Positions 1 through 64,000 of a stretch of 64,000 nt of DNA are shown here, one piece after another. This stretch comes from Celeribacter baekdonensis. Its GTDB lineage: Bacteria; Pseudomonadota; Alphaproteobacteria; Rhodobacterales; Rhodobacteraceae. Both the position numbers and the translations under genes were made by a program. The notes below the pieces were generated by a model that saw only the letters and a list, made by a program, of their open reading frames with translations, was not told where the DNA came from and searched no databases. The first letter of the stretch is position 1. Each line of letters opens with the position of its first letter. Location of the stretch: positions 50,507 to 114,506 of the forward strand of contig NZ_CP028477.1 of the NCBI RefSeq assembly GCF_003047105.1. The letters run 5' to 3'.

Positions 1-2
1 TG

Positions 3-332
3 CATCGCGGTCGGTTGGAGGTCTCGGAGGCGGATCGCGCAGTGCTGATCGAACTGCTTGATCTGGCGCGGCGGATGAGCCGAGAGATGGGCGAGATGAA
101 GGATGCGGCGCAGGCGCTGCGTGCTCAGGAGTGGCCGGAAAAAGAAGAAGAGCAGGGGGCGGATGGCGTGGTTCTGGAGGATGACCCGCGCGTGATCGGG
201 AGCGGTCTGAGGCTGGTGCTAGACAGTTCCGGTTCGACATCGGATCGGGGTTCGCTGCCTCTCGGCAAGCCTCGAACGCGAACGCCGATGCATGATCGTT
301 CGCTCGCGAACCGGAACTCTCGAAATGGCTGA
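3..332 (+). CDS. 3' end of an unidentified gene upstream of the relaxase (possible MobC-like relaxosome protein)
   Basis: The reading frame is open from the left window edge, so the 5' part is missing. What is visible is a charged, helix-prone segment (EADRAVLIELLDLARRMS) followed by an acidic stretch. Position directly before a relaxase is where mobilisation accessory proteins of the MobC kind usually sit, but I see no diagnostic motif, so that role is inferred from context only. The last roughly 35 codons are encoded by the inverted-repeat element at 226-317, so the C-terminus is probably an accident of that element. The stop codon overlaps the relaxase start at 325, which would allow translational coupling. 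Confidence 0.5.
   Translation, partial: HRGRLEVSEADRAVLIELLDLARRMSREMGEMKDAAQALRAQEWPEKEEEQGADGVVLEDDPRVIGSGLRLVLDSSGSTSDRGSLPLGKPRTRTPMHDRSLANRNSRNG
226..317. repeat. Two-tier inverted-repeat element, copy A
   Basis: Outer arms are a perfect 11-base inverted repeat (226-236, GTTCCGGTTCG, against 307-317). Inner arms GTTCGC (250-255) and GCGAAC (278-283) enclose a loop that begins TGCCTCTCG and ends CTCGAAC. A second element with the same architecture and near-identical inner sequence lies at 16308-16396. This copy sits just before the relaxase start. It could be a REP-like repeat, an mRNA processing hairpin or a protein binding site. Confidence 0.6.
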
Positions 333-2241
333 TCCGCTCGCCCTCTACGCCTCGGTCATGGGTCGGCTCTGGGAGGATGAGCGCATCCGGGGCCAGGCCG
401 CGGCGCGGATCGACGCGCGGCTGGCGGGCCGTCGGCAGGGCCGGAGTTTCGCGCGCGTCGGATCCCTGTCGGCGCGCAATGCGCTGAAGGCGGCGTCGGG
501 CCAGAGCCGCGCGGCGGTGTTCAAACGGATCCGGGCAGGGGGCTGCAAGACGCGTGCCTCGCTCGGGGCGCAGATCTCCTACATCAACGACAAGGCCATC
601 TACACCTACTCGACGATGACCAACGCTCTGACCGATGCGGCGGTGCTTTCTGAGGAGCAGAAAGAGGACATCATCGAGGACTGGGCCGGGACCTGGCGCG
701 GCTCGACCAAGCTCGGTTTCACCTCGCACATGCTGCTCTCGTTCCCGACCGATGTGACCGTCGACCAGGTGCGCGACATCGCGATGGACTGGACGGAGCA
801 TTTCTTCGAGAGCGGCGAATATGGCGATCAGTGGGACTATGTCCTCGCGCTGCATGACGACCGGGCGCACAAGCACGTCCATATCATCCTGAACAATCGC
901 GGCGTCGAAAACGGCACCTGGTTTTCGTGTTGGGCCGAGGGCGTGATGTCGCCGCAGCTCATGCGGGAGAAGCAGGCCGAGATCGCGGAGCGCTATGGCG
1001 TGATCCTCGACGCCACCACCCGGCTCGAGCGCGGCATCTTCGAGAGGCCAGCCGGGATCGAGGAGATCTACCGCGCCAAGGAAGAGGCCCGCCTGCCGCG
1101 TGAAATTGTCATGACGGCCCAGGAATCCGCCATCGCGCAGGCGCAGGTGGTGGGCTTCGCCAAGGACTACAAGAACCTCGCCGACCTGCTGGACCGGATG
1201 GACCAGCGCCACATGGCGCGCGCCGTACGCGGCATGGCGGAGGGGCTTGGCTCCGGCACGCCGTGGAACTTCACCGAAGGAGAGATAGACATGAAGGACA
1301 TCAAGACCGTCGGTGATGCGATCGACTATTCCGAGCGCACGATCGAGGCGCTCAGGCTCAAGGCCGAGGAACTGGATCCGGCCGAACGGGCCGCTTTTGA
1401 AGCCAAGGCCGCGCCGATCATCGCGGACCTTTCGCAGATGGTGCCGGACCCGGACCTGCGCGCGCGCTTTGGCAAGCAGCTCGAAGAACCCTATCCGCCG
1501 GGGGCGGGCAGCGAGGTGCTGATCGCCGCGCTGCAGTCCGGCAATGATGAAGGGTTGCGTGACGTGCTCGAGCGCGCCGAGGAAGCAGGCATGGACAGCG
1601 AGGAGCTGGTGGCCCGGATCGCGGCGGGTGGCACGCGGAACTACGGTATGGCGCAGGACTGGGTCGAGCGCGACATGAACGCGGTGCTGGCGAAGGACGG
1701 TCTCAGCGTGGAGACCGCGAGTGACGACCAACTCGACGCTGCACTGGAAAAGGTCGACGGCGTGATGGACGCGCTGATGGAACGCGCCAAGGAACTGGGC
1801 GTCGAGATCGGTCGGACCCTCGCGGACGAGGAGGAGGAGATCCTGCCGCTTATTGATGCGGACGACCGGACGCCCAATCCCTACCTGCAGGACCTCGCCG
1901 ACATGCTGCGCGATGGCAAGCTCACCGAGGCGCAGGAAGAGGTGGTCGAGCGGACCCTGCAATCCGAGCTCTTCAAGGAACTGGGCGAAGAAGGCTTGGC
2001 CGAACTTCGCCGCGGCAACTACGAGGTGCTGGATGCGGCCCTGCCGAGCAAGCTCGATCAAATCACCGTCACGCAGGAGTTCCTGGAGATGACCTTCGAG
2101 GAAACGGGTGATCAGGTCTTCACCGATCGCGCCGCCGGGTTGCAGCAGGACAAGGCGACAGAGGTGGCGCGGCTGCGCGGTCAGCAAGAGGCGCAGGAGC
2201 TGGGTCGCGACCGCGGTCTCGATGACGAGATGGAATTCTAA
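325..2241 (+). CDS. VirD2-like conjugative relaxase
   Basis: This protein should nick the transfer origin and pilot the DNA strand to the secretion channel. The N-terminal third carries a relaxase/mobilisation nuclease domain with the metal-binding histidine cluster HDDRAHKHVH at about residues 177-186, preceded by tyrosines around ISYINDKA (84-91) that could hold the nucleophile. The remaining 400 residues are acidic and helical, with no motif I can name. I prefer the ATG at 325 (MADPLALYA) over the in-frame ATG at 292, because the latter lies inside the inverted-repeat element. The stop overlaps the ribosome binding site of virD4 immediately downstream, so the two are probably one operon. 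Confidence 0.85.
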   Translation: MADPLALYASVMGRLWEDERIRGQAAARIDARLAGRRQGRSFARVGSLSARNALKAASGQSRAAVFKRIRAGGCKTRASLGAQISYINDKAIYTYSTMTNALTDAAVLSEEQKEDIIEDWAGTWRGSTKLGFTSHMLLSFPTDVTVDQVRDIAMDWTEHFFESGEYGDQWDYVLALHDDRAHKHVHIILNNRGVENGTWFSCWAEGVMSPQLMREKQAEIAERYGVILDATTRLERGIFERPAGIEEIYRAKEEARLPREIVMTAQESAIAQAQVVGFAKDYKNLADLLDRMDQRHMARAVRGMAEGLGSGTPWNFTEGEIDMKDIKTVGDAIDYSERTIEALRLKAEELDPAERAAFEAKAAPIIADLSQMVPDPDLRARFGKQLEEPYPPGAGSEVLIAALQSGNDEGLRDVLERAEEAGMDSEELVARIAAGGTRNYGMAQDWVERDMNAVLAKDGLSVETASDDQLDAALEKVDGVMDALMERAKELGVEIGRTLADEEEEILPLIDADDRTPNPYLQDLADMLRDGKLTEAQEEVVERTLQSELFKELGEEGLAELRRGNYEVLDAALPSKLDQITVTQEFLEMTFEETGDQVFTDRAAGLQQDKATEVARLRGQQEAQELGRDRGLDDEMEF

Positions 2242-2257
2242 AGGGGAGATGACCACC

Positions 2258-4171
2258 ATGACCAAGACACTTCCCCTCTGGGCCGCACTTCTCTTCGGTG
2301 TGATCTGCGGCGCTGTCATCGGCAGCATCGTTGCCGCCTTCTACCTGACCCTTGCCCTGAAAACCGGATTTCAGAGTTTCGACATGCTGGCGCTCTGGAA
2401 GGCGAGCGCGGGCACGCGCGCGGCACATCCCGAGGCCTTCAAGGTGGGCTTTGGCACCGTCGGTTTCGGGGCCATCGGGCTTGGTGCCCTAGCGCTGGCC
2501 TGGACCTGGAAGAAGGAACGGGACGATTACGGTTCCGCCCACTGGCAGACCAAGGCGGAACTGAAGAAGAACGACATGCTGCAGACCCCCGGCAAAGGCT
2601 TCGTCTGCGGCAAGCTCGGTGCGCCGAGCTCGAAGGCGGAGTTCATCTCCTCGACCACGATCCCGCACGTGATGATGGTGGCGCCGACCCGGGCCGGTAA
2701 GGGCGTCGGCTTCGTGATCCCGAACCTCCTGAGCTTCGCGGGCTCGGTCGTGGTGCTCGACGTGAAGGGTGAGAACTTCGAGAAGACCGCGCGGTTGCGG
2801 GCACTCAACGGCGACGAGGTCTATCGCTTCAGCCCGTTTGATTGGGCCAATGCGACGCATCGCTACAACCCGCTCGCGCGGATCGCCAAGGCCCCGAGCT
2901 TCGCGCAGCGTTTCACCGAGGTCTCGATCCTGGCCGACCTCTTCCTCGACAAGGACAACAAGACCCTCGACACCTTTTCTGAGGCCGGCAAGTCGATTTT
3001 CGTCGCGGCCTGCTTGCTGGCGATCCAGCGTGGCACGCCGAACCTTGGCGAGGTGAACAAGATCGTGGCCGGGGGCGAGTACAAGAATGCCCAGTACAAG
3101 ACCTACGCCGATGAGGCCGAAGAAGACATCCTGCGCGAGCTTTGGACCAATGCCGCCTCTGCCTCCTCGCGGCTCCTGACCTCGAACATCCAGGCTCTGA
3201 TGACCGCCGGTCTCAAGCAATGGGACAACCCGGCGGTGCGCTCGGCCACGCAAGACAGCGACTTCGATTTCTCGACGTTCAGGAAGACCCCACAGTCGCT
3301 CTACATCGCGGTGTCCGAAGATCACATCGCGACGCTGGCGCCGCTCTTGCGCTTGATGTTCGCGGATCTCATCGCCTCTATCCGGCTGAATGAACCGGGC
3401 CCGGACGAGCCCTGGCCGGTCATGATGATGATCGACGAATTCCAGCAGATGGGGGCGATGCCCTATCTCGAACGCGCGATCCACTCACTGGCGAGCTATG
3501 GCGGCCGCGTCGCGATGATCGCGCAGTCGCTGGCCTCGCTCGACCGGATCTACGGACCCGAAGGCCGCGAGAGCCTCGAGAACGGGGCAGGGCTCAAGCT
3601 CTACATCACCCCGCGCGACCAGCGAACCGTGAAGGAGGTCTCCGCCGCGGTCGGCAGCACCACCCGCGAGGCGGTCACCCGGATGTATGGCCGCAACAAG
3701 GGCTTCCTTGGCGCGACTTCGACCTCGGCGCGTCTGGAAGAGCGGCCTTTGCTTTCTGAAACCGAAGCGCGCCTGATGGATCCTGACGAGGTCATCATCC
3801 TCGCCTCGCCCCAGCACCCGATCAAGGCGAGCCGGATCAAGTATTACGACGATCCATTCTTCAAGGAGATGCTGGCACGACAGGAGGGCAAGCCCTTCCC
3901 CTATCCGCCGAGCGTGCAGGGTGTGGGGCCTTGGGGTAGCGACGGTGGTGACGAGGTCGGCGCGGACGAGCAGGCGAAACCAGCCGAACGCGCGCCTGTC
4001 CGGGATCGATCACGGCGCCGCGAGGCGCGAGCTATGAGCGTGATGGCGATGGAGGCCAGGCGCGGTCAGCATCAGCCCGAGACGCTCGAGCGGGAAGCGG
4101 CCGTGCCGAAGGAATGGGAGGCGGCGCTCGACCGGCAGGAGGATTTCATCGAGGATCTGTTGGGAGGATGA
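2258..4171 (+). CDS. virD4: VirD4/TraG-family type IV coupling protein
   Basis: Inner-membrane ATPase that delivers the relaxase-DNA complex to the VirB channel. The sequence shows two N-terminal membrane segments (about residues 7-34 and 64-84), a Walker A motif PTRAGKGVG near 143-151, and a Walker B-like MMMIDEFQQMG. Length (637 residues) suits the family. The strong Shine-Dalgarno AAGGGGAG at 2241-2248 is best spaced for the ATG at 2258. An ATG at 2249 is possible but too close. The C-terminal 90 residues are charged and low in complexity, as is common for coupling-protein tails. The virB genes it should work with start 11 kb away on the opposite strand, separated by the defence-like block. 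Confidence 0.92.
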   Translation: MTKTLPLWAALLFGVICGAVIGSIVAAFYLTLALKTGFQSFDMLALWKASAGTRAAHPEAFKVGFGTVGFGAIGLGALALAWTWKKERDDYGSAHWQTKAELKKNDMLQTPGKGFVCGKLGAPSSKAEFISSTTIPHVMMVAPTRAGKGVGFVIPNLLSFAGSVVVLDVKGENFEKTARLRALNGDEVYRFSPFDWANATHRYNPLARIAKAPSFAQRFTEVSILADLFLDKDNKTLDTFSEAGKSIFVAACLLAIQRGTPNLGEVNKIVAGGEYKNAQYKTYADEAEEDILRELWTNAASASSRLLTSNIQALMTAGLKQWDNPAVRSATQDSDFDFSTFRKTPQSLYIAVSEDHIATLAPLLRLMFADLIASIRLNEPGPDEPWPVMMMIDEFQQMGAMPYLERAIHSLASYGGRVAMIAQSLASLDRIYGPEGRESLENGAGLKLYITPRDQRTVKEVSAAVGSTTREAVTRMYGRNKGFLGATSTSARLEERPLLSETEARLMDPDEVIILASPQHPIKASRIKYYDDPFFKEMLARQEGKPFPYPPSVQGVGPWGSDGGDEVGADEQAKPAERAPVRDRSRRREARAMSVMAMEARRGQHQPETLEREAAVPKEWEAALDRQEDFIEDLLGG

Positions 4172-4240
4172 CTGTGGTCACGTTGTGCATCGTCCAAAGG
4201 ACAGGTGTGCGAAGTGCAGTAGGCGACAACTGTAGTGCGC

Positions 4241-4969
4241 TCACCCATATTGCTCTGCGTCCACAAAACCCTGTCGGTTGCTGCCGCAGGCTCCACCAGG
4301 AATTAAAGCGGCGCCACAGGGCATGCCAAACTGATGGCACCACTCGCCATCGTCCCCAGCGTGCACGCAGCCGGTGCAACCCGTCTCGCGGTCTTCATTC
4401 AAGCGGTGGATGCGGTCGTGACAGTCACCACACAATGCCACTAGTTCGAACAGGAACTCGTTACCCCAATTGCGATAACTGAGGTGATGTACCTCGGCTG
4501 CTCGCGCTTTGCGGCACCCCTCGCATAGGCCATTGGTACGATCCATCACTAGCGATCGCCGATCAGCCCACTCGTGGGATGCCAGATAGTCGGCATGAGA
4601 CCTTTGGAAGTATGATTTGCCCTCCACACTGCCGCGCCACCGGCTCTCTTGGACGGCGACGTAGCGGCGGCGCACTGTGTCCCACTCGCCCTTCCGCTTC
4701 GCCTCGTAGGCCGGGTTTTGCGCTTCGTCGATCTCGGGCAATAGCTCAGTCTCGGTCGTGCGCTTCACCGGGTTGCCCAGAAGCAAGCCGCAGTCGAGGC
4801 ACTGCTTTTTGACGATTGGTCCGCCGCCCTTGTTGAAGCCACGACGAAGTTCGCTGCGCTCGTGCTGGCACTCGGTCGCGTTAAAAGCGTTCACCTCTTT
4901 CGCATATCGCTCTGCAAGATCGCGATCCAAGGGGACGCGCTGGTTGGTGTCGGGATCAATTATCGCCAT
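4241..4969 (-). CDS. HNH endonuclease domain protein with N- and C-terminal cysteine clusters
   Basis: The central part carries an HNH nuclease fold: a CEGC pair (after NGL), the EVHHLSY motif with the catalytic histidine, and a closing LCGDCHDRIHR. An N-terminal CLDCG and a C-terminal run of cysteines (CTGCVHAGDDGEWC and later GMPCG, GACG) look like extra metal sites. The gene faces virD4 convergently with a gap of about 70 bases, and follows the WYL regulator gene on the same strand. HNH proteins of this build occur in phage defence and in homing elements. I cannot say which this is. Confidence 0.75.
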   Translation of the reverse strand: MAIIDPDTNQRVPLDRDLAERYAKEVNAFNATECQHERSELRRGFNKGGGPIVKKQCLDCGLLLGNPVKRTTETELLPEIDEAQNPAYEAKRKGEWDTVRRRYVAVQESRWRGSVEGKSYFQRSHADYLASHEWADRRSLVMDRTNGLCEGCRKARAAEVHHLSYRNWGNEFLFELVALCGDCHDRIHRLNEDRETGCTGCVHAGDDGEWCHQFGMPCGAALIPGGACGSNRQGFVDAEQYG

Positions 4970-5213
4970 GTGGCGTCTCGCCTCGCTCGTCTATGAACTG
5001 TTTTGTCGCCGCCCAACCCCCAGGATGCCAGAGTGAAACCTGAAAAATATTTGACCAAGGTCGGTGCTATTGACCTTGCTCGACCCATTCCTATCACTCG
5101 CTTCCAGCGAGCAACGCCACTGTGCGAATTTCGAAAAGCGAATGGGGCATCTTATTCAGTTCCTAAAGATTAATTCCGGAGTTGGTCAGAACTTCACCTT
5201 TCGAAGGGCCCAT

Positions 5214-6005
5214 TCATGCATCCACCTCTTCAATTGTTTCCAATTCCAAACGCGCCTTTTCCTGGTTCAGTCGCCATCGTCTAACGACATAAAACACGAG
5301 CGCCTTGCGCGTTTCGATGAGTAAGTGCGTCTTTTCGTCAAAGCCGTACTCCAGCCGGACGGCTCGCGCTTGTGCATCGGATAGATCTGAACGCGGGCGT
5401 ATCCACAAGCGCACCAAGCTGTTCCAGTCCGTGTCAAAAGGCAGGGGAGCAGGCCGCTCCCGCGTTTCCAGCTGGGTTTGTTTCGTTATTCGTATTGGGA
5501 GATAATCGCGGTACGCTTCGTGATTATAGCTCCAGGCGCGGAGATAAATTGCCTCTCCGTCAAAATGAAACTGAACTGGACTGATCCACTGAGGGTCGGA
5601 GAGGCCGCTTGTCATCGAGGTGTAGGTGATCTGGATGTCTCGTTCGCCCTTCATCGCGCGGTAGAGCTGTGCGACGATGGTGGAATCCATCACGCGAGTG
5701 GGAAGCGGGATGCTCGCGCCAAGCGATGCAGCCTTGCCATCGAGCAATTCGAAAACTTGTTTCGGGCCAGCATCAGTCAATGCGCAGTGGTCGCCGGTCG
5801 AGAAGTAGGCCTTATCCCCAGCATCGTAGACTGGCGGCGTATTCGTCAGCGAGAGATAGGTTCGAAAGTCAACGGCAGCCTGTGCCATAGAGATATTGAA
5901 TCGTTCCATCAAGTCACGACGGTTCGCCTGACCCCTCCAGGTCAGGCATTGGTCGAGGAACAAAATTCGCTCGCGTTGCGCGTGTTTGAGGTCTTCTAGG
6001 GTCAT
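5214..6005 (-). CDS. WYL-domain transcriptional regulator (BrxR/CapW-like)
   Basis: The protein has an N-terminal winged-helix-like segment (RRDLMERFNISMAQAAVDF, about 28-46), a central WYL-type ligand-sensing domain (about 120-190) and a C-terminal extension, the layout of BrxR/CapW repressors that control defence operons. It is divergent from sbcD with only 72 bases between the start codons, and that gap holds the perfect palindrome at 6050-6061. By analogy with BrxR/CapW it probably represses the sbcDC operon and itself until a nucleic-acid signal appears. This regulatory role is inferred, not seen. Confidence 0.78.
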   Translation of the reverse strand: MTLEDLKHAQRERILFLDQCLTWRGQANRRDLMERFNISMAQAAVDFRTYLSLTNTPPVYDAGDKAYFSTGDHCALTDAGPKQVFELLDGKAASLGASIPLPTRVMDSTIVAQLYRAMKGERDIQITYTSMTSGLSDPQWISPVQFHFDGEAIYLRAWSYNHEAYRDYLPIRITKQTQLETRERPAPLPFDTDWNSLVRLWIRPRSDLSDAQARAVRLEYGFDEKTHLLIETRKALVFYVVRRWRLNQEKARLELETIEEVDA

Positions 6006-6042
6006 GCACGAAGCAGTACTTGACTCGGCTCACAAAGTCCAT

Positions 6043-6066
6043 ACATTTACTATACGTATAGAATGT
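6043..6066. promoter_or_regulatory. Palindromic operator candidate between the WYL regulator and sbcD
   Basis: CTATACGTATAG (6050-6061) is a perfect 12-base palindrome, flanked by imperfectly placed ACATT (6043-6047) and AATGT (6062-6066) arms. It lies in the only gap between two divergent genes, where a WYL-type repressor would be expected to bind. A TTGACT at 6020-6025 might be a -35 box for sbcD, but no well-spaced -10 box is clear. Confidence 0.5.
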
Positions 6067-6077
6067 GGATTGATCTG

Positions 6078-7214
6078 ATGCGAATACTTCATACAGCGGA
6101 TCTGCACTTGGGGCGGCAGTTCATGGGGTTGAGCCTTGAGGAGGATCACGAGGTTATCCTGGGTCAGATCCTTGAAACGCTTGTGGCCGATCGGGTCGAT
6201 GTTCTTGTCATCGCCGGAGACGTTTTTGACCGTGCCTCGCCGCCCAATTCGTCGATCCGGCAGTTCAATCGTTTCCTCAAGCGCGTGGCGGAGGAGACCG
6301 AAGCCGCTGTGGTGATGATCTCTGGAAACCACGATTCTGGCGACCGGATCGAGGCAATGTCTGTCTTTTCCACCGCGTCTTGTGTGCTGGTGCGCGGGAT
6401 TGCCGACGCGGTAGAGGCGCCGCTGGTGCTGCGTGACCCGCAAGGCGAGATCGCCTTTTCCGCACTGCCCTTTTCCTATGAATACGCCGCACGCGAGGTG
6501 TTCGGGGATGAAAGCATTGATGCGCCAGCGGAAGTCGTTGCCGCTCAGATCGCTGCGGCGAGGAGGCAGGTGCCTGATGGGGCGCGTTGGGTCGTCGTGG
6601 CCCATGCTTTCGTCGCGGGGGGTGCGGTTGGCGAGACCGAGCGCGCCCTGACGCGAGTCGGGGGTATCGAAACTGTTCCCTCCAATGTCTTCGACGGGGC
6701 GGACTATGTTGCACTAGGACATTTGCACAAGCCGCAGGAAGTCGGCGCGAGCCATATTCGTTACTCCGGCGCACCGCTCGCTTTCGGGTTCGACGAGGCA
6801 GGAAACGAAAAATCCATGACTGTCGTCGATCTGCAGGCTGAAGGGGCCGAGATCCGCACCGTACCGTTCCGACCGATCCGGCAGGTTCGCTCGCTTACCG
6901 GGGCATTCTCGGATCTTCTGGAAGGAACGCCGTCTGATGACTTCATCCAGGCGATCCTGACGGATGAAAACCCTCTGATCGATCCGATGAAGCGGTTACG
7001 CGCGACCTATCCCAATGCTTGCCATCTGGCCTATGCCCGGCAGGAGCGCGCTGCGGAGACCAAGGTGCTCGGCAGTGGGCGGGCCGCGGTCACGCCAATC
7101 GAGATGATTGGCAACTTCGTGAAAGTTGTGCTCGGCCGGGAACCATACGCCACCGAAGTCGCGATCGTCGCGGAAAAGCTCCACGCAGGAGCCTCCGGGG
7201 AGGAGCAGACATGA
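6078..7214 (+). CDS. sbcD: Exonuclease subunit SbcD (Mre11 family)
   Basis: Metallophosphoesterase that, with SbcC, cleaves hairpins and blocked DNA ends. Family motifs are intact: DLH (residues 8-10), GDVFD (47-51), GNHD (83-86), and a later GHLHKPQ. I chose the ATG at 6078 because the protein then begins MRILHTADLHLG, the standard SbcD start. An ATG five codons upstream overlaps the palindrome. The 378-residue length is normal. The stop overlaps the sbcC start by ATGA. The presence of a separate WYL-regulated copy on a plasmid suggests a defence or plasmid-maintenance role rather than housekeeping repair. Confidence 0.9.
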   Translation: MRILHTADLHLGRQFMGLSLEEDHEVILGQILETLVADRVDVLVIAGDVFDRASPPNSSIRQFNRFLKRVAEETEAAVVMISGNHDSGDRIEAMSVFSTASCVLVRGIADAVEAPLVLRDPQGEIAFSALPFSYEYAAREVFGDESIDAPAEVVAAQIAAARRQVPDGARWVVVAHAFVAGGAVGETERALTRVGGIETVPSNVFDGADYVALGHLHKPQEVGASHIRYSGAPLAFGFDEAGNEKSMTVVDLQAEGAEIRTVPFRPIRQVRSLTGAFSDLLEGTPSDDFIQAILTDENPLIDPMKRLRATYPNACHLAYARQERAAETKVLGSGRAAVTPIEMIGNFVKVVLGREPYATEVAIVAEKLHAGASGEEQT

Positions 7215-10200
7215 GACCCATTCGCCTATCGCTTCAAGCCTTCGGGCCATTTGCGACAACCGAGGTAGTAGATTTTCGCTCCGCGCTGGAGACAGGGCTG
7301 TTCGGAATCTACGGCCAGACAGGGGCTGGGAAGTCGACGTTGTTCTCGGCGATGTCTTTCGCGCTTTTCGGGGCACCAACCAAGACCGATCAGGAACCAC
7401 GTTCACTACGCTCGGATCACGCCGCTTCGGATCTACCTACCGAAGTCGAATTTGTCTTTGAGCTGGGCACCAAGGCCTACCTAATCCGTCGTCGTCCGGC
7501 GCAGGAACGTCCGAAGGCACGCGGTGAAGGGACCACTGAGGACGCGGCGGAAGCCTCTTTATTCGACGTCACCGGGATTCCGGTGGACACTCTTGGTCCG
7601 AGTCAGTCCGGCCGTGTCATTGCGGAAAAGAAGGTCTCGCTAGTAGGGCAGCAGGTCGAGGCGCTGCTTGGCTACGGGGCGGATCAGTTTCGACAGATCG
7701 TGCTCTTACCGCAAGGCAAGTTCGAGACGTTCCTGGCCGCAAAAACGGATGCGCGGGTCGAGATATTGCGGGATCTCTTCGACGTGAAGGTCTATCGCGA
7801 TCTCGCCGCAAGGCTGAAGGAAGAAGCCTCAGCGGCAGAACGAGCGTTGCGCGACCAGCGTGCGCTCTACCTGGCTCGACTCGAGGAGCGCGGGTTCGAG
7901 AGCGCCGAAGCGCTTGAACTTGGGATTGTCGCAGCCGAAGCCCAAGTCGAACAAAAGCAGGGCGTTCAGCGTGGTGCGGAGATGGCAAACGAAGCTGCGC
8001 GTAAAGCTCTGACCGAAGGCGAGCAAATCGAAAAGGCATTTTCTTCTGCCGACACGGCACAGCAGGCTGTCGATGATCTAGAAAAGAAAACGATCGAGGT
8101 CGAAGAGCTAGCCAAGCGCGTTGAGGCTGTCCGGAATGCCTTGCAGGCCCGTGATCTTGAGACGGCTTGGCGCAATGCGGAGCAGGATAGCCTGAAAGCG
8201 GTGGAGGCTGTCACGAAGGCCGAGGCGGAACTCAACATCGCCACTGGCGCGAAGGAGTTGGCGGAAAAGAAACTTGCTGAGGCACAGTCTGGCGAGGACC
8301 GACGGCAACAAGTTCAGGCTGACCTGACAAGGTTGGAGGCGATCGAGAAGCAGGTCGGGCAGGCAGCGGATCTTAGAAGCGCGTTTGACGACGCTGTAAA
8401 GGACGAAGCTTCAGCGAAGAAGGCTCTGACCGAGGCCATTGATGCCCGAGAGAAGCTCAAGTCTCAGCGCGATGCGACCGATCTGGCGCTTGATCAAGCG
8501 CGAAAGACCGAAACGGAGCGAGGCCAGCTGACCGGTGAGCTGGCCGAGTTCAACCGAGAAAGGGTCAAGGCAGCGGCGTATGCTAAGGCGCAAGAAGCTG
8601 TCGCAGATGCTCAACGAAAAGTCGAAGCGGCATCGAACGAATTGGCGACAAGAACCGACGCGGCGCGAACCGCTGACGCGGGCTTGCTAGAAGCCGAGGC
8701 ACGGCTTTCGCGCACGCAAGCGATCATTCTCGCGGAAAAGTTGACCGAAGGGGCGCCCTGCCCTGTCTGTGGTTCCCATGATCATCCGGCGCCTGCCCAT
8801 GGTGCGCCTGAACAATCTGGTTTGACAGAAGCGTTTCGGAGCGCTCAGGTTCAGGCGAGAATCGCCTCCGAAGCCAGGGTTCGGGCGGAAAGCGAACTCG
8901 GCAATTGCCGAACGCGGCTAGACGAAAAGAAACGCGCGCTGGACGAACAGGAACGCCCTGAGCGCACGTTGGTGGAACTCGAAGCGGAAATCGTACGGCT
9001 GGAAGGCACTGTTGACGCGCTTGGAGAGGCTATCGCCCTTGACGCGATGGCGGAGCAGCTGGCGGATTTGAAGCGGAAAGTGACCGAAGCCGAGACTGCC
9101 GAGGCTAAGGCGCGCGCTGCGGCAGGACAGGCTGAGACCACTCTGGCCGAAGCGCGCGCCAAGCGCGATACAGTGGTTGAGGCCTTACCGGAAGGGCTGC
9201 GCACGCTCCAGGCGGTTGTCGCGCGAAGGGAGGCTTTGCAGAGAGAGCAAAGGCAACTCTCCGAGGCGCTGGAAGTGGCGACGCAACGGGACCGAGCCGC
9301 CAGTGACGCGCTCACCCGTGCGCAAGAGCAGCTTGAAGCAGCTAGGCGGGCGCGCGACGCGCAGCAGCAGCGCGTGAAAAAGGCGCAAGGTGATTTTGGC
9401 GCGCGGCTTGCCGAAGTCGGGATGGACAAAGCGGGATATGATGCTTGCAAAGGGCATTTCCCGACTCTCGACGCCGACCGCAAGAAGGTGGCCGATCACC
9501 GCGATGGATTGATCGCTGCTCGCACGACATTGCAGAACGCCACAGCCGCTTGCGCAGATCGTGAACGCCCGGATCTTGCCCCGCTTCAGCTGGCGTTGGC
9601 AGACGCCACCCAGACCTTGAACGCGGCCAACGCTGCACTCGCCACAGCGAGAACGGATGTATCGTCACTGACAAAATTCAAGGAATCGCTTGCCGCGGCC
9701 TTGGCCGAAACCGAGCGGCTTGAAACCGAGACCGGTCCGCTCCGGGGGCTGGCCGATCTGGCTAACGGCAAGAACGATTTCAAGATGACACTCGAGACCT
9801 TCGCGATCGGTGCAATGTTCGACCAGGTTCTCGAGGCGGCGAATATGCGGCTCGACCCTATGACACGTGGTCGCTACCGGCTGGCGCGCGGGCTTGAGGC
9901 ATCTGGCGGCCGCGGCAAGCGTGGGCTCGAAATCGAGGTCTTCGACATCAACACTGGCAAGGCGCGCCCGACAGCAACGCTGTCAGGCGGCGAGACCTTT
10001 ATCGCGGCACTGGCCCTCGCGCTTGGGCTAGCTGATGTGGTCGAGAGCCTTTCGGGCAAGATCCGGATGGACACAATTTTTATCGACGAAGGCTTCGGGA
10101 GCCTCGACACCGAGAATGGGGCGGGCACGCTGGATCAGGTGATCCAAGTTCTAGCTGCGCTGACAGAGGGAAGTCGTGCCGTGGGCCTAATATCCCATGT

Positions 10201-10291
10201 GGGGCTGGTGCAAGAGGCTATTCCACAAGGCTTCTACGTGCGTTCAACCCCAAGCGGCAGCCGGGTCGAGGAAAGAAGGGGGCTGGGATGA
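7211..10291 (+). CDS. sbcC: Exonuclease subunit SbcC (Rad50 family)
   Basis: SMC-like ATPase partner of SbcD, 1026 residues. Visible in order: Walker A GQTGAGKS (35-42), long coiled coils rich in Glu/Ala/Lys, a zinc hook CPVC (Cys517 and Cys520) exactly mid-protein, a second coiled coil, the ABC signature LSGGE (924-928) and Walker B TIFIDEG (955-961). The longer open frame begins earlier, but the ATG at 7211 gives the expected MRPIRLSLQAFGPF start and couples to sbcD. The stop again overlaps the next start by ATGA, so the three genes form one tightly coupled operon. Confidence 0.92.
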   Translation: MRPIRLSLQAFGPFATTEVVDFRSALETGLFGIYGQTGAGKSTLFSAMSFALFGAPTKTDQEPRSLRSDHAASDLPTEVEFVFELGTKAYLIRRRPAQERPKARGEGTTEDAAEASLFDVTGIPVDTLGPSQSGRVIAEKKVSLVGQQVEALLGYGADQFRQIVLLPQGKFETFLAAKTDARVEILRDLFDVKVYRDLAARLKEEASAAERALRDQRALYLARLEERGFESAEALELGIVAAEAQVEQKQGVQRGAEMANEAARKALTEGEQIEKAFSSADTAQQAVDDLEKKTIEVEELAKRVEAVRNALQARDLETAWRNAEQDSLKAVEAVTKAEAELNIATGAKELAEKKLAEAQSGEDRRQQVQADLTRLEAIEKQVGQAADLRSAFDDAVKDEASAKKALTEAIDAREKLKSQRDATDLALDQARKTETERGQLTGELAEFNRERVKAAAYAKAQEAVADAQRKVEAASNELATRTDAARTADAGLLEAEARLSRTQAIILAEKLTEGAPCPVCGSHDHPAPAHGAPEQSGLTEAFRSAQVQARIASEARVRAESELGNCRTRLDEKKRALDEQERPERTLVELEAEIVRLEGTVDALGEAIALDAMAEQLADLKRKVTEAETAEAKARAAAGQAETTLAEARAKRDTVVEALPEGLRTLQAVVARREALQREQRQLSEALEVATQRDRAASDALTRAQEQLEAARRARDAQQQRVKKAQGDFGARLAEVGMDKAGYDACKGHFPTLDADRKKVADHRDGLIAARTTLQNATAACADRERPDLAPLQLALADATQTLNAANAALATARTDVSSLTKFKESLAAALAETERLETETGPLRGLADLANGKNDFKMTLETFAIGAMFDQVLEAANMRLDPMTRGRYRLARGLEASGGRGKRGLEIEVFDINTGKARPTATLSGGETFIAALALALGLADVVESLSGKIRMDTIFIDEGFGSLDTENGAGTLDQVIQVLAALTEGSRAVGLISHVGLVQEAIPQGFYVRSTPSGSRVEERRGLG

Positions 10292-10593
10292 CGGACCGTT
10301 GGTATTACCGTAAAGCACACACCCGCCGCCTTTCAACGGGGCGCACGGTATCCGTCCGCGGCGGTTGGGCAGTTCGGGGCGACCGTGAAAGCAAGAGGGG
10401 CGCATCGTTCAGGCGGACTTGTCCAATATGTGGGGCGCCAATCGTAAGTGTGGGCATGCCCAGAGGTGGATGGGTCCATTTCGAGGGCGGAAGAGGTCTG
10501 ACGCGCATCAAACACCCATGCTTGCATCTCGGCGAAGGAATGAGCAGGCGGCGGGACGAAGACACGCCGGACCTTTTTGAGGCGAGGCTATAA
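10288..10593 (+). CDS. Small basic protein with a CPIC zinc-ribbon half-motif, coupled to sbcC
   Basis: A 101-residue, Arg/Gly-rich protein that starts inside the sbcC stop codon (ATGA overlap). It contains TCPICGAPI (about residues 44-52) and one later cysteine (HPCLH), a possible small metal site. I do not recognise a family. The tight coupling suggests it acts with or regulates SbcCD. Confidence 0.6.
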   Translation: MTDRWYYRKAHTRRLSTGRTVSVRGGWAVRGDRESKRGASFRRTCPICGAPIVSVGMPRGGWVHFEGGRGLTRIKHPCLHLGEGMSRRRDEDTPDLFEARL

Positions 10594-10685
10594 TTTTGAT
10601 TTTTTACTAGTGAAGCTTGCGGACAGTTGGCTCCAAGCCCACATCTAGACTCTCTAAGCAAACCAAACACCACATGGAGGTTATT

Positions 10686-10934
10686 ATGGCGGTGAATCGT
10701 AAAGGAACTTCAACCAAGGTTGCCTCGCTTGCAGCAGACACCCTGTTCAAACCTGGCTCGTCACAGGTTGCCCGCAAGCTTGCTGGTTCGGCGTTGTCTC
10801 AGTCCAATACCAATCGACAAACAGGTGCGAATATGGAAGATCTCGCTTCAAAGGTACTTCGCAGCGATCGCTATTCTGAAAAGACAAAGGCACTTGCCGG
10901 TTCGGTGTTGTCCCAGTCAAACAAGAAGCGCTGA
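10686..10934 (+). CDS. Small protein with an internal duplication (unknown function)
   Basis: The 82-residue protein begins at the ATG at 10686, placed five bases after a good GGAGG Shine-Dalgarno (10676-10680). It consists of two related halves, each reading roughly ASxxxxxxx then S-x-K/R-x-LAGSxLSQSN. The C-terminal half ends KTKALAGSVLSQSNKKR and the first half contains ARKLAGSALSQSN. It is basic and Ser/Ala rich with no membrane segment. Proteins of this look occur as uncharacterised small genes in plasmids and prophages. No function can be assigned. It lies 92 bases after the sbcDC operon and could be its last gene or an independent one. Confidence 0.6.
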   Translation: MAVNRKGTSTKVASLAADTLFKPGSSQVARKLAGSALSQSNTNRQTGANMEDLASKVLRSDRYSEKTKALAGSVLSQSNKKR

Positions 10935-11013
10935 TTTCGAACGATAAACCTTCGCAAGCCGGGCGATATTCGAACTGCAAAAAAGCTTCACGAATCCCTG
11001 CACCAAAGCCGGG

Positions 11014-12804
11014 TCAGGGAATCTGGTCATAGCCAAAGCTGCACGCGAGCAGGATATCGGTGGGCTGATAGACGTCGTTCTGTCCCCGCCGCCGGCCCGC
11101 TTCCGAGATGAGGTGTAGGTTCTTCTTCGCTCGGGAACAAATCACGTAGAGGAGCTTGCTAGCGGCCGCGATTTTGTCGTCCTCATTGAAGTGCGGGACC
11201 ATGCCTTCGAGCAGACCGAACGCGATCACTGCCTCGAACTCAGCACCCTTCACGCCGTGAATCGTTGAAACGGTAATCCCGGTCTTCTCATCGAAGACTT
11301 TCCGGAACATGGCGACCTCCGCGATCGCGGTAGCACCGTCCGCGACGAGCCGGTCCAGCCTTCGCTGCGATCCTTCAACGAACGCATCAAAATGTTCGAC
11401 CAGCATGGGGGAGCTGGCGCGATCGATGCCGAGCGCTGCAAAAAGTGCGTCGAAGCATTCGAGCAGATATTTCAGACCGTCAGTTTCGGCGGAGGAGATG
11501 GCATTCGACGCGCGGAGCAGGCTTTTCCTAGTGATCGCAGCAGTGTTGATGCCGGCCAAGTCGAGCGCAGCGATGACTTCACCGGCCCAGCGGCTGCGCC
11601 GGATGTAGAGTTGCGGCGAAGCCTCAGTCAGGATGATCCGCGCGAGCTTGTACCAGAAATTGTCGATATCGCGGGCAAAGGGCACCATTCCGGGGCCAGA
11701 AAAACTGTAGTCCGGCAATGCGGCCACAAGCTGGCGTGTCATGCTTGCAAGCGGCAGCCATTGCGGCCCAACGATGCAAACCTCGCCTGGGACGATCCCC
11801 ATGGTCTCGACGTTGTAGCGGATCAGCCGCACGACCTCGTCCACCAGCTTAGTGCGATGTGTCGCATAATCGTAGGAGATCGCGCTCACGAAGGTCTTGT
11901 ACTTTCCGCCCGCGCTGATCTTCGAGGTGAGCTGGTTGTAGTTCTCGAAGTAGGTGACGATGCGGTCGGACGAGCGGTAGTTCACCGACAGGTCCATCTC
12001 GGTAAAACTGACTCCGCTAAGCGCAGAGAATTCGGCAGGCATGATCGCATAGCCGCCGAGCGAGCCATATATCGCTTGATTGGGATCGCCGACGATGAAG
12101 GCGTTTGCCTTGCCATTCGAAGCCTTCAGGATAGTGCCGAGTATCGCGTATTGAATCTCCTTGGTGTCCTGATATTCATCGACCAGAACAGTCGCGAAGA
12201 TCGATCCCAGCAGAATGCCGATTGAGGGAATATCGCGAACCAGCTGATAGGCGTAGTCGAGAATCATTTCGAAATCGATCTGTCGATTGGCGCGTAGCTC
12301 TGCCCAATATTGCTGGAGCACTGCCTCGACCTTCGCGCGCTTCCAATCCTGGCAAGAGATGACATAGCCAGCAGACGTGAAGTAATGGCCACAGTCGAAG
12401 ATGCGCAGACCCCCACCATGCTGGCTGCATAGCAGTTCGTGGGCGCGCTCGGTGTCATGCGCGTTGATCACCCGAAATCCATGTTTCAGCTCGGGGTGAT
12501 AAATGGCGTATGGGCGCAAAATCCATTCGAGGCAGAAGGAATGGATCGTGCCGATCCAGAGCTGGGTGGTATCGACGCCGAGCTGTTCGATCCGCTCCTG
12601 GATTTCGTCGGCGGCGCGGTGGGTGTAAGTGATTGCGACGACACGCTGCTTGTCGGAGGTGAGCAAAGACAGCTCACGCGCGATCTTGTAGGTCAGCGTA
12701 CGGGTTTTGCCGCTCCCGGGGCAAGCGGTGAGGAACACGCTGCCGGGCTGCTCGATCGCCTTGACCTGGTCCGCATTGAGGTCTTCCGCATTCCAGACGA
12801 ACAT
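11014..12804 (-). CDS. gajB: UvrD/PcrA-like superfamily 1 helicase (GajB-like)
   Basis: SF1 helicase motifs are present: a Q-like NADQVKAI (10-17), Walker A CPGSGKT (28-34), THRAADE, the DEYQDT Walker B box, GDPNQAIYG, and the C-terminal HGVKGAEF and LLYVICSRAK boxes. At 596 residues it is somewhat longer than typical GajB. Its start overlaps the stop of the upstream OLD-nuclease gene (TGATG). That arrangement, nuclease followed by a UvrD-like helicase, is the Gabija layout. Gabija senses nucleotide depletion or phage DNA and cleaves DNA. Identity as Gabija rather than another class 2 OLD/UvrD pair is likely but not certain. Confidence 0.82.
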   Translation of the reverse strand: MFVWNAEDLNADQVKAIEQPGSVFLTACPGSGKTRTLTYKIARELSLLTSDKQRVVAITYTHRAADEIQERIEQLGVDTTQLWIGTIHSFCLEWILRPYAIYHPELKHGFRVINAHDTERAHELLCSQHGGGLRIFDCGHYFTSAGYVISCQDWKRAKVEAVLQQYWAELRANRQIDFEMILDYAYQLVRDIPSIGILLGSIFATVLVDEYQDTKEIQYAILGTILKASNGKANAFIVGDPNQAIYGSLGGYAIMPAEFSALSGVSFTEMDLSVNYRSSDRIVTYFENYNQLTSKISAGGKYKTFVSAISYDYATHRTKLVDEVVRLIRYNVETMGIVPGEVCIVGPQWLPLASMTRQLVAALPDYSFSGPGMVPFARDIDNFWYKLARIILTEASPQLYIRRSRWAGEVIAALDLAGINTAAITRKSLLRASNAISSAETDGLKYLLECFDALFAALGIDRASSPMLVEHFDAFVEGSQRRLDRLVADGATAIAEVAMFRKVFDEKTGITVSTIHGVKGAEFEAVIAFGLLEGMVPHFNEDDKIAAASKLLYVICSRAKKNLHLISEAGRRRGQNDVYQPTDILLACSFGYDQIP

Positions 12805-14939
12805 CAGAGCGTCGCTAGCAAGGTGTTGATCCGGTCGCCTGGAAACGCCTTGAGCATCTCGGCACGCACCGCGTCAAAATCGATCTCGCCTCGTCGAAAG
12901 CGCCCGACATGGTCGGACATGGCGTCGATTTGCGGCAGGGAAACCAGCCCCGATTTAAGCTGCACCTTCAACCGATGCTCAAAAATGCTCGCCAGTGATT
13001 CGACGGAGATCGGCCGATGTGCGCTGAACAGGGCGGACAGCAGATAATTGGGAAGGTGCACATCGGGGGTGATTGCCTTACCGAGAATAATCGCGAACCA
13101 GCCCTTCCCGACTTGCTTCGCCATCGTCAGCACACGCGCGCCGTAGCGGGCAATGTCTCCGGACTCGAGGTCAGCCTTGGCCTGGGCGATGGTTCCGGCG
13201 TCGGTGTAGACGTCGTTGAGGACGGACACGACGGCAGCGCTGTTGCCAGCCAAGATGAAGTCGACCTCGAAGGTATGCTGCGCAAAATGGGCAGTCAGCC
13301 AGGCATTGCCGTGGCAAAAGGAGTTGAGCCGGATAGACCGGGCCGCGCCGGATGTCTGCGAGCCAAGAGCCCTCTTCTTCGCCTTGATCTTGGCATCGCT
13401 GTCGAGGGGATCAGGCGTCAGGTCAATGAATGCGTGGTCAAGGTCAGTGATGATCGCGCAATTCTTGCGGATGCGCAGGTCGTGGAATAGCACCCCGACA
13501 TTCTCGAAGCCGGTGCTGCGAATATTGATCAGGCTGATGCCGAGCTCATCCAGACTGAGTCCGAACACCTGCTTAATCAGGATCGGGACTAGAATCTCCT
13601 CGGCATCGCCTTCGACCAGCAGCACGCTCTTCGCGAAGAGCAAATTGCTGCGCACGGCGTCGAGATAACGCTGGATATTGCCGACCTGGCCGGGATCGAG
13701 GCCAGCGGCGGGCTGGAAGACTTCGCAAACGCCACCATCGCGCCCGAGGATGTTTATATTTTCGACGTTGCTGACTTCCGAAATGTGGGTCGAATGCGTC
13801 GAGTAGATGATTTGCGTGTCGTCATACTTCAGGCGATCGAATAGAGTCTTTTGGATATGGGTGTGGATGTGTGCCTCGGGTTCTTCGACGACGAGGAAAT
13901 TGGCGAAGGTCTGCTTGACCTTCTGATATTTGAATTCGAGGAGCTTGAGCGTCAGGTAGATGAGATTCGCGCCGCCGAGGCTCAGCTCATGGATCCCACC
14001 CTCATAGCCGGCTTCGGACTCGCCTACAAAAAGCTTTAGAGACTGAAAAAGGCGATCAGCCTCATCGGACAGGTCGGACCGGATCGACAGGGATTTCGGC
14101 GAATAGGTTTCGCCAGCGGCATCGGTGATGGTGTCGCGGATATCGGTGCGGATCGCGCGTACATCGTCGAGAGCTTCTATCGCATTGTTAAGGTTGGACA
14201 CCAAAGCGCTGATCGGGGCGAAGGCCGTGGGGTCGATCTCGCCGCTCTTGCCTTTGAGTAGCGTCAGCAGCGGATTGGTACGGTTGTTTTGGAACTCGGC
14301 CACGACGTCGCGGAGCGCTTGGACGAAGGTGAAGCCGATCTCTCGCGCTATCGAGAACATGCCGGGGACGATCCCGCCGATGTCTGGCGAGGTGAGCTCG
14401 GTCGGAAAGATGACCGCGTCAAAGTCACCTACCAGTGATCGATATACTTTGGGGTTGCAAAAATCGGCGCTGCTCTTGCCGGTGAAGATCGTCTCGTAGT
14501 CCGCGAGGCTCATCTCGCTGCGGAGCGCCGCCAGGCCGGCATGATCGCCGGCGGCAAGCTCGCCAAGCTTCTGCCGAATTACAGCCTTTGGTCGAAAAAT
14601 CAGATTGTAAGTCGCCCGATCGACGGTAGCGGCGGTGATGTTGCCGGCGCCGTGCAGGAACAACGACTGGATCGTCTCGTCCTGCGAGACATCGGTGAAT
14701 TCGAGGCTGATAATGATCCAGTGCCCGCGCCACTCGCCGATGCCGCGATGGAAGTCGCGTTCGTCAAGACGGTGAGCCATGCGGAGCAGATTATCGTCGA
14801 GCAGCAGCCGGATCGCGCGAAACAGATTCGTCTTGCCCGACCCGTTCTCGCCTATGATTGTGTTTACGCCTTTTTCGAACTTCACCGTCGCGCGGGCAAA
14901 GTTTCGGTAATTGACCAGCTGCAGTTTTGATATGTGCAT
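12804..14939 (-). CDS. gajA: OLD-family ATP-dependent nuclease (GajA-like)
   Basis: The N-terminus is an ABC/SMC-type ATPase with Walker A GENGSGKT (30-37) after the typical NYRNF start, and a Walker B-side EEPEAHIH. A Toprim nuclease domain follows around residues 436-560, recognisable from LLVEGDAEEI and the later ITDLDHAF acidic motif. At 711 residues it is longer than the roughly 580-residue GajA of well-studied Gabija systems. The extra length lies mainly within the ATPase insert and the C-terminus. It is the first gene of a two-gene minus-strand operon with the helicase. A plasmid-borne anti-phage role is inferred from the pairing. Confidence 0.82.
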   Translation of the reverse strand: MHISKLQLVNYRNFARATVKFEKGVNTIIGENGSGKTNLFRAIRLLLDDNLLRMAHRLDERDFHRGIGEWRGHWIIISLEFTDVSQDETIQSLFLHGAGNITAATVDRATYNLIFRPKAVIRQKLGELAAGDHAGLAALRSEMSLADYETIFTGKSSADFCNPKVYRSLVGDFDAVIFPTELTSPDIGGIVPGMFSIAREIGFTFVQALRDVVAEFQNNRTNPLLTLLKGKSGEIDPTAFAPISALVSNLNNAIEALDDVRAIRTDIRDTITDAAGETYSPKSLSIRSDLSDEADRLFQSLKLFVGESEAGYEGGIHELSLGGANLIYLTLKLLEFKYQKVKQTFANFLVVEEPEAHIHTHIQKTLFDRLKYDDTQIIYSTHSTHISEVSNVENINILGRDGGVCEVFQPAAGLDPGQVGNIQRYLDAVRSNLLFAKSVLLVEGDAEEILVPILIKQVFGLSLDELGISLINIRSTGFENVGVLFHDLRIRKNCAIITDLDHAFIDLTPDPLDSDAKIKAKKRALGSQTSGAARSIRLNSFCHGNAWLTAHFAQHTFEVDFILAGNSAAVVSVLNDVYTDAGTIAQAKADLESGDIARYGARVLTMAKQVGKGWFAIILGKAITPDVHLPNYLLSALFSAHRPISVESLASIFEHRLKVQLKSGLVSLPQIDAMSDHVGRFRRGEIDFDAVRAEMLKAFPGDRINTLLATL

Positions 14940-15316
14940 GCATCCCCCGGACTGGAATTTTTGTTGTGATTAGGCGCAATCGGAAAAGCGGCGGATCGGC
15001 GGTTTTGGCGAAGGGCGATGATGACTGGTTGAGCGTGTGAGCCCCACGTAACGGTAGAGCAATTACCACAAATGACACTATCTGTTTGTTAATGCGAGAT
15101 ATAGAAAGCAAATATGTGCGGCAATCGGCTGTGTTTGGCGGGATGTGTGGGATTCGAAAGACCTTTATAGGTCAATCGTCCAACGCCCATGTAATGTCGG
15201 AAAATGCCGATGGCTGGTTTTCTGTAACCTAAACGAATGACGACTACCCAAGTACTGCTGCGATTGCCATGCTGCGGTACAGTCAGACCGTTTTCCGCCC
15301 ACCCTGTCGAAGGTCG
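14940..15316. other. Intergenic gap between the Gabija-like pair and virB11
   Basis: About 377 bases with no convincing gene. The gap is presumably the promoter region of the OLD-nuclease operon (reading left) and the 3' end of the virB operon. It is somewhat AT-richer than its surroundings near 15050-15120. I saw no clear terminator hairpin, repeat or attachment site. Confidence 0.4.
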
Positions 15317-16300
15317 TCATAGTCCAGGCAGATAGAACTCCGTAATCCCCCGCTTCCCCTCGGCCCGCCCGAGCTGAACGATCACATCGATGGATTTACG
15401 GATGTACTCCCGCACCTCGGCAAAGGTCAGCGGCGTGCCGGCCTGCAGCACCATGATCGCCAACCGGTCGATGGCGAGTTCTGCGGTTTCGGCATGGATC
15501 GTGGAGACCGATCCGCCATGGCCGGTGTTGATCGCCTCGAGATAGGTCAGGGCCTCGGCGCCGCGCAGCTCGCCGACGATGATCCGGTCAGGTCGCATGC
15601 GGAGGGAGGCCTGCAGAAGGGCGTTGGCGCTGCGTTGTGAGCCGGAACCGCGGTCGGCCAGGAGGGCGACGGTGTTGGGCTGGCCGGGGAAGAGCTCAAA
15701 AGCGTCCTCAATGGTGATCAGCCGTTCGTGCTCACTGACATGGGTCAGGAGGTGGCGAGCGAACGTGGTTTTGCCGGTTGAGGTGCCGCCGCTGATCAGG
15801 ACGTTGAGCCGCGCCTCGACCAGGGTTTGCAGCGCGGCCTCAAGGTTCTCTTCGGCGAGGGAGGCGATGTTTTTCATCTTCTCGGCGCGGAGGGCATCGA
15901 GCGAGACGGCCTTGCCGAACAGATATGTCGGCACGTAGTCCCGAACGTTGCCCGAGGCGAAGAGGCGGATTGTGATCGAGGCCCCGCGATCTATGGCGGG
16001 CGGCACGGCGACCTGGACACGGAGGGGGCGGCCTGCATATTCCACCTTGCCGGAGACGAGAGGGTTCTTTTCAGAGACGCGGGCCTTGGCGTCGCCGACG
16101 ATGGTCTGGGCCATGTTGAGGGCGGTGGTGCGATCCACGGTCTGACCTTCGTGGCGCATAGTTGCGTCGCCTGCGACTTCGAGCCAGACCTTGCCGTCCG
16201 GGTTGATCGCGATCTCGACCACGTCATCGCGTCTCAGAAGGTCGCGGAACGGGTCGAGATAACGCTCGAGGTAGGAGGCTGGTGACGCCTGCTCCATCAT
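15317..16300 (-). CDS. virB11: VirB11 secretion ATPase
   Basis: Hexameric traffic ATPase at the base of the type IV secretion channel. Walker A GGTSTGKTT lies at 171-179, followed by the Asp box (TIEDAFEL), the Walker B-like IIVGELRG and the His box GHGGSVSTIHA. The 327-residue length is standard. It is the last gene of the virB operon. An unusual spacer of about 80 bases holding inverted-repeat copy B separates it from virB10, whereas other genes in the operon nearly touch. Confidence 0.93.
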   Translation of the reverse strand: MMEQASPASYLERYLDPFRDLLRRDDVVEIAINPDGKVWLEVAGDATMRHEGQTVDRTTALNMAQTIVGDAKARVSEKNPLVSGKVEYAGRPLRVQVAVPPAIDRGASITIRLFASGNVRDYVPTYLFGKAVSLDALRAEKMKNIASLAEENLEAALQTLVEARLNVLISGGTSTGKTTFARHLLTHVSEHERLITIEDAFELFPGQPNTVALLADRGSGSQRSANALLQASLRMRPDRIIVGELRGAEALTYLEAINTGHGGSVSTIHAETAELAIDRLAIMVLQAGTPLTFAEVREYIRKSIDVIVQLGRAEGKRGITEFYLPGL

Positions 16301-16307
16301 TTCGGTG

Positions 16308-16396
16308 GTTCCGGTAATATTGAATCTGGTTTCGCTGCCTCTCGCCTGCGGCTCGAACGCGAAACCCGATGCTTCTTTTTCATTGTGAACCGGAAC
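16308..16396. repeat. Two-tier inverted-repeat element, copy B
   Basis: Outer arms GTTCCGGT (16308-16315) and ACCGGAAC (16389-16396) and inner arms GGTTTCGC (16328-16335) and GCGAAACC (16359-16366) match the design of copy A at 226-317. Both share TTCGCTGCCTCTCG and CTCGAACGCGAA. The inner stem carries a compensated length change between copies (GTTCGC versus GTTTCGC with its complement), which argues that pairing is selected. It fills the virB10-virB11 gap. Confidence 0.6.
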
Positions 16397-17816
16397 CCCC
16401 GTAGATCACCACATCCCGGTCCACGAGCACGGTGACCGAGGCGCCCTGATCGACATAGATCGTCGGCGCGATCGAGACCTGATCGGCGATGACGGACCCG
16501 ACCGCGTCCTGCAGATCGCTGCCGACATCGCCCAGAACGATGCTGGTCGTCTCGTTGTTGGTGCTTTCTGCCGCCACGGCAGGTGCCGCCCCGATCACGG
16601 AAATCAGCGCTGCCCCGCCGAAGCGTTCAGCGAACTTGGTGTCGACCAGACCGGTCAGGCCCGAGCGGCCGAGCTGGTCCCCGCCCACGGCGGCGATCTC
16701 CATCGAGGTGCCGTCCGGGGCCAGGACGCGGGTCCAGAGGATCAGGATGCGCTTCTGGTGCATGTCGATCCCGGAACGGTATTGGCCAAAAAGGCGGGAG
16801 CCACGGGGGATCAGGATCCGGTCCCCGGAAAAGGCCGGGACCGGTTCAGACACGACGGCGACGACGGACCCCGGCAGGTCGCTGTTGATGGCGGTCTGAA
16901 GCGCGGCCTGGATGACAGACCCTTGGGTCAGGGTGCGCTCGGGATGGGTGAGGCGCGCGGCCTCCTGCACTTCGAGTGGGCGCGCGCTTTGCAGGAACTG
17001 CTCATTTCCCGAGAGGGCTGGCCCGCCAGTGCCAGCAGGATCGGCCACCGCCGCGCCACTTTGGCCGCCACGCGGACCGTCGGCATAGACCACTGCGGGG
17101 GATTTGATCTGCGCAGTCAGAAGCTCCGCGGCGACCCTTTCGGCCTCGCGCTGGCGCTGTTCCTCTTCCTGGCGGCGGCGTTCTTCGAGAAGGCGCTGGT
17201 CGGCGATCAGCCCTTCGCGGTCGAGCTCTGCCTCGAGACCCTCGCGCTGCGCACGTTCGGCATCAAGCATGGCCTGCAGCCCTTCGATGCGGCTCTCGGT
17301 CTGGCGTTGCAGGTTGGCCAGTTCGGTTTCCTTGGCGGCGAGCGTCGCTTCAAGCGCCTCCTTCTGTTCGTCGAAGGCTTCGCGCAGGTCCGCGACGGCG
17401 GACTGGATTTCCGAATTCCGCGCCGCCTGGCTGGCGGCGAGGGCTTCGCGGAGCTTGGCGATCTCGGCCAGCACCTCGGCGCTTGGCTCGGGGGCAGGGG
17501 CGGCGGGCATGTCGAGCGCCTCCTCGACGGCGATCAGCGCGTCATTAACCCGTTGCTCGGTCTCGTCGGGCGGGAACTCCAGCCGCCCGCCTGTGCCGGT
17601 CCGACGGTCCTGGAAGGTCTCGACGTCGGAGGTCTCGAGCGCACTGTCGCCCTCCTGCAGACCGGTCGCCAGGAAATACGCGACCCCGGCGCCGCCAAGG
17701 GCGAGGGCCGCGGCGAGGGCACCAACCCCGAGGCTGTTGCCGCGGCGTTTGGATTTGCCGCGTTGGCTGAATTGATCGAGGCGGTCTTGGAGATCAGGAG
17801 GAGTTTGATCGGCCAT
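16380..17816 (-). CDS. virB10: VirB10 (TrbI-family) envelope-spanning channel protein
   Basis: Spans inner and outer membranes and gates the secretion channel. The 478-residue protein has a short basic cytoplasmic N-terminus, one membrane segment (about 29-50), a long predicted coiled coil with Glu/Arg-rich repeats (about 110-235) and a C-terminal TrbI domain containing ILIPRGSRLFGQYRSG. I chose the ATG at 17816, two bases after the virB9 stop. A longer open frame runs back into virB9 without support. Confidence 0.92.
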   Translation of the reverse strand: MADQTPPDLQDRLDQFSQRGKSKRRGNSLGVGALAAALALGGAGVAYFLATGLQEGDSALETSDVETFQDRRTGTGGRLEFPPDETEQRVNDALIAVEEALDMPAAPAPEPSAEVLAEIAKLREALAASQAARNSEIQSAVADLREAFDEQKEALEATLAAKETELANLQRQTESRIEGLQAMLDAERAQREGLEAELDREGLIADQRLLEERRRQEEEQRQREAERVAAELLTAQIKSPAVVYADGPRGGQSGAAVADPAGTGGPALSGNEQFLQSARPLEVQEAARLTHPERTLTQGSVIQAALQTAINSDLPGSVVAVVSEPVPAFSGDRILIPRGSRLFGQYRSGIDMHQKRILILWTRVLAPDGTSMEIAAVGGDQLGRSGLTGLVDTKFAERFGGAALISVIGAAPAVAAESTNNETTSIVLGDVGSDLQDAVGSVIADQVSIAPTIYVDQGASVTVLVDRDVVIYGGSGSQ

Positions 17817-17818
17817 GG

Positions 17819-18553
17819 TCAGTTGCTCACGTAGATGGCGCTTTCGTCGCGCCAGGCGCAGATCGCCTCGTCGCCGATGCGTAGCGTCCAATAATCGTTT
17901 ACCCCGAGCACACGGACCGTGTTGCCCTGTTGGGTCCAGTTGACCGTGCGCTCGCGACCCTGGTTATCGGCCTTGAAGAGGGCGGGCTGGCGGCCATTCT
18001 CCGGGAAAACGAAATACGTGTAGCGCCCGTCGTCATAAATATGGCTGGGGCGGAAGTCGCCTTCGCCCGAGACGCGGTAGTTGTAATTGCGCGGGGCCTC
18101 AAATCCTTTAGGCTGCGTGGCCGCCAGCGCGCGGCGTTCTTCGTCGGGGTAGCGGAAGCGGACCTCGAAGAACATGCCGGTGCGGTTCGGGATCGAGCCC
18201 TCGCGCAGGTGGAAGGAGTAGGTGCGCCGGTTGGTGATCACCGTCATGTTGGTCGAGGCATTGGCTACATGTGGCTTGATGGTCAGCACGTTGCCAAGCT
18301 CGGGGATCGGATCGACCTGGAAACTCTCGGTGTCACCGACGATCACCGCCTCGAAGCGTTCCCCCGCCCCAAAATGAATGGTCGTCGAATGCCTAAGATC
18401 GGTTTCGATCCGGTAGACCTGGTTCTCGTTATAGACGGCGGTGCGGATGCGGATGTCGAGCGGGCCGCCTTGCGGCGTGGCCTCGGCGAGGGCTGCAACA
18501 GGAAGAGCAAGCGCTAGGAGAAACGTGGTGAGGAGCGCGGGCAGGGATTTCAT
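17819..18553 (-). CDS. virB9: VirB9 outer-membrane core complex protein
   Basis: Has a clear signal peptide (residues 1-23, ending AALA), then the VirB9/CagX beta-rich domain, with the characteristic C-terminal YDDGRYTYFVF segment. Length 244 residues is normal. It lies between virB8 (5-base gap) and virB10 in the standard order and should form the outer-membrane ring with VirB7 and VirB10. Confidence 0.93.
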   Translation of the reverse strand: MKSLPALLTTFLLALALPVAALAEATPQGGPLDIRIRTAVYNENQVYRIETDLRHSTTIHFGAGERFEAVIVGDTESFQVDPIPELGNVLTIKPHVANASTNMTVITNRRTYSFHLREGSIPNRTGMFFEVRFRYPDEERRALAATQPKGFEAPRNYNYRVSGEGDFRPSHIYDDGRYTYFVFPENGRQPALFKADNQGRERTVNWTQQGNTVRVLGVNDYWTLRIGDEAICAWRDESAIYVSN

Positions 18554-18558
18554 CTTGG

Positions 18559-19239
18559 TCAGTTCTCCAGGGTCTCGGCGTCGACGCGGTAGGAGGTCAC
18601 CACGAAGCCCAAGGGGTTGGCCCAGACGTCCTGAAGGCGCTGGCGGGTTTCGGGTTGAAAGTCGTAGCCGACGGTCGCGACGTAAGACCGGGTGACGGTG
18701 CGGGTGTCGCGCGGGCGGCGCAGCGTGCGGGTAAAGCGGACCTGGGCCACGCCGCGCTCGATCTGGTTGACGGACTTGATCACCACCTCGATCTTGGCGT
18801 CACGCCCGTAAACGGTGATCGGGTAGTCCTCGTTGGTCGAAGACCAGAGATCGCGCAACGTGCGGGCGGCATCGCCGTCCGAGCGGTCGAGCACCGAGTT
18901 GATGCGCTGCTCGCCGTCCGTCAGGTCATAGGTCTCGCGGTCGTCAACATAGGCCACGAGATTGGCCTGAATGATGGCATCGCTTTCCGAGAGCGTCAGC
19001 GCCTGGACGGCGGCGACCCGGTCCATCTCGCCAGTTTCCTTGTCGACCACGACCACAAAAGTTTCGGTTGTCTTGAGCGGAAAGAGGCTCGCGCCCGCGA
19101 CTATGCCGGCCACGCCGACCAGTACGCCTGCCGCCGCGACGAACCAGGCGAAGCGCTCGCGCCGCCGTGGCCCGTAGATGAAATCCGCTTCAAAAGCGTC
19201 GCGGTCATGGCTCGCGGAACTGGGTACGGTCTTCTTCAA
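18559..19239 (-). CDS. virB8: VirB8 inner-membrane assembly factor
   Basis: Bitopic protein with a cytoplasmic N-terminus, a single membrane segment (about 30-54) and a periplasmic NTF2-like domain. The IYGPRRRERFAW entry to the membrane helix and the ending TLRRPRDTRTVTRSYVATVGY are family-like. The 226-residue length and the position between virB6 and virB9 are standard. Confidence 0.92.
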   Translation of the reverse strand: MKKTVPSSASHDRDAFEADFIYGPRRRERFAWFVAAAGVLVGVAGIVAGASLFPLKTTETFVVVVDKETGEMDRVAAVQALTLSESDAIIQANLVAYVDDRETYDLTDGEQRINSVLDRSDGDAARTLRDLWSSTNEDYPITVYGRDAKIEVVIKSVNQIERGVAQVRFTRTLRRPRDTRTVTRSYVATVGYDFQPETRQRLQDVWANPLGFVVTSYRVDAETLEN

Positions 19240-19256
19240 GTCAGTCGTCTTTCACA

Positions 19257-20270
19257 TCAGGGTCTGCGGAAGGCCTTGGCGGCGGAGAGAAGCGCGCCGG
19301 GGCTTTGCCGGATCATCTCGCCTGTCTTCACCACACCCGCATTGGCCATCTGGTTCAGTTCCTGCGGGGATTTGCCGGTGGCGAGGCGCGCGGTCGCGCC
19401 GGTGCCATATTGGCGCGTGTTCACGAAGCCCTGCCGCGCAAGGCCGGTGAGGCCCACGGCGTTTGAGGCAATGCCCACGACGCCTGTGAGGTTGGAGGCG
19501 ATGTAGGGCACCGAAGCCATGATCCCGGCGCTGAGGATCAAGATGACGAGGAAGGGCAGGATGAGGCTGACGGTCTCCACATCGTTTGGCGCGGCGGAGG
19601 CGTCCCCGATGGCTTCGGCGATGGCAACAATGATGCCTGCGGCCCCCGCGGCGGCGACGGGCATGAGCGCATAGCCGATGGTGGCCCGGGTCCAGGCCTC
19701 GAAAAGCGATTGGGTCGGTTTGAAGAGCGAGGTCACGATCATGAAGGGGGCGATCACGATCATCAGCGCGAAGACGATCCGTGCGAAAGCGATGATCCCG
19801 GCGGTGACCGCGGCGAAGATGGCTGAGAGGACGAAGAAGATCGCACCGAGAACAGCGCCGAAGACCCAGCCCGCGCGGTCGCCGATCGTGTCGCCATAGG
19901 CGGTGATGCGGGCGACCATATTGTCGAGGCTCGCGTAAACCCCGGCCTCGTCACCCGAGCCGGTGAGCGCGAGGATCGAGGCGCCAACGGAGTCGGGCAC
20001 CCGCGTGACGATGTCATAGATGACGCTGAAATTGTCCCAGCTCTGCGCGAAGATCCCCACGAGCGCGATCTTCATGCCGAAAGCAAATCCGGTGCCGAAG
20101 GGCAGGGGGCGGAGTTGCATGACCGCGTTGATCCCGAGCAGCATGATGAGGAGCGCGGCCCCGGCGGAGATCACGTCGCCAACCGCGCCCGCCGAGGAGA
20201 CAAAGCCGTCCTGCGCCACGGTATCCACCGCGGCGTCGACCTGGCTCAGGATGTCGCGAATGACCCCCAT
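19257..20270 (-). CDS. virB6: VirB6/TrbL polytopic membrane protein
   Basis: A 337-residue protein with at least five hydrophobic segments and the family's Ala/Gly/Ile-rich central region, including a WDNFSVIYD motif before the second pair of helices. It forms part of the inner-membrane pore. It starts at the base directly before the end of the preceding 144-residue gene, so translation is coupled. Confidence 0.9.
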   Translation of the reverse strand: MGVIRDILSQVDAAVDTVAQDGFVSSAGAVGDVISAGAALLIMLLGINAVMQLRPLPFGTGFAFGMKIALVGIFAQSWDNFSVIYDIVTRVPDSVGASILALTGSGDEAGVYASLDNMVARITAYGDTIGDRAGWVFGAVLGAIFFVLSAIFAAVTAGIIAFARIVFALMIVIAPFMIVTSLFKPTQSLFEAWTRATIGYALMPVAAAGAAGIIVAIAEAIGDASAAPNDVETVSLILPFLVILILSAGIMASVPYIASNLTGVVGIASNAVGLTGLARQGFVNTRQYGTGATARLATGKSPQELNQMANAGVVKTGEMIRQSPGALLSAAKAFRRP

Positions 20271-20705
20271 TTACTCCGCACAGGCCTCCACAACTTGCGC
20301 CTCGAGCGCGTCTGCCTTGGCGTAGAGCTCGAGCACCTTGAAGGGCAGGCGTGGGTTGTCCGAGGTCTGGAACCGGGACAGGGCGGTGAGCGCCTGATCC
20401 CAGGTGAACTGGTCCAGCAGGCAGGTACAGCTCTCCGAGGCGAGCGCTTCCTCGGCGATCAGGATACGCAGGATTGCGCGGTAGCCATTGCGCAAGTATG
20501 CGGTCTCGGCGAGATCCACCGGCGGTTTGGGGACGCGGCACGCATCCTCTTCGTCTCGTGTGATCTCCATCGAGGTGAAGGGCCGATCCTGACCTGATGC
20601 TGCGTCAGGCAAGACGAGGATGCCGAACGGCAGGGCAAGCGAAAGGCTCAGAAGTCCGGCTTCCATCAGGGTGAAGCGGCTTGGGGTTAGCTTGGAGGTC
20701 CTCAT
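20271..20705 (-). CDS. Uncharacterised virB-operon protein with an N-terminal signal or anchor
   Basis: The protein (144 residues) has a hydrophobic stretch at about 14-33 ending near AASGQ, so it is probably exported or anchored. The mature part holds four cysteines including a CTC pair. It sits between virB5 and virB6, with a 4-base overlap to virB5. I know no family name; the position fits a species-specific channel or pilus accessory. Confidence 0.7.
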   Translation of the reverse strand: MRTSKLTPSRFTLMEAGLLSLSLALPFGILVLPDAASGQDRPFTSMEITRDEEDACRVPKPPVDLAETAYLRNGYRAILRILIAEEALASESCTCLLDQFTWDQALTALSRFQTSDNPRLPFKVLELYAKADALEAQVVEACAE

Positions 20706-21468
20706 GGATCCACCGCCATCGACCGGAACTTGCGCTCATCCGCGAGGGTCGCGGCGTCGACGACGCCGAGCTGGCCGGCGCTGACGCCTTGCGCCGCTTC
20801 CAGCCGCCAGATCTGGGTCAGGATGATGCCCAGCTCGGCGGTGACGCGGGTGTTGAGATCGACGGCAGCCTTCAGCCCGTCCTGATCGTCGATTTTGCCA
20901 ACCATCACTTCCAAGCGCTCGAGACTGTGTCCCGCTTCTTCGTGGCTTTCCTGCGCCGCGACTGACAGCATGGCGCTGGCCCCGGCGGAAGCGGCGATGC
21001 GGTTGTCGGCGGGCTGATCGGAGCCTGAGAGCGTGCTCAGGCGCTCCGAGGTGAAGCCACTGCCCGAGAGCACCCGCTCGACCGAGGCCGAGAGTTCCGC
21101 ACCTGGATTGAACCCGCTCAGGAAATCGCCGCTGGCCAAAGACTGCGCGGTGTTGAGGGGGCGACCAGTTTGCCGCGCAGCGCACGGAATTCTTCGACCG
21201 TGGCGAAGAGTTCTCCGAGCCCGCTGCCCTCAATGAGCGAGGTCAGTTGCGCCTCGAGGTTCGTCAACTGCGACAGCTGGGTTTCCAGTTCCAGCCGCAT
21301 GGTCGCGAGCTGCTGCATCTGCACATTCAGGTCCTCGGCCATGTGTTCGAGCTGGGCCACGAGTTGGCCAAGCTGCGACCCATCGAAAGTCGGCACGCCT
21401 TGGGCCGTGGCGGGCGAAGCAAACCCGAGTGTGGTGACCGCCGCGGCGGTCAGGAGAAGGTGTCTCAT
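20702..21468 (-). pseudogene. virB5: VirB5 pilus-tip protein, apparent single-base frameshift
   Basis: The N-terminal part (signal peptide, then AQGVPTFDGSQLGQL and a coiled coil) and the C-terminal part (LASGDFLSGFNPG onward) lie in different frames. They join cleanly as LVAPLNTAQSLASGDF if one C is added to the five-base G/C run at 21157-21161, giving about 255 residues, normal for VirB5. VirB5 decorates the pilus tip and is needed for transfer. As sequenced the gene is broken. Given similar single-base losses in neighbouring virB genes, a sequence error is the more likely reason. Confidence 0.8.
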
Positions 21469-22577
21469 TCGGGAACTCCCATCTGCATGAAGTCGCGCTC
21501 GGCCAGGCGGTCGGCGACGAGGTGTTGGGCGAAGGCCGCCTCGCGCTGCTGGTTCGCCGCCATCAGCCGGACGCGAAGGTTGAGGATGCGACCGATCTCG
21601 GCTTTGGCATAGGTGTTGAGCTCCCAGGCCGCCTTGGCATTGGGCTGCGCATCGATCTGCAGGATGATGGCGCGCAGGCGATTGATAACTTGCTCAGTGG
21701 TCGCCGAACTGTCGGCGGCGTAATAGACGCCCGCCTCGGAGATGCTGGCATATTCGGCGAGCGCAAAATCCGAGGGAGAGAGCGTGCCGAGCGCGTCGGC
21801 ACCGCCCACGACAGCCAGGTATTCGTTGTAAAATTTCGAGATGTTGCGCACGTAGCCCTGCGTCTCGGCAAAGGGCGGCACGCCCCCGTATTCGGTCACG
21901 CGACCCGGCCCTGCGTTATAGGCCGCGAGCGCATGGGGGATGTTGCCGAAGCGGTTGAGCTGCGTGGTGATGTATCGCGCGCCGCCGCGGAGGTTGTCTT
22001 TGACATCGTATCGGTCGACGCCGAGATCAGAGGCGGTGCCGGGCATGAGCTGGGTCAGCCCATAGGCGCCGACCGGGCTAACGGCTGCGACATTGAAGCG
22101 ACTTTCCTGCTTGATCAGGGCCTGGAAGAGGCAGCGCCACTGGGTGGCCGAGAGACCGGCGCGGGCCACACCGGGGGCGTCTGCGAACTCGCCCGCGATC
22201 TCGACGATCATCATCTCGACCGTCTCGCGGCCTTCGCCGAAGAGGCGGTTGTTCATGGGGCTCGCATCGGTATTGGGATAGACCGCCGCCACCCCGAAAT
22301 CCGCATTGCCCTCGAGCGCGCGGATATCGAAGCCGGGACCGGTGATGGCGGCGGTCATTTCCTCGAGGACGCGCAACTGGTCGGCCTGGACATCCGCCAG
22401 CGTGGACTCGGTGCGGTCCTTGTCCTGCTGGACGCCAAGATCCTCGGCGAGTGCCGTCACCCGCGCGATGGCGCGACCGATCGCGGAATTATCCTGCGTC
22501 GGCACGCCCTGGGCATGGGCGGGCAGGGTACCGAGGCCAAGGCAGAGCCCGGCGGATATGATCGCGGCGCGGCTCAT
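21465..22577 (-). CDS. VirB5-like protein with an embedded lytic transglycosylase domain
   Basis: Signal peptide at 1-23, then AQGVPTQDNSAIG, closely like the mature start of the adjacent VirB5 (AQGVPTFDGSQLG). A goose-lysozyme-like SLT domain follows (about 148-255) with the catalytic Glu158 in IKQESRF, then AYGLTQLMPG and LAAYNAGPGRV. The C-terminal helix (WELNTYAKAEIGRIL) again resembles the end of VirB5 (VDLNTRVTAELGIIL). The protein thus looks like an SLT domain set inside a VirB5 scaffold. It should open peptidoglycan for channel assembly, perhaps while binding the pilus. It overlaps virB5 by ATGA. Confidence 0.85.
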   Translation of the reverse strand: MSRAAIISAGLCLGLGTLPAHAQGVPTQDNSAIGRAIARVTALAEDLGVQQDKDRTESTLADVQADQLRVLEEMTAAITGPGFDIRALEGNADFGVAAVYPNTDASPMNNRLFGEGRETVEMMIVEIAGEFADAPGVARAGLSATQWRCLFQALIKQESRFNVAAVSPVGAYGLTQLMPGTASDLGVDRYDVKDNLRGGARYITTQLNRFGNIPHALAAYNAGPGRVTEYGGVPPFAETQGYVRNISKFYNEYLAVVGGADALGTLSPSDFALAEYASISEAGVYYAADSSATTEQVINRLRAIILQIDAQPNAKAAWELNTYAKAEIGRILNLRVRLMAANQQREAAFAQHLVADRLAERDFMQMGVPE

Positions 22578-22782
22578 TCCGGACGGGTCAGGGCGTCGAA
22601 AGTGCAGTCGGGTTTGGTCTCTTGCTGAACCGGAGCGCCCATGGTCGAGACCGAAAACGCGGAGCGCGTCACCTGCGGCTCGCCATTGCGGCCAAAGCAG
22701 GGGAGGTTTTCTCGGTGTATTTCTCGCAAGCGGAAAGAAGGCCTGCGGCGGCGCAAAGCGCCAGGAGGGGTTTTGAACTCAT
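22574..22782 (-). pseudogene. virB7: VirB7-like lipoprotein, apparent single-base frameshift
   Basis: From the ATG at 22782 (overlapping the virB4 stop) a lipoprotein signal is read: MSSKPLLALCAAAGLLSAC with the lipobox cysteine at 19, then EKYTEKTS. The frame then runs out. Adding one C in the four-base run at 22700-22703 gives PCFGRNGEPQ and continues to the stop at 22574, a protein of about 69 residues. That fits VirB7, the small lipoprotein that stabilises VirB9. The position between virB4 and virB5 genes is plausible. Confidence 0.65.
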
Positions 22783-25156
22783 ATCACATGTCTCCAGAAA
22801 TCGGGATTGGCGCGCCAATCGGCGGGCACGCGCGCCTCGCCGGTGGCGCCACCGCCAAGGATGGGGAGGAGGTGGCCCAAGGCGGAGAGATCGGCATCGA
22901 CGAAGACGCTGTCGCCCGCCGAGCGCACAAGCGCGATGCGCTGGCCAATGGTGGGCTGAACGAGAAGGACTGCTTCCTTGGCGTTCACGCGCAGGAAGTC
23001 GTAGTCCGAGATGGTGGCGCGATCGTTCGGGAAGAGGATCTGGGTTGGCACCGTCTCGACGATGGTCTTGCCGACGCGACTGTCGCGCAATTGGCTCGGA
23101 TATTGCGTCATCATGATCACGACGCAGTTCATCTTGCGCAGCGTCACCAGCCAGTTCTCGAGCCGTGCCCCGAAATACGGATCGTCCAGGAGCTTCCAGG
23201 CTTCGTCGAGCACGATGATGGTGGGGCGGCGGTCCTCGACCACGCGTTCGATCTGGCGGAAGATGTAGGAGAGCACCGCCATGCGCTCGGTGGTCATGTC
23301 GAGGATCTCGGTCATGTCGAAACCGATGATGTCGCCCGAGAGCTTGAGGCCAGCGCCGCGTTCGGGTTCATCGAAGACCCAACCGTAGCGCCCGCCCGGC
23401 GCCCATTCGGTAACGCGGCTCTGCAGCTCGCCATCGTCATCGAGCGACTGGAACAGGGTCTCGAAACTGGCGAAACGCTGTAGCGCCGCGCCCGCGTCGG
23501 CGTTCTGGCCGACCGCGCTCTGGATGTGGCGGGATTGCTCGCCCGAGAGCGTGCCATTGCGTGTGAGAAGGGTCGCGAGCCAGTCCGAGAGCCAGGCGCG
23601 ACCGCGTTCGTCGATCTCGGTGGCGAGCGGGTTGAGGCCCGTGGGCACGCCAGCCCGGATTTCGTTGTAGCGGCCGCCAAGGGCGCGGACCGCCATTTCA
23701 AGACCGCGATCCTTGTCGAAGAAGAAAAGCCGTGCGCCGACCCGCTGCGCTTGGGCTGCGAAAAAGGCGGTGGTCAGCGTCTTGCCTGTACCGGTGCGAC
23801 CCAGCACAAGCGTATGCCCGACGGTCGGTTCCTTGCTTGGGGCTCCCGCCTCGTGGAAATTGAACCGATATCCCGAGGTGCCGACCGTGGGCAGGACCGA
23901 AATGGTCTGACCCCAGGGGGATTGGTCAGGACCACGTCCCTCGACGCTGCCGTGAAGTGCCGCGAAGTCGGCGAAATTAATCGAGGAAATCGGCGTCTTG
24001 CGGGCGCGGTAACCAAAGTTACCGGGCGACTGCGCGAAGTAAGTGGCTTTCAGGGCCATGTTCTCGCGCACGATGACCGACATGATCTCCTGTCCGACGC
24101 GCTTGATCTGGGCGGCAGCGCGCTCGAGCGTGTCGCGGTCAGGCGCATAGACCGCGATGGAGAGATGATGGTCACCAAAGGCGATGCGCCCTGCCTCCTG
24201 GTCGTCGGCGGCTTGGCCCAATTGTTCCCGCAGAGAGACGGCAGCATCGTCGGAAGCGTGCATCTGGCGGATGATCCGCTGGATGCGCTCGGCCATGATG
24301 TTGTTCGGGATCGGGCTGAAGGAGTTGGTCAGCACGATGTCGAGAGGCAGGTCGAGCGCGTCGAGAAGCGTGACATCCGTGAGGGCCGGATAGGTCTTCA
24401 TCGAGAAGAGCGCACCGTATTTGATCTGACCGGTCACGGCGTCGGTCAGGGTGACGACGTCGCCATCAAAGGTCGCGCGGCAGTTGCTCAGGGTATGCGA
24501 GAGGGGCAGGGCGCTTTGCCCGAAGGCAATCGGGGAGAAGCTGCCCGCGTTCAGCGTATTGAGATAGCCCAGCCATTCACCGCCCGACTTCGTGAGCCGC
24601 ACAGGGTTGGCGGAAGCGAGCGCCACCTCGAAGAAGCCCATGACCTCGTTCAGCTCCTGCAGGCGCGTCGCGCGATCCTTGACCCAGGCCTTGCGGGCCA
24701 GCGCGCGCAGGAGCGGAATACGGGCCGAGATATCAGGCCGCCGGATGACGCTGAGATAGAGCTGGCGCTTGGCGGGACGGAGGTCTTTGACATGGGTCTG
24801 CCAGCGGGCGTCTATTGCGGCGGCGAAGCTGTCCCCTCGATGGGACGCATCCCGAGATCCTGCGGCACGGAAATGCGGTGGATGTAGAAGCCGAAGGCGT
24901 TGCCGGTCTGGGCGACGATGGCCGCGACCGCACGTTTGAGCGCGTCGAGCCGGGCATCCTCTGTCGTCATCGGGTTCAGACCATCAAGGCGCAGGGTCGC
25001 CAAGAGGTCGCCCTCGCGCAGGACCATGACATCGTCATCCGCGAGCGCGAAATACGGCAGGTGTTCCGCGAGGTAGCTCTCCCGCGCAAACTCCCCGCCG
25101 CCCGCCTGAAGGAGTGCCGTTCCGTGAGTGGAAAGAGTGCCTGCATCAAGCGCCAA
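22779..25156 (-). CDS. virB4: VirB4 ATPase, apparent single-base frameshift near the N-terminus
   Basis: The long intact frame (22779-24641, 620 residues) has Walker A GRTGTGKT, Walker B IIVLDEAWKLL and the C-terminal MTQYPSQL region. It lacks the usual N-terminal 170 residues. Those are encoded immediately upstream in another frame, up to GMRPIEG. One extra G/C in the run at 24833-24836 joins them as GMRPIEGDSFAAAIDARW, giving about 790 residues, the family norm. The start is uncertain; a TTG at 25156 overlapping virB3 is my best guess. VirB4 powers pilus assembly and substrate transfer. Confidence 0.88.
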
Positions 25157-25424
25157 AGCTGTCGCCTCCGTGCAGGGCCCGGTTCTTCGTCGGGCGCACC
25201 GAGCCATACGACACGCGCAGGACCTCAAAGAAATGCGGCTCGCGGTCGGCGATGAACCAGAGGATCGGATAGGCAACGAGGCCGACTAGGAAGAACAACA
25301 TCGACTTGGTCCAGATGAACGGCAGAACGATCCCGGTCGCCAGAACCACGAGGTATCCGACAGGGAGGCCCAGATACTTGGGCGGTCGGGCGAGGCCCAG
25401 AAAGAGGGGGGATCGTTCTGCCAA
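25146..25424 (-). CDS. virB3: VirB3 inner-membrane protein
   Basis: A 92-residue protein with the family's N-terminal LARPPKYLGLP motif and a hydrophobic hairpin (about 22-57). Order virB2-virB3-virB4 is standard. Its end overlaps the likely virB4 start. It partners VirB4 at the inner membrane. Confidence 0.9.
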   Translation of the reverse strand: MAERSPLFLGLARPPKYLGLPVGYLVVLATGIVLPFIWTKSMLFFLVGLVAYPILWFIADREPHFFEVLRVSYGSVRPTKNRALHGGDSFGA

Positions 25425-25439
25425 CTCTATTCTCCAGCT

Positions 25440-25721
25440 TTAGGAGAATCCGTCGACGATGGTGCCGGCCGAGAAGATCAGCACGATCCCGATGATGACC
25501 GAGGCGAACCAGCCCCAGTTCAGCCGTCCCATCATGCACATGAAACCGGTGCCGATGACGGCAAGCGTGGCAACCGCGATCCCGATGGGTCCGGTCAGCG
25601 CGGCCTCGACGGTTTCCAACATGGTCTGGATCGGTGACAAGTCTTGCGCGAGGGCGGGGTTTGCGAAAGCCGCCAGGCCCAAGGCGACTGGCAAGAGGCG
25701 GCTGAGGCGATGTCTGAGCAT
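25440..25721 (-). CDS. virB2: VirB2 major pilin
   Basis: A 93-residue pro-pilin: signal peptide ending NPALAQ (about 1-25) and two hydrophobic helices separated by a short GRLNWGW loop, as in VirB2/TrbC pilins. I chose the ATG at 25721, which gives a normal signal peptide; the frame is open far upstream without meaning. It is followed by virB3 after 15 bases. Confidence 0.9.
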   Translation of the reverse strand: MLRHRLSRLLPVALGLAAFANPALAQDLSPIQTMLETVEAALTGPIGIAVATLAVIGTGFMCMMGRLNWGWFASVIIGIVLIFSAGTIVDGFS

Positions 25722-25737
25722 GCGAAGTTCCCTTGTT

Positions 25738-26436
25738 TTATTGAAGATCGATGAGGACGGGCGCGCGGGCTGGAACCCGGTCTGCGACGCGGATGTCCGG
25801 AGCGGCAACAGGCGTACCCGCCAGCCGGGACCGGATCCGGTAGATGCGCGCGATGTAGTCGCGGGTCTCGGTGAAAGGCGGGATGCCGGAATACTCGACC
25901 ACTCGGTGCGGCCCGGCATTATAGGCTGCCAGCGCCAGGTCGATGTCCTTGAACGTGGCCAGCTGCGCGAGCAGATAGCGCGCTGCGCCATCGAGGTTCT
26001 GGGACGGATCGCGCGGATCGACCCCGAGGCCGCGGGCCGTGTCCGGCATCAACTGTCCCAGGCCATAAGCACCCTTGGGGCTGACGGCGGTCGGGTTGTA
26101 GCTGCTTTCGGCCTCGACCAGGGCCTGAAAAAGGACCTGCCAATCATCCGCATCGAGCCTGACCTGCCGCAGGGCACGGTTCCCCTGGTGGCGATCTGCG
26201 GTGGCGCGGATTAGAGCAAGGATTCCGCTGTGACTGGAAGGCGGCGTGGCGTCCAACGAGGCCAGAACGACCTCGGCCTCAGCGCTATGTTCCAAACCAG
26301 CACATGCAGGCCTCGTCCCGTGGAAAGTCCAGCCCGAGGTCCGGGCCGTGCCGTCACGGCCGAAGGCGATGACGTCAGCCGCGCTCCTCGAGGGTGATGC
26401 TGTAGTCAGGACCAAAGCGCAGATCGCGCCCGTCAC
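25738..26436 (-). CDS. virB1: VirB1-like lytic transglycosylase
   Basis: An SLT domain is clear: EAESSYNPTAVSPKGAYG with the catalytic glutamate, GLGQLMPDTA, and LALAAYNAGPHRV. The start is not obvious. A GTG at 26436 would give a signal-peptide-like stretch (VTGAICALVLTTASPS) and a 232-residue protein, but would overlap the upstream gene by 62 bases. The first gene of the canonical virB block, it opens the cell wall. It is the second lytic transglycosylase in this operon. Confidence 0.82.
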   Translation of the reverse strand: MTGAICALVLTTASPSRSAADVIAFGRDGTARTSGWTFHGTRPACAGLEHSAEAEVVLASLDATPPSSHSGILALIRATADRHQGNRALRQVRLDADDWQVLFQALVEAESSYNPTAVSPKGAYGLGQLMPDTARGLGVDPRDPSQNLDGAARYLLAQLATFKDIDLALAAYNAGPHRVVEYSGIPPFTETRDYIARIYRIRSRLAGTPVAAPDIRVADRVPARAPVLIDLQ

Positions 26437-26689
26437 CGAACTCGAGATGATGTTTGAAGAGCCCAGGCCATATGTTGAAATACCGCGGCTCGGGCCCGTG
26501 CGGGGTGATCCGGGTCGAGACCAGAATGGCTTCCGGCTCGCCCTCGCGCAGGTAGATGCACTGGTAGCGCGGCTTGCCATCGTCCGTGAACCCCACGAGT
26601 TCATACCGGCAGCGGAACGCGATGCCCTTTTCGGACAGGTCTTTGACACCATCGATGGTGATCAGGATCTGGTTACGCGCTATCGGCAT
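26375..26689 (-). CDS. Small conserved virB-leader protein of unknown function
   Basis: A 104-residue protein without signal or membrane segment, beginning MPIARNQILITIDGVK and rich in beta-strand-prone stretches (KPRYQCIYLREGEPEAIL). It opens the minus-strand virB operon. Similar small proteins precede virB1/virB2 in other alphaproteobacterial conjugative plasmids as far as I recall, but I know no function. Confidence 0.65.
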   Translation of the reverse strand: MPIARNQILITIDGVKDLSEKGIAFRCRYELVGFTDDGKPRYQCIYLREGEPEAILVSTRITPHGPEPRYFNIWPGLFKHHLEFGDGRDLRFGPDYSITLEERG

Positions 26690-26821
26690 GTTCGGACTCT
26701 CCCCACGAGAGCCCTTCTACTGGATGACACTAAGGCCATAAAGTCATATGGAGTCAATACGACATATTGCAGAAAAATACATATTGCGCGATAGTTGCCG
26801 CAACTTTTGCGGGAGAGTGGC

Positions 26822-27397
26822 ATGAAGCGGCAGGTGATGGCAGCGGCGATGGGGGTGATGGCGGTGTTCGGAGCACCTGAGAAGGCGCAAGCCTATGACA
26901 TCGACTGCGCCATCATGCTCTGCATGGCGGGTGGATTCCCCCCGAGTGCGGTCTGCGCACGCGCCTATCGCACCATGATCCGCCGCATCACCCCCTGGCC
27001 GAGCCTGCCGCCCTTCGGGGTCTGCACCTTTGCCCATGTGCCGGTCGAGCTGGGTGGGCCCGGCGGAGAGGGGGAACTCGACACCAATCTACCGGAATAC
27101 GAATGGCTTAACCGCACCCATGTGATCTGGTTCACCGGGCAGTCGTATGAGACGCGCGACGACGGTCGGAAGTGGAGATGGTCCATCAAGTCATGCGATC
27201 GCGAGAACCGGATCTGCCGATACATTCAACGAGTCAGCGGCGCGGACAGGCCTTGGTCGGAAACATTCATTTCTGAGGGTGGGCAGGTGGTGAAGTTTCC
27301 GTCACGCGGTCGTGGTGAGTTCTACACCCGAGGCGTCTTGGTCGAATACGGGGACTATGAGGGCAACATGGGCCACTCAGAGTGGTTTTCCTACTGA
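26822..27397 (+). CDS. Secreted protein of unknown function, divergent from the virB operon
   Basis: Signal peptide at about 1-24 (ending AQAYD), then a cysteine-rich start (DIDCAIMLCMAGGFP ... SAVC) and a tryptophan/aromatic-rich mature domain, 191 residues. I chose the ATG at 26822 for its signal peptide and the purine-rich GGGAGAG upstream; an ATG nine codons earlier spoils it. It is divergent from the virB operon, with the promoter region at 26690-26821 between them. Probably a conserved plasmid protein; function unknown. Confidence 0.7.
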   Translation: MKRQVMAAAMGVMAVFGAPEKAQAYDIDCAIMLCMAGGFPPSAVCARAYRTMIRRITPWPSLPPFGVCTFAHVPVELGGPGGEGELDTNLPEYEWLNRTHVIWFTGQSYETRDDGRKWRWSIKSCDRENRICRYIQRVSGADRPWSETFISEGGQVVKFPSRGRGEFYTRGVLVEYGDYEGNMGHSEWFSY

Positions 27398-27591
27398 TCT
27401 TCGTTATTGGGCATCTTGAGTGAAAACGGTCGCACAATGACACGCGTAACGTCGTAGCTGTCTGGGTCGACAAAGTGGCGCCGACTCACGGATCCATCGT
27501 CCCAACGGTAGTCGGTGAACACATGGGTTTTCTGCGTTCCGTCGATGATAAACCCTTCCTGAAAGGGGCAACCTGTCTTTCTTTTCGTCAT
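27391..27591 (-). CDS. Small hypothetical protein
   Basis: Sixty-six residues, polar and without motifs, overlapping the end of the preceding plus-strand gene by seven bases. Composition is protein-like (FTDYRWDDGSVSRRHF), but there is no independent support, so it may be spurious. Confidence 0.35.
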   Translation of the reverse strand: MTKRKTGCPFQEGFIIDGTQKTHVFTDYRWDDGSVSRRHFVDPDSYDVTRVIVRPFSLKMPNNEDQ

Positions 27592-27665
27592 AAATCCGCG
27601 CCACTCGTACTGTTCTTGCCGTTTTGTCTTTCGTGTTGGGGGGGATCAAACCCGGAGGAAACGGA

Positions 27666-27875
27666 CTAGCGCTTCACAAAAAGCTCGACGGGATCGACAT
27701 TGAGCGCCTTGGCGATGCGTTCGAGAAGATCGAGGGAGGCCGCGAACTTGGCGTTCTCGACCTTGCCCATATGGCCGCGGCTCACGTCGGCCCGATGAGC
27801 AAGCTCCTCCTGGCTGAGGCCGCGGGCGCGTCTCAAGTCCTGGATGTTCAGTGCTACACGGTCCCGCAAGTTCAT
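27666..27875 (-). CDS. XRE-family helix-turn-helix regulator
   Basis: A 69-residue Cro/CI-type DNA-binding protein, essentially just the HTH domain: LRRARGLSQEELAHRADVS then RGHMGKVENAKFAASLDLL. A 7-base inverted repeat 28 bases upstream of its start (27903-27919) may be its own operator. Such small regulators often control transfer or plasmid genes; the target here is not evident. Confidence 0.85.
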   Translation of the reverse strand: MNLRDRVALNIQDLRRARGLSQEELAHRADVSRGHMGKVENAKFAASLDLLERIAKALNVDPVELFVKR

Positions 27876-27902
27876 GCCGCTGAGACGGACATGGTGCGCG
27901 AA

Positions 27903-27919
27903 ATATCGCCACGCGATAT
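27903..27919. promoter_or_regulatory. Inverted repeat upstream of the XRE regulator
   Basis: ATATCGC (27903-27909) and GCGATAT (27913-27919), perfect arms with a 3-base spacer, lie just upstream of the XRE gene start. Suited in size to a Cro-like dimer; probable autoregulatory operator. Confidence 0.45.
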
Positions 27920-28057
27920 ATGTTACATTTGGAGCTGTAGAGAAGAATTCTTGGAACGGCGCGAGATCGCCGGAATGGAATGCCTGCCGATACGCAGGTC
28001 ACGGGATGATCCGTCTCGCAAACATTATGGGCCGTTCAATCGTTCTTTCGGAAAAGG

Positions 28058-28082
28058 GCGGCACCGGCAAAACCGGTGCCGC
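28058..28082. terminator. Strong GC hairpin near the island junction
   Basis: GCGGCACCGG and CCGGTGCCGC (28058-28067 and 28073-28082) form a perfect 10-bp stem with a CAAAA loop. No T-run follows on either side, so it may be a factor-dependent terminator or a recombination remnant rather than a classical terminator. Confidence 0.4.
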
Positions 28083-28235
28083 TAGGAATTCGCCCACAGG
28101 GAGGTTGTAGAGGACGAATTCTACACGGAAATTTGGGTCAGCCAAAAATCTCATAATTATATCTATGTAAAAATTTTCCAGAGATAGAACAACTGGGGCT
28201 TATCTTGTGGTATGCTGACTCGCATCTCGAAACCA
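28083..28235. other. AT-rich junction between plasmid backbone and catabolic island
   Basis: About 150 bases, markedly AT-richer than the flanks, without a gene. Its right part is read into by the truncated FadJ-like gene, whose family-specific sequence ends near 28230. I saw no clear transposon terminal repeat or target duplication, but the position fits an insertion or rearrangement breakpoint. Confidence 0.45.
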
Positions 28236-30149
28236 CATTGGCCCACCTTTCCACCGCGGAAATCCATAGCCGTGGATTTCAACAAGGTCGATATCGGCGG
28301 GATTCTGCGCGATACCCTCGTCTAAGATCATCTGTCCCTCTGCGGCCATTGCCCCGATCAGCCTGTCAGCGATTTCCTTATGCGTCGGGCTATACGCGCT
28401 GGTGATCCGGTACTTCAGCAATTTGGACACTGTTGAAGATGGCTTCGGGCCGCGACTTCCTTCGACGTAGTCGTACCATCCGCCCATGGTCTTCTGCCCC
28501 TTGCGCCCCGCGCCGACGAGGATGTCACTCAGAGTCTCTGGCACGTCTTGGCCGGCAGCCCTCGCTCCCTCGCGCTGTAAGAAAGCGATGTCGAGGCCAC
28601 CCAGATCTTGGGCCTCGAATGGTCCCATCTTCAAACCAAAAGCGCGCATTGCTTGGTCGATCTCGGAAATCGGCACGCCGTTTTCAACGAGCGCCTCGGC
28701 TTCGGAACGATAGCGTTTGAGGATGCGGTTTCCGATGAAGCCTTCGCAAATCCCCGCCTGCACTGGAATCTTGTTTAGCCGCCCGGCCAGTGCAAATGCC
28801 GTAGCCAGGACATTTTTCGCCGTATCCTGTGTCGGTACAATTTCGAGCAGCCGCATCAGATGGGCGGGGCTGAAAAAGTGCAGTCCGATGAACCGCTCAG
28901 GGTTGGGAAGGCCTTGGGCTATCTCGCGTGGGTCGAGATAGGAGGTATTGGTTGCCAGCACTGCATTCGGCGCGCACACTTCACCCAGCTGAGCGAACAC
29001 CGCGCGCTTGACGTTGATTTCTTCGAACACGGCCTCGATTATCAGATCGCACCCGGCAAGCTGCGCATACTCCGTGGATCCGGTTACCCCGTCCATCTTT
29101 AGGGTGCGGCTCTCTTCGCTGAGTTTTCCCCGTCTCACGGCCGCGGCAAACACATTGTCGATGTTGGCAAGGCCGCGGGCCATGGCGGCATGGTCACGCT
29201 CGATAAGCATGATACGCATTCCGGCATTGCGACAGGCCGCCGCAATGCCTGCGCCCATGGTTCCCCCACCGATCACACCGACCGTTTCAAACGGGCGCGG
29301 TTCTACGCCCTTTAGCGTGACCGGGCGCGGTGCCGCACGTTCGGCGAAGAAAACATGGCGCAAAGCGGCGGCCTCGTCTGAAGTGCGAAGATCGAGAAAC
29401 GTCTCACGTTCCTTGGCCATAGCATCAGAGAAGGATGCCTCGGTCGCAAAGCGCAGACAGTCCAGAGCGCGCAATGGTGCCTGATGGCCGGCTTTGGCCG
29501 CAGATTTGCGGGCCTCGGCCCAGAATTCCTCAGGCATGGGTGATATGAAGCGTTCCGAGACAGGCGGTGGCTGGGAAGCGCTTAGCGACTCACGGGCAAA
29601 AGAGATGGCCGCGTTTTCCAGATCGCTATCCACCACGGCATCAATCAACCCGGCCCCAAGCGCTTTGGCCGCTGACCAAGGTTTGCCGGATGTGACCAAT
29701 TCGACGGCCGCCGAAACACTCACAAGGCGCGGGGTGCGCACGGTGCCCGAGGCGCCCGGAATAACGCCTAAGGTTACCTCAGGCAGTCCCAGCTTGGCGC
29801 CGTCCAATGCGATGCGAAAACGACAGCCCATAGCCACTTCAAGACCGCCGCCCAGAGCCGCACCATGGATTGCGGCCACCCATGGCTTTGTGGCGGCTTC
29901 GATCCGCGCCACCACATCGGGCAGATGCGGCGGAACAGGCGGCGCGCCGAACTCGCGCACGTCAGCGCCAGCGATAAAGGTTCGGCCGGCGCAGATCAGC
30001 ACCACGGCTTTGACTGCAGGATCATCGTCCAATGTTGGGACCATGTCCCACAGCCCTTTGCGGACAGCTTCGGACAGCGCATTTACGGGCGGGCTATCAA
30101 CTGTGACAATGGCGATTTCACCCTCGTGGCGAAGTCTCAGTACGGTCAT
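28200..30149 (-). CDS. fadJ: Bifunctional enoyl-CoA hydratase/3-hydroxyacyl-CoA dehydrogenase, C-terminally truncated
   Basis: The N-terminal half is an enoyl-CoA hydratase (oxyanion-hole segments FIAGADVREF and HGAALGGGLEVA). The C-terminal half is a 3-hydroxyacyl-CoA dehydrogenase with the NAD motif GVIGGGTMGAGIA and HFFSPAHLM. In this cluster it would replace separate PaaF and PaaH. The family-like sequence stops at GYGFPRWKGGPM and is followed by nine unrelated residues. Relatives continue for about 50 more, so the end is lost at the island junction. Whether the enzyme still works is open. It is the last gene of the paaN-liv operon, two bases after livF. Confidence 0.88.
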   Translation of the reverse strand: MTVLRLRHEGEIAIVTVDSPPVNALSEAVRKGLWDMVPTLDDDPAVKAVVLICAGRTFIAGADVREFGAPPVPPHLPDVVARIEAATKPWVAAIHGAALGGGLEVAMGCRFRIALDGAKLGLPEVTLGVIPGASGTVRTPRLVSVSAAVELVTSGKPWSAAKALGAGLIDAVVDSDLENAAISFARESLSASQPPPVSERFISPMPEEFWAEARKSAAKAGHQAPLRALDCLRFATEASFSDAMAKERETFLDLRTSDEAAALRHVFFAERAAPRPVTLKGVEPRPFETVGVIGGGTMGAGIAAACRNAGMRIMLIERDHAAMARGLANIDNVFAAAVRRGKLSEESRTLKMDGVTGSTEYAQLAGCDLIIEAVFEEINVKRAVFAQLGEVCAPNAVLATNTSYLDPREIAQGLPNPERFIGLHFFSPAHLMRLLEIVPTQDTAKNVLATAFALAGRLNKIPVQAGICEGFIGNRILKRYRSEAEALVENGVPISEIDQAMRAFGLKMGPFEAQDLGGLDIAFLQREGARAAGQDVPETLSDILVGAGRKGQKTMGGWYDYVEGSRGPKPSSTVSKLLKYRITSAYSPTHKEIADRLIGAMAAEGQMILDEGIAQNPADIDLVEIHGYGFPRWKGGPMWFRDASQHTTR

Positions 30150-30151
30150 GA

Positions 30152-30852
30152 TTATAGTCCCAAATAAGCTTCGCGGATGCGGGGGTCGGCGATCAGTTCG
30201 GGGCAGGACCGGTTATTGTGACCCGCCCCGTTTCCATCACATAGCCGCGGTCGGCAATCTTCAGCGCGCCGTAGGCGTTTTGTTCCACCAGAAGGATTGT
30301 CACGGCCCGCTCCTTGAGCAATTTCACCACGTCAAAAATTTGCGCAACCAAAAGTGGCGCCAAACCCATCGAGGGCTCATCCAACAACAGGCAATGCGGC
30401 CGACCCATCAGCGCGCGGGCAATGGCTAGCATTTGTTGTTGCCCACCCGATAGGCCCCCTGCAGCAAGGTTGCGTTTTTCTTTGAGCGCGGGGAACATGG
30501 TGTACGCATCCTCCATGTCCCGCTCCACCCGATCATCGGTGAACAGGAACGCGCCGAGGCGCAGGTTCTCTTCGACCGAGAGATTGGTGAAGATCTGTCG
30601 ACCCTCCGGCGATTGCGCGAGGCCACGGCTCAAGCGTTTATGTGCCGGAACGGAGGCAAAGCTTTCGCCGCGAAAGACAATGTTGCCCTCACTCACCGGC
30701 TGGGTGCCGGAGAGACATTTCAGCAAAGTGGTCTTGCCCGCCCCATTGGCTCCCACGACGGTGACAATCTCGCCGGAGTTCACCTCAAGATCGACGCCGT
30801 GCAGTACTTCGATGCGCCCGTAACGTGAGCGCATGCCCTCAACCGTCAACAT
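30152..30852 (-). CDS. livF: Branched-chain-type ABC transporter ATPase LivF, frameshift near the end
   Basis: ABC ATPase with Walker A GANGAGKT, signature LSGGQQQ and Walker B LLLDEPSMGL. As sequenced the frame stops at 30193 after TITGPAPN. One more C in the four-base run at 30200-30203 restores the standard ending ELIADPRIREAYLGL and a stop at 30152. I chose the ATG at 30852 (MLTVEGM), inside the end of livG. It partners LivG in a five-gene uptake system set within the phenylacetate genes. Confidence 0.9.
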
Positions 30853-31624
30853 GAGCGGCCTCCCCTTCTTCTGTGCCAAGATAAGCGGCGATGACGTCCG
30901 GGTTACGCGAAACGGTCGCCGGATCGCCCTCTGCAATCTTTTCACCATGGTCCAGCACGACGATATGGGTCGAGATGCGCATGACCATTTTCATGTCGTG
31001 TTCAACGAGCAGAATGGCGATCCCGGAGGCGGCCAGTTCCACAATAAGATGGTCAATTTCTTCGGTCTCGACGGCATTGCACCCCGCCGCTGGTTCATCG
31101 AGCAACAGGATTTTGGGGTTCAACGCCAGCGCACGGGCGATTTCGAGCCGCTTAAGTGCGCCGTAAGACAGGTTGACCGCCTCTTGTTCGGCGGCCTTGT
31201 CCAATCGGACCCGTTGCAACAGCTGGCGCGCACCATCGCGGGCTTCAGTTGCGCGCCGTTTGACGGAGGGCAAGGCCAGAAGATCGGCCCAGACCGACCC
31301 GCGTTCTTGGAGGTGATAACCGGCCAGGACATTATCAAGAACGGTCATCTCTTGGAAGATTTGCAAGTTTTGAAACGTGCGCGACAGGCCCATTTCGGCC
31401 AGCTTGTTGGGCTGTGTTCCGGTCACCTCTTGACCGCTCAGGGATACAGATCCCATACTCGGCAAATAAATACCGGAGATCATATTAAACAACGTGGTTT
31501 TTCCTGCTCCGTTCGGGCCGATAACCGAAACGATTTCACCTGGTTTCACCGAAAAACTCACATCGTTGACAGCCTTCAGCCCGCCGAAGCTGATGCCAAG
31601 GCCCTTGACGTTCAAAAGGGTCAT
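30839..31624 (-). CDS. livG: Branched-chain-type ABC transporter ATPase LivG
   Basis: A 261-residue ABC ATPase: Walker A GPNGAGKT, signature LSYGALKRLEIARAL in the LivG style, Walker B LLLDEPAAG, and the C-terminal DHGEKIAEGDP typical of LivG. It overlaps livM by ATGA and livF by a few bases. Transport of phenylacetate or another aromatic acid is inferred from position. Confidence 0.92.
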   Translation of the reverse strand: MTLLNVKGLGISFGGLKAVNDVSFSVKPGEIVSVIGPNGAGKTTLFNMISGIYLPSMGSVSLSGQEVTGTQPNKLAEMGLSRTFQNLQIFQEMTVLDNVLAGYHLQERGSVWADLLALPSVKRRATEARDGARQLLQRVRLDKAAEQEAVNLSYGALKRLEIARALALNPKILLLDEPAAGCNAVETEEIDHLIVELAASGIAILLVEHDMKMVMRISTHIVVLDHGEKIAEGDPATVSRNPDVIAAYLGTEEGEAAHVDG

Positions 31625-32580
31625 TCACCTGTCCCCCGTAGCCGACGTGCAATTGAGGGCAAAAGCCCCTGTGGCAGAAAGATCATGACGACAATCATCA
31701 CCGCACCCAGCACAAGTTGTTCATATTCTGCAAAAACAGTGAGCACCTGCGGCAGCAGCGTCAGGATGACGGCGCCGAGGCTCGCCCCAAGCACAGAGCC
31801 GACACCACCGAGCACTGCCATGGTAACCATTTCGACCGAATGCAGAAAGCCCGCCACGTCTGGGGTGACATATTGATTTTGCAGCGCCAAGAGCGAACCT
31901 GCGACCGAGGCATAAACCGCCGAGATCACAAAGGCGCGCAGTTTCAGTTTGGCCACATCGACGCCCACGGTCGCGGCCGCAACTTCGGATCCATGCAGTG
32001 CACGCATGGCGCGGCCTGTCGGGCTGTCGAACAGGTTGAGCGCGATCCAAGCCCCGATCAACAGGATGATGCCAGAGAACATATACCAGAACTCGCCACC
32101 AGACAGTTTCCATCCCATATCCCGTAGCAGGCTACGCAGACCAAGATCGGCCACGGCCATCCCGTCCGGTCCCCCGGTCAAAGCCCGCTCATTGGTCAGG
32201 ACCATCGACACAAGGATGCCAAAGCCCAGCGTCGCAACGGCCAGATAGTAGCCCTTAAGTCGCAGGATCGGTTTGCCGATCAACGCGGCCATGACTGCGG
32301 AGAGCATCGCGCCCAACATGACAGCTAGGCCGGGATGCAGGCCGAGATGTTCGGGGGTAAGCGCACAGGCATAGGCCCCTATCCCGGCAAACCCAGCATG
32401 GCCAAGGCTGATTTGCCCCGCATAGCCGATGAGAACGACGAGTCCGATCACCGCCAGCGCATTGACGAAAATCAGCGCGCCGACCCGGTAGTAATAGCCC
32501 GAGGGAAAGAAGGCGGGCAGCACAGCAATTAGAACCGCCAAAAGCCCAAGTTGAATCCATTTGTTTCGGGAGGTCATCAT
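31621..32580 (-). CDS. livM: Branched-chain-type ABC transporter permease LivM
   Basis: A 319-residue polytopic permease with the LivM-like GYAGQISLGHAGFAGIGAY segment near residues 53-71 and GPDGM later. Overlaps livH and livG by four bases each, so the transporter is translated as a coupled unit. Confidence 0.92.
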   Translation of the reverse strand: MMTSRNKWIQLGLLAVLIAVLPAFFPSGYYYRVGALIFVNALAVIGLVVLIGYAGQISLGHAGFAGIGAYACALTPEHLGLHPGLAVMLGAMLSAVMAALIGKPILRLKGYYLAVATLGFGILVSMVLTNERALTGGPDGMAVADLGLRSLLRDMGWKLSGGEFWYMFSGIILLIGAWIALNLFDSPTGRAMRALHGSEVAAATVGVDVAKLKLRAFVISAVYASVAGSLLALQNQYVTPDVAGFLHSVEMVTMAVLGGVGSVLGASLGAVILTLLPQVLTVFAEYEQLVLGAVMIVVMIFLPQGLLPSIARRLRGTGE

Positions 32581-33449
32581 ACACGCTCCGTCGTTTTTTT
32601 ACCGAAAATGCCTTGCGGCATGACGAAGAGCACCCCGAGGATAACGATAAAGGCCATCGCGTCCTTGTATTGCGAACTCAGATATCCGGCGGTCAGAGCC
32701 TCAAACAGACCCAAAAGCAACCCGCCCAGAAGCGCGCCTTTGGGGTTGCCCATCCCGCCCAGCATGGCGGCGGCAAAGCCTTTGAGGGCGAGCGCAACGC
32801 CCACATCATAGCTCACCAGCGTGATCGGTGTGACCAGCACACCTGCGAGCGCCCCAATGGCGGCAGATAGCCCGAAGGACAGGGTCATCACCCAGCCGGT
32901 GTTGATCCCGACAAGCTGGGCGGCGAGCCGATTGTTGGCCGTGGCCAGCACCGCTTTGCCGGTGAGCGTATGGGTGAAAAACAGCCATAGGCCAACAAAG
33001 ACCGCAATGGCCCCGCCGATCACCCACAGGCTTTGCGGTAGGATTGTTGCACCAAAAATGGCAATCGGGTCATCGCCTGAAAAGCTTGGAAAGCGGTGCA
33101 ATTGTTTGTCAAAGACCAGCTGAGCGGCCCCGCGGATCAGGATTGAGGCTCCGATGGTGATGATGATCAATGACACCACGGGCGCGCCGCGTGCGGGTTC
33201 GATTGCCAGCTTGTTCAGCGCCACACCAATCGCGGCAGTGACAAGAACCGCGATCACGGCGGCCAACGGCAGGGGCAAACCCGCCTCAAAGGCGAAGACG
33301 GTGATCATCCCGCCCAGCATGACAAATTCGCCTTGGGCGAAATTGACCACGTCGGAGGCATTATAGATGATTGTGAATCCCAGCGCGACAAGTGCATAAA
33401 CAGCACCCACGGTCAGGCCGGAGAATATGAATTGCAGCAGGGCGTCCAT
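32577..33449 (-). CDS. livH: Branched-chain-type ABC transporter permease LivH
   Basis: A 290-residue permease beginning with the typical SGLTVGAVYALVALGFTIIY stretch, then VNFAQGEFVMLG and the C-terminal GGMGNPKGALLGG loop. Follows livK after a 68-base gap. Confidence 0.92.
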   Translation of the reverse strand: MDALLQFIFSGLTVGAVYALVALGFTIIYNASDVVNFAQGEFVMLGGMITVFAFEAGLPLPLAAVIAVLVTAAIGVALNKLAIEPARGAPVVSLIIITIGASILIRGAAQLVFDKQLHRFPSFSGDDPIAIFGATILPQSLWVIGGAIAVFVGLWLFFTHTLTGKAVLATANNRLAAQLVGINTGWVMTLSFGLSAAIGALAGVLVTPITLVSYDVGVALALKGFAAAMLGGMGNPKGALLGGLLLGLFEALTAGYLSSQYKDAMAFIVILGVLFVMPQGIFGKKTTERV

Positions 33450-33517
33450 TGGGGCTCCCGAAATAATGTGGCGTTATGAGGAGTGCGGCCGGAGTGGGCC
33501 CCGGCCGCGAGGATGGA

Positions 33518-34663
33518 TCAATCAGCAGAGGTCCAGCGACCGTCCTTGATCTCAAGCATCCGGAAAGCGCTGAGATCGAGGCCAAGATGATCCTCGGGAG
33601 AGAAAGTATAAATGCCGGTGGTGCCAACGAGGCCGGAGGTTGCCTCAAGCGCATCGCGGATATCCGATGGGTCATCACTTCCCGCGCGTGCCATCGCGTC
33701 GGTCATCAACGCAAAGGCGTCATGCGCATAACCGCCAAAGGCCGAGACATCCTGATCGTATTTCGCTTTGTAGGACGAAATATAGGAGGTGACGACCGCG
33801 TATTGAGGGTCATTTTCGGCCAAGAGATCCGCGATCAGAAGTGCGGTGCCCGGCAAACGTACGCCTTCTGCGGCCTCAGGCCCGGCCAATTCAATGAACG
33901 CATTCGATGCAACGCCGTGGCTTCCATAAAGCGGGATGTCAAAGCCCAGTTGTGCAACGTTGCGGGTGACGATGGCGGGCCCTTGCCCAAAGCCTGGGTT
34001 GAGAACAGCCTGCACCCCTTCGGTATTGCGGATGCGGGTCAATTGCGGCGTCACGTCGGCGTCCTGCGGGCCATAGGTCTCGTCGGCGAGAACAGTGATG
34101 CCATAGGTGCCCGCAACATCCTTACACTGCGCCTGCATGGAGGCCCCGAAACCGTCGGTGCCCGAAATCATGCCGATGTTGGTGATGCCCTGCGCCGTCA
34201 TGTCCGCAAATATCTTTTCACAAGCCATGCGGTCGGTGTGCGGTGTCTTGAACACGTTGACCCGCACCGGATCAATGATCGAAATTGCACCGGCGAGCGA
34301 GATAAAGGGGATGCCCTCGTCATCGGCCACCGACAGGATCGACATGGTGGTGCCGGTGGTCGAACCGCCGATAATGGCCACGACCTCGTCATCCTCGACC
34401 AAACGGGTCGCAAAAGTGCGCGCCTTGTTTGGGTCGCCACCGTCATCATAAAGCGTCAACTCAATTTCTTCGCCGTTGATGCCGCCGTTTGCGTTCAGTT
34501 TTTCGACCAGCATCTCAAGCGTTTTCGCCTGGGGGTCGCCCAGAAATGCCGCAGGGCCGGTCGCGGACAGGCTGGCGCCGAGGCGAATTTCGGCCTGTGA
34601 TGCTGTCGCACCCAGTGCGATGAGCGTGGCCAATGCCGTTGTGTGTATGGTTTTGGCTTTCAT
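33518..34663 (-). CDS. livK: Periplasmic substrate-binding protein LivK type
   Basis: Signal peptide at about 1-23 (ATASQAE), then a Leu/Ile/Val-binding-protein fold: IRLGASLSATGPAAFLGDPQ, LYDDGGDPNKA, GGSTTGTTMS. The ATG at 34663 follows a strong GGGAGGAGA. It defines the ligand of the transporter. The presence inside a paa cluster suggests phenylacetate or a related acid instead of amino acids; this is inference. Confidence 0.9.
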   Translation of the reverse strand: MKAKTIHTTALATLIALGATASQAEIRLGASLSATGPAAFLGDPQAKTLEMLVEKLNANGGINGEEIELTLYDDGGDPNKARTFATRLVEDDEVVAIIGGSTTGTTMSILSVADDEGIPFISLAGAISIIDPVRVNVFKTPHTDRMACEKIFADMTAQGITNIGMISGTDGFGASMQAQCKDVAGTYGITVLADETYGPQDADVTPQLTRIRNTEGVQAVLNPGFGQGPAIVTRNVAQLGFDIPLYGSHGVASNAFIELAGPEAAEGVRLPGTALLIADLLAENDPQYAVVTSYISSYKAKYDQDVSAFGGYAHDAFALMTDAMARAGSDDPSDIRDALEATSGLVGTTGIYTFSPEDHLGLDLSAFRMLEIKDGRWTSAD

Positions 34664-34700
34664 GGTCTCTCCTCCCATTAAACTTTTTTGAAAGCTTGGA

Positions 34701-36350
34701 TTAGGCTGCTTTAGGCCTTCGGATCATGACGCGCCGGAAACGCGGCGCGACAAAGGCGGCATCGGTCAGGCTGGCATTGCCAGCCGGGTTCGCGCCGGTG
34801 ACGTGAAAGTCTGAAAATGCCGCCGATTGGTTGACGTAAATGTTGCCAGTGAGATTCACCGAAAGGTTCACGCCCGCCTTGGCAAAGGCTTTCGCGGCCG
34901 CATCAATCAGCGCGTCGTCCTGAGCATAGAGGGCAGCGGTGATCGCCCCTTTGCGTTTGGCCACATCCGCCGCGCGGGAAATCGCTTCCGCAGCATCGGC
35001 ACAGGGGATGATAAAGGACACAGGTCCGAAACATTCCTCGTCTTGCGGACCCTGTATGCCATCAACCACAATCATCAGTGGCGTTGCGCTCTGGCCCTGC
35101 CCGGTCTCACCGCTCTCACGGATTACCTGGCCCGCCGCGCGCGCCTGGCCTATGCGCTCAAACGTGGCAGAGTTGATGATCGTGCCACAGACACCTGCCG
35201 CCCGGTCCGGGTCATCAAGCAGGGCGTCGATGGCCGAGGCAATACCGGCCACAACGTCGTCAAATCTTTTAGGCTCTTCGTCGGTCCCAATCCCACCCTC
35301 AGGAATGTAGATATTCTGCGGCGAGGTGCACATTTGACCGGAGTAAAGCGACAGGGAAAAAGCGAGGTTCGCGCACATCCCTTTGAAATCATCTGTTCCG
35401 GTGATGGTGACCGAATTCACTCCAGTTTCTTCGGTAAATACCTGTGCGGGTCCGGCATTGGCGCGGATCCAATCGGCAAAGCCCGAGGAGCCCGTGTAGT
35501 CGATGATTTTCACATCCGGGTGGCTCACGAGGGTTTTGGTGATTTCCGCTCCGGGCGCATCTGAGGCTAGAAGCACGGCATCTTGGGGCAATCCCGCTTC
35601 AGCAAATACCTCACGCAAAACACGGACGGTCAAGGCCAGCGGCAGAATGGCGCGGGGGTGCGGTTTGATGATCACGGGGTTTCCGGTGGCAAGGCTGGCG
35701 AAAATGCCCGGATAGCTGTTCCATGTGGGAAAGGTGTTGCAGCCAATGGTCAAAGAGACGCCACGCGGCATCAGATGCCACTGTTTTTCGATCACGATGG
35801 GGGCATGTTTGCCCTGTGGCTTTGTCCATGTGGCTTGGGTCGCGCTGCGGGTCATCTCACTCCAAGCCATGGCCAAGGCTTCAAGTCCACGATCTTGGGC
35901 GTGGGGTCCACCTGCCTGAAACGCCATGGCAAAGGCCTGTCCGGTTGTGTGCATGGTCGCGTGACCAAGCAGGAAACTCATTTTGTTGAGGCGGACCAAT
36001 GCCTCAAGCAAAGCCCCCACGCGCACTTCAGGCCCAGCCTCGGCAAATGCCTCGGTCACGGCCTGTGACGCCATGACGAATGCGGCGGCATCTGTGGTGG
36101 GATAGGACATCGCCATATCCTTCCCCCAAGGGGACATCTCTGCCCCAACGCGGGCCGTCTCAGGATGCCCGGGTATTTCAAAGGCCTGTCCTATCAGGGC
36201 CTCAAAGGCGGCGTCGGCTTCTGCTCTCGCGGAGTTGCCATAGATTTTACCGCTGGGAATTTCGGGAAAAGGCGTCCAGAATTCACGCGTCTCCAACGCC
36301 CTCAGGGCGTCCTCAAGCAATCCGCTGTGGCGGTCGAACATGTTTTGCAT
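34701..36350 (-). CDS. paaN: PaaN, aldehyde dehydrogenase-like phenylacetate degradation protein
   Basis: A 549-residue aldehyde-dehydrogenase superfamily member of the PaaN type: GNTFP-like glycines (TIGCNTFPTWNSYPG), IDYTGSSGFADW, the FTEETGVNS glutamate region and the cysteine in SLYSGQMCTSPQNI. PaaN is widespread in paa clusters that also have PaaZ and probably handles an aldehyde intermediate or a related aldehyde. The ATG at 36350 follows GGGAGGA. It starts a minus-strand operon (paaN, livKHMGF, fadJ) divergent from paaG. Confidence 0.9.
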   Translation of the reverse strand: MQNMFDRHSGLLEDALRALETREFWTPFPEIPSGKIYGNSARAEADAAFEALIGQAFEIPGHPETARVGAEMSPWGKDMAMSYPTTDAAAFVMASQAVTEAFAEAGPEVRVGALLEALVRLNKMSFLLGHATMHTTGQAFAMAFQAGGPHAQDRGLEALAMAWSEMTRSATQATWTKPQGKHAPIVIEKQWHLMPRGVSLTIGCNTFPTWNSYPGIFASLATGNPVIIKPHPRAILPLALTVRVLREVFAEAGLPQDAVLLASDAPGAEITKTLVSHPDVKIIDYTGSSGFADWIRANAGPAQVFTEETGVNSVTITGTDDFKGMCANLAFSLSLYSGQMCTSPQNIYIPEGGIGTDEEPKRFDDVVAGIASAIDALLDDPDRAAGVCGTIINSATFERIGQARAAGQVIRESGETGQGQSATPLMIVVDGIQGPQDEECFGPVSFIIPCADAAEAISRAADVAKRKGAITAALYAQDDALIDAAAKAFAKAGVNLSVNLTGNIYVNQSAAFSDFHVTGANPAGNASLTDAAFVAPRFRRVMIRRPKAA

Positions 36351-36378
36351 TGTTCCTCCCAAAACTTGAATCACATTA

Positions 36379-36395
36379 TTGACCGACCGGACGGT
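36379..36395. promoter_or_regulatory. Candidate PaaR site in the paaN-paaG divergent promoter
   Basis: TTGACCGACCGGACGGT is nearly palindromic (ACCG...CGGT) and shares TTGA(C/T)CGACC with the sites at 48285 and 50210. It lies in the 97-base gap between two divergent operons of the pathway, where a TetR-type PaaR repressor responding to phenylacetyl-CoA would bind. Confidence 0.6.
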
Positions 36396-36447
36396 TTATG
36401 CAACAACAAATCTCATTCGCTCACTGGAGGGGGCTGGGAGGAACCGA

Positions 36448-37254
36448 ATGATCACATCTGATACTATGTCTGATACCGTGCTGGCGTCGCTTGATGCCGG
36501 TGTTTTGACCTTAACACTGAACCGTCCGGATAAATTGAACTCCTTTAACCAGGAAATGCATCTTGCCCTGCGCGCACAAATCACCCGCGCTCATGAGGAC
36601 AGTGAGATACGCGCTGTGCTTTTGACGGGTGCGGGTCGCGGGTTTTGTGCGGGACAGGATCTTGGCGATCGGGACCCCCGCAAAGGGGGCCCAAAACCCG
36701 ATCTCGGCCATACGATCGAGACCTTTTACAATCCCACCCTGCGTTTGATCCGGGCCCTGGAAAAACCCGTCATCTGTGCTGTAAACGGTGTGGCGGCCGG
36801 CGCCGGGGCGAATATCGCTTTTGCCTGCGACATCGTCCTGGCGGCGAAATCGGCCAAATTCATCCAGGCTTTTTCCAAGATTGGCCTCATCCCCGATGCC
36901 GGTGGCAGTTGGACCTTGGCCCGCATCATCGGAGAACCGCGAGCCAAAGCTTTGACCATGACGGCCGAGCCTCTCATGGCTGAGACAGCGGCCGATTGGG
37001 GTCTGATTTGGAAAGCGGTGGAGGATGATGATCTTTTGGCGGAGGCTACGGCTTTGGCCGGACGGCTGGCGGCAGGACCAACGCTGGGTCTCGGACTGAC
37101 CAAGCGAGTGATCCAAGAGGCCGCGACCACGGACCTCGATACTCATCTGGACCGTGAACGTGACCTTCAACGCGAAGCAGGGTACTCAGAGGACTATGCC
37201 GAGGGTGTGACCGCCTTCCTCGAAAAACGCGCTCCGACGTTCAAGGGGCGCTGA
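36448..37254 (+). CDS. paaG: PaaG, 1,2-epoxyphenylacetyl-CoA isomerase
   Basis: Crotonase-fold enzyme of 268 residues that isomerises ring-1,2-epoxyphenylacetyl-CoA to the oxepin. The family oxyanion-hole motifs GRGFCAGQDLGDRDP and NGVAAGAGANIAFACD are present, with the PaaG-type LIPDAGGSW. I chose the ATG at 36448 after GGGAGGA; an upstream in-frame ATG reads through the promoter. First gene of a plus-strand operon with paaI and paaK. Confidence 0.93.
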   Translation: MITSDTMSDTVLASLDAGVLTLTLNRPDKLNSFNQEMHLALRAQITRAHEDSEIRAVLLTGAGRGFCAGQDLGDRDPRKGGPKPDLGHTIETFYNPTLRLIRALEKPVICAVNGVAAGAGANIAFACDIVLAAKSAKFIQAFSKIGLIPDAGGSWTLARIIGEPRAKALTMTAEPLMAETAADWGLIWKAVEDDDLLAEATALAGRLAAGPTLGLGLTKRVIQEAATTDLDTHLDRERDLQREAGYSEDYAEGVTAFLEKRAPTFKGR

Positions 37255-37257
37255 CCC

Positions 37258-37707
37258 ATGACAGATGTCACGCAACTGTCGCCACAGGCGCTGGCTGAGG
37301 CCTGTGCCAAGGTCATGTGGAATGACGATTCCGCCAGCCAACGCCTCGGTATGACCCTTGACCATATCGCCCCGGGTAAGGCTAAGCTGTCGATGACCAT
37401 CACCAAAGCCATGTCAAACGGTCATGGAAATTGCCATGGTGGGTATCTCTTTACCTTGGCGGACAGCGCCTTTGCTTTTGCCTGTAATAGCTACAATCAG
37501 ATCGCTGTGGCACAGCAGTGTTCGATCACCTACCTCATCCCCGGGCGCATCGGCGACCGGATGACGGCTGCCGCCTGTGCTGTGTCGCAACGGGGACGGT
37601 CCGGCCTCTACGATATTCGCATTACCAACCAAGACGGCGCGCATGTGGCCGAATTTCGCGGCCATTCTCGCACCATCAAGGGCACCCATCTGTCGATCGA
37701 CACTTGA
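37258..37707 (+). CDS. paaI: PaaI hotdog-fold thioesterase
   Basis: Small hotdog thioesterase (149 residues) with the NCHGGYLFTLADSAFAFACN motif that marks PaaI. It hydrolyses stalled CoA intermediates and rescues CoA. It begins three bases after the paaG stop. Confidence 0.92.
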   Translation: MTDVTQLSPQALAEACAKVMWNDDSASQRLGMTLDHIAPGKAKLSMTITKAMSNGHGNCHGGYLFTLADSAFAFACNSYNQIAVAQQCSITYLIPGRIGDRMTAAACAVSQRGRSGLYDIRITNQDGAHVAEFRGHSRTIKGTHLSIDT

Positions 37708-37737
37708 TCGCACACTGACATTGCAAGGGAGGAAACC

Positions 37738-39045
37738 ATGCAAAATCTGACACCGTCGCCCAAGGACCTTGATCCAATCGAAATCGCCTCGCGCGATGAA
37801 ATCTCTGCGTTGCAATTTCACAGGATGAAACGGTCTCTCAGACACGCGTTCGAAAATTCACCGTTCTACCGCAACAGATTTATTGAATATGATGTTCACC
37901 CCGAAGATTTGAAGTCTCTTGAAGATATCGTCAAATTTCCCTTCACCAAAAAGCAGGATCTGCGCGACACTTATCCCTTTGGCATGTTTGCCGTACCGCA
38001 ATCAAAGTTGGTGCGTATCCATGGATCGTCCGGCACCACCGGAAAACCAACCGTGGTCGGCTACACGGCCTCAGACATCGACCATTGGGCAAATCTGATC
38101 GCACGCTCAATCCGCGCGGCGGGCGGACGTCCCGGCGATATGCTGCACAATGCTTATGGCTATGGCCTGTTCACCGGCGGGATCGGTGCGCACTACGGGG
38201 CGGAGCGCCTCGGCTGTACCGTGGTCCCGATCTCTGGTGGCATGACTGAACGTCAGGTGACGTTGATTGATGATTTCAAGCCGCGCATTATCATGGTCAC
38301 GCCTTCCTATATGTTGTCGATCCTCGATGAGTTCCGTCGTCAAGGTCTGGACCCGCGCGAAAGCTCACTTGAGATCGGCATTTTTGGTGCTGAACCGTGG
38401 ACCAACGCGATGCGTGAGGAAATCGAAGAGGCGTTTGATATGCATGCCGTGGACATCTATGGCCTGTCCGAAGTGATGGGGCCCGGCGTGGCACAGGAAT
38501 GCGTCGAGAGCAAAGATGGGTTGCACATATGGGAAGACCATTTCTACCCGGAAATTATTGACCCGATGACGGGGGAGACGCTGCCCGATGGTCAAATGGG
38601 GGAGCTTGTGTTCACCACGCTGACCAAAGAAGGCTTGCCGATGGTCCGCTACCGGACCGGTGACTTGACCCGCCTCTTGCCAGGCACGGCACGCTCAATG
38701 CGCCGGATCGAAAAAATCACGGGCCGCTCAGACGATATGATCATCCTGCGTGGCGTGAACGTGTTCCCAACCCAGATCGAAGAGCAGATTCTGAAATGCA
38801 AAGGCTTGTCCCCGCATTTCCAGATCGAGCTGACCCGCGCCGGCCGGATGGACACTCTGACGGTCCATGTCGAATGTGCACCCGGCTCAAGTGATGAAAG
38901 CACGCGCGAGGCTTCGGCCAAAGAGCTTGCTCACCACATCAAATCGGTTGTGGGGGTATCCACAAAGATCGACGTGCAGGATCCTGAGCAAATCGCCCGC
39001 TCAGAAGGCAAAGCCAAACGGGTTATAGACAACCGTAAAAATTGA
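37738..39045 (+). CDS. paaK: PaaK phenylacetate-CoA ligase
   Basis: Activates phenylacetate to phenylacetyl-CoA, the committing step and the source of the inducer. The AMP-binding motif SSGTTGKPT lies at 97-105, followed by YGLSEVMGPG and the C-terminal RSDDMIILRGVNVFPTQIE region. Length 435 is normal. GGGAGG precedes the start by seven bases. A strong hairpin terminator follows. Confidence 0.95.
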   Translation: MQNLTPSPKDLDPIEIASRDEISALQFHRMKRSLRHAFENSPFYRNRFIEYDVHPEDLKSLEDIVKFPFTKKQDLRDTYPFGMFAVPQSKLVRIHGSSGTTGKPTVVGYTASDIDHWANLIARSIRAAGGRPGDMLHNAYGYGLFTGGIGAHYGAERLGCTVVPISGGMTERQVTLIDDFKPRIIMVTPSYMLSILDEFRRQGLDPRESSLEIGIFGAEPWTNAMREEIEEAFDMHAVDIYGLSEVMGPGVAQECVESKDGLHIWEDHFYPEIIDPMTGETLPDGQMGELVFTTLTKEGLPMVRYRTGDLTRLLPGTARSMRRIEKITGRSDDMIILRGVNVFPTQIEEQILKCKGLSPHFQIELTRAGRMDTLTVHVECAPGSSDESTREASAKELAHHIKSVVGVSTKIDVQDPEQIARSEGKAKRVIDNRKN

Positions 39046-39080
39046 CTGCCCGTCCGGCTGGTCAATGAATTGCAAACTCT

Positions 39081-39111
39081 GTAAGCAGGGGGTAAAGAAC
39101 CCCCTGCTTAC
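39081..39111 (+). terminator. Hairpin terminator after paaK
   Basis: GTAAGCAGGGGG (39081-39092) pairs perfectly with CCCCCTGCTTAC (39100-39111) around a TAAAGAA loop, with a short T-rich CCGTTTCT after it. It probably ends the paaG-paaI-paaK transcript or attenuates read-through into the TetR gene. Confidence 0.7.
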
Positions 39112-39135
39112 CCGTTTCTAGGAAGTTTTCTGCTT

Positions 39136-39735
39136 ATGGCCAGGACCCGCGCAAGTGATTTTGAAGAAAAACAAACCAGCCTCTTGTTGGATGCCGCTCA
39201 TGTTTTTGCCACACTAGGCATGGAGAAAGCCTCCATGTCCCTGATCGCCTCAACGGCGGGGGTCTCAAAATCTTTGCTGTATCATTACTACCCCTCCAAG
39301 AGTGCCTTGATTTTTGCCATCATTCACACCCATTTGGAAGCTTTGGAGACGGCCCTCGCTCAGGCCAACGATGAATCGCTTGTCCCGGAAAAGCGCCTGG
39401 AAACCTTGGTGAGAACGGTGATTCAGGCCTATAAGGGCGCGGACGATCAGCATAAGGTTCAGCTGAACGCCGGAGCCGCGCTCTCAGAAGAGCAAAAGCA
39501 AAAAATTTCCACGCTTGAGCGACGGATCATTTCCTATTTTGCAAACGTCATCCGTGAGATCCATCCCAAGCTTGATCGTCCAGAGCGCCCGCTTTTGATG
39601 CCCGTCACCATGTCGCTTTTTGGTATGATGAACTGGGTCTATATGTGGTTTCGCGATGATGGCCCGATTGCCCGCGAAGACTATGCTGAAATCGCAACGA
39701 CTCTGCTGCTTGAGGGCGTCAAGGCGGTGCGCTAA
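39136..39735 (+). CDS. paaR: TetR-family repressor, PaaR type
   Basis: A 199-residue TetR protein: N-terminal HTH with MSLIASTAGVSKSLLYHYYPSK, then a helical ligand domain. The first domain and placement after paaK match PaaR, which represses paa genes until phenylacetyl-CoA is made. Its targets here are probably the TTGA(C/T)CGACC motifs at 36379, 48285 and 50210. The 3' end overlaps paaY convergently by 17 bases. Confidence 0.85.
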   Translation: MARTRASDFEEKQTSLLLDAAHVFATLGMEKASMSLIASTAGVSKSLLYHYYPSKSALIFAIIHTHLEALETALAQANDESLVPEKRLETLVRTVIQAYKGADDQHKVQLNAGAALSEEQKQKISTLERRIISYFANVIREIHPKLDRPERPLLMPVTMSLFGMMNWVYMWFRDDGPIAREDYAEIATTLLLEGVKAVR

Positions 39736-40348
39736 AGTCTTTGCGCTCCAACACCAGCGGATCAAAACGCGGTGCCGCCACACGACGCCGATTCGGCTCA
39801 ACCTCGGAGAGGGGCGTGGCGGAGGCGAGTTTGTCTTTGGCCTCCAGGGCAAGCTGTTGATAGACGCCGGTGCCCCGACGTTTCCAATCAATTTCCACTT
39901 CGGTCAACTCACGAACCACGCGAGCCGGCGAGCCAACCGCCATGCAGTTGGGCGGAATCAGTGCCCCGGCCTTCACGAATGCCAGCGCGCCTAAGATGCT
40001 GTTCTCCCCGATCACCGCCTCGTCCATGACCACCGCATTCATCCCGACCATGGCGTTGGGCCCGATCCGACAGCCATGCAGCACAGCTCCGTGACCAATA
40101 TGGCCAAGTTCTTCGACCAAAACGTCCTTCCCCGGAAAGGCATGGGCGACACAGGTTTCCTGCACATTCGATCCGGGCCGCAACGTGATCCGCCCGTAAT
40201 CCCCGCGCAGCACTGCGCCGGGACCGACATAACAGCCGGCCCCCACGATCACATCCCCCACCAGCACCGCCGTTGGGTGGACAAAGGCCAGCGGGTCGAT
40301 CACCGGCACCACGCCATCATAGGAAAACACCTGTGCCAAGGGGATCAC
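39719..40348 (-). CDS. paaY: PaaY, hexapeptide-repeat thioesterase/carbonic anhydrase-like protein
   Basis: A left-handed beta-helix protein (209 residues) of the gamma-carbonic-anhydrase group, with Ile/Val hexapeptide repeats (GDVIVGAGCYVGPG, GHGAVLHGC) and the histidine ligands. PaaY hydrolyses the dead-end CoA adduct formed when ring cleavage stalls. It overlaps paaZ by ATGA at the end of the long minus-strand paa operon. Confidence 0.9.
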   Translation of the reverse strand: MIPLAQVFSYDGVVPVIDPLAFVHPTAVLVGDVIVGAGCYVGPGAVLRGDYGRITLRPGSNVQETCVAHAFPGKDVLVEELGHIGHGAVLHGCRIGPNAMVGMNAVVMDEAVIGENSILGALAFVKAGALIPPNCMAVGSPARVVRELTEVEIDWKRRGTGVYQQLALEAKDKLASATPLSEVEPNRRRVAAPRFDPLVLERKDFSAPP

Positions 40349-42414
40349 ACTTCTTCCGGCAAGGGCCAGGTTTTGGCGACCATGGTTAGCACATCATATT
40401 GCGCAACCACTTCGTCGCGCTGGTTGGTCACGCGACAGTCCCACCGCACTTCGCCATAGACCGCCGCCTCACGCGGGTTGATTTCTTTGCACGTCAATCG
40501 CACCCGGAGACTGTCGCCAAAATAAACCGGCGTCAAAAATCGCAGGTTGTCGACACCATAGTTCGCCAACACAGGGCCGGGGTTGGGTTCAACAAACAGC
40601 CCCGCCGCGAAGGACGCGATCAAATACCCATGTGCCACACGATCCTCAAAGAACGGGTTCGCTTTGGCTGCGGCGCTGTTCATGTGAGCATAGAAGGTGT
40701 CGCCGGTGAACTCGGCGAAATGTTCCACGTCTTCCTTGGTAACAACACGCGCCTCGGTGACAATCTGCTCGCCCAGCCGCAACTCCGCCAACGATTTGCG
40801 GAACGGGTGTTCCCCCGTTTGCGTGTCCGCGCCCTCAAGCCACTGTCCGGTGACTGCGGACAAAAGCCGCGGCGTACCCTGAATGGCCGTGCGTTGCATA
40901 AAGTGTTTGACCCCACGCATGCCGCCCATTTCTTCGCCGCCGCCTGCGCGTCCCGGACCGCCATGCACCAGCGGGGCCAGTGGCGCGCCGTGTCCGGTCG
41001 AAGATTTCGCCGACGCGCGGTTGCCCAGCATGACCCGCCCATGAAATGGGGCCAGGCCAAGCGCCACATTCTGCGCCACCTTTAGATCGTCGGTGAACAG
41101 GGAACTCACCAAGGAGCCTTTGCCCATCCGCGCCAGCGTCACGGCCTCCTCAGCCTCCTCATAGGCCATAACGGTCGCGACGGGACCAAAGGCTTCGACA
41201 TTATGTGGGGCGCGCGCCGACAGGGGATTGGCACAGCGCATCAGCACCGGATTGAGAAACGCGCCCTTTTCGGCGTCCCCCGACACCAATATCACATCAC
41301 CCGGAGCGCCCCAGACGATTTCGGCCTCACGGGCAATTTCGGCAATTTTGTCGCGCACGCCATCCCGATCCGAAATCGAGGCCAAAGCCCCCATCCGGAC
41401 CGCCTCATCTTCGGGCAAACCCACGCTGGTCTGGGCCAGCCGCGCCGAAATCGCCTCGATCACGGCCTGCTCATGGGCTTTCGGGACAATGAGGCGTCGG
41501 ATTGCGGTGCATTTTTGCCCGGCTTTCACGGTCATCTCACGCACGGCTTCCTTCACAAACAGATCAAATTCGGGGCTGTCTGGGCCTGCATCGCTGCCAA
41601 GAATCGCAGCGTTCAGGCTGTCGGCCTCCATGGTGAACCGGGTGGAATTTGCAATCACAGCTGGATGTGCTTTGAGCTTATGTCCGGTCGCCGCTGATCC
41701 GGTAAAGGTCACCGCATCCTGTCCGGTGATATGGTCAAGCATATCACCCACCGATCCACATATCAGTTGCAAAGCGCCTTCGGGCAAGATCTCCGTCTCG
41801 AGCATCCGGCGCACCACCAGTTCGGTCAGATAAGCGGTCTGCGAGGCGGGTTTGACCAGACAGGGCACGCCGGCAATCAGCGCAGGCGCAATTTTTTCCA
41901 ACATGCCCCAGACTGGAAAGTTGAAGGCGTTGATATGGATTGCGATGCCGCTCAGCGGGGTCAGGATATGCTGCGCGACAAAACTGCCGTCGCGGGACAG
42001 TTGCTCGACGTCACCTTCGGGCAGGACTTTGGTGTTGGGCAATTCACGGCGTGCCTTGGAGGCAAAGGCCAGCATAGTACCGATGCCGCCGTCGATATCG
42101 ACAAAGCCGTCCTTGCGCGTGGCACCAGTGGCAAAATTCTCCTGATAAAACTCTTCTTTCAGTTCCATCAGTTTGAGCGCGACCGCTTTCAGCATCAGAG
42201 CGCGTTCATGGAACGTATAGCCGCACAAGGCGGCACCGCCAACGTCGCGGCCCCAGTCCAGCGCCCCGGCAAAATCGATCCCGTCAGAACCGATAAAAGC
42301 ATGTGTCACGCCCGTGGCAGCATTGGCCAGCGGTTTGCCCTCACCCTGCCCTGAGCGCCAGGCCCCTTGCACGTAACTTTCCAGCCGTCGCGCGGTGCGT
42401 CCCGTATCCAGCAT
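40345..42414 (-). CDS. paaZ: PaaZ, bifunctional oxepin-CoA hydrolase/3-oxo-5,6-dehydrosuberyl-CoA semialdehyde dehydrogenase
   Basis: Ring-opening enzyme, 689 residues. The N-terminal aldehyde dehydrogenase domain has the catalytic cysteine in VKAGQKCTAIRR and the glutamate in FTMEADSLN. The C-terminal MaoC/hotdog hydratase domain starts about residue 540 and contains FAEFTGDTFYAH. Both halves needed for full activity are intact. The ATG at 42414 follows AAGGA. Confidence 0.95.
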   Translation of the reverse strand: MLDTGRTARRLESYVQGAWRSGQGEGKPLANAATGVTHAFIGSDGIDFAGALDWGRDVGGAALCGYTFHERALMLKAVALKLMELKEEFYQENFATGATRKDGFVDIDGGIGTMLAFASKARRELPNTKVLPEGDVEQLSRDGSFVAQHILTPLSGIAIHINAFNFPVWGMLEKIAPALIAGVPCLVKPASQTAYLTELVVRRMLETEILPEGALQLICGSVGDMLDHITGQDAVTFTGSAATGHKLKAHPAVIANSTRFTMEADSLNAAILGSDAGPDSPEFDLFVKEAVREMTVKAGQKCTAIRRLIVPKAHEQAVIEAISARLAQTSVGLPEDEAVRMGALASISDRDGVRDKIAEIAREAEIVWGAPGDVILVSGDAEKGAFLNPVLMRCANPLSARAPHNVEAFGPVATVMAYEEAEEAVTLARMGKGSLVSSLFTDDLKVAQNVALGLAPFHGRVMLGNRASAKSSTGHGAPLAPLVHGGPGRAGGGEEMGGMRGVKHFMQRTAIQGTPRLLSAVTGQWLEGADTQTGEHPFRKSLAELRLGEQIVTEARVVTKEDVEHFAEFTGDTFYAHMNSAAAKANPFFEDRVAHGYLIASFAAGLFVEPNPGPVLANYGVDNLRFLTPVYFGDSLRVRLTCKEINPREAAVYGEVRWDCRVTNQRDEVVAQYDVLTMVAKTWPLPEEV

Positions 42415-42437
42415 TGCCTTGTCCTTCCAGTCTGTCT

Positions 42438-43202
42438 TTATATCAGCTTCAACGCCGCAAGCCGGGTTTCGGCATCGGCCCGCCACGCTTGCCGCAGGGT
42501 TTCATTGTCGGTTCGGCGCAGCCCCATCTCGCACAGCCGTGCAAAACGATCTGATTGCGCCGGACCAAAGGTCTCCGCCACGCGCGGCATCCAATACGCC
42601 ACAGAGGCCCGTGCCACGGTCTGCTCTATGGCGTCTGTTGCGATCTGCTCAAGCGCTTCGAGTCCCAGCGCCATATGCCGTTGTTCGCAGGGCAAGATGT
42701 CGTGCAAAACCTCGGCCAGCGGCTGATATGAACAGTGAGACAGCTCTTTGAGGCTGTGCACCGTCGCGAGCCCCATCAGCACATTCATCACCACGGCATC
42801 GGTCCAGCCGGTGAGAGGGTAATGAAACACAGACAGGCGCATATCGCCGCCATGACGCTTGGCTTCCAGCGAACTCTCCCGGTTGACCCGCGCGGCCCAG
42901 TTGTGCGCTTTTTCGTAAAGTACTTTGTCGGTGCCAAAAGCCTCCATCAGATCAAGCACCCGCTCGGCGTGATCCGCCTTTTCCAACGTGATCCGGCTGG
43001 CTGCGATGCGCGCCTTGATCCCCGGTGCCATGTTGATCGTCGCCGCGAAACCGGCGGAACCTGCCAGTTCGCTGTCCACAAAGGACGACATCAACCGCAG
43101 CAATTCCCCGCGATAGCGAGAGGCCACATTTTCGGGTGAGCTTAGGCGACCCCCGCGGGCAAGATAGGCGCCAGTGTCCATGGTATCAGGATCATTCGTC
43201 AT
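42438..43202 (-). CDS. PaaA/PaaC-family ferritin-like paralogue
   Basis: A 254-residue helical protein assigned to the PaaA/PaaC oxygenase-subunit family, with WAARVNRESSLEAKRHGGD, PLAEVLHDILPCEQRHMALG and GYK-free helices, additional to the paaA and paaC genes in this operon. The conserved EQRH might bind iron. It lies between paaE and paaZ, overlapping paaE by 11 bases. Such a third gene occurs in some alphaproteobacterial paa clusters. It may be a chaperone, a regulator of the oxygenase or a related oxygenase; function unknown. Confidence 0.7.
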   Translation of the reverse strand: MTNDPDTMDTGAYLARGGRLSSPENVASRYRGELLRLMSSFVDSELAGSAGFAATINMAPGIKARIAASRITLEKADHAERVLDLMEAFGTDKVLYEKAHNWAARVNRESSLEAKRHGGDMRLSVFHYPLTGWTDAVVMNVLMGLATVHSLKELSHCSYQPLAEVLHDILPCEQRHMALGLEALEQIATDAIEQTVARASVAYWMPRVAETFGPAQSDRFARLCEMGLRRTDNETLRQAWRADAETRLAALKLI

Positions 43203-44268
43203 AGCTCAGCACCACCTTGTCAGAGAGCGGAATACATTGGCACGACAGGACATAGCCGGCCCGCACTTCGTAATCCTCAAGCGCGTGGTTGATTTCCATC
43301 TCGACCTCACCCTCAAGCACCTTGGCGCGGCAGGTCGAACACACGCCGGCCTTACACGCATAAGGCGCGTCCATATTGTTGCTGAGTGCCGCGTCCAACA
43401 CGACCGTGCCGTCTTTAGGCATCGTGAAATTGCGCGTCACCCCATCGAGCGTCACTGACACGTCACAGGTGTTTCCCACAGACCCGGTCCGGTGTGACAC
43501 AGCCCGTTTTTTGGCGCGCCCGCCCTGTCCCGAGGCGAACAGCTCGAACTTAATTTGCGCGTCGCTCAAGCCCTGTTTGCGCAGGCTGTCAGCGATGGTC
43601 AGCATCATCGGTTCTGGACCACAAATAAAGGCGGTGTCGATGCTGTCGGCGTCGATCCAAAGACGGAACAGCATATCCATTTTATCCGCGTCGATGCGCC
43701 CGGTGAACAGGTCGATTTCCTGACCTTCACTTTCAAGGATATGCACCACAGAAAAGCGGCCAAGGTAGGTGTTTTTGAGATCTTCCAACTCTTCGCGGAA
43801 CATGATCGAGCCAACCTGCCGATTGGCATAGACCAGGGTGAAAGCGGCCTTTGGTTCGCGCGCAAGCACGGTTTTGATGATCGACAGAACCGGAGTGATC
43901 CCCGACCCGCCAGCAAAACCAAGGTACTCTTTGGCCTTCTCAGGTTCGATCTGGGTATAGAATCGGCCCTGCGGCGGCATCGCATCCAAGGTGTCGCCGA
44001 GTTTGAGTTCTTCGTTCATCCATGTGGAAAAGGTGCCACCATCGACACGCTTGACGCCGACCTTCAGGCATCCTTCGTCAAGCCCAGAACAGATCGAGTA
44101 GGAACGGCGCAATTCCTCCCCCTCAAAATCGCGGCGAAACGTTAGGTATTGGCCCTGTGTAAAGGCAAAGACCGTAGCAGCGGCCTCTTTTGATTTCAAA
44201 GTAACAACCACGGCATCGCGCGTTTCGCGACGGATATCCATGACCTCAAGGGGATGAAAACGGGACAT
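43192..44268 (-). CDS. paaE: PaaE, NADPH reductase of the phenylacetyl-CoA epoxidase
   Basis: Ferredoxin-NADP-reductase-like domains (RRSYSICS flavin motif, GGSGITPVLSI NADP motif, then CGPEPMM) followed by a plant-type ferredoxin domain with CKAGVCSTC and a fourth cysteine in LSCQC. It delivers electrons to PaaABC. Length 358 is normal. Confidence 0.95.
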   Translation of the reverse strand: MSRFHPLEVMDIRRETRDAVVVTLKSKEAAATVFAFTQGQYLTFRRDFEGEELRRSYSICSGLDEGCLKVGVKRVDGGTFSTWMNEELKLGDTLDAMPPQGRFYTQIEPEKAKEYLGFAGGSGITPVLSIIKTVLAREPKAAFTLVYANRQVGSIMFREELEDLKNTYLGRFSVVHILESEGQEIDLFTGRIDADKMDMLFRLWIDADSIDTAFICGPEPMMLTIADSLRKQGLSDAQIKFELFASGQGGRAKKRAVSHRTGSVGNTCDVSVTLDGVTRNFTMPKDGTVVLDAALSNNMDAPYACKAGVCSTCRAKVLEGEVEMEINHALEDYEVRAGYVLSCQCIPLSDKVVLSYDE

Positions 44269-44340
44269 ATCAGACCTCCTCCTGTCCGAACAAATCGTGA
44301 AATGATGAACAGGGCGATTTAAGTCGCCCCGACGTCGGCC

Positions 44341-44862
44341 TCAGTGGCATTTGAAATAGTCAAACGGCTCAAGACAGTCCTTGCAGCGGTAGTTGGCCTT
44401 GCACGGTGTGGAACCGAACTGACTGACTTTCTCGGTGTGGGTCGAGCCACAGCGCGGACATGCAATGACAAGGTTTGCCCCCCCCGCAAGCCGCTCGGCG
44501 CGCGCCGCCAGATGACCATCTGATGCGGTCCCGTCGACCGGTGGCGCAATGCCATAGTCCTTAAGTTTGTCGCGCGCTGCGGGGGTGATCCAATCGGTGG
44601 TCCAAGGCGGCGACAGGCGCCGTTCCAGCCGCAGTTTTTCAATGCCTTTGCTACGCAGATGCGTCTCGATGTCAAAATCGATCACCGCCAAAGCGGGGCA
44701 ACCGGAATAGGTTGGCGTAACCGCCACCATCAACGTGTCGCCCTCATAGGCGACCTCGCGGATGATACCTAAATCTGTCACCGAGATCACCGGAATTTCC
44801 GGGTCAGGTACTTCACCAAGCCAGTCCCAAACTTGATCAACGGAGGGCAGTGTGCGATTCAT
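44341..44862 (-). CDS. paaD: PaaD, Fe-S assembly factor for the epoxidase
   Basis: N-terminal DUF59/MIP18 domain (PEIPVISVTDLGIIREV) and C-terminal zinc-ribbon-like CPRCGST ... CKANYRCKDCLEP. The 173-residue length and the place between paaC and paaE are canonical. PaaD matures the PaaE cofactor. Confidence 0.93.
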   Translation of the reverse strand: MNRTLPSVDQVWDWLGEVPDPEIPVISVTDLGIIREVAYEGDTLMVAVTPTYSGCPALAVIDFDIETHLRSKGIEKLRLERRLSPPWTTDWITPAARDKLKDYGIAPPVDGTASDGHLAARAERLAGGANLVIACPRCGSTHTEKVSQFGSTPCKANYRCKDCLEPFDYFKCH

Positions 44863-44867
44863 TCAGA

Positions 44868-45710
44868 TCACCATGCAGCCCCGGGATAGGCCCGCTGCAA
44901 AAACTGCATTTCCGCCAGAATAAAGCCCAGATGCTCGGTGTGCCGCCCTTGCTTGCCGCCGCGGTGTACATCGGCCGAGCGTTCCGGCAGGGACAAGGTC
45001 GCCTCGTTCAACACCTCACGCAAGGTCGCGGTCCATGCGTCTTTGATCTCGGAAGGGCGCGGTGCGATCCCGGCCTTGGCAACTGCCGCGTCCACGTCAT
45101 CCTCCAAAAACAACTCGCCCGTATAGGGCCAAAGGTGATCAAGCGCGGCCTGCATCCGAACATGGCTTTCGTCCGTTCCGTCCCCGAGCCGGATCACCAG
45201 ATCGGAACTGCGCTCAAGGTGATAGGCCACCTCTTTCAACGCTTTCACGGCAATCTCTGCCACGCGCGGGCTTGCAGATGTGGTGAGCCGCGTCAGCAGC
45301 TCATAGTGCCAGGCATCGTATAAGAATTCACGCATCAGCGTCTGTCCGATGTCACCGTTGGGCACTTCGACAAGCTGCACATTTCGGAACTTCATCGCGT
45401 CGCGAAGATAGGCAATATTGTCTGCGGTATGGCCTTTGCCTTCGACCTCGGCGGCGAGACCCAGCCACATTTGAGTGTGGCCAATCAGGTCAAGCGCGGT
45501 GTTGGCCAGCGCAATATCCTCTTCCAGTGCGGGCCCATGACCGCACCATTCCGAGGTCCGATGGCCAAGCACCAAAGTGTTGTCCCCGATCCGACAAAGC
45601 CAATCAAAAAAGACGGGTTTGAATGCCTCGTCCGTCACATAGGAATCCTGGGGATCCTGCGAAGCCGATCCAGCCACGCCCGGTTCCCGTTCACTCACGG
45701 CCGACATCAC
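44868..45710 (-). CDS. paaC: PaaC, structural subunit of phenylacetyl-CoA epoxidase
   Basis: A 280-residue ferritin-like helical subunit with DNTLVLGHRTSEWCGHGPALEED and NVQLVEVPNGD characteristic of PaaC, which scaffolds PaaA but has lost the iron site. Overlaps paaB by ATGA. Confidence 0.94.
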   Translation of the reverse strand: MMSAVSEREPGVAGSASQDPQDSYVTDEAFKPVFFDWLCRIGDNTLVLGHRTSEWCGHGPALEEDIALANTALDLIGHTQMWLGLAAEVEGKGHTADNIAYLRDAMKFRNVQLVEVPNGDIGQTLMREFLYDAWHYELLTRLTTSASPRVAEIAVKALKEVAYHLERSSDLVIRLGDGTDESHVRMQAALDHLWPYTGELFLEDDVDAAVAKAGIAPRPSEIKDAWTATLREVLNEATLSLPERSADVHRGGKQGRHTEHLGFILAEMQFLQRAYPGAAW

Positions 45711-45994
45711 ATATGCCCCACTTCGTCGGGAATATCGAAAAAGGTCGGGTGGCGATAAACTTTGCTTTCCGCCGGATCAAACAGCGGCCCCTTATCCGAC
45801 GGGGCCGATGCGGTGATTGCCGCCGACGGCACGACCCAGATCGAAACACCCTCCTTGCGACGCGTATAAACGTCACGGGCATGGTTGATCGCCATTTCTG
45901 CGTCCGACGCGTGCAGGCTGCCCACATGGCGGTGGTTCAGACCGTGCTGGCCTCGAATAAAAATTTCCCAAAGGGGCCATTCTTTTTTTGACAT
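45707..45994 (-). CDS. paaB: PaaB subunit of phenylacetyl-CoA epoxidase
   Basis: Small 95-residue subunit beginning with the diagnostic EWPLWEIFIRGQHGLNHRHVGSLH. It links PaaAC heterotetramers. Standard order paaABCDE. Confidence 0.95.
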   Translation of the reverse strand: MSKKEWPLWEIFIRGQHGLNHRHVGSLHASDAEMAINHARDVYTRRKEGVSIWVVPSAAITASAPSDKGPLFDPAESKVYRHPTFFDIPDEVGHM

Positions 45995-46020
45995 GTCGTG
46001 TCCTCCTCACTCCACTGTGT

Positions 46021-47019
46021 TCACTCGGCAGCCAGGCCGGCCGTCTTCCGCCGCTGTACGGCTTTGTCTGCATAGGCAACCAGCCCGTCGCGAAACCATT
46101 CCCCGTCGTCCCAGGCTTTTTTCCGCGCGCCAAGACGCTCTTCGTTGCAGGGGCCGTTGCCTTTGATCACCTCGAAAAACTCGGCCCAGTCGGGTTGTGA
46201 AAAATCGTAATCCCCACGCTCTTCGTTCCACTTGAGATCCGGGTCCGGCACGCTCAAACCAAGGTATTCGGCCTGCGGCACAGTTTGGTCGACAAACTTC
46301 TGGCGCAGCTCGTCATTGGTATCGATCTTGATTTTCCACGCCAGAGATTGAGCGGAATGCACCGAATCCTTGTCCGAAGGACCGAACATCATCAACGCCG
46401 GATACCAAAAGCGATTAAGCGCATCTTGGGCCATTTCTTTTTGCTCGGGTGTGCCATTCGCCATCTTCATCATGATGGAATAGCCCTGTCGCTGGTGGAA
46501 CGACTCTTCCTTGCAAATGCGGATCATCGCGCGGGAATAGGGGCCATAAGACGTGCGTTGCAACGGCACCTGGTTCATGATGGCGGCACCATCGACCAGC
46601 CACCCCACAGCGCCCATATCGGCCCAATTCAGCGTGGGATAGTTGAAGATCGAGCTGTATTTCATCGCGCCAGACAACAGTTTTTCGGTGAGATCATCAC
46701 GCGACACACCCAGCGTCTCGGCGGCAGAATAAAGATATAGCCCATGCCCCGCTTCGTCCTGCACTTTGGCCAAAAGGATGGCCTTACGCTCCAACGTCGG
46801 CGCGCGTGTCACCCAATTCCCTTCAGGCAGTTGGCCGACGATTTCCGAATGGGCGTGTTGACCGATCTGGCGGATCAGCGTTTTACGGTAACCCTCCGGC
46901 ATCCATTCCTTTGGTTCGATTTTTTCGTTGCGGTCGATCCGCTCCTGAAAGACGCGTTCCTCGGGGGTCATCCCCTCCGGGGACTTCATGCCTTCCGATT
47001 CCACCATCTGTGCATACAT
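46021..47019 (-). CDS. paaA: PaaA, catalytic di-iron subunit of phenylacetyl-CoA epoxidase
   Basis: Catalytic subunit (332 residues) that epoxidises the ring of phenylacetyl-CoA. Iron-ligand motifs KVQDEAGHG and [10 protein letters not shown] are intact, and the C-terminal region [21 protein letters not shown] is typical. First of five oxygenase genes, 21 bases after the thiolase stop. Confidence 0.96.
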
Positions 47020-47040
47020 AGTCGTGCCTCCCTAAAAGGT

Positions 47041-48246
47041 TCAAATACGTTCGATAATCATGGCGATACCCTGCCCGACGCCCACACACATGGTGCAAAG
47101 CGCATAGCGCCCACCCGTGCGGTGGAGTTGTCGGGTCGCCGTCAGAACCAGACGCGCGCCTGACATACCCAGCGGGTGACCTATCGCAATGGCCCCACCA
47201 TTTGCGTTTACATGGGCGGCGTCATCGGACAGGCCAAGTTCGCGCAGCACGGCAAGCCCCTGTGCGGCAAAGGCCTCATTCAATTCAATCACGTCCATCT
47301 GTTCAAGGCTCATTCCCGCACGCGCCAGAACCCGGTGTGTTGCGGGCACCGGTCCCACCCCCATGATGCGCGGCGCAACACCTGCCGCCGCCATGGCGAC
47401 AACGCGCGCCTTAGGCGTCAGACCATTGGCCTTAGCCGCAGCTTCTGAGGCAACGATCACACCCGCAGCGCCGTCATTCACGCCGCTGGCATTGCCCGCT
47501 GTCACGCTCAGTTCCGGGCCGTTCACGCCACGCAATCTCGCAAGGCTCTCAGCCGTCGTACCCGGGCGCGGATGTTCATCGGTGTCTACAATCAGCGGAT
47601 CGCCCTTGCGTTGCGGGATGCGGACTGGGACTATTTCCTCGGCAAACACACCAGCCGCCTGAGCCTTGGCCCAACGGGCCTGACTGCGCGCAGCAAACGC
47701 ATCCTGATCGGCGCGGCTTATGCCGTACTCCTCGGCCACATTGTCAGCGGTTTCCGGCATTGAATGCGTGCCAAAAACTGTGTCCATCTTGGGGTTTTTG
47801 AACCGCCAGCCGATGGTCGTATCGTAAATCTCGGCATTGCGCGAAAACGCCGATGTGGCCTTGGCGACCACAAAGGGTGCCCGGCTCATGCTTTCAACGC
47901 CTCCCGCCAGCAAAATGTCTCCATCGCCAGCGCGGATGGTCCGGGCGGCAAGCCCGATGGCATCCATCCCCGACCCACACAAACGATTGACGGTGGTGCC
48001 CGGCACTTCGATCGGGACACCGGCCAAAAGTGCCGCCATGCGCGCCACGTTGCGGTTGTCTTCGCCGGCTTGGTTTGCACAGCCCAAGATCACGTCATCA
48101 ATCTGTGCCCAATCCACGTCGGGATTGCGGTCGATCAACGCGCGCAATGGGATTGCGGCAAGATCATCCGCCCGCACCCCTGACAGCGCTCCGCCATATC
48201 GGCCGACCGGAGTCCGCACCGCATCACAGATGAAAGCTTCTGGCAT
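47041..48246 (-). CDS. paaJ: 3-oxoadipyl-CoA/3-oxo-5,6-dehydrosuberyl-CoA thiolase (PaaJ/PcaF)
   Basis: A thiolase of 401 residues with the active-site cysteine in NRLCGSGMDAI, HPLGMSGAR and the final CVGVGQG cysteine. It releases acetyl-CoA and finally succinyl-CoA. The ATG at 48246 follows GGAGGAGA. It heads the minus-strand paa operon (paaJ, paaABCDE, the paralogue, paaZ, paaY), driven by the promoter next to the palindrome at 48285. Confidence 0.93.
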   Translation of the reverse strand: MPEAFICDAVRTPVGRYGGALSGVRADDLAAIPLRALIDRNPDVDWAQIDDVILGCANQAGEDNRNVARMAALLAGVPIEVPGTTVNRLCGSGMDAIGLAARTIRAGDGDILLAGGVESMSRAPFVVAKATSAFSRNAEIYDTTIGWRFKNPKMDTVFGTHSMPETADNVAEEYGISRADQDAFAARSQARWAKAQAAGVFAEEIVPVRIPQRKGDPLIVDTDEHPRPGTTAESLARLRGVNGPELSVTAGNASGVNDGAAGVIVASEAAAKANGLTPKARVVAMAAAGVAPRIMGVGPVPATHRVLARAGMSLEQMDVIELNEAFAAQGLAVLRELGLSDDAAHVNANGGAIAIGHPLGMSGARLVLTATRQLHRTGGRYALCTMCVGVGQGIAMIIERI

Positions 48247-48284
48247 ATATATCTCCTCCGCCACGATTCGGTCCACCCCTCAAA

Positions 48285-48303
48285 TTGATCGACCGATCGG
48301 TCG
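48285..48303. promoter_or_regulatory. PaaR-type operator upstream of paaJ
   Basis: CGACCGATCGGTCG at 48290-48303 is a perfect 14-base palindrome preceded by TTGAT. It sits about 40-55 bases before the paaJ start and matches the accepted PaaR style (ACCG...CGGT). It is the best of three related sites in the island. Confidence 0.75.
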
Positions 48304-48394
48304 TTGATATAGATGAGCAAACATCACATGTAAATCAGAATTATTTTTTTTTTGTGATGTTTTGAGGTGCAGCGCTGCTAAAGCTGCCAACGAG

Positions 48395-49228
48395 TCATGC
48401 AAGCGACGCCCGTAACCGGGCAAGTCTGGTCAACGTGGCCTTGGTATCGCGTGGCAGAAATCCGCTCTGATTCTGGAACTGCGCGGCAATATGCCTGTCG
48501 GCTGCCGGAGAAAGCGCGAGATACAATCGCGTGAAAAGATCCTGGGCCGCATCGGCAGGCCATTCATCCGGGCAAGCATGCAGTGGCAGTTGCGGATCCG
48601 CCAACGCGGCACGCCGATAGTCATCGACAAGCCTTAGCCGCAATGTCAATGCCGTACTCCCACTGGCCGTCGCTTCATCAAGCCGCTCCATCAGATGAGC
48701 GTAGCGATCAATGACACGCTTGTAAGCGGTGGCGACATCGCACAGGGGCCAGTTCTGCGCAGCCAATGCAGGTATGTGTCCGGACACGGGATGCGCTTCA
48801 AAGATCACGCCATCAATGGCGCGCAAGTCGGTCCTTGCTGGAGCCAGAGCAACACCCGAGGCTAGACGCACCCATGGGAATGGCGCTTCGCCGCAAGCAT
48901 CGGGCTCACGAAGCGCGACGAGCCAGCTTTCGGGTGTCGGGGGTGAATCGAAAAGAATGCGAGCGGCATCGCGAAATTCGGCTTGGGCAGCAGTCGAGAG
49001 GCGGTAAAAACTTTTGCGTCCCAAGCGCGCACCCTCCAGCCGTCCCGAACTGACGAGCCGCGACACGGCGGTGCGCACTAAGCTTTCGCTGATACCGTGT
49101 TCAGCACAACACTCAATGAGCGCGCCCATCCATAGCGTTCCGCCGCGAGGTTCAACCACGTCGCCGTATATCGTCACAATAAAATCGGGCGCGCGGGGGG
49201 GCGATACGGTGAGAAGAGGGTCGGTCAT
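48395..49228 (-). CDS. paaX: PaaX-family phenylacetyl-CoA-responsive repressor
   Basis: A 277-residue PaaX-like regulator: winged-helix start (SLVRTAVSRLVSSGRLEGARLGRKSFYRLS), a central domain and the family C-terminal domain. PaaX binds paa promoters and releases them on phenylacetyl-CoA. With PaaR this gives the island two repressors likely sensing the same compound, which is unusual. It lies 53 bases after the LysR gene on the same strand and may share its transcript. Confidence 0.9.
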   Translation of the reverse strand: MTDPLLTVSPPRAPDFIVTIYGDVVEPRGGTLWMGALIECCAEHGISESLVRTAVSRLVSSGRLEGARLGRKSFYRLSTAAQAEFRDAARILFDSPPTPESWLVALREPDACGEAPFPWVRLASGVALAPARTDLRAIDGVIFEAHPVSGHIPALAAQNWPLCDVATAYKRVIDRYAHLMERLDEATASGSTALTLRLRLVDDYRRAALADPQLPLHACPDEWPADAAQDLFTRLYLALSPAADRHIAAQFQNQSGFLPRDTKATLTRLARLRASLA

Positions 49229-49281
49229 TCGGTTTTCACGTTATCCTGTTTATGACTCTTTAGTAATTTGCTTGAACCCGG

Positions 49282-50160
49282 TTACATACTGCCGACACGC
49301 GAGATCAGAAAATCTATGAGCGCACGGAGTCGACGCGGGAAAATTTTGGCCTCAGGAAAGACTATTCGGATCGGAATTGGTGCCAGCACATAGTCGGGTA
49401 AAACTTGTTCGAGTGCTGGCTTAGAATGAATAATCCAATCCGGTAAAATTGCCAGACCGACGTTTTGCCATGCAGCGCCTTCAGCAAAATCGACATCGTT
49501 CCCCTGCAACCTTGAGCAAATGGTGATCGACTGGCGTCCGTCCTCCGAGTCGAAGGTAAGCACATCAGATGGGTAAGCCCGTGGCACGAGGAGCGCATGC
49601 TGCTCTAGCTCGAGCGGAATCGACGGGCGCCCGTGATTTCTCAGATAGTCCGGCGCGCCCACCACAATCCAGTGATGATTGCTGAGCAAGCGCTGTCGGT
49701 ACGGACCTTCCAGTGCTGGGGTGCCAATGATGGCGAGGTCAAGCTTTGCATCAAGCAGGTCTGGGGGGCGGCGGTGTAGCGTGACATCGACAGTCAGCCC
49801 GGGATAAAGCTCCAGGAACTCGATCAAGAGCGGTAGCAGCACTCGCCGACCGTACGAATGCGGCGCAGAAATTCGCATGGTCCCGGAGATACGCGGGAGC
49901 TCTCCGTGGGCGACGCGCATCACCTCGGCGCGGGCGTCCAACATGTGTCGTACATGAGGTATCAGTTCCTCCGCTTCTCTCGTCGGGTACATTCGCCGGG
50001 TGGAACGAATGAAAAGCTGAATTCCCAGAGAGGCTTCGAGCGCGGCGATCTGCTTGCTGACCGTAGCCTGCGGAACGTTCAATGCTCGTGAGGTCTGGGA
50101 AAAATTCCTGCGATCCATGAGTTCGGCGAAGATTTCGTAGGCCTGAAGCCGATCGCTCAT
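49282..50160 (-). CDS. LysR-type regulator divergent from styA
   Basis: A 292-residue LysR protein with the N-terminal HTH (NFSQTSRALNVPQATVSKQIAALE) and a CrgA/AaeR-like effector domain. Its start is 100 bases from the styA start on the opposite strand, the typical arrangement for a LysR activator of its neighbour. It would replace the StyS/StyR two-component system of Pseudomonas styrene operons. Effector unknown. Confidence 0.88.
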   Translation of the reverse strand: MSDRLQAYEIFAELMDRRNFSQTSRALNVPQATVSKQIAALEASLGIQLFIRSTRRMYPTREAEELIPHVRHMLDARAEVMRVAHGELPRISGTMRISAPHSYGRRVLLPLLIEFLELYPGLTVDVTLHRRPPDLLDAKLDLAIIGTPALEGPYRQRLLSNHHWIVVGAPDYLRNHGRPSIPLELEQHALLVPRAYPSDVLTFDSEDGRQSITICSRLQGNDVDFAEGAAWQNVGLAILPDWIIHSKPALEQVLPDYVLAPIPIRIVFPEAKIFPRRLRALIDFLISRVGSM

Positions 50161-50179
50161 ATCGATTTATTCCATTTTT

Positions 50180-50226
50180 GATAAGTCATATGCGATAATT
50201 TATCTTTCATTGACCGACCTGTCGAT
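50180..50226. promoter_or_regulatory. styA/lysR divergent promoter region with LysR-like and PaaR-like sites
   Basis: GATAA (50180-50184) and TTATC (50200-50204) are inverted arms with a central CATATG, in the style of a LysR site. TTGACCGACCTGTCGAT (50210-50226) contains the palindrome CGACCTGTCG and shares TTGACCGACC with the paaN-paaG site. Binding is not shown. Confidence 0.5.
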
Positions 50227-50259
50227 CTATTTTTACACAGGAGATCAAGGGAGGAAGCT

Positions 50260-51510
50260 ATGACAAAGAAAATTGCCATCATTGGTGCGGGCACTGCGGG
50301 GCTGCAACTGGGGCTCTACCTGCTGCAAAAAGGGATCACACCACGTCTGTACACAGACCGTGCTCCCGAGGACTACGCAGGTTCGCGATTGATGAACACG
50401 GTCGCCCACCACCATGTTACGGTCGAGCGTGAGGATATACTCGGATGCAATCACTGGCCATCGAAGGAATACGGCTATTTCGGTCACTACTACTACATCG
50501 GCACGCCGGACCCGATCCATATCTTTGGCGACTTGGCGCAACCCAGCCGCGCCGTCGACTACCGCATCTATCAGCCGGCGCTCTTGCAAGACTATATCGA
50601 CCGCGGCGGCGAGGTGGTTTACGGTCCTGTTGAGCATGACCAGATCGAATGCATTTCTGACGAGAGCGACCTTACCGTAATTTGTACCGGCAAAGGCGCG
50701 ATCGGACAGATGTTTGGCCGCGATGACAGCTACTCTCCTTACGAACGCCCGCAACGAATGCTCTGCGTCGGTTTGTTCAAAGGCATCGCTGAGACCGAAA
50801 CGCGCGCTGTGACGATGTATTTTTCTCCTGGCGCCGGCGAACTTATCGAGATCCCGACGTGGTCGTTCAACGGGTTCTGCAAGGCTCTCGTCTTTGAAAA
50901 CCACATTGGCGGAGATCTTGAGATCCTCGCCCGCACCAAATATGATGATGACCCGCGTGCGTTCCTTGATCTGATGCTCGAGAAGATCAAAGCACACTAC
51001 CCGACTCTTTATGCGCGCATTGATCGCGATGAGTTCGATCTTGCCAATTCGCCAATGGATATTTTGCAGGGCGGTGTCACCCCCACTGTTCGCAAGAGCC
51101 ACACGCGGCTTGGCAATGGAAAGTTGGCAATTGCCCTGGGTGACGTCCATGCTGTCGTTGATCCGGTGCTGGGGCAAGGGGCCAATATGGCATCCTATGC
51201 TGCGGTCATTCTTGGTGAGGAGATCGTTGAAAACGACGTCTTCGACCAGCGCTTCCTAGAGAAGTTCGATGCACGCCGTGGCGACCGCGTCGTATGCGCA
51301 ACCCGCTGGACAAACTACATGCTCGACAATTTGGCGTCTCTCGATCCGAGTCTGTTGGAGTTCATCGGCGGCATGGCGCAAAACCGCGCACTGGCAGATC
51401 AGTTCACCGAAGGCTTCAACCATCCTGAGCGTCAGTGGGATATCTTCTCCAGCCCTGAGCGTGTGAGGTCCACCATAGCAAGCGCACAGCAGGCGATGGC
51501 GGCCGAGTGA
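50260..51510 (+). CDS. styA: StyA, FADH2-dependent styrene monooxygenase, oxygenase component
   Basis: A single-component-flavin-type epoxidase (416 residues) with the FAD-binding GAGTAG (9-14) and [13 protein letters not shown] near residue 307. It oxidises styrene to (S)-styrene oxide using reduced FAD from StyB. Indole monooxygenases are similar, but the StyC isomerase in the same operon supports styrene. GGGAGGAAG precedes the start. First gene of the sty operon. Confidence 0.92.
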
Positions 51511-51576
51511 GGAAAATCGGTGCAGCGTGCAACCTGCGCCAGTTTTTGCCAGGGTTTTGCTAGGAAAAAATAGATT

Positions 51577-52218
51577 ATGAAAACCAAACTAATCTGCGCG
51601 GCAGCACTGCTTGCTGCAACCGCCACACATGTGCAGGCTCAGGATGCTGGGCCCTGGTCGCTACGGCTCGGGTTGTCGCATATCGGGATGAATGAAAGCG
51701 CCGACATTTCACTGGGAGGTGCTACGGTTCCGGGCGCGAGCTTCACCACTGACGATGATTTGACGCCGACAATTGGCATCGGATATCGCTTTTCGGAGCG
51801 TTTTTCGGCAGAGTTAACTGTTGGTATCCCACCCACCGCCACCTTGAACGGTTCAGGGCCACTCTCTGGCCTCGAATTGGGCAAGGTCACTTATGGGCCG
51901 GCCACATTGACCGGACTCTATCATTTCCCTGAATTCGGCAATGGCCTTGATGCCTATGTCGGCGGCGGCGTGAATTATACGATTATTTTTGACACGAGTG
52001 ATGGCGCGATTGATGGCTTCGACGTGGACAATGCGTTTGCGCCGATCATTCAGGCTGGAATTGAGGGACCCTTGGGCAACAAGACGGGATGGTTCCTCGA
52101 TGCGAAGTACATCGCACTTGAGACCAAGGCGCGTGGTACCGTTGGTGGGGTGCCAGCAGAAGCAGACATTACGCTTGATCCCCTGATCGTAACTGCGGGC
52201 GTCGTCGTACACTTTTAA
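51577..52218 (+). CDS. OmpW/AlkL-type outer-membrane protein
   Basis: Signal peptide at about 1-21 (ending VQAQ), then an OmpW-family beta-barrel of 213 residues (GPWSLRLGLSHIGMNE, TPTIGIGYRFSERFSAEL, ending with VVHF aromatic). AlkL and OmpW relatives aid entry of hydrophobic substrates, so styrene uptake is likely. It is placed between styA and styB, an unusual position. Confidence 0.85.
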   Translation: MKTKLICAAALLAATATHVQAQDAGPWSLRLGLSHIGMNESADISLGGATVPGASFTTDDDLTPTIGIGYRFSERFSAELTVGIPPTATLNGSGPLSGLELGKVTYGPATLTGLYHFPEFGNGLDAYVGGGVNYTIIFDTSDGAIDGFDVDNAFAPIIQAGIEGPLGNKTGWFLDAKYIALETKARGTVGGVPAEADITLDPLIVTAGVVVHF

Positions 52219-52278
52219 ATTTAAAAGCATTGACGCTCATCATTTCTCACAGGGCAAGCAAGAAAAAAGGAGAAGATC

Positions 52279-52782
52279 ATGGTTGATGATCAAACATTTC
52301 GCGCGGCTCTCGCTGAATTGGCTGCGGGGGTAAACATCGTAACCACTCGCCTCGGAGAGGAGCGCCGAGGCATCACAGCGACCGCTGTCTGTTCAGTATG
52401 CGCAGAGCCCGCAACAATTCTGGCCTGCACTAACCAAAACACCGGGACCTTCAAGATGATCCGCGACGCGGGTCATTTCGCAGTCAATATTCTCGATTAT
52501 GAACACCAGAACACTGCTGAAACTTTCGCCGGGCGGAGTGGGCTTCAAGGCGATGATCGGTTTGAGTCGTCGGCTTGGGCAAATGGAGATGTCCTGGGGA
52601 TGCCAGTTCTGAATGGCGCAACCGCCTTGGAATGCGAAATTTCAGAGATCGTCAATTCCGGGACGCATGCAGTAATATTCGGTCGCGTAGTTGGCGCCAA
52701 GGTTCAGGGTATCACGCCCTTGGTTTACCATGGCGGTAGCTTTCGCGGCCTGACCGACGCCAACAAACGGGTGCCAGCCTGA
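52279..52782 (+). CDS. styB: StyB, flavin reductase component of styrene monooxygenase
   Basis: A 167-residue flavin reductase of the HpaC/StyB fold with GVNIVTTRLGEERRGITATAVCSV and HAVIFGRVVG near the end. It reduces FAD with NADH for StyA. Preceded by AAAAAGGAG. Confidence 0.92.
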   Translation: MVDDQTFRAALAELAAGVNIVTTRLGEERRGITATAVCSVCAEPATILACTNQNTGTFKMIRDAGHFAVNILDYEHQNTAETFAGRSGLQGDDRFESSAWANGDVLGMPVLNGATALECEISEIVNSGTHAVIFGRVVGAKVQGITPLVYHGGSFRGLTDANKRVPA

Positions 52783-52838
52783 GATTTCCGGGTTCGTAGA
52801 AAAAATGTCACGGACCATCAACACTAAGGGAGGATACT

Positions 52839-53387
52839 ATGACTGACGAACACGTCGAACCGTGGAAGCTTACACTCCGCGACATTATGGCCGGGAACGG
52901 TGTACTGATGATTTTTGCTGCACTGGTGGGTGGGCTTGGCTACTGGATGTTCTTGCTGGGCGGCTTCGAGATTGTCCCGGGCTTTTTCGTCTCCTTTCAA
53001 CTGCCCGGCACCGAACATGGATGGCGCGGAACCCATACCGGGCCAGTCTTGAACGGTCTTATGACAATCGCAGTCGCATTTGTTATACCTCATCTGAATT
53101 TCTCGGAAAAATGGGGTAAGATTTGGGGCTGGATCGTCATGCTGGACGGTTGGTCGAACGTTGTTTTCTATTGGGGATCCAACTTTTCGCCGAACCGGGC
53201 CCTAGCATTTGGCGACACGCCAATCGGCCCGTCCAACATTTTCAGCTTCATCGGACTCGCTCCGGCGTATGTGTTCGGCGTGCTGAACATGATCGCTCTG
53301 GTGGCGATTGGGCGTCAGGCAATAATCGTCGCAAAATCGCGCCGTGACAGAGGTGACCTCGCTGTAGGGACCCGCGGCGTCGTTTGA
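52839..53387 (+). CDS. styC: StyC, styrene oxide isomerase
   Basis: A 182-residue integral membrane isomerase converting styrene oxide to phenylacetaldehyde. Family motifs: GNGVLMIF, GGFEIVPGF, HTGPVLNG and NFSPNRALAFG, with four hydrophobic helices. From memory of the Pseudomonas enzyme, His58 binds haem and Asn64, Asp95 and Tyr103 act in catalysis; with an offset of eight these are His66, Asn72, Asp103 and Tyr111, all conserved here. It carries an N-terminal extension of several residues. Confidence 0.92.
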   Translation: MTDEHVEPWKLTLRDIMAGNGVLMIFAALVGGLGYWMFLLGGFEIVPGFFVSFQLPGTEHGWRGTHTGPVLNGLMTIAVAFVIPHLNFSEKWGKIWGWIVMLDGWSNVVFYWGSNFSPNRALAFGDTPIGPSNIFSFIGLAPAYVFGVLNMIALVAIGRQAIIVAKSRRDRGDLAVGTRGVV

Positions 53388-53420
53388 CGGCAATGCCTCA
53401 TCTCATAAAAGGAGGGATCT

Positions 53421-53741
53421 ATGTATTGTCTTTGCGTTGAATATCCCACCCCGGTCGACCCGGACTACTTTAGGAACTATTACGATACGAGGCATCTCCC
53501 ACTTGCGCAGCGACTCCCAGGTCTGATTTCCTACGAAGTGGCCTATCCTTCGCCGCTTAGGGAAGGTGCGCACTCGCCCTTCTGTGTCTTTCGCGCCTAT
53601 TTCGCGTCGCCTGACGACATGCAGAAGGCCCTGTTTTCGGAAGAGGGGTCGGAAGTTGCCAGCGATGTGCCGAACTACTCGCCGAATGGGTGTCATATGT
53701 TTCACCATCCGGTCAATCTCACAAAGCAGGCTGCGGCATGA
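53421..53741 (+). CDS. EthD-domain small protein in the sty operon
   Basis: A 106-residue ferredoxin-fold (dimeric alpha/beta barrel) protein of the EthD type, with YFRNYYDTRHLPLAQRLPGL and a C-terminal segment with PNGCHMFH. EthD proteins often accompany ether- or hydrocarbon-degrading operons; some relatives are enzymes. It lies between styC and styD, where Pseudomonas operons have nothing. Role unknown. Confidence 0.75.
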   Translation: MYCLCVEYPTPVDPDYFRNYYDTRHLPLAQRLPGLISYEVAYPSPLREGAHSPFCVFRAYFASPDDMQKALFSEEGSEVASDVPNYSPNGCHMFHHPVNLTKQAAA

Positions 53742-53845
53742 CGCGGGGTTCACAGCACAAATCCGCGTTGCATGGGAAAGTTGGCAGCGAGCCTGTTGGC
53801 CAATTCCTATCCCGCGTTTTGCACTTCTTCAGAGGAAATTCCACC

Positions 53846-55248
53846 ATGTCCACGACATTAAGCCCCGAACGTCCCATGTCCACAAATGGGGCGACCTTTC
53901 CTGTCCTCAACCCTCGTCGGGTGAGGTAGCAGGATATGCCCCGAACGCCTCGCTCGCCGATCTCGATATTGCAGTGGCCGCTGCACAAGCCGCATTTAAA
54001 ACTTGGTCCAAACTGTCTTCTGACGAGCTTCAAGCATATTGTGAAAAGGTCGCGACCACGATTGGCGAACATGCCGAGGAGCTGGCCGTTCTGATCACCA
54101 AGGAACAGGGCAAGCCTCTGAACGGACTTGGCTCGCGCTGGGAACTCGGTGGCGCGCAGGCTTGGGCCGGCTATTCCGCAAGCCTGTCGCTGCCAGTCAA
54201 GATCCTTCAAGACAATAACGAGGGCCATGTCGAACTGCACCGTAAACCCCTTGGCGTGGTCGGCTCCATCACCCCGTGGAACTTCCCCGTGATGATCGCG
54301 ATTTGGCACATCATGCCGGCGCTGCGCACCGGCAATACCGTGGTGGTCAAGCCCTCACCCTTAACGCCACTTTCAACCATACGTCTTGGGGAGATTATGA
54401 GTGAGGTCCTGCCCTCAGGCGTGGTCAATGTCGTGACCGGCGACGACAAGGCGCTCAACCTCGGAGCCGCCATGTCGGCCCACACGGGCATCCGCAAGAT
54501 CGTTTTCACCGGCTCTTGCGCGACGGGTCAGAAGGTCATGCAATCGGCCGCCGAAACCATGAAGCGTCTAACGCTGGAGATGGGCGGCAATGACGCCGGT
54601 ATCGTCCTTCCCGATGCTGATCCCAAGGCGATTGCAGAGGGGCTGTTTTGGGGCGCGTTCATCAACAACGGCCAGACTTGCGCGGCCATGAAGCGCCTGT
54701 ATGTACACGACTCGATCTATGACGAGGTCTGCGAAAACCTGGTCGCCTTTGCCAAGAACATTCCGGTCGGCGACGGGATGAACGAGGACAGCGTCCTTGG
54801 GCCGATTCAGAACGCCATGCAATTCGACAAGGTGCGGCGGCTTGTCGATGCGGGCGAGTCTGAGGGCCGGGTGCTTCTCGGCGGCGTGCCAGGCGAGGGT
54901 CTGTTCTTTCCGCCCACCATCATCGCCGACCTGTCGCAAGACAACCTTCTGGTCACCGAGGAGCAGTTTGGCCCGGTGCTTCCTGTGATCCGCTACACGG
55001 ATGTGGAAAAGGCCATCGCGGCGGCGAATGACTCAAACAATGGTCTGGGAGGCTCGATCTGGACCTCCGACATCGAGAAAGGCCGCGAACTTGCCAAGCG
55101 GATGGAATGCGGATCGGTCTGGATCAACAAGCACGGTGCCATCCAGCCAAACGCGCCTTTCGGTGGGGTTAAGCAATCTGGCCTTGGGGTCGAGTTTGGC
55201 GAAGAGGGTCTCGCTGAGTATACTGATATTCAGGTGATCTTCTCTTAA
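53846..55248 (+). CDS. styD: StyD, phenylacetaldehyde dehydrogenase, apparent single-base frameshift
   Basis: An NAD-dependent aldehyde dehydrogenase: PWNFPVMI, FTGSCATGQ, the glutamate in LEMGGND and the catalytic cysteine in NNGQTCAAMK. About 467 residues. The first 22 codons (MSTTLSPERPMSTNG... FPVLNP) are in another frame; adding one C to the three-base run at 53911-53913 joins them as VLNPSSGEVAGYAP. The ATG at 53846 follows AGAGGAAA. The longer open frame starting at 53566 inside the EthD gene is a shadow. It makes phenylacetate, the substrate of PaaK. Confidence 0.9.
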
Positions 55249-55431
55249 ACTTAGGATCGCAAAATCAAAGGAGCGGAACTCGAGATCGATCCGCTTCCAC
55301 TTTCACGGATCGAATTCCCCCTCGGTTCGGGTAAGTTAAAATATTTGTATGGTCCAACCGAATGAAGGAGATCTGAGTGCTGGAATATCTTTAAATGTTC
55401 AACTCTCATTGAAAAAGAGCCAAAGAAAGGG

Positions 55432-55450
55432 AAGCCCGGGTGCCGGGCTT
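55432..55450. repeat. GC hairpin upstream of parB
   Basis: AAGCCCGG (55432-55439) and CCGGGCTT (55443-55450) form an 8-bp stem with a 3-base GTG loop in the 253-base styD-parB gap. It could be a sty operon terminator or a parB leader structure. No T-run follows on the plus strand. Confidence 0.35.
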
Positions 55451-55501
55451 GAAAGGATAGAGAGAGTCTCATCCGGGCCCGGCGTGACAAGGACCCTGAC
55501 C

Positions 55502-57673
55502 ATGGCCAAGACCACTACCGGACCGAAACCCGCCACCGCGACGAAAACCGAAGCCGCCGGATTGGCAACGCCCGCCAGCGCTTCCGATATCCGCCTGATC
55601 CCGCTCGACCAGTTGGAACCCAGCCCGCTCAATGTCCGCAAAGTCGCCACAAGTGAGAAGGATGACGCGGAACTCTTCGCAAGTATTCGAGAGACTGGCA
55701 TCAAGCAAAATCTGGTGGTCCATGCGCTGTCAGAGACACGTTTTGCGGTCGATGCTGGTGGTCGCCGTCTCAAGGCGCTGAAGCAGCTTGCCGATGACGG
55801 TATCATCCCCGCAGATCATCCTGTGCCCTGCCTCGTCGAAGATGAGCGCAATGCCATCCTCACCTCCGCCACAGAAAACCTCCAGCGGGTAGCGATGCAT
55901 CCGGCTGACCAATTCGAGGCTTTTGAGGCGATGATCGCCGAGGGACGCAGCGAGGACGAGATTGCGCTGAAGTTCGGCGTTTCCGTCGACCTGGTGCGCC
56001 GCCGCCTCAAACTCGCCCGTGTCGCGCCGGAGATCATCGAGCAGTTTCGCGCGGGCGATTTGACCCTCGAATGCGTGATGGCCTTCACGCTGACCGACGA
56101 CCATGATCGCCAACTGGCGGTCTGGAACGCGGTAAAGGGCGGCTATCACATCCATCCCCAGAGCATCAAACGCCACCTGACCGAGACCGCGCATTCCGCC
56201 AACTCGGCCCTCGGGCGCTTTGTCGGTATCGAGGCCTATGAGGCGGCCGGTGGCGTCCTGCTGCGCGATCTCTTCGACGATCGTGCCAGCGCCCATATGG
56301 AAAACCCCGAGCTCCTAGAGCGTCTCGCCATCGAAAAACTGCAGGCTGCGGCCAAACCCTTCGAGGCGGAGTGGAAATGGGTCGAGGTGCATCTCTCGGT
56401 GGATTACGGCGCGTTTCGCAGTTTCGGGCGGGTCTATCCGCGGGACATCGAACCCGATCCGGACCTGCTTGCCGAAGAAGAGCGTCTCGTCGCACGCGAA
56501 GAAGAACTGGCGGCGCAGAATGACGGTGAGGATTGGACGGACGCCGAGACCGACGAATACTATGCCATCGAGCCGCGTTTGCGTGAGATTGAAGCCCTTC
56601 AGCGCGAACGGCAGCCCTATGCCGACGAGGATCGCGCCATCGCCGGCGTGGTTCTGACCATCGGCCATGACGGGGCGTTGCGCGTCGAGAAGGGCCTCGT
56701 GCGGCCCGAGGATATTCCCGCCGCGCCCGAACCTGACGAGACCACCGCAGATGCGGATGGCGCCCCCTCCCCTGCCCACCCACACGTGACGCCGCCGACC
56801 TCCTCCACGCCGGTGCCGAGCTCCGACCCGGCCGCGACGTTGCGCAAGGCGGACGGGATTTCAGCGAGCCTCGCCGACGATCTGCGTGCGACGCGCCAGC
56901 ATATCCTGCGGGCGCATCTGGCGGCGGATTTCGAGGTGGCGTTCGATGCGATGCTCTATGCGCTCTGCGAGCAGGCTCTGGGGCGGTCCTACAACAACGA
57001 GGCGCTCGACATCTCGATCCGGCCTTTCCAGGCGCAGAACCGCGAGGTGCTGCATGGGGATACTGTCGCCCAGAAGATGCTCGAGGCACTGGAACAGGAC
57101 CTCGCCACCGACTGGATGAAGCTGGAGAAGCCCGAGGACTTCCGTGCGATGTCGGCGCTGCCTGTCGCAGACAAGCAGGCGCTCTTCGCCTGGGCATCAG
57201 GTCTGGCGCTCAAACCGCAGCTTTCCTCCGACAATCGCCCCTCCCCGATCATCGAGGAGATTGGCGCGCGTCTTGACGTCGATTTGGCGGCCTGCTGGCG
57301 CCCGACCGCGCAGAACTACTGGGGTCGGGTCAACAAGGGCCATGCAGTGGCCACGGCGCGCAAGCTGATCGGCGCGGATTACGCCGAGGATCGCAATCGC
57401 GAGCGCAAGGCTGATCTCGCGGCCGCGATGGAGCGGGCTTTCGCGGAAACGGCCGGGCAGACGGAAGGTTTCGACGCCGCCACGGTCGCCAGGACGACAC
57501 GCTGGCTGCCCGAAGGCATGGTGTTTGCCGGTGCGGCGGACGTCGGTGCCGACATGGTTGGTGATGCGTCGGAGACCGACGAAGGGGACGTGCCCGCCAC
57601 CGATCCTCTGACCGAGGCGGAGAGCGACGAACCGTCATCCTTGCCCGCCTTCCTCAGTGGGCATGCGGCCTGA
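55502..57673 (+). CDS. parB: Large ParB/RepB/Spo0J-family protein
   Basis: A 723-residue ParB-family protein. The N-terminal ParB/Srx domain reads QLEPSPLNVRKV ... IRETGIKQNLVVH and ATENLQRVAMHPADQFEAF, then an HTH (DEIALKFGVSVDLVRRRLKLA, about 158-178). The large C-terminal part is acidic and proline-rich in the middle. It is far longer than a typical partition ParB and lacks an adjacent ParA, so it is the plasmid-type large ParB seen upstream of DUF3768/DUF6915 genes. A role in plasmid maintenance or transcription is likely, not proven. Confidence 0.85.
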   Translation: MAKTTTGPKPATATKTEAAGLATPASASDIRLIPLDQLEPSPLNVRKVATSEKDDAELFASIRETGIKQNLVVHALSETRFAVDAGGRRLKALKQLADDGIIPADHPVPCLVEDERNAILTSATENLQRVAMHPADQFEAFEAMIAEGRSEDEIALKFGVSVDLVRRRLKLARVAPEIIEQFRAGDLTLECVMAFTLTDDHDRQLAVWNAVKGGYHIHPQSIKRHLTETAHSANSALGRFVGIEAYEAAGGVLLRDLFDDRASAHMENPELLERLAIEKLQAAAKPFEAEWKWVEVHLSVDYGAFRSFGRVYPRDIEPDPDLLAEEERLVAREEELAAQNDGEDWTDAETDEYYAIEPRLREIEALQRERQPYADEDRAIAGVVLTIGHDGALRVEKGLVRPEDIPAAPEPDETTADADGAPSPAHPHVTPPTSSTPVPSSDPAATLRKADGISASLADDLRATRQHILRAHLAADFEVAFDAMLYALCEQALGRSYNNEALDISIRPFQAQNREVLHGDTVAQKMLEALEQDLATDWMKLEKPEDFRAMSALPVADKQALFAWASGLALKPQLSSDNRPSPIIEEIGARLDVDLAACWRPTAQNYWGRVNKGHAVATARKLIGADYAEDRNRERKADLAAAMERAFAETAGQTEGFDAATVARTTRWLPEGMVFAGAADVGADMVGDASETDEGDVPATDPLTEAESDEPSSLPAFLSGHAA

Positions 57674-57800
57674 CGAAGCAAACACCGATCTGATTGCCAC
57701 ATGAGCTTTGGGCCGCCCTCACATCGAGGGCGGCTCTTTCCGGCTGACGGGTTGCCTACAGCCGATATCGGATCGGCTGGCCCGTCCCGGAGATATCCCA

Positions 57801-58179
57801 TGACCACCACACTCGACCTTGACCCTGTGCGGGAAGCCGCGCTGATCGCCGCGCAGAATGACGCGTTTCGACGTTCCATCCTTGGCAATACCCCGGTCGC
57901 CGATGCCCCGCAGGGCCAGTTCGTGATGACACGCGGCGTCGCGGCACTTGGGCCCGACGCCCAACTGGAACTCACCGGCCGCGTCGCCGCGTTCGACGGG
58001 TTCAATGCCGATAGCGACCCGCAGGGCTGGCACGAGATGGGGTCATCGAATTCAATGGCACGACGATCTGGTTCAAGCTCGACCTCTATGACGTCGACTA
58101 CCAATACGGCTCGCCGGAGCCCTCCGACCCCGAACAGACGCGGCGGATTCTGACCCTGCTTCTGCCGTCGGAATACTGA
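57801..58179 (+). pseudogene. DUF3768 family protein, apparent single-base frameshift
   Basis: MTTTLDLDPVREA begins the protein, which reads AFDGFNADSDPQGWHEMG, then shifts frame. One extra G in the run at 58039-58042 gives VIEFNGTTIWFKLDLYD and continues to a normal stop at 58179. The result is about 126 residues with all DUF3768 features. Downstream of parB. Function unknown. Confidence 0.78.
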
Positions 58180-58296
58180 CGCCCTCCGTCCCTAATCACC
58201 GCCCCGGACCACCCTTGCACAAAGGGCGGTCCTTTCGGGCTGGCGGGTTTCCAAGGGCCGCGATGGTTGCGTCCCGCCCGCCGCAGGAGACCAGAC

Positions 58297-58593
58297 ATGC
58301 CCAAGACACTCGACTACCAGATCACTCTGTACCCGGCTCATCGCGATGGCGCATTTGTCGTCACCCAGTTCCAGATGTTGGGGAGCTACCCCGAGAAGCG
58401 CGTCCAGGCTGCGGGCATGGATGACCTTATCGACAAGGTGACGCAGTTCGCGATGGAGCATGGCGAGAGCTGCAGTGCCTCGGTGCGCTGCCTCGCCCCG
58501 CGCAAACCGCCCGGGTTCAAACGTGCGACCGAGAACCTCTATTTCAACCTGGTTGACCGGACGACTGAGAAACGCGGCGACGCCGCGGCCTGA
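58297..58593 (+). CDS. Small plasmid protein of unknown function
   Basis: A 98-residue soluble protein (MPKTLDYQITLYPAHRDG...) without a recognised motif, following a purine-rich GGAGA. In a cluster of small plasmid genes after parB. It may be co-transcribed with its neighbours. Confidence 0.6.
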   Translation: MPKTLDYQITLYPAHRDGAFVVTQFQMLGSYPEKRVQAAGMDDLIDKVTQFAMEHGESCSASVRCLAPRKPPGFKRATENLYFNLVDRTTEKRGDAAA

Positions 58594-58671
58594 AGCCTCC
58601 CAACGGAAACCTCCGGGGCGGCCTCGCGCAACGGTCGCCCTCCCTTCCCTTAATTCCAAAGGACCAAAGAC

Positions 58672-59054
58672 ATGACACAAGTGAATGATTTCTACACGCA
58701 GATGCTCGAATCTCAGAGACGGGCTGCCGAACAGCGGGTCGAGACCCGCGCGGCGCTCCTTACCGAGCTGCGCGCCCTCGGTGTGAGGAGCATCAAGGTG
58801 CAATACGAAGGCTACGGCGACTCCGGCAATGTCGAGGATGTCGTCGTGAGCCCTGACACGATCACCCTGACAGAAGAGTTGCGGCACCGGTCGAAGACTT
58901 CGGCTGGGACTTCGCCTATGCGCTGAGCCCCGGTTTCGAGAACAACGAAGGCGGCTATGGCGAACTGACCTGGGCGCTCGAGGTGGACAAGATCGGTGTC
59001 AGCCACTCGAACCGCTATATCGAGACCGACACCACCGAACACGAGGGGCTCTGA
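58672..59054 (+). pseudogene. DUF6878-like protein, apparent single-base frameshift
   Basis: The first frame gives MTQVNDFYTQMLESQRRAAEQ and VQYEGYGDSGNVEDV, then shifts near 58881. In the shifted frame VEDFGWDFAYALSPGFEN and NEGGYGELTWALEVDK follow to the stop at 59054. Restoring one G makes a protein of about 128 residues with the GDSG and ENN(D/E)G(G/A)YGE patterns of DUF6878. Confidence 0.72.
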
Positions 59055-59055
59055 C

Positions 59056-59532
59056 ATGGCGCATCCCCTCCACCACGCCGAAAGCTCTGCCCGCAAGTTC
59101 GGCGGCGTGCCTGAAGATTATCAGCATGTGCATGACTGGTTTGACTCATCCAAAGAGCACCTCGCGATCTTTACGCATCGTGCACACCGGCACCACGCGC
59201 TCGGGATCTTCGAGGCCGAACGACTGTTTGGGCGCAGCCTGACCAACAGCGCTGGCCGGGTCGTCCCGATCCGCTGGATTGGTGAGCAGCATGTGCGCGA
59301 AGACTGTCAGGGCCGTATTCCATCGCTGGCGGATTGGCTCGGACGCATTCAGCCGGAACCATGGATGGCCAATGGCCGGATCGACAACGATCCAACGCAG
59401 ATCGGCAGCGATCCGCGCGCGGCCTGGATCGAAGCAGTCGCCAATCACCAGACCATTCTCGGCTTTGAGGATTGGCTGCTGAAGGTCTCGGTTGAGCACA
59501 CCCAGCATCGCCAGAACCGCGCCGCCGCCTGA
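59056..59532 (+). CDS. DUF6915 family protein
   Basis: A 158-residue soluble protein starting MAHPLHHAESSARKFGG, with HQWFDSSK-like VHDWFDSSKEHLAIFTHRA and HHALGIFEAERLFG, matching the DUF6915 pattern. It begins one base after the DUF6878-like gene stop. Function unknown; common on alphaproteobacterial plasmids. Confidence 0.8.
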   Translation: MAHPLHHAESSARKFGGVPEDYQHVHDWFDSSKEHLAIFTHRAHRHHALGIFEAERLFGRSLTNSAGRVVPIRWIGEQHVREDCQGRIPSLADWLGRIQPEPWMANGRIDNDPTQIGSDPRAAWIEAVANHQTILGFEDWLLKVSVEHTQHRQNRAAA

Positions 59533-59637
59533 GCCGCCGGGCGGCAAGCTTACGAACCATCTGACCACGTCCAGATCGACCCGCTCGAGCCGCAACCGGC
59601 TCAGCGGGTCGATTTCGTTTCAAGAAAGGAGATCGAG

Positions 59638-60308
59638 ATGCACGACCCGGTCCATCAGGAGGCCTACCAGGGCCACACCATCAAAATCTACCATGATCCC
59701 GATACTGAGAGCCCACGGGAGTGGTCCAATCTCGGCACGCTGATTTGCTGGCACCGACGCTATCGGCTGGGTGACAGCCATCAGTTCGACAACCCCGAGG
59801 CGTTCCTGCGCGACCTCTCGGGCGTCTCGGCGCTGAGGGAACTTTCAATCGAACAGCTGCGCGACCGCGCGCGCGCAAGGCAATCCTTTTGCCCGTGTTT
59901 CTCTATGATCACTCTGGCCTCGCGATGAACACCATCGGTTTCACTGCCCGTGGGATTCCGGTCAGGTGGGCTTCATCTACGTGACGCTCGCGGCGGTCCG
60001 GACGGAGTTTGGCGTGGAACGTGTCACCAAGGCGTTGCGCGAAAAGGCCGAAGACATCCTGCGCGGTGAAATCGTCAGCTACGACGCCTATCTCGACGGC
60101 GGGTCTATGGCTATGTGATTGAGCAGGACGGCGAAGAGGTCGATGCCTGCTGGGGGTCGTCGGCGATTATGTGACCGACTGTTTGCCGGAGGCACGGCGT
60201 GCGGTGCCTGATCATGAGCCGAAACAGTCAACATATTCCGATATGGCTCAGGCCACCCATAGGCAAATCGGTCTGCTACGGCGGGCAGGATTTACAGCGC
60301 GGCCTTAG
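59638..60308 (+). pseudogene. Uncharacterised plasmid protein with several frame disruptions
   Basis: The start MHDPVHQEAYQGHTIKIYHD and the segments VFLYDHSGLAMNTIGF, PWDSGQVGFIYVTLAAV, IEQDGEEVDAC and YVTDCLPEARRAVPDHE form one plausible protein, but need at least three frame changes (for example near 59870, 59950 and 60105, and in the G5 run at 60152-60156). I do not know a family name with certainty. Confidence 0.55.
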
Positions 60309-60438
60309 CAAGCTTGATGTTCCGTCAATGCTGCAATGCAGAAATAACATAGGGCAGCTATTGTGCAGGCGCAGCATGGCCCCTATCTTAAGTCATGTGA
60401 TCAGTTCCTCCTCCTCCCTGAGCTGATCCAGAATAATC

Positions 60439-60478
60439 GGCGGCATCCACCTCCTCCCGGATGCCGCCTTTTTATTTT
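60439..60478 (+). terminator. Rho-independent terminator
   Basis: GGCGGCATCC (60439-60448) and GGATGCCGCC (60459-60468) form a perfect 10-bp stem with a 10-base loop, followed by TTTTTATTTT. It ends the parB-side gene cluster. The rest of the gap, 60309-60604, holds no gene that I can see. Confidence 0.85.
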
Positions 60479-60604
60479 GTGGCGATTTCACAATCGGCGG
60501 ATTCGGGCCACTAAACGCTCAACACTCTGAGGTATCAACAGGTTTTAGAACTCGGTTGTGTTCGATGTCTGGCTGCAGGTCTCTCGAACAGCAACAGAAG
60601 TTCC

Positions 60605-61459
60605 CTACCTGAGACTGGCTTGTAATACGGCGCTCATCGTTTGCGGTGTCCGCCCGAGGATACGTGACAGTGTGGGATCGACCGTTGAGAATTCACCCGC
60701 CCGCGCCGCGCGGTAGTAGCCCAACATAACGGCGGTTGAGCCTTCTGGAACACCGGAGGCCCGCGCATTTGCTTGCAGGACATCTTCGCTGATCAAAACG
60801 CGTTCGACAGGCCTGCCCATTATCTGACCCGCGCGCTCCGCCAGCTCGGCAAGGTCGAGCGCTTCAGCCCGGTCAACGGCGGCGTCGGGCCGTCAATCAC
60901 CTCCTGCCCGCGAGCAAGGCTGCATCCACCGCAGCGAGATCGTCATGGGTCGTCCACGCGACTTTCCCATCTTGCGGGGCAGCCAATCGCCCCGCTTTCA
61001 AGCCTTGGCATTCATCATCACGGCACTCGCCGCGTAAAACCGTGGCGCAAGGCCGTCCATGACATCCCCGATGTCGCGAGCATCGCTTCCGTTGCCGCAT
61101 GATCGCGACCCGGAGAGAAATGCGAGTCCGGCGAACTGGACACCTGACTGGTGTAAAATATGCGTTCCACCCAATGTCGCGGCCACGTCGATGGCCGTCG
61201 CGTGTTGTGGCAAAGGATTTCCCCCGCTCGCTGCAGCGTTCGAAGACACGAGAAGCAAGTGTTCGGCCCCGTCCCAAGCGTGGCGCAAACTTCTGGATCG
61301 TTATAATCGCCTTGGCGTACGCGCACACCAAGCGCCGTGAATGCCTCGGCATTTGTGGTGTCGCGGACACTGATCCGATGCGCTCGGCGGCGACGTGATG
61401 CAGCAGATTTCAACAATTTTGCGGCCAAGCTGGCCCGTTGCCCCGGTCACAATCAACAT
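60605..61459 (-). pseudogene. Disrupted NmrA-like SDR oxidoreductase
   Basis: The N-terminal NAD(P)-binding motif MLIVTGATGQLGRKIVE is at 61459; fragments SVRDTTNAEAFTALGVRVRQGDY, LLVSSNAAAS, DDLAAVDAALLAG and RVLISEDVLQANARASGVPEG lie in alternating frames to the end. Together they resemble an atypical SDR of the NmrA/QorB kind (about 285 residues), which probably used NADPH on a quinone or as a redox sensor. At least four frame changes are needed. Divergent from a LysR gene. Confidence 0.6.
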
Positions 61460-61581
61460 GGCTTTGTCCTTTCCATTTCTGTTTGCCGGACCCACATATC
61501 GGCCGGCACCGGTTACACTAGGAGTATCCACTGTTCTTTGTGCCTTTGATAATCTGACAAATATCGAATAGTCTGTTCTCC

Positions 61582-62481
61582 ATGAAGAACAGTATATCCA
61601 AGACGATCTGATCGTGTTTTTGACGGTCCTTGACGAGGGGGGCTTTCGAGCGGCGCGCGGCGTCTCGGGGTTGCGCCGTCAAACGTCAGCACGACGGTGT
61701 CCCGCATCGAGACACAGCTCGGTGTCCGCTTCTGTTGCGCACGACGCGCAGCATGCGGGCGACGGACCAAGGCCTAGCACTGGCCGCACGGATCGCGCCA
61801 CTGATGGCCGAGGTGCGCGCGCTTGTGCTGAAACTGCAAGCTCGACGGGTCGGGTGAGCGGCCGGTTGAAGATCAATGTGCCGGGCGCGGTCATGCCGAT
61901 ATCCTGCCGCCTATTATGGCCGCGTTTCAGCATCGACACCGGCTGTGGAGGTCGAGCTTGTTGTCGACAACGGCTTGGTCGATATTGTTGCGTCTGATTG
62001 CGATGCGGGAATTCGCTACGGCGCATCGCTTGAAAAGGACATGATCTCCATCCCCATTGGACGCGCCGCAGCAGATCGCGCTCGCCGCCTCGCCCGCTAT
62101 GTGGAGGCACATGGTTGCCCAGAGACTCCTGCACAACTGACCACCCATGATGCGATCCGATATCGCTGCCGGGTGGCCTCTGCTCCGTGGACATTGCAAG
62201 CCGGAGGTAAGGCCATCACGGTCGAGCCTGCCACACGCTTGGTCCTCAGCGTGAATGCCCTGAACTCTGGGTTGAGTTATGCCAGGGCGGGAATGGGGAT
62301 CATCGCCATGTTCCGCAATTGGCTCGAGGACGATTTTCGCGCACAGACGCTTGTGCCGATCCTGAAAGAGCACTGGCATCCTTTGGATGGGCCAAGGCTC
62401 TACTACCCCAACCGGTTTACATCCAACGCGTTACGGGCATTCATTGAGACCTGCCAGAGTAAGGTCTCTGGGGATGAATAA
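61582..62481 (+). pseudogene. Disrupted LysR-type regulator
   Basis: LIVFLTVLDEGGF begins a LysR HTH domain, followed in other frames by RTTRSMRATDQGLALAAR, GRVSGRLKINVPGAV, VEVELVVDNGLVDIVASDCD, GIRYGASLEKDMI and a long intact end LSVNALNSGLSYARAGMGII. The order and content are those of a LysR effector domain. Several single-base losses break it. Divergent from the SDR gene, which it probably controlled. Confidence 0.62.
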
Positions 62482-62639
62482 GGTTGCAAATTACCAGTGA
62501 AAATTCGGCTGCTAGCACATTCTCTGTGAGCGCTGTTAGGACTGCCCAAAAGAGCGAGAGGCAGGGCGGGAGGGGTGACCCCTCCGGGTGAGAGAGTGCG
62601 CACGGGGTTTTGGGGCCAACCCTCAACTCCGAGATTGCG

Positions 62640-64000
62640 ATGAACGCTTACCCCCATTCGCCCGCTTGCGCCCGAGCCGAGGCCCTGTCCGCCGGAAGCC
62701 TCGCGCTTCTCGCACAACCTGATCCAGGCTGCGAAAACCCTCGTGCCGCAGTTCGAAGCGGGCAAACCCGTCGATGCTGCAGCCCTGCGCGCCGCGATGG
62801 AAGATGCCTTTGGCGCTAGCGACACGAGCGGCGCCTGGGTCTGGAAGGATGCTATGAGGCAGCCGAGATGCCCAGATCCTGATTCTTTGGCGCTACGGCG
62901 CATTGATGCAGCGCCAGGCCGCCTCACCGCAGGCCTTCCTCACCATGATCGAACGCCTGGCCAGTCTGGCCCCGCCCCACACACGACGTTCCGAAGACAG
63001 TGTGGCGTTTGCAACAATTCTCGACCCCCTACCCTTGCGGCCATTGTCGCGCAGGTTGCTGGGCTGCATGCTGACGATCTGGTGCTCGAGCCTCGGCGGG
63101 CACCGGCATGCTGGCGATCTTCGCGCGGATCGCAGGCGCGCGACTGGCGTTGAACGAGCTTGCGGAAACCCGCCGCGCCTTGCTGGGGCACCTGTTCCCG
63201 AACACCGTCGTGTCGGATCACGATGCCGCTCGATCGACGATCGTCTCGACGGTCGATCACGCTTCTGTCATCGTAATGAACCCGCCGTTTTCGGCTGCGA
63301 ACCATGTTGAAGGCCAATTCCGGCAGGCCACCAGCCAGCATGTCCTGTCCGTCTTGGCGCGCCTCGCGCCGGGTGGGCGCCTTGTCGTCATCACTGGCGA
63401 GAGTTTTCGACCTTCCGCGAAATCCTTCCAGTCGACCTTTCAGCGGATCGCTTTCAAGCGCCGATGTAGTGTTTTCCGCGCGATTGAGGGCAAGGTCTTC
63501 GCGCGACATGGCACCACGGTCGACACGCGGCTCACCGTGATCGACAAGTGCGCGGTCGACGAACTTGAGACCCCAAAGGTCGACATCGACGCCGCCTATC
63601 ATCCGATCTGTGACACGACCGCTGAACTTCTCTCCGCAGTTCTCACTCATTGCCCCGAGCGCCAGAGTCCCCAGCCAGCCCGACTAGTTCGGCGCTATCG
63701 GTGCCATCCCGACCGACGCGCATCAACTTGCACGCCCTGCGCAACGCCGCTCGCAAGGAATCTCGTGCCCTCGCTGAGGAACGGGCAAAGCACCCGTTCG
63801 ACGACATCGAGACGGCCTTGCTCGACTACCTACCGAAAGCTTGGAGCGAACCCGACGGCACGCTGCAGGATGCCGTCTACGAAGCCTATGATCTTCAGGC
63901 GATCCGGATCGACCCGCGCGCGGAGCATCCGACAGCACTTGTCCAATCCGCCGCCATGGCCTCGTGCCACCACCCGTGCCGAGCTACCGTCCCGTCTTGC
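62640..64000 (+). pseudogene. Start of a large plasmid methyltransferase/strawberry-notch-type helicase protein, frame-disrupted and cut by the window end
   Basis: Segments in three frames form one protein: MNAYPHSPACARAEALSA, HNLIQAAKTLVPQFEAGK, LTMIERLASLAPPHTRRSED, LAAIVAQVAGLHADDLVLEP, IFARIAGARLALNELAETR, VIVMNPPFSAANHVEGQF, FQSTFQRIA and TVDTRLTVIDKCAVDELE. The NPPF motif is that of an N6-adenine methyltransferase. Large plasmid proteins of this kind carry a strawberry-notch helicase further on, which would be beyond 64000. At least five frame changes are needed. Confidence 0.6.

Follow-up and report, generated by a model that had tools for sequence, protein, structure and literature searches.

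Sty and paa genes in one block

The window, 64,000 bases that form the final part of a 114,506-base contig (C6) of Celeribacter baekdonensis LH4, carries paa and sty genes together at 28200–55248, beside VirB/D4 genes (Table 1). This bears out the initial annotation, which had placed a whole paa route in one block with the upper pathway, and had credited the block with its own porin and transporter, here an OmpW-family porin and a LIV-type ABC transporter. Gene calls in the block were made with NCBIfam profiles, comparing bit scores with curated cut-offs.

Table 1. Features of the window and of the remainder of contig C6 (positions marked C6 are contig coordinates outside the window).
Feature	Position	Strand	Basis
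RepABC operon	C6:21389-25144		ParA-type ATPase; RepB 38 bits; RepC 201 bits
Tni-type transposition genes, away from the block	C6:27062-30595
MobA/VirD2-type relaxase	292..2241	+	Pfam PF03432, 47 bits (cut-off 24.6)
Type IV coupling protein VirD4	2108..4171	+	PF02534, 294 bits; 97% identical to pP88_d protein
Bay A, between virD4 and virB11	4172..15316
Weak WYL match in bay A	5214-6005		Pfam
SbcC/SMC-like ATPase in bay A	7019-10291		Pfam
GajB/GajA pair in bay A	11014-12804, 12804-14939		PADLOC: GajB 820 bits, GajA 1022 bits
VirB11, VirB10, VirB9, VirB8, VirB6, VirB5, transglycosylase, VirB4, VirB3, VirB2, VirB1, hypothetical	15317..26689	-	Pfam; tblastn with pP88_d proteins
Left edge of cargo bay, degenerate dif-like site	28146..28173	+	14/22 to E. 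coli dif arms
FadJ-like enoyl-CoA hydratase/3-hydroxyacyl-CoA dehydrogenase fusion	28200..30149	-	NF008363, 427 bits (below cut-off 869)
LIV-type ABC transporter, five genes (two ATPases, two permeases, substrate-binding protein)	30193..34678	-
PaaN	34701..36374	-	TIGR02288, 708 bits (cut-off 579)
PaaG	36379..37254	+	TIGR02280, 408 bits (cut-off 345)
PaaI thioesterase	37258..37707	+	TIGR02286, 153 bits (cut-off 119)
PaaK phenylacetate-CoA ligase	37738..39045	+	TIGR02155, 716.5 bits (cut-off 646)
TetR-type regulator	39136..39735	+	Pfam
PaaY-like hexapeptide protein	39719..40348	-	TIGR02287, 275 bits (below cut-off 320)
PaaZ	40345..42486	-	TIGR02278, 975 bits (cut-off 563)
PaaA/PaaC-like sixth protein	42438..43202	-	PF05138, 81 bits
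PaaE, PaaD, PaaC, PaaB, PaaA epoxidase	43192..47019	-	five TIGRFAM models, bits/cut-off: PaaE 430/421, PaaD 190.5/108, PaaC 285/133, PaaB 140/85, PaaA 520/280
PaaJ/PcaF thiolase (3-oxoadipyl-CoA thiolase)	47041..48276	-	TIGR02430, 710 bits (cut-off 597)
PaaX-like regulator	48395..49228	-	TIGR02277, 190.5 bits (below cut-off 265)
LysR regulator, divergent to styA	49282..50160	-	Pfam
StyA styrene monooxygenase	50260..51510	+	NF045732, 707 bits (cut-off 550); 6/6 SMO fingerprint residues
OmpW-family porin	51577..52218	+	52 bits (cut-off for OmpW proper 287)
Flavin reductase in StyB role, HpaC/RutF-like	52279..52782	+	StyB model 69 bits (cut-off 200)
StyC styrene-oxide isomerase	52839..53387	+	NF045734, 219 bits (cut-off 150)
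EthD-family protein	53421..53741	+	PF07110, 31 bits
Aldehyde dehydrogenase in StyD role	53908..55248	+	StyD models 379 bits (cut-off 850), 335 bits (cut-off 800)
Right edge of cargo bay	55399..55418		homology to related backbones begins
Large ParB-like backbone protein	55349..57673	+	PF02195

PaaABCDE, PaaG, PaaZ, PaaJ and PaaK all exceed their curated cut-offs. Separate PaaF and PaaH were absent among the block ORFs scanned, and we take the single FadJ-like fusion found instead as the putative bearer of both functions. The PaaA/PaaC-like sixth gene occupies an equivalent position in two other plasmids, pLA6_004 and that of Alloyangia pacifica. All three PaaA/PaaC-family matches in the whole genome fall inside the block, and of 20 genomes in the genus, two have PaaA (LH4 itself and one of the 19 others).

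The upper pathway had been read as styABCD. By sequence, the classical enzymes have orthologues in StyA and StyC, which exceed their cut-offs; the proteins in the StyB and StyD roles, below theirs, are non-orthologous (24% identity to StyB of pSTY and 38% to a Rhodococcus StyD, respectively) and are assigned by position instead. All six positions of the styrene-type fingerprint, a motif taken from excerpts of PMC13101512, are matched in StyA (N46, V48, H50, Y73, H76 and S96), making it unlikely that the sty genes act on indole only, an objection foreseen in the initial annotation. StyC likewise keeps five of five haem-ligand or substrate residues (H58, N64, D95, N99 and Y103), for which the available part of PMC11374702 describes a role in styrene oxide isomerisation. 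The sty genes might nevertheless serve another substrate, be it indole, another alkene or a plant volatile, the block being mainly a phenylacetate pathway. The non-classical types of StyB and StyD would suit such a role, as would the existence of a paa block without sty on the Alloyangia pacifica plasmid and the source of LH4, marine sediment and thiosulfate medium, for which styrene selection is unrecorded. The StyA fingerprint, the 60% identity of StyA to the pSTY enzyme and the retained StyC residues nonetheless speak for styrene, and a separate StyA homologue with indole-type residues, frame-broken as sequenced, lies on contig C1; we therefore consider another substrate improbable.

StyA is 60–63% identical to the proteins of Pseudomonas, R. 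opacus, R. oxybenzonivorans and Gordonia, as compared to 81–88% among Roseobacteraceae-type proteins, and a recent transfer of sty from Pseudomonas or Rhodococcus was dropped on these values. Support in the StyA tree is uneven (0.41–0.97 for most internal branches among the styrene-type proteins), and none of the conclusions draws on it. An EthD-family gene is present in all five Roseobacteraceae-type sty loci compared. The known spread of Roseobacter-type sty operons is that seen in a plasmid collection, one scan of genome contigs and 295 genomes of the family. The contig scan gave three loci, of which one had 28% identity, and StyC was found in three of the 295 genomes, LH4 included, one of these matches being weak.

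The DNA itself shows which genes are present and in what order, which active-site residues StyA and StyC have, what type the replicon is and how sharply the cargo is bounded; for the pathway steps we infer the following. Styrene would enter the cell, perhaps helped by OmpW, and StyA, supplied with FADH2 by the HpaC-like reductase, would convert it to styrene oxide, which StyC would isomerise on its haem to phenylacetaldehyde and the aldehyde dehydrogenase would turn into phenylacetate. PaaK would form the CoA thioester, PaaABCDE would epoxidise the ring, PaaG and PaaZ would isomerise and then open it, and the thiolase and the FadJ-like fusion would complete beta-oxidation. LysR and PaaX would control the two pathway halves. 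Thus LH4 very probably carries a complete gene set predicted to lead from styrene to acetyl-CoA and succinyl-CoA, as a single 27-kb cargo on a RepABC plasmid of ~100 kb, most likely circular, with VirB/D4 genes. One such plasmid would be an example of a marine bacterium gaining a whole hydrocarbon diet in a single step.

The replicon and its transfer genes

RepA, RepB and RepC were all found, and the replicon type is RepABC. The contig termini are redundant over 14,361 aligned bases at 99.4% identity. Together, the RepABC operon and this redundancy answer the possibility of a chromosomal location and uphold the plasmid location first claimed. Since the contig ends overlap by about 14.3 kb, the most likely reading is a circular plasmid of about 100.2 kb, with a second sty copy that is an assembly artefact. 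The deposited contig does hold two 14.3-kb copies, as would be expected if the region were truly duplicated in tandem or the plasmid were linear with long repeats at its termini. However, 77 of the 96 differing columns between the copies are gaps, the differences cluster towards both outer ends of the contig, where the copy at each end is the shorter one, and contig C3 of the same genome has a 301-base stretch likewise repeated near its two ends. A genuine duplication or a linear form is accordingly very improbable. The 5′ end of styD is disturbed in the window copy, the other copy giving a 457-aa frame, and there it is styA and styB that are disturbed, which indicates that the assembly is imperfect at the sty region. 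The deposited closed plasmid is thus probably ~14 kb too long, with its sty genes counted twice.

The plasmid had also been described as self-transmissible. Genes for the relaxase, the coupling protein, VirB1–6 and VirB8–11 are indeed present, but as sequenced there is a single frame change in virB4 and another in virB5, both in mid-contig, and intact frames in all transfer genes were thus not found. These two breaks could mean that VirB4 and VirB5 are inactive and that the plasmid carries the pathway, moving only with help or never. Against this, the remaining VirB/D4 genes compared are present and 84–97% identical to the pP88_d proteins, and the assembly still has single-base indels, at the least towards the ends of the contig, so that the breaks may be errors. 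We regard the loss of self-transmission as possible but rather doubtful. Homology of VirD4 to the pP88_d protein begins at 2258.

The gene noted as parB next to the block does encode a ParB-like protein, but this is a backbone protein distinct from the partition gene of the replicon, which belongs to the RepABC operon elsewhere. Its true start is probably downstream of the first start codon.

A cargo bay and its edges

What is new here is the setting of the block, which occupies a bay with sharp limits, flanked by the secretion genes on one side and the parB-like gene on the other. Homology to most related backbones ends at 28156–28175 on the left; on the right it begins at 55399–55418 in all 32 parB-flank rows among the 60 matches listed. 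By annotation, the bay holds other catabolic or transport genes in 16 of 17 related plasmids (ten seen only partly), and differing catabolic operons fill it in plasmids of nine other genera. Neither edge stretch contains direct repeats marking a transposon, and exact matches shared by the two edges are at most 8 bases long, the same as in shuffles. A transposon with direct repeats was dropped for lack of such repeats in the edge stretches and because the Tni-type genes lie elsewhere.

Eleven of the 18 plasmids carry a dif-like site (15–20 of 22 positions) at the left edge or close to it; in two of them, P. albus and pSD25, it is found ~140 bases past the end of homology. Six of the 17 other plasmids (P24, SMR1-6, G2 unnamed1, S. 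alexandrii, P88 and Pseudohalocynthiibacter) have no edge site of at least 15. The LH4 site is in register with the better sites of its relatives, but because 11 sites in the LH4 cargo stretch, the edge site included, reach 14/22, it is identified by this register, without support from its score. Across the LH4 genome as a whole, matches to the dif-like core (at most two mismatches) were no more frequent than those to its reversed control (21 against 37). At the right edge none of eight plasmids reached 15, and a Xer (pdif) module with XerC/XerD-type sites at both ends was thus not found. In the excerpts available, pdif modules of Acinetobacter plasmids likewise have accessory genes bordered by XerC/XerD-type sites; the LH4-type bay differs in having a dif-like site at one edge only and catabolic cargo.

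The contents of the virD4–virB11 bay also vary among relatives, being defence-like by annotation in four of five. We tentatively propose, giving it somewhat less than even chances, a Rhodobacterales family of transfer plasmids with two bays: one between virD4 and virB11, mostly for anti-phage defence, and one from the VirB1 end to the parB-like gene, opening at a dif-like site and holding exchangeable catabolic cassettes, where recombination by the host XerC/XerD at one edge, together with homologous exchange in the parB flank, may pass entire diets from one marine bacterium to another. The two-bay architecture is better supported than the Xer step, which is put forward as a hypothesis. As for the cargo of LH4, the sty cassette (LysR to styD) was very probably added to an older Roseobacteraceae paa block at its paaX end, and the combined block lies in the backbone bay where relatives hold other catabolic sets. 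With this bay, 'plug-in metabolism' in the Roseobacter group becomes open to direct test.

Comparison with known systems

The core observation is not new, contrary to the novelty first suggested. The 2018 announcement of C. baekdonensis LH4 by Flood et al. (PMC5958252) reported plasmid-borne paaABCDEGHJKXYZ, styA and styC, on what appears to be the present plasmid, and pSTY and pTTS12 are other precedents. In that report the replicons are closed and the plasmid measures 114,606 bp; styA and styC are the only sty genes named, and transfer genes or a cargo bay are not discussed.

The comparison with other Roseobacter plasmids proposed at the outset was run and revealed colinear blocks on pLA6_004 of Marinibacterium anthonyi La 6 (CP031589) and, without sty, on the Alloyangia pacifica plasmid (paa block, 74.8% over 20 kb). 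In pLA6_004, rated conjugative by MOB-suite, the order from ABC transporter to styD matches and a FadJ-like gene lies nearby, but the type IV secretion system is different over the part examined (a match of just 2 kb, at 67%), and the styD end faces the VirB genes, as opposed to the FadJ end in LH4. Plasmid pP88_d of Phaeobacter inhibens P88 (NZ_CP010729) shares the backbone (secretion system 88% identical in DNA) and also has a sty and paa set, which occupies the virD4–virB11 bay instead and is shorter, its annotation having no PaaN, ABC transporter, PaaI, PaaY or PaaX. Its cargo is only 71–73% identical in DNA against 88% for the backbone, and a recent shared origin of the two plasmids together with their cargo was dropped.

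In pSTY of Pseudomonas sp. VLB120 and pTTS12 of P. putida S12, sty also lies beside paa on large plasmids of conjugative type. The available part of PMC9537497 describes Tn3-family elements as carriers there, and growth on styrene conferred by transfer of pTTS12. Whereas LH4 has a LysR regulator and an HpaC-like reductase, StyS/StyR and a classical StyB are annotated in pSTY. For Sphingopyxis fribergensis Kp5.2, excerpts of PMC5874493 report sty near phenylacetate genes and a suspected LysR regulator without StyS/StyR, as in LH4, and, unlike in LH4, an aldehyde dehydrogenase gene upstream of styABC.

Gene content of the styrene and phenylacetate block

The sty (upper pathway) and paa (lower pathway) genes lie together in one block, as the initial annotation had proposed, on a plasmid contig (C6) of the Celeribacter baekdonensis LH4 genome (six contigs, 4,436,768 bases). 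NCBIfam scans of 30 ORFs, with the curated cut-off of each model, placed PaaN, G, I, K, Z, A, B, C, D, E and the thiolase above threshold; PaaY, also claimed initially, fell below it, as did PaaX, and PaaF and PaaH are represented by a single FadJ-like fusion. Of the proposed styABCD set, StyA and StyC passed, whereas StyB and StyD did not. Relaxase, coupling protein and VirB genes were found left of the block, and the expected parB is a ParB-like gene on its right, but one encoding a 774-aa backbone marker and not the partition gene of the RepABC operon. A sixth, PaaA/PaaC-like protein is encoded between PaaE and PaaZ and is kept in Marinibacterium anthonyi pLA6_004 and an Alloyangia plasmid. 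G+C content per 2 kb is 54-61% in the cargo (28001-54000) versus 64-66% in the type IV secretion (T4SS) backbone (16001-26000).

Positions of the features discussed (window, C6:50507-114506)
Feature	Record	Positions
GajA/GajB (Gabija) pair	window	11014-14939
End of 275-base piece	window	28124
Ends of 15 T4SS-side flanks	window	28156-28175
sty/paa block	window	28200-55248
PaaA/PaaC-like sixth protein	window	42438-43202
EthD-family gene	window	53421-53741
Starts of parB-side flanks	window	55399-55418
Overlap, start copy	C6	1-14334
Overlap, end copy	C6	100200-114506 (window about 49694-64000)
Near-end repeat	C3	7600-7900; 122420-122720
Indole-type StyA-like gene (L015)	G000:C1	266074-267308
Tropicibacter naphthalenivorans styC	L006	12584-12886

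StyA carries all six styrene-type fingerprint residues of a motif described in PMC13101512. In the StyA-like gene on contig C1, by comparison, five of these six positions show the indole-type residue, and the frame is broken; this group E monooxygenase gene adjoins a flavin reductase gene. StyC keeps H58, N64, D95, N99 and Y103, for which haem binding or importance for catalysis was shown (PMC11374702). The reductase in the StyB role is 24% identical to StyB of Pseudomonas pSTY versus 69% to its counterpart on Phaeobacter inhibens plasmid pP88_d (P88), and the dehydrogenase in the StyD role 38% to a Rhodococcus StyD versus 80% to that of P88. The order LysR-styA-ompW-reductase-styC-ethD-aldehyde dehydrogenase is also that of M. 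anthonyi and P88 (annotation and protein match), and in Donghicola and Tropicibacter the stretch from styA to the dehydrogenase gene conforms to it (protein match), although the Tropicibacter styC is a partial match only and looks damaged. The EthD-family gene was present in all five Roseobacteraceae-type sty loci compared. The regulator gene adjoining styA is of LysR type and not StyS/StyR; such a swap is not new as such, since a review reports Sphingopyxis without styS/styR and with a suspected LysR regulator (PMC5874493). We conclude that the LH4 sty operon is a Roseobacter variant. Among 19 other genomes of the genus, no StyA match exceeded 31% identity (eight had one at 29-31%), and PaaA occurred in one; the three PaaA/PaaC-family matches of the LH4 genome all lie inside the block.

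The paa block shares its gene order, from FadJ to PaaX, with a plasmid of Alloyangia pacifica (74.8% over 20 kb) that lacks adjoining sty genes. Where LH4 has the LysR-to-styD cassette, Alloyangia has an indolepyruvate ferredoxin oxidoreductase gene, a family that perhaps offers another route into phenylacetyl-CoA. We read the arrangement as a probable swap of the upper pathway beside a lower one that was already in place.

Contig overlap and transfer genes

The two ends of C6 match at 99.4%, and the 96 differing alignment columns comprise 77 gaps and 19 substitutions. Absent bases are concentrated in the first 3 kb of the start copy and the last 6 kb of the end copy, with three differences in the 5 kb between these clusters. 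This pattern is probably that of an untrimmed long-read circle, giving a true plasmid of about 100.2 kb. Since the sty genes fall within this 14.3-kb overlap, the deposited record seems to count them twice: the start copy has styA and styB in pieces and styD as an intact 457-aa frame, and the window copy has a disturbed styD 5' end. Another LH4 plasmid contig, C3, shows a similar near-end repeat.

The replicon is of RepABC type, and its transfer genes comprise relaxase, coupling protein, VirB1-6 and VirB8-11. Relative to P88, virB4 and virB5 each contain one frame change; neither break is near a contig end, yet single-base errors occur elsewhere in the assembly, so that these genes can be called neither broken nor intact. 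Conjugation of roseobacter T4SS plasmids is documented (PMC5513947), and pTTS12 carried styrene growth between Pseudomonas strains (PMC9537497). Plasmid-borne paaABCDEGHJKXYZ, styA and styC were stated for LH4 (PMC5958252), so that the core of the finding is already in print; judged from its sequence, the previously announced plasmid is a real, well-formed and probably working styrene plasmid.

Two bays of varying content in a plasmid family

The more interesting by-product is a bay for exchangeable catabolic genes, found in a plasmid family of wide occurrence. Plasmids of many Rhodobacterales have the T4SS and the parB-like gene in common (nearly every match listed falls at about 83-91% DNA identity), and their homology to LH4 breaks off sharply at either edge of the block. 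Among the matches listed for the left edge (60 of 85), 15 of the 23 T4SS-side flanks end within 20 bases of one another and eight end earlier; the other 37 were excluded (16 matched the FadJ gene and 21 contained a 275-base piece of unannotated DNA). Among those listed for the right edge (60 of 87), all 32 parB-side flanks start within one such interval, 28 aldehyde dehydrogenase gene matches being excluded. By record annotation, the bay holds catabolic or transport operons in 16 of 17 other plasmids, all but Ruegeria pSD25; in ten of the 17, the view covered no more than the first 9 kb.

Bay content in 17 other plasmids, by annotation
Plasmid	Content
P. albus	acyl-CoA/LIV genes
Seven plasmids (Sulfitobacter, Ruegeria, Pseudosulfitobacter, Mameliella, Phaeobacter)	pcaF-led set, mostly with ETF and dehydrogenase genes (S. 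indolifex copy split by insertion sequence)
Two plasmids	dehydrogenase/TRAP set, xanthine dehydrogenase seen in one
Two plasmids	GABA/folate/ETF sets
Phaeobacter G2 unnamed1	alkane monooxygenase
P88	Rieske oxygenase/TRAP and protocatechuate genes
S. alexandrii	muconate-tautomerase/TRAP set behind Tni-type transposition genes
Pseudohalocynthiibacter	ammonia-lyase/ETF set, seen from left edge
Ruegeria pSD25	homoserine-lactone synthase, aminotransferase, exporter

Two plasmids lack a compact bay: G2 unnamed1 and S. alexandrii have the parB-like gene at a great distance from the left edge. Identical protein accessions occur in the same bay cargo of four loci (L053, L054, L056, L072; Sulfitobacter, Ruegeria, Pseudosulfitobacter, Mameliella), which suggests recent spread across four genera.

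At the left break, nine of 17 relatives have a XerC-arm/6-base/XerD-arm arrangement, and two more have one of this type about 140 bases beyond. We scored the best site in 440 bases around the edge, out of 22, against the arms of E. coli dif. Scores of at least 15 were reached in those 11 of the 18 plasmids, compared with 31 (2.1%) of 1500 windows of 440 bases drawn at random from the loci concerned; this signal is suggestive but not strong, because the plasmids are related, with four central-region types among the 11. The LH4 site scores 14, one of 11 sites of at least 14 across its cargo stretch; none of eight right edges examined had a site of at least 15, and the dif core pattern was not enriched genome-wide in LH4 over a reversed control. 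Given these three results, a Xer step in cargo exchange is put forward as a hypothesis, and the left-edge site may merely serve dimer resolution.

A second bay lies between virD4 and virB11. In LH4 it holds the Gabija pair and an SbcC-like ATPase gene. By annotation, S. faviae has SIR2, TIR-domain and SbcCD genes at this place, Roseovarius THAF9 and Pseudosulfitobacter DSM 107133 have genes of CBASS type, and P88 has its sty/paa block, so that the content is defence-like in four of the five plasmids inspected and catabolic in one. Literature searches, judged by title and abstract start and with most subscription journals outside them, listed no paper on this two-bay design. The backbone is common to LH4 and P88 (T4SS, 88% DNA identity), and their cargo is of one kind (71-73% DNA identity); that it occupies a different bay in each plasmid speaks for separate insertions.
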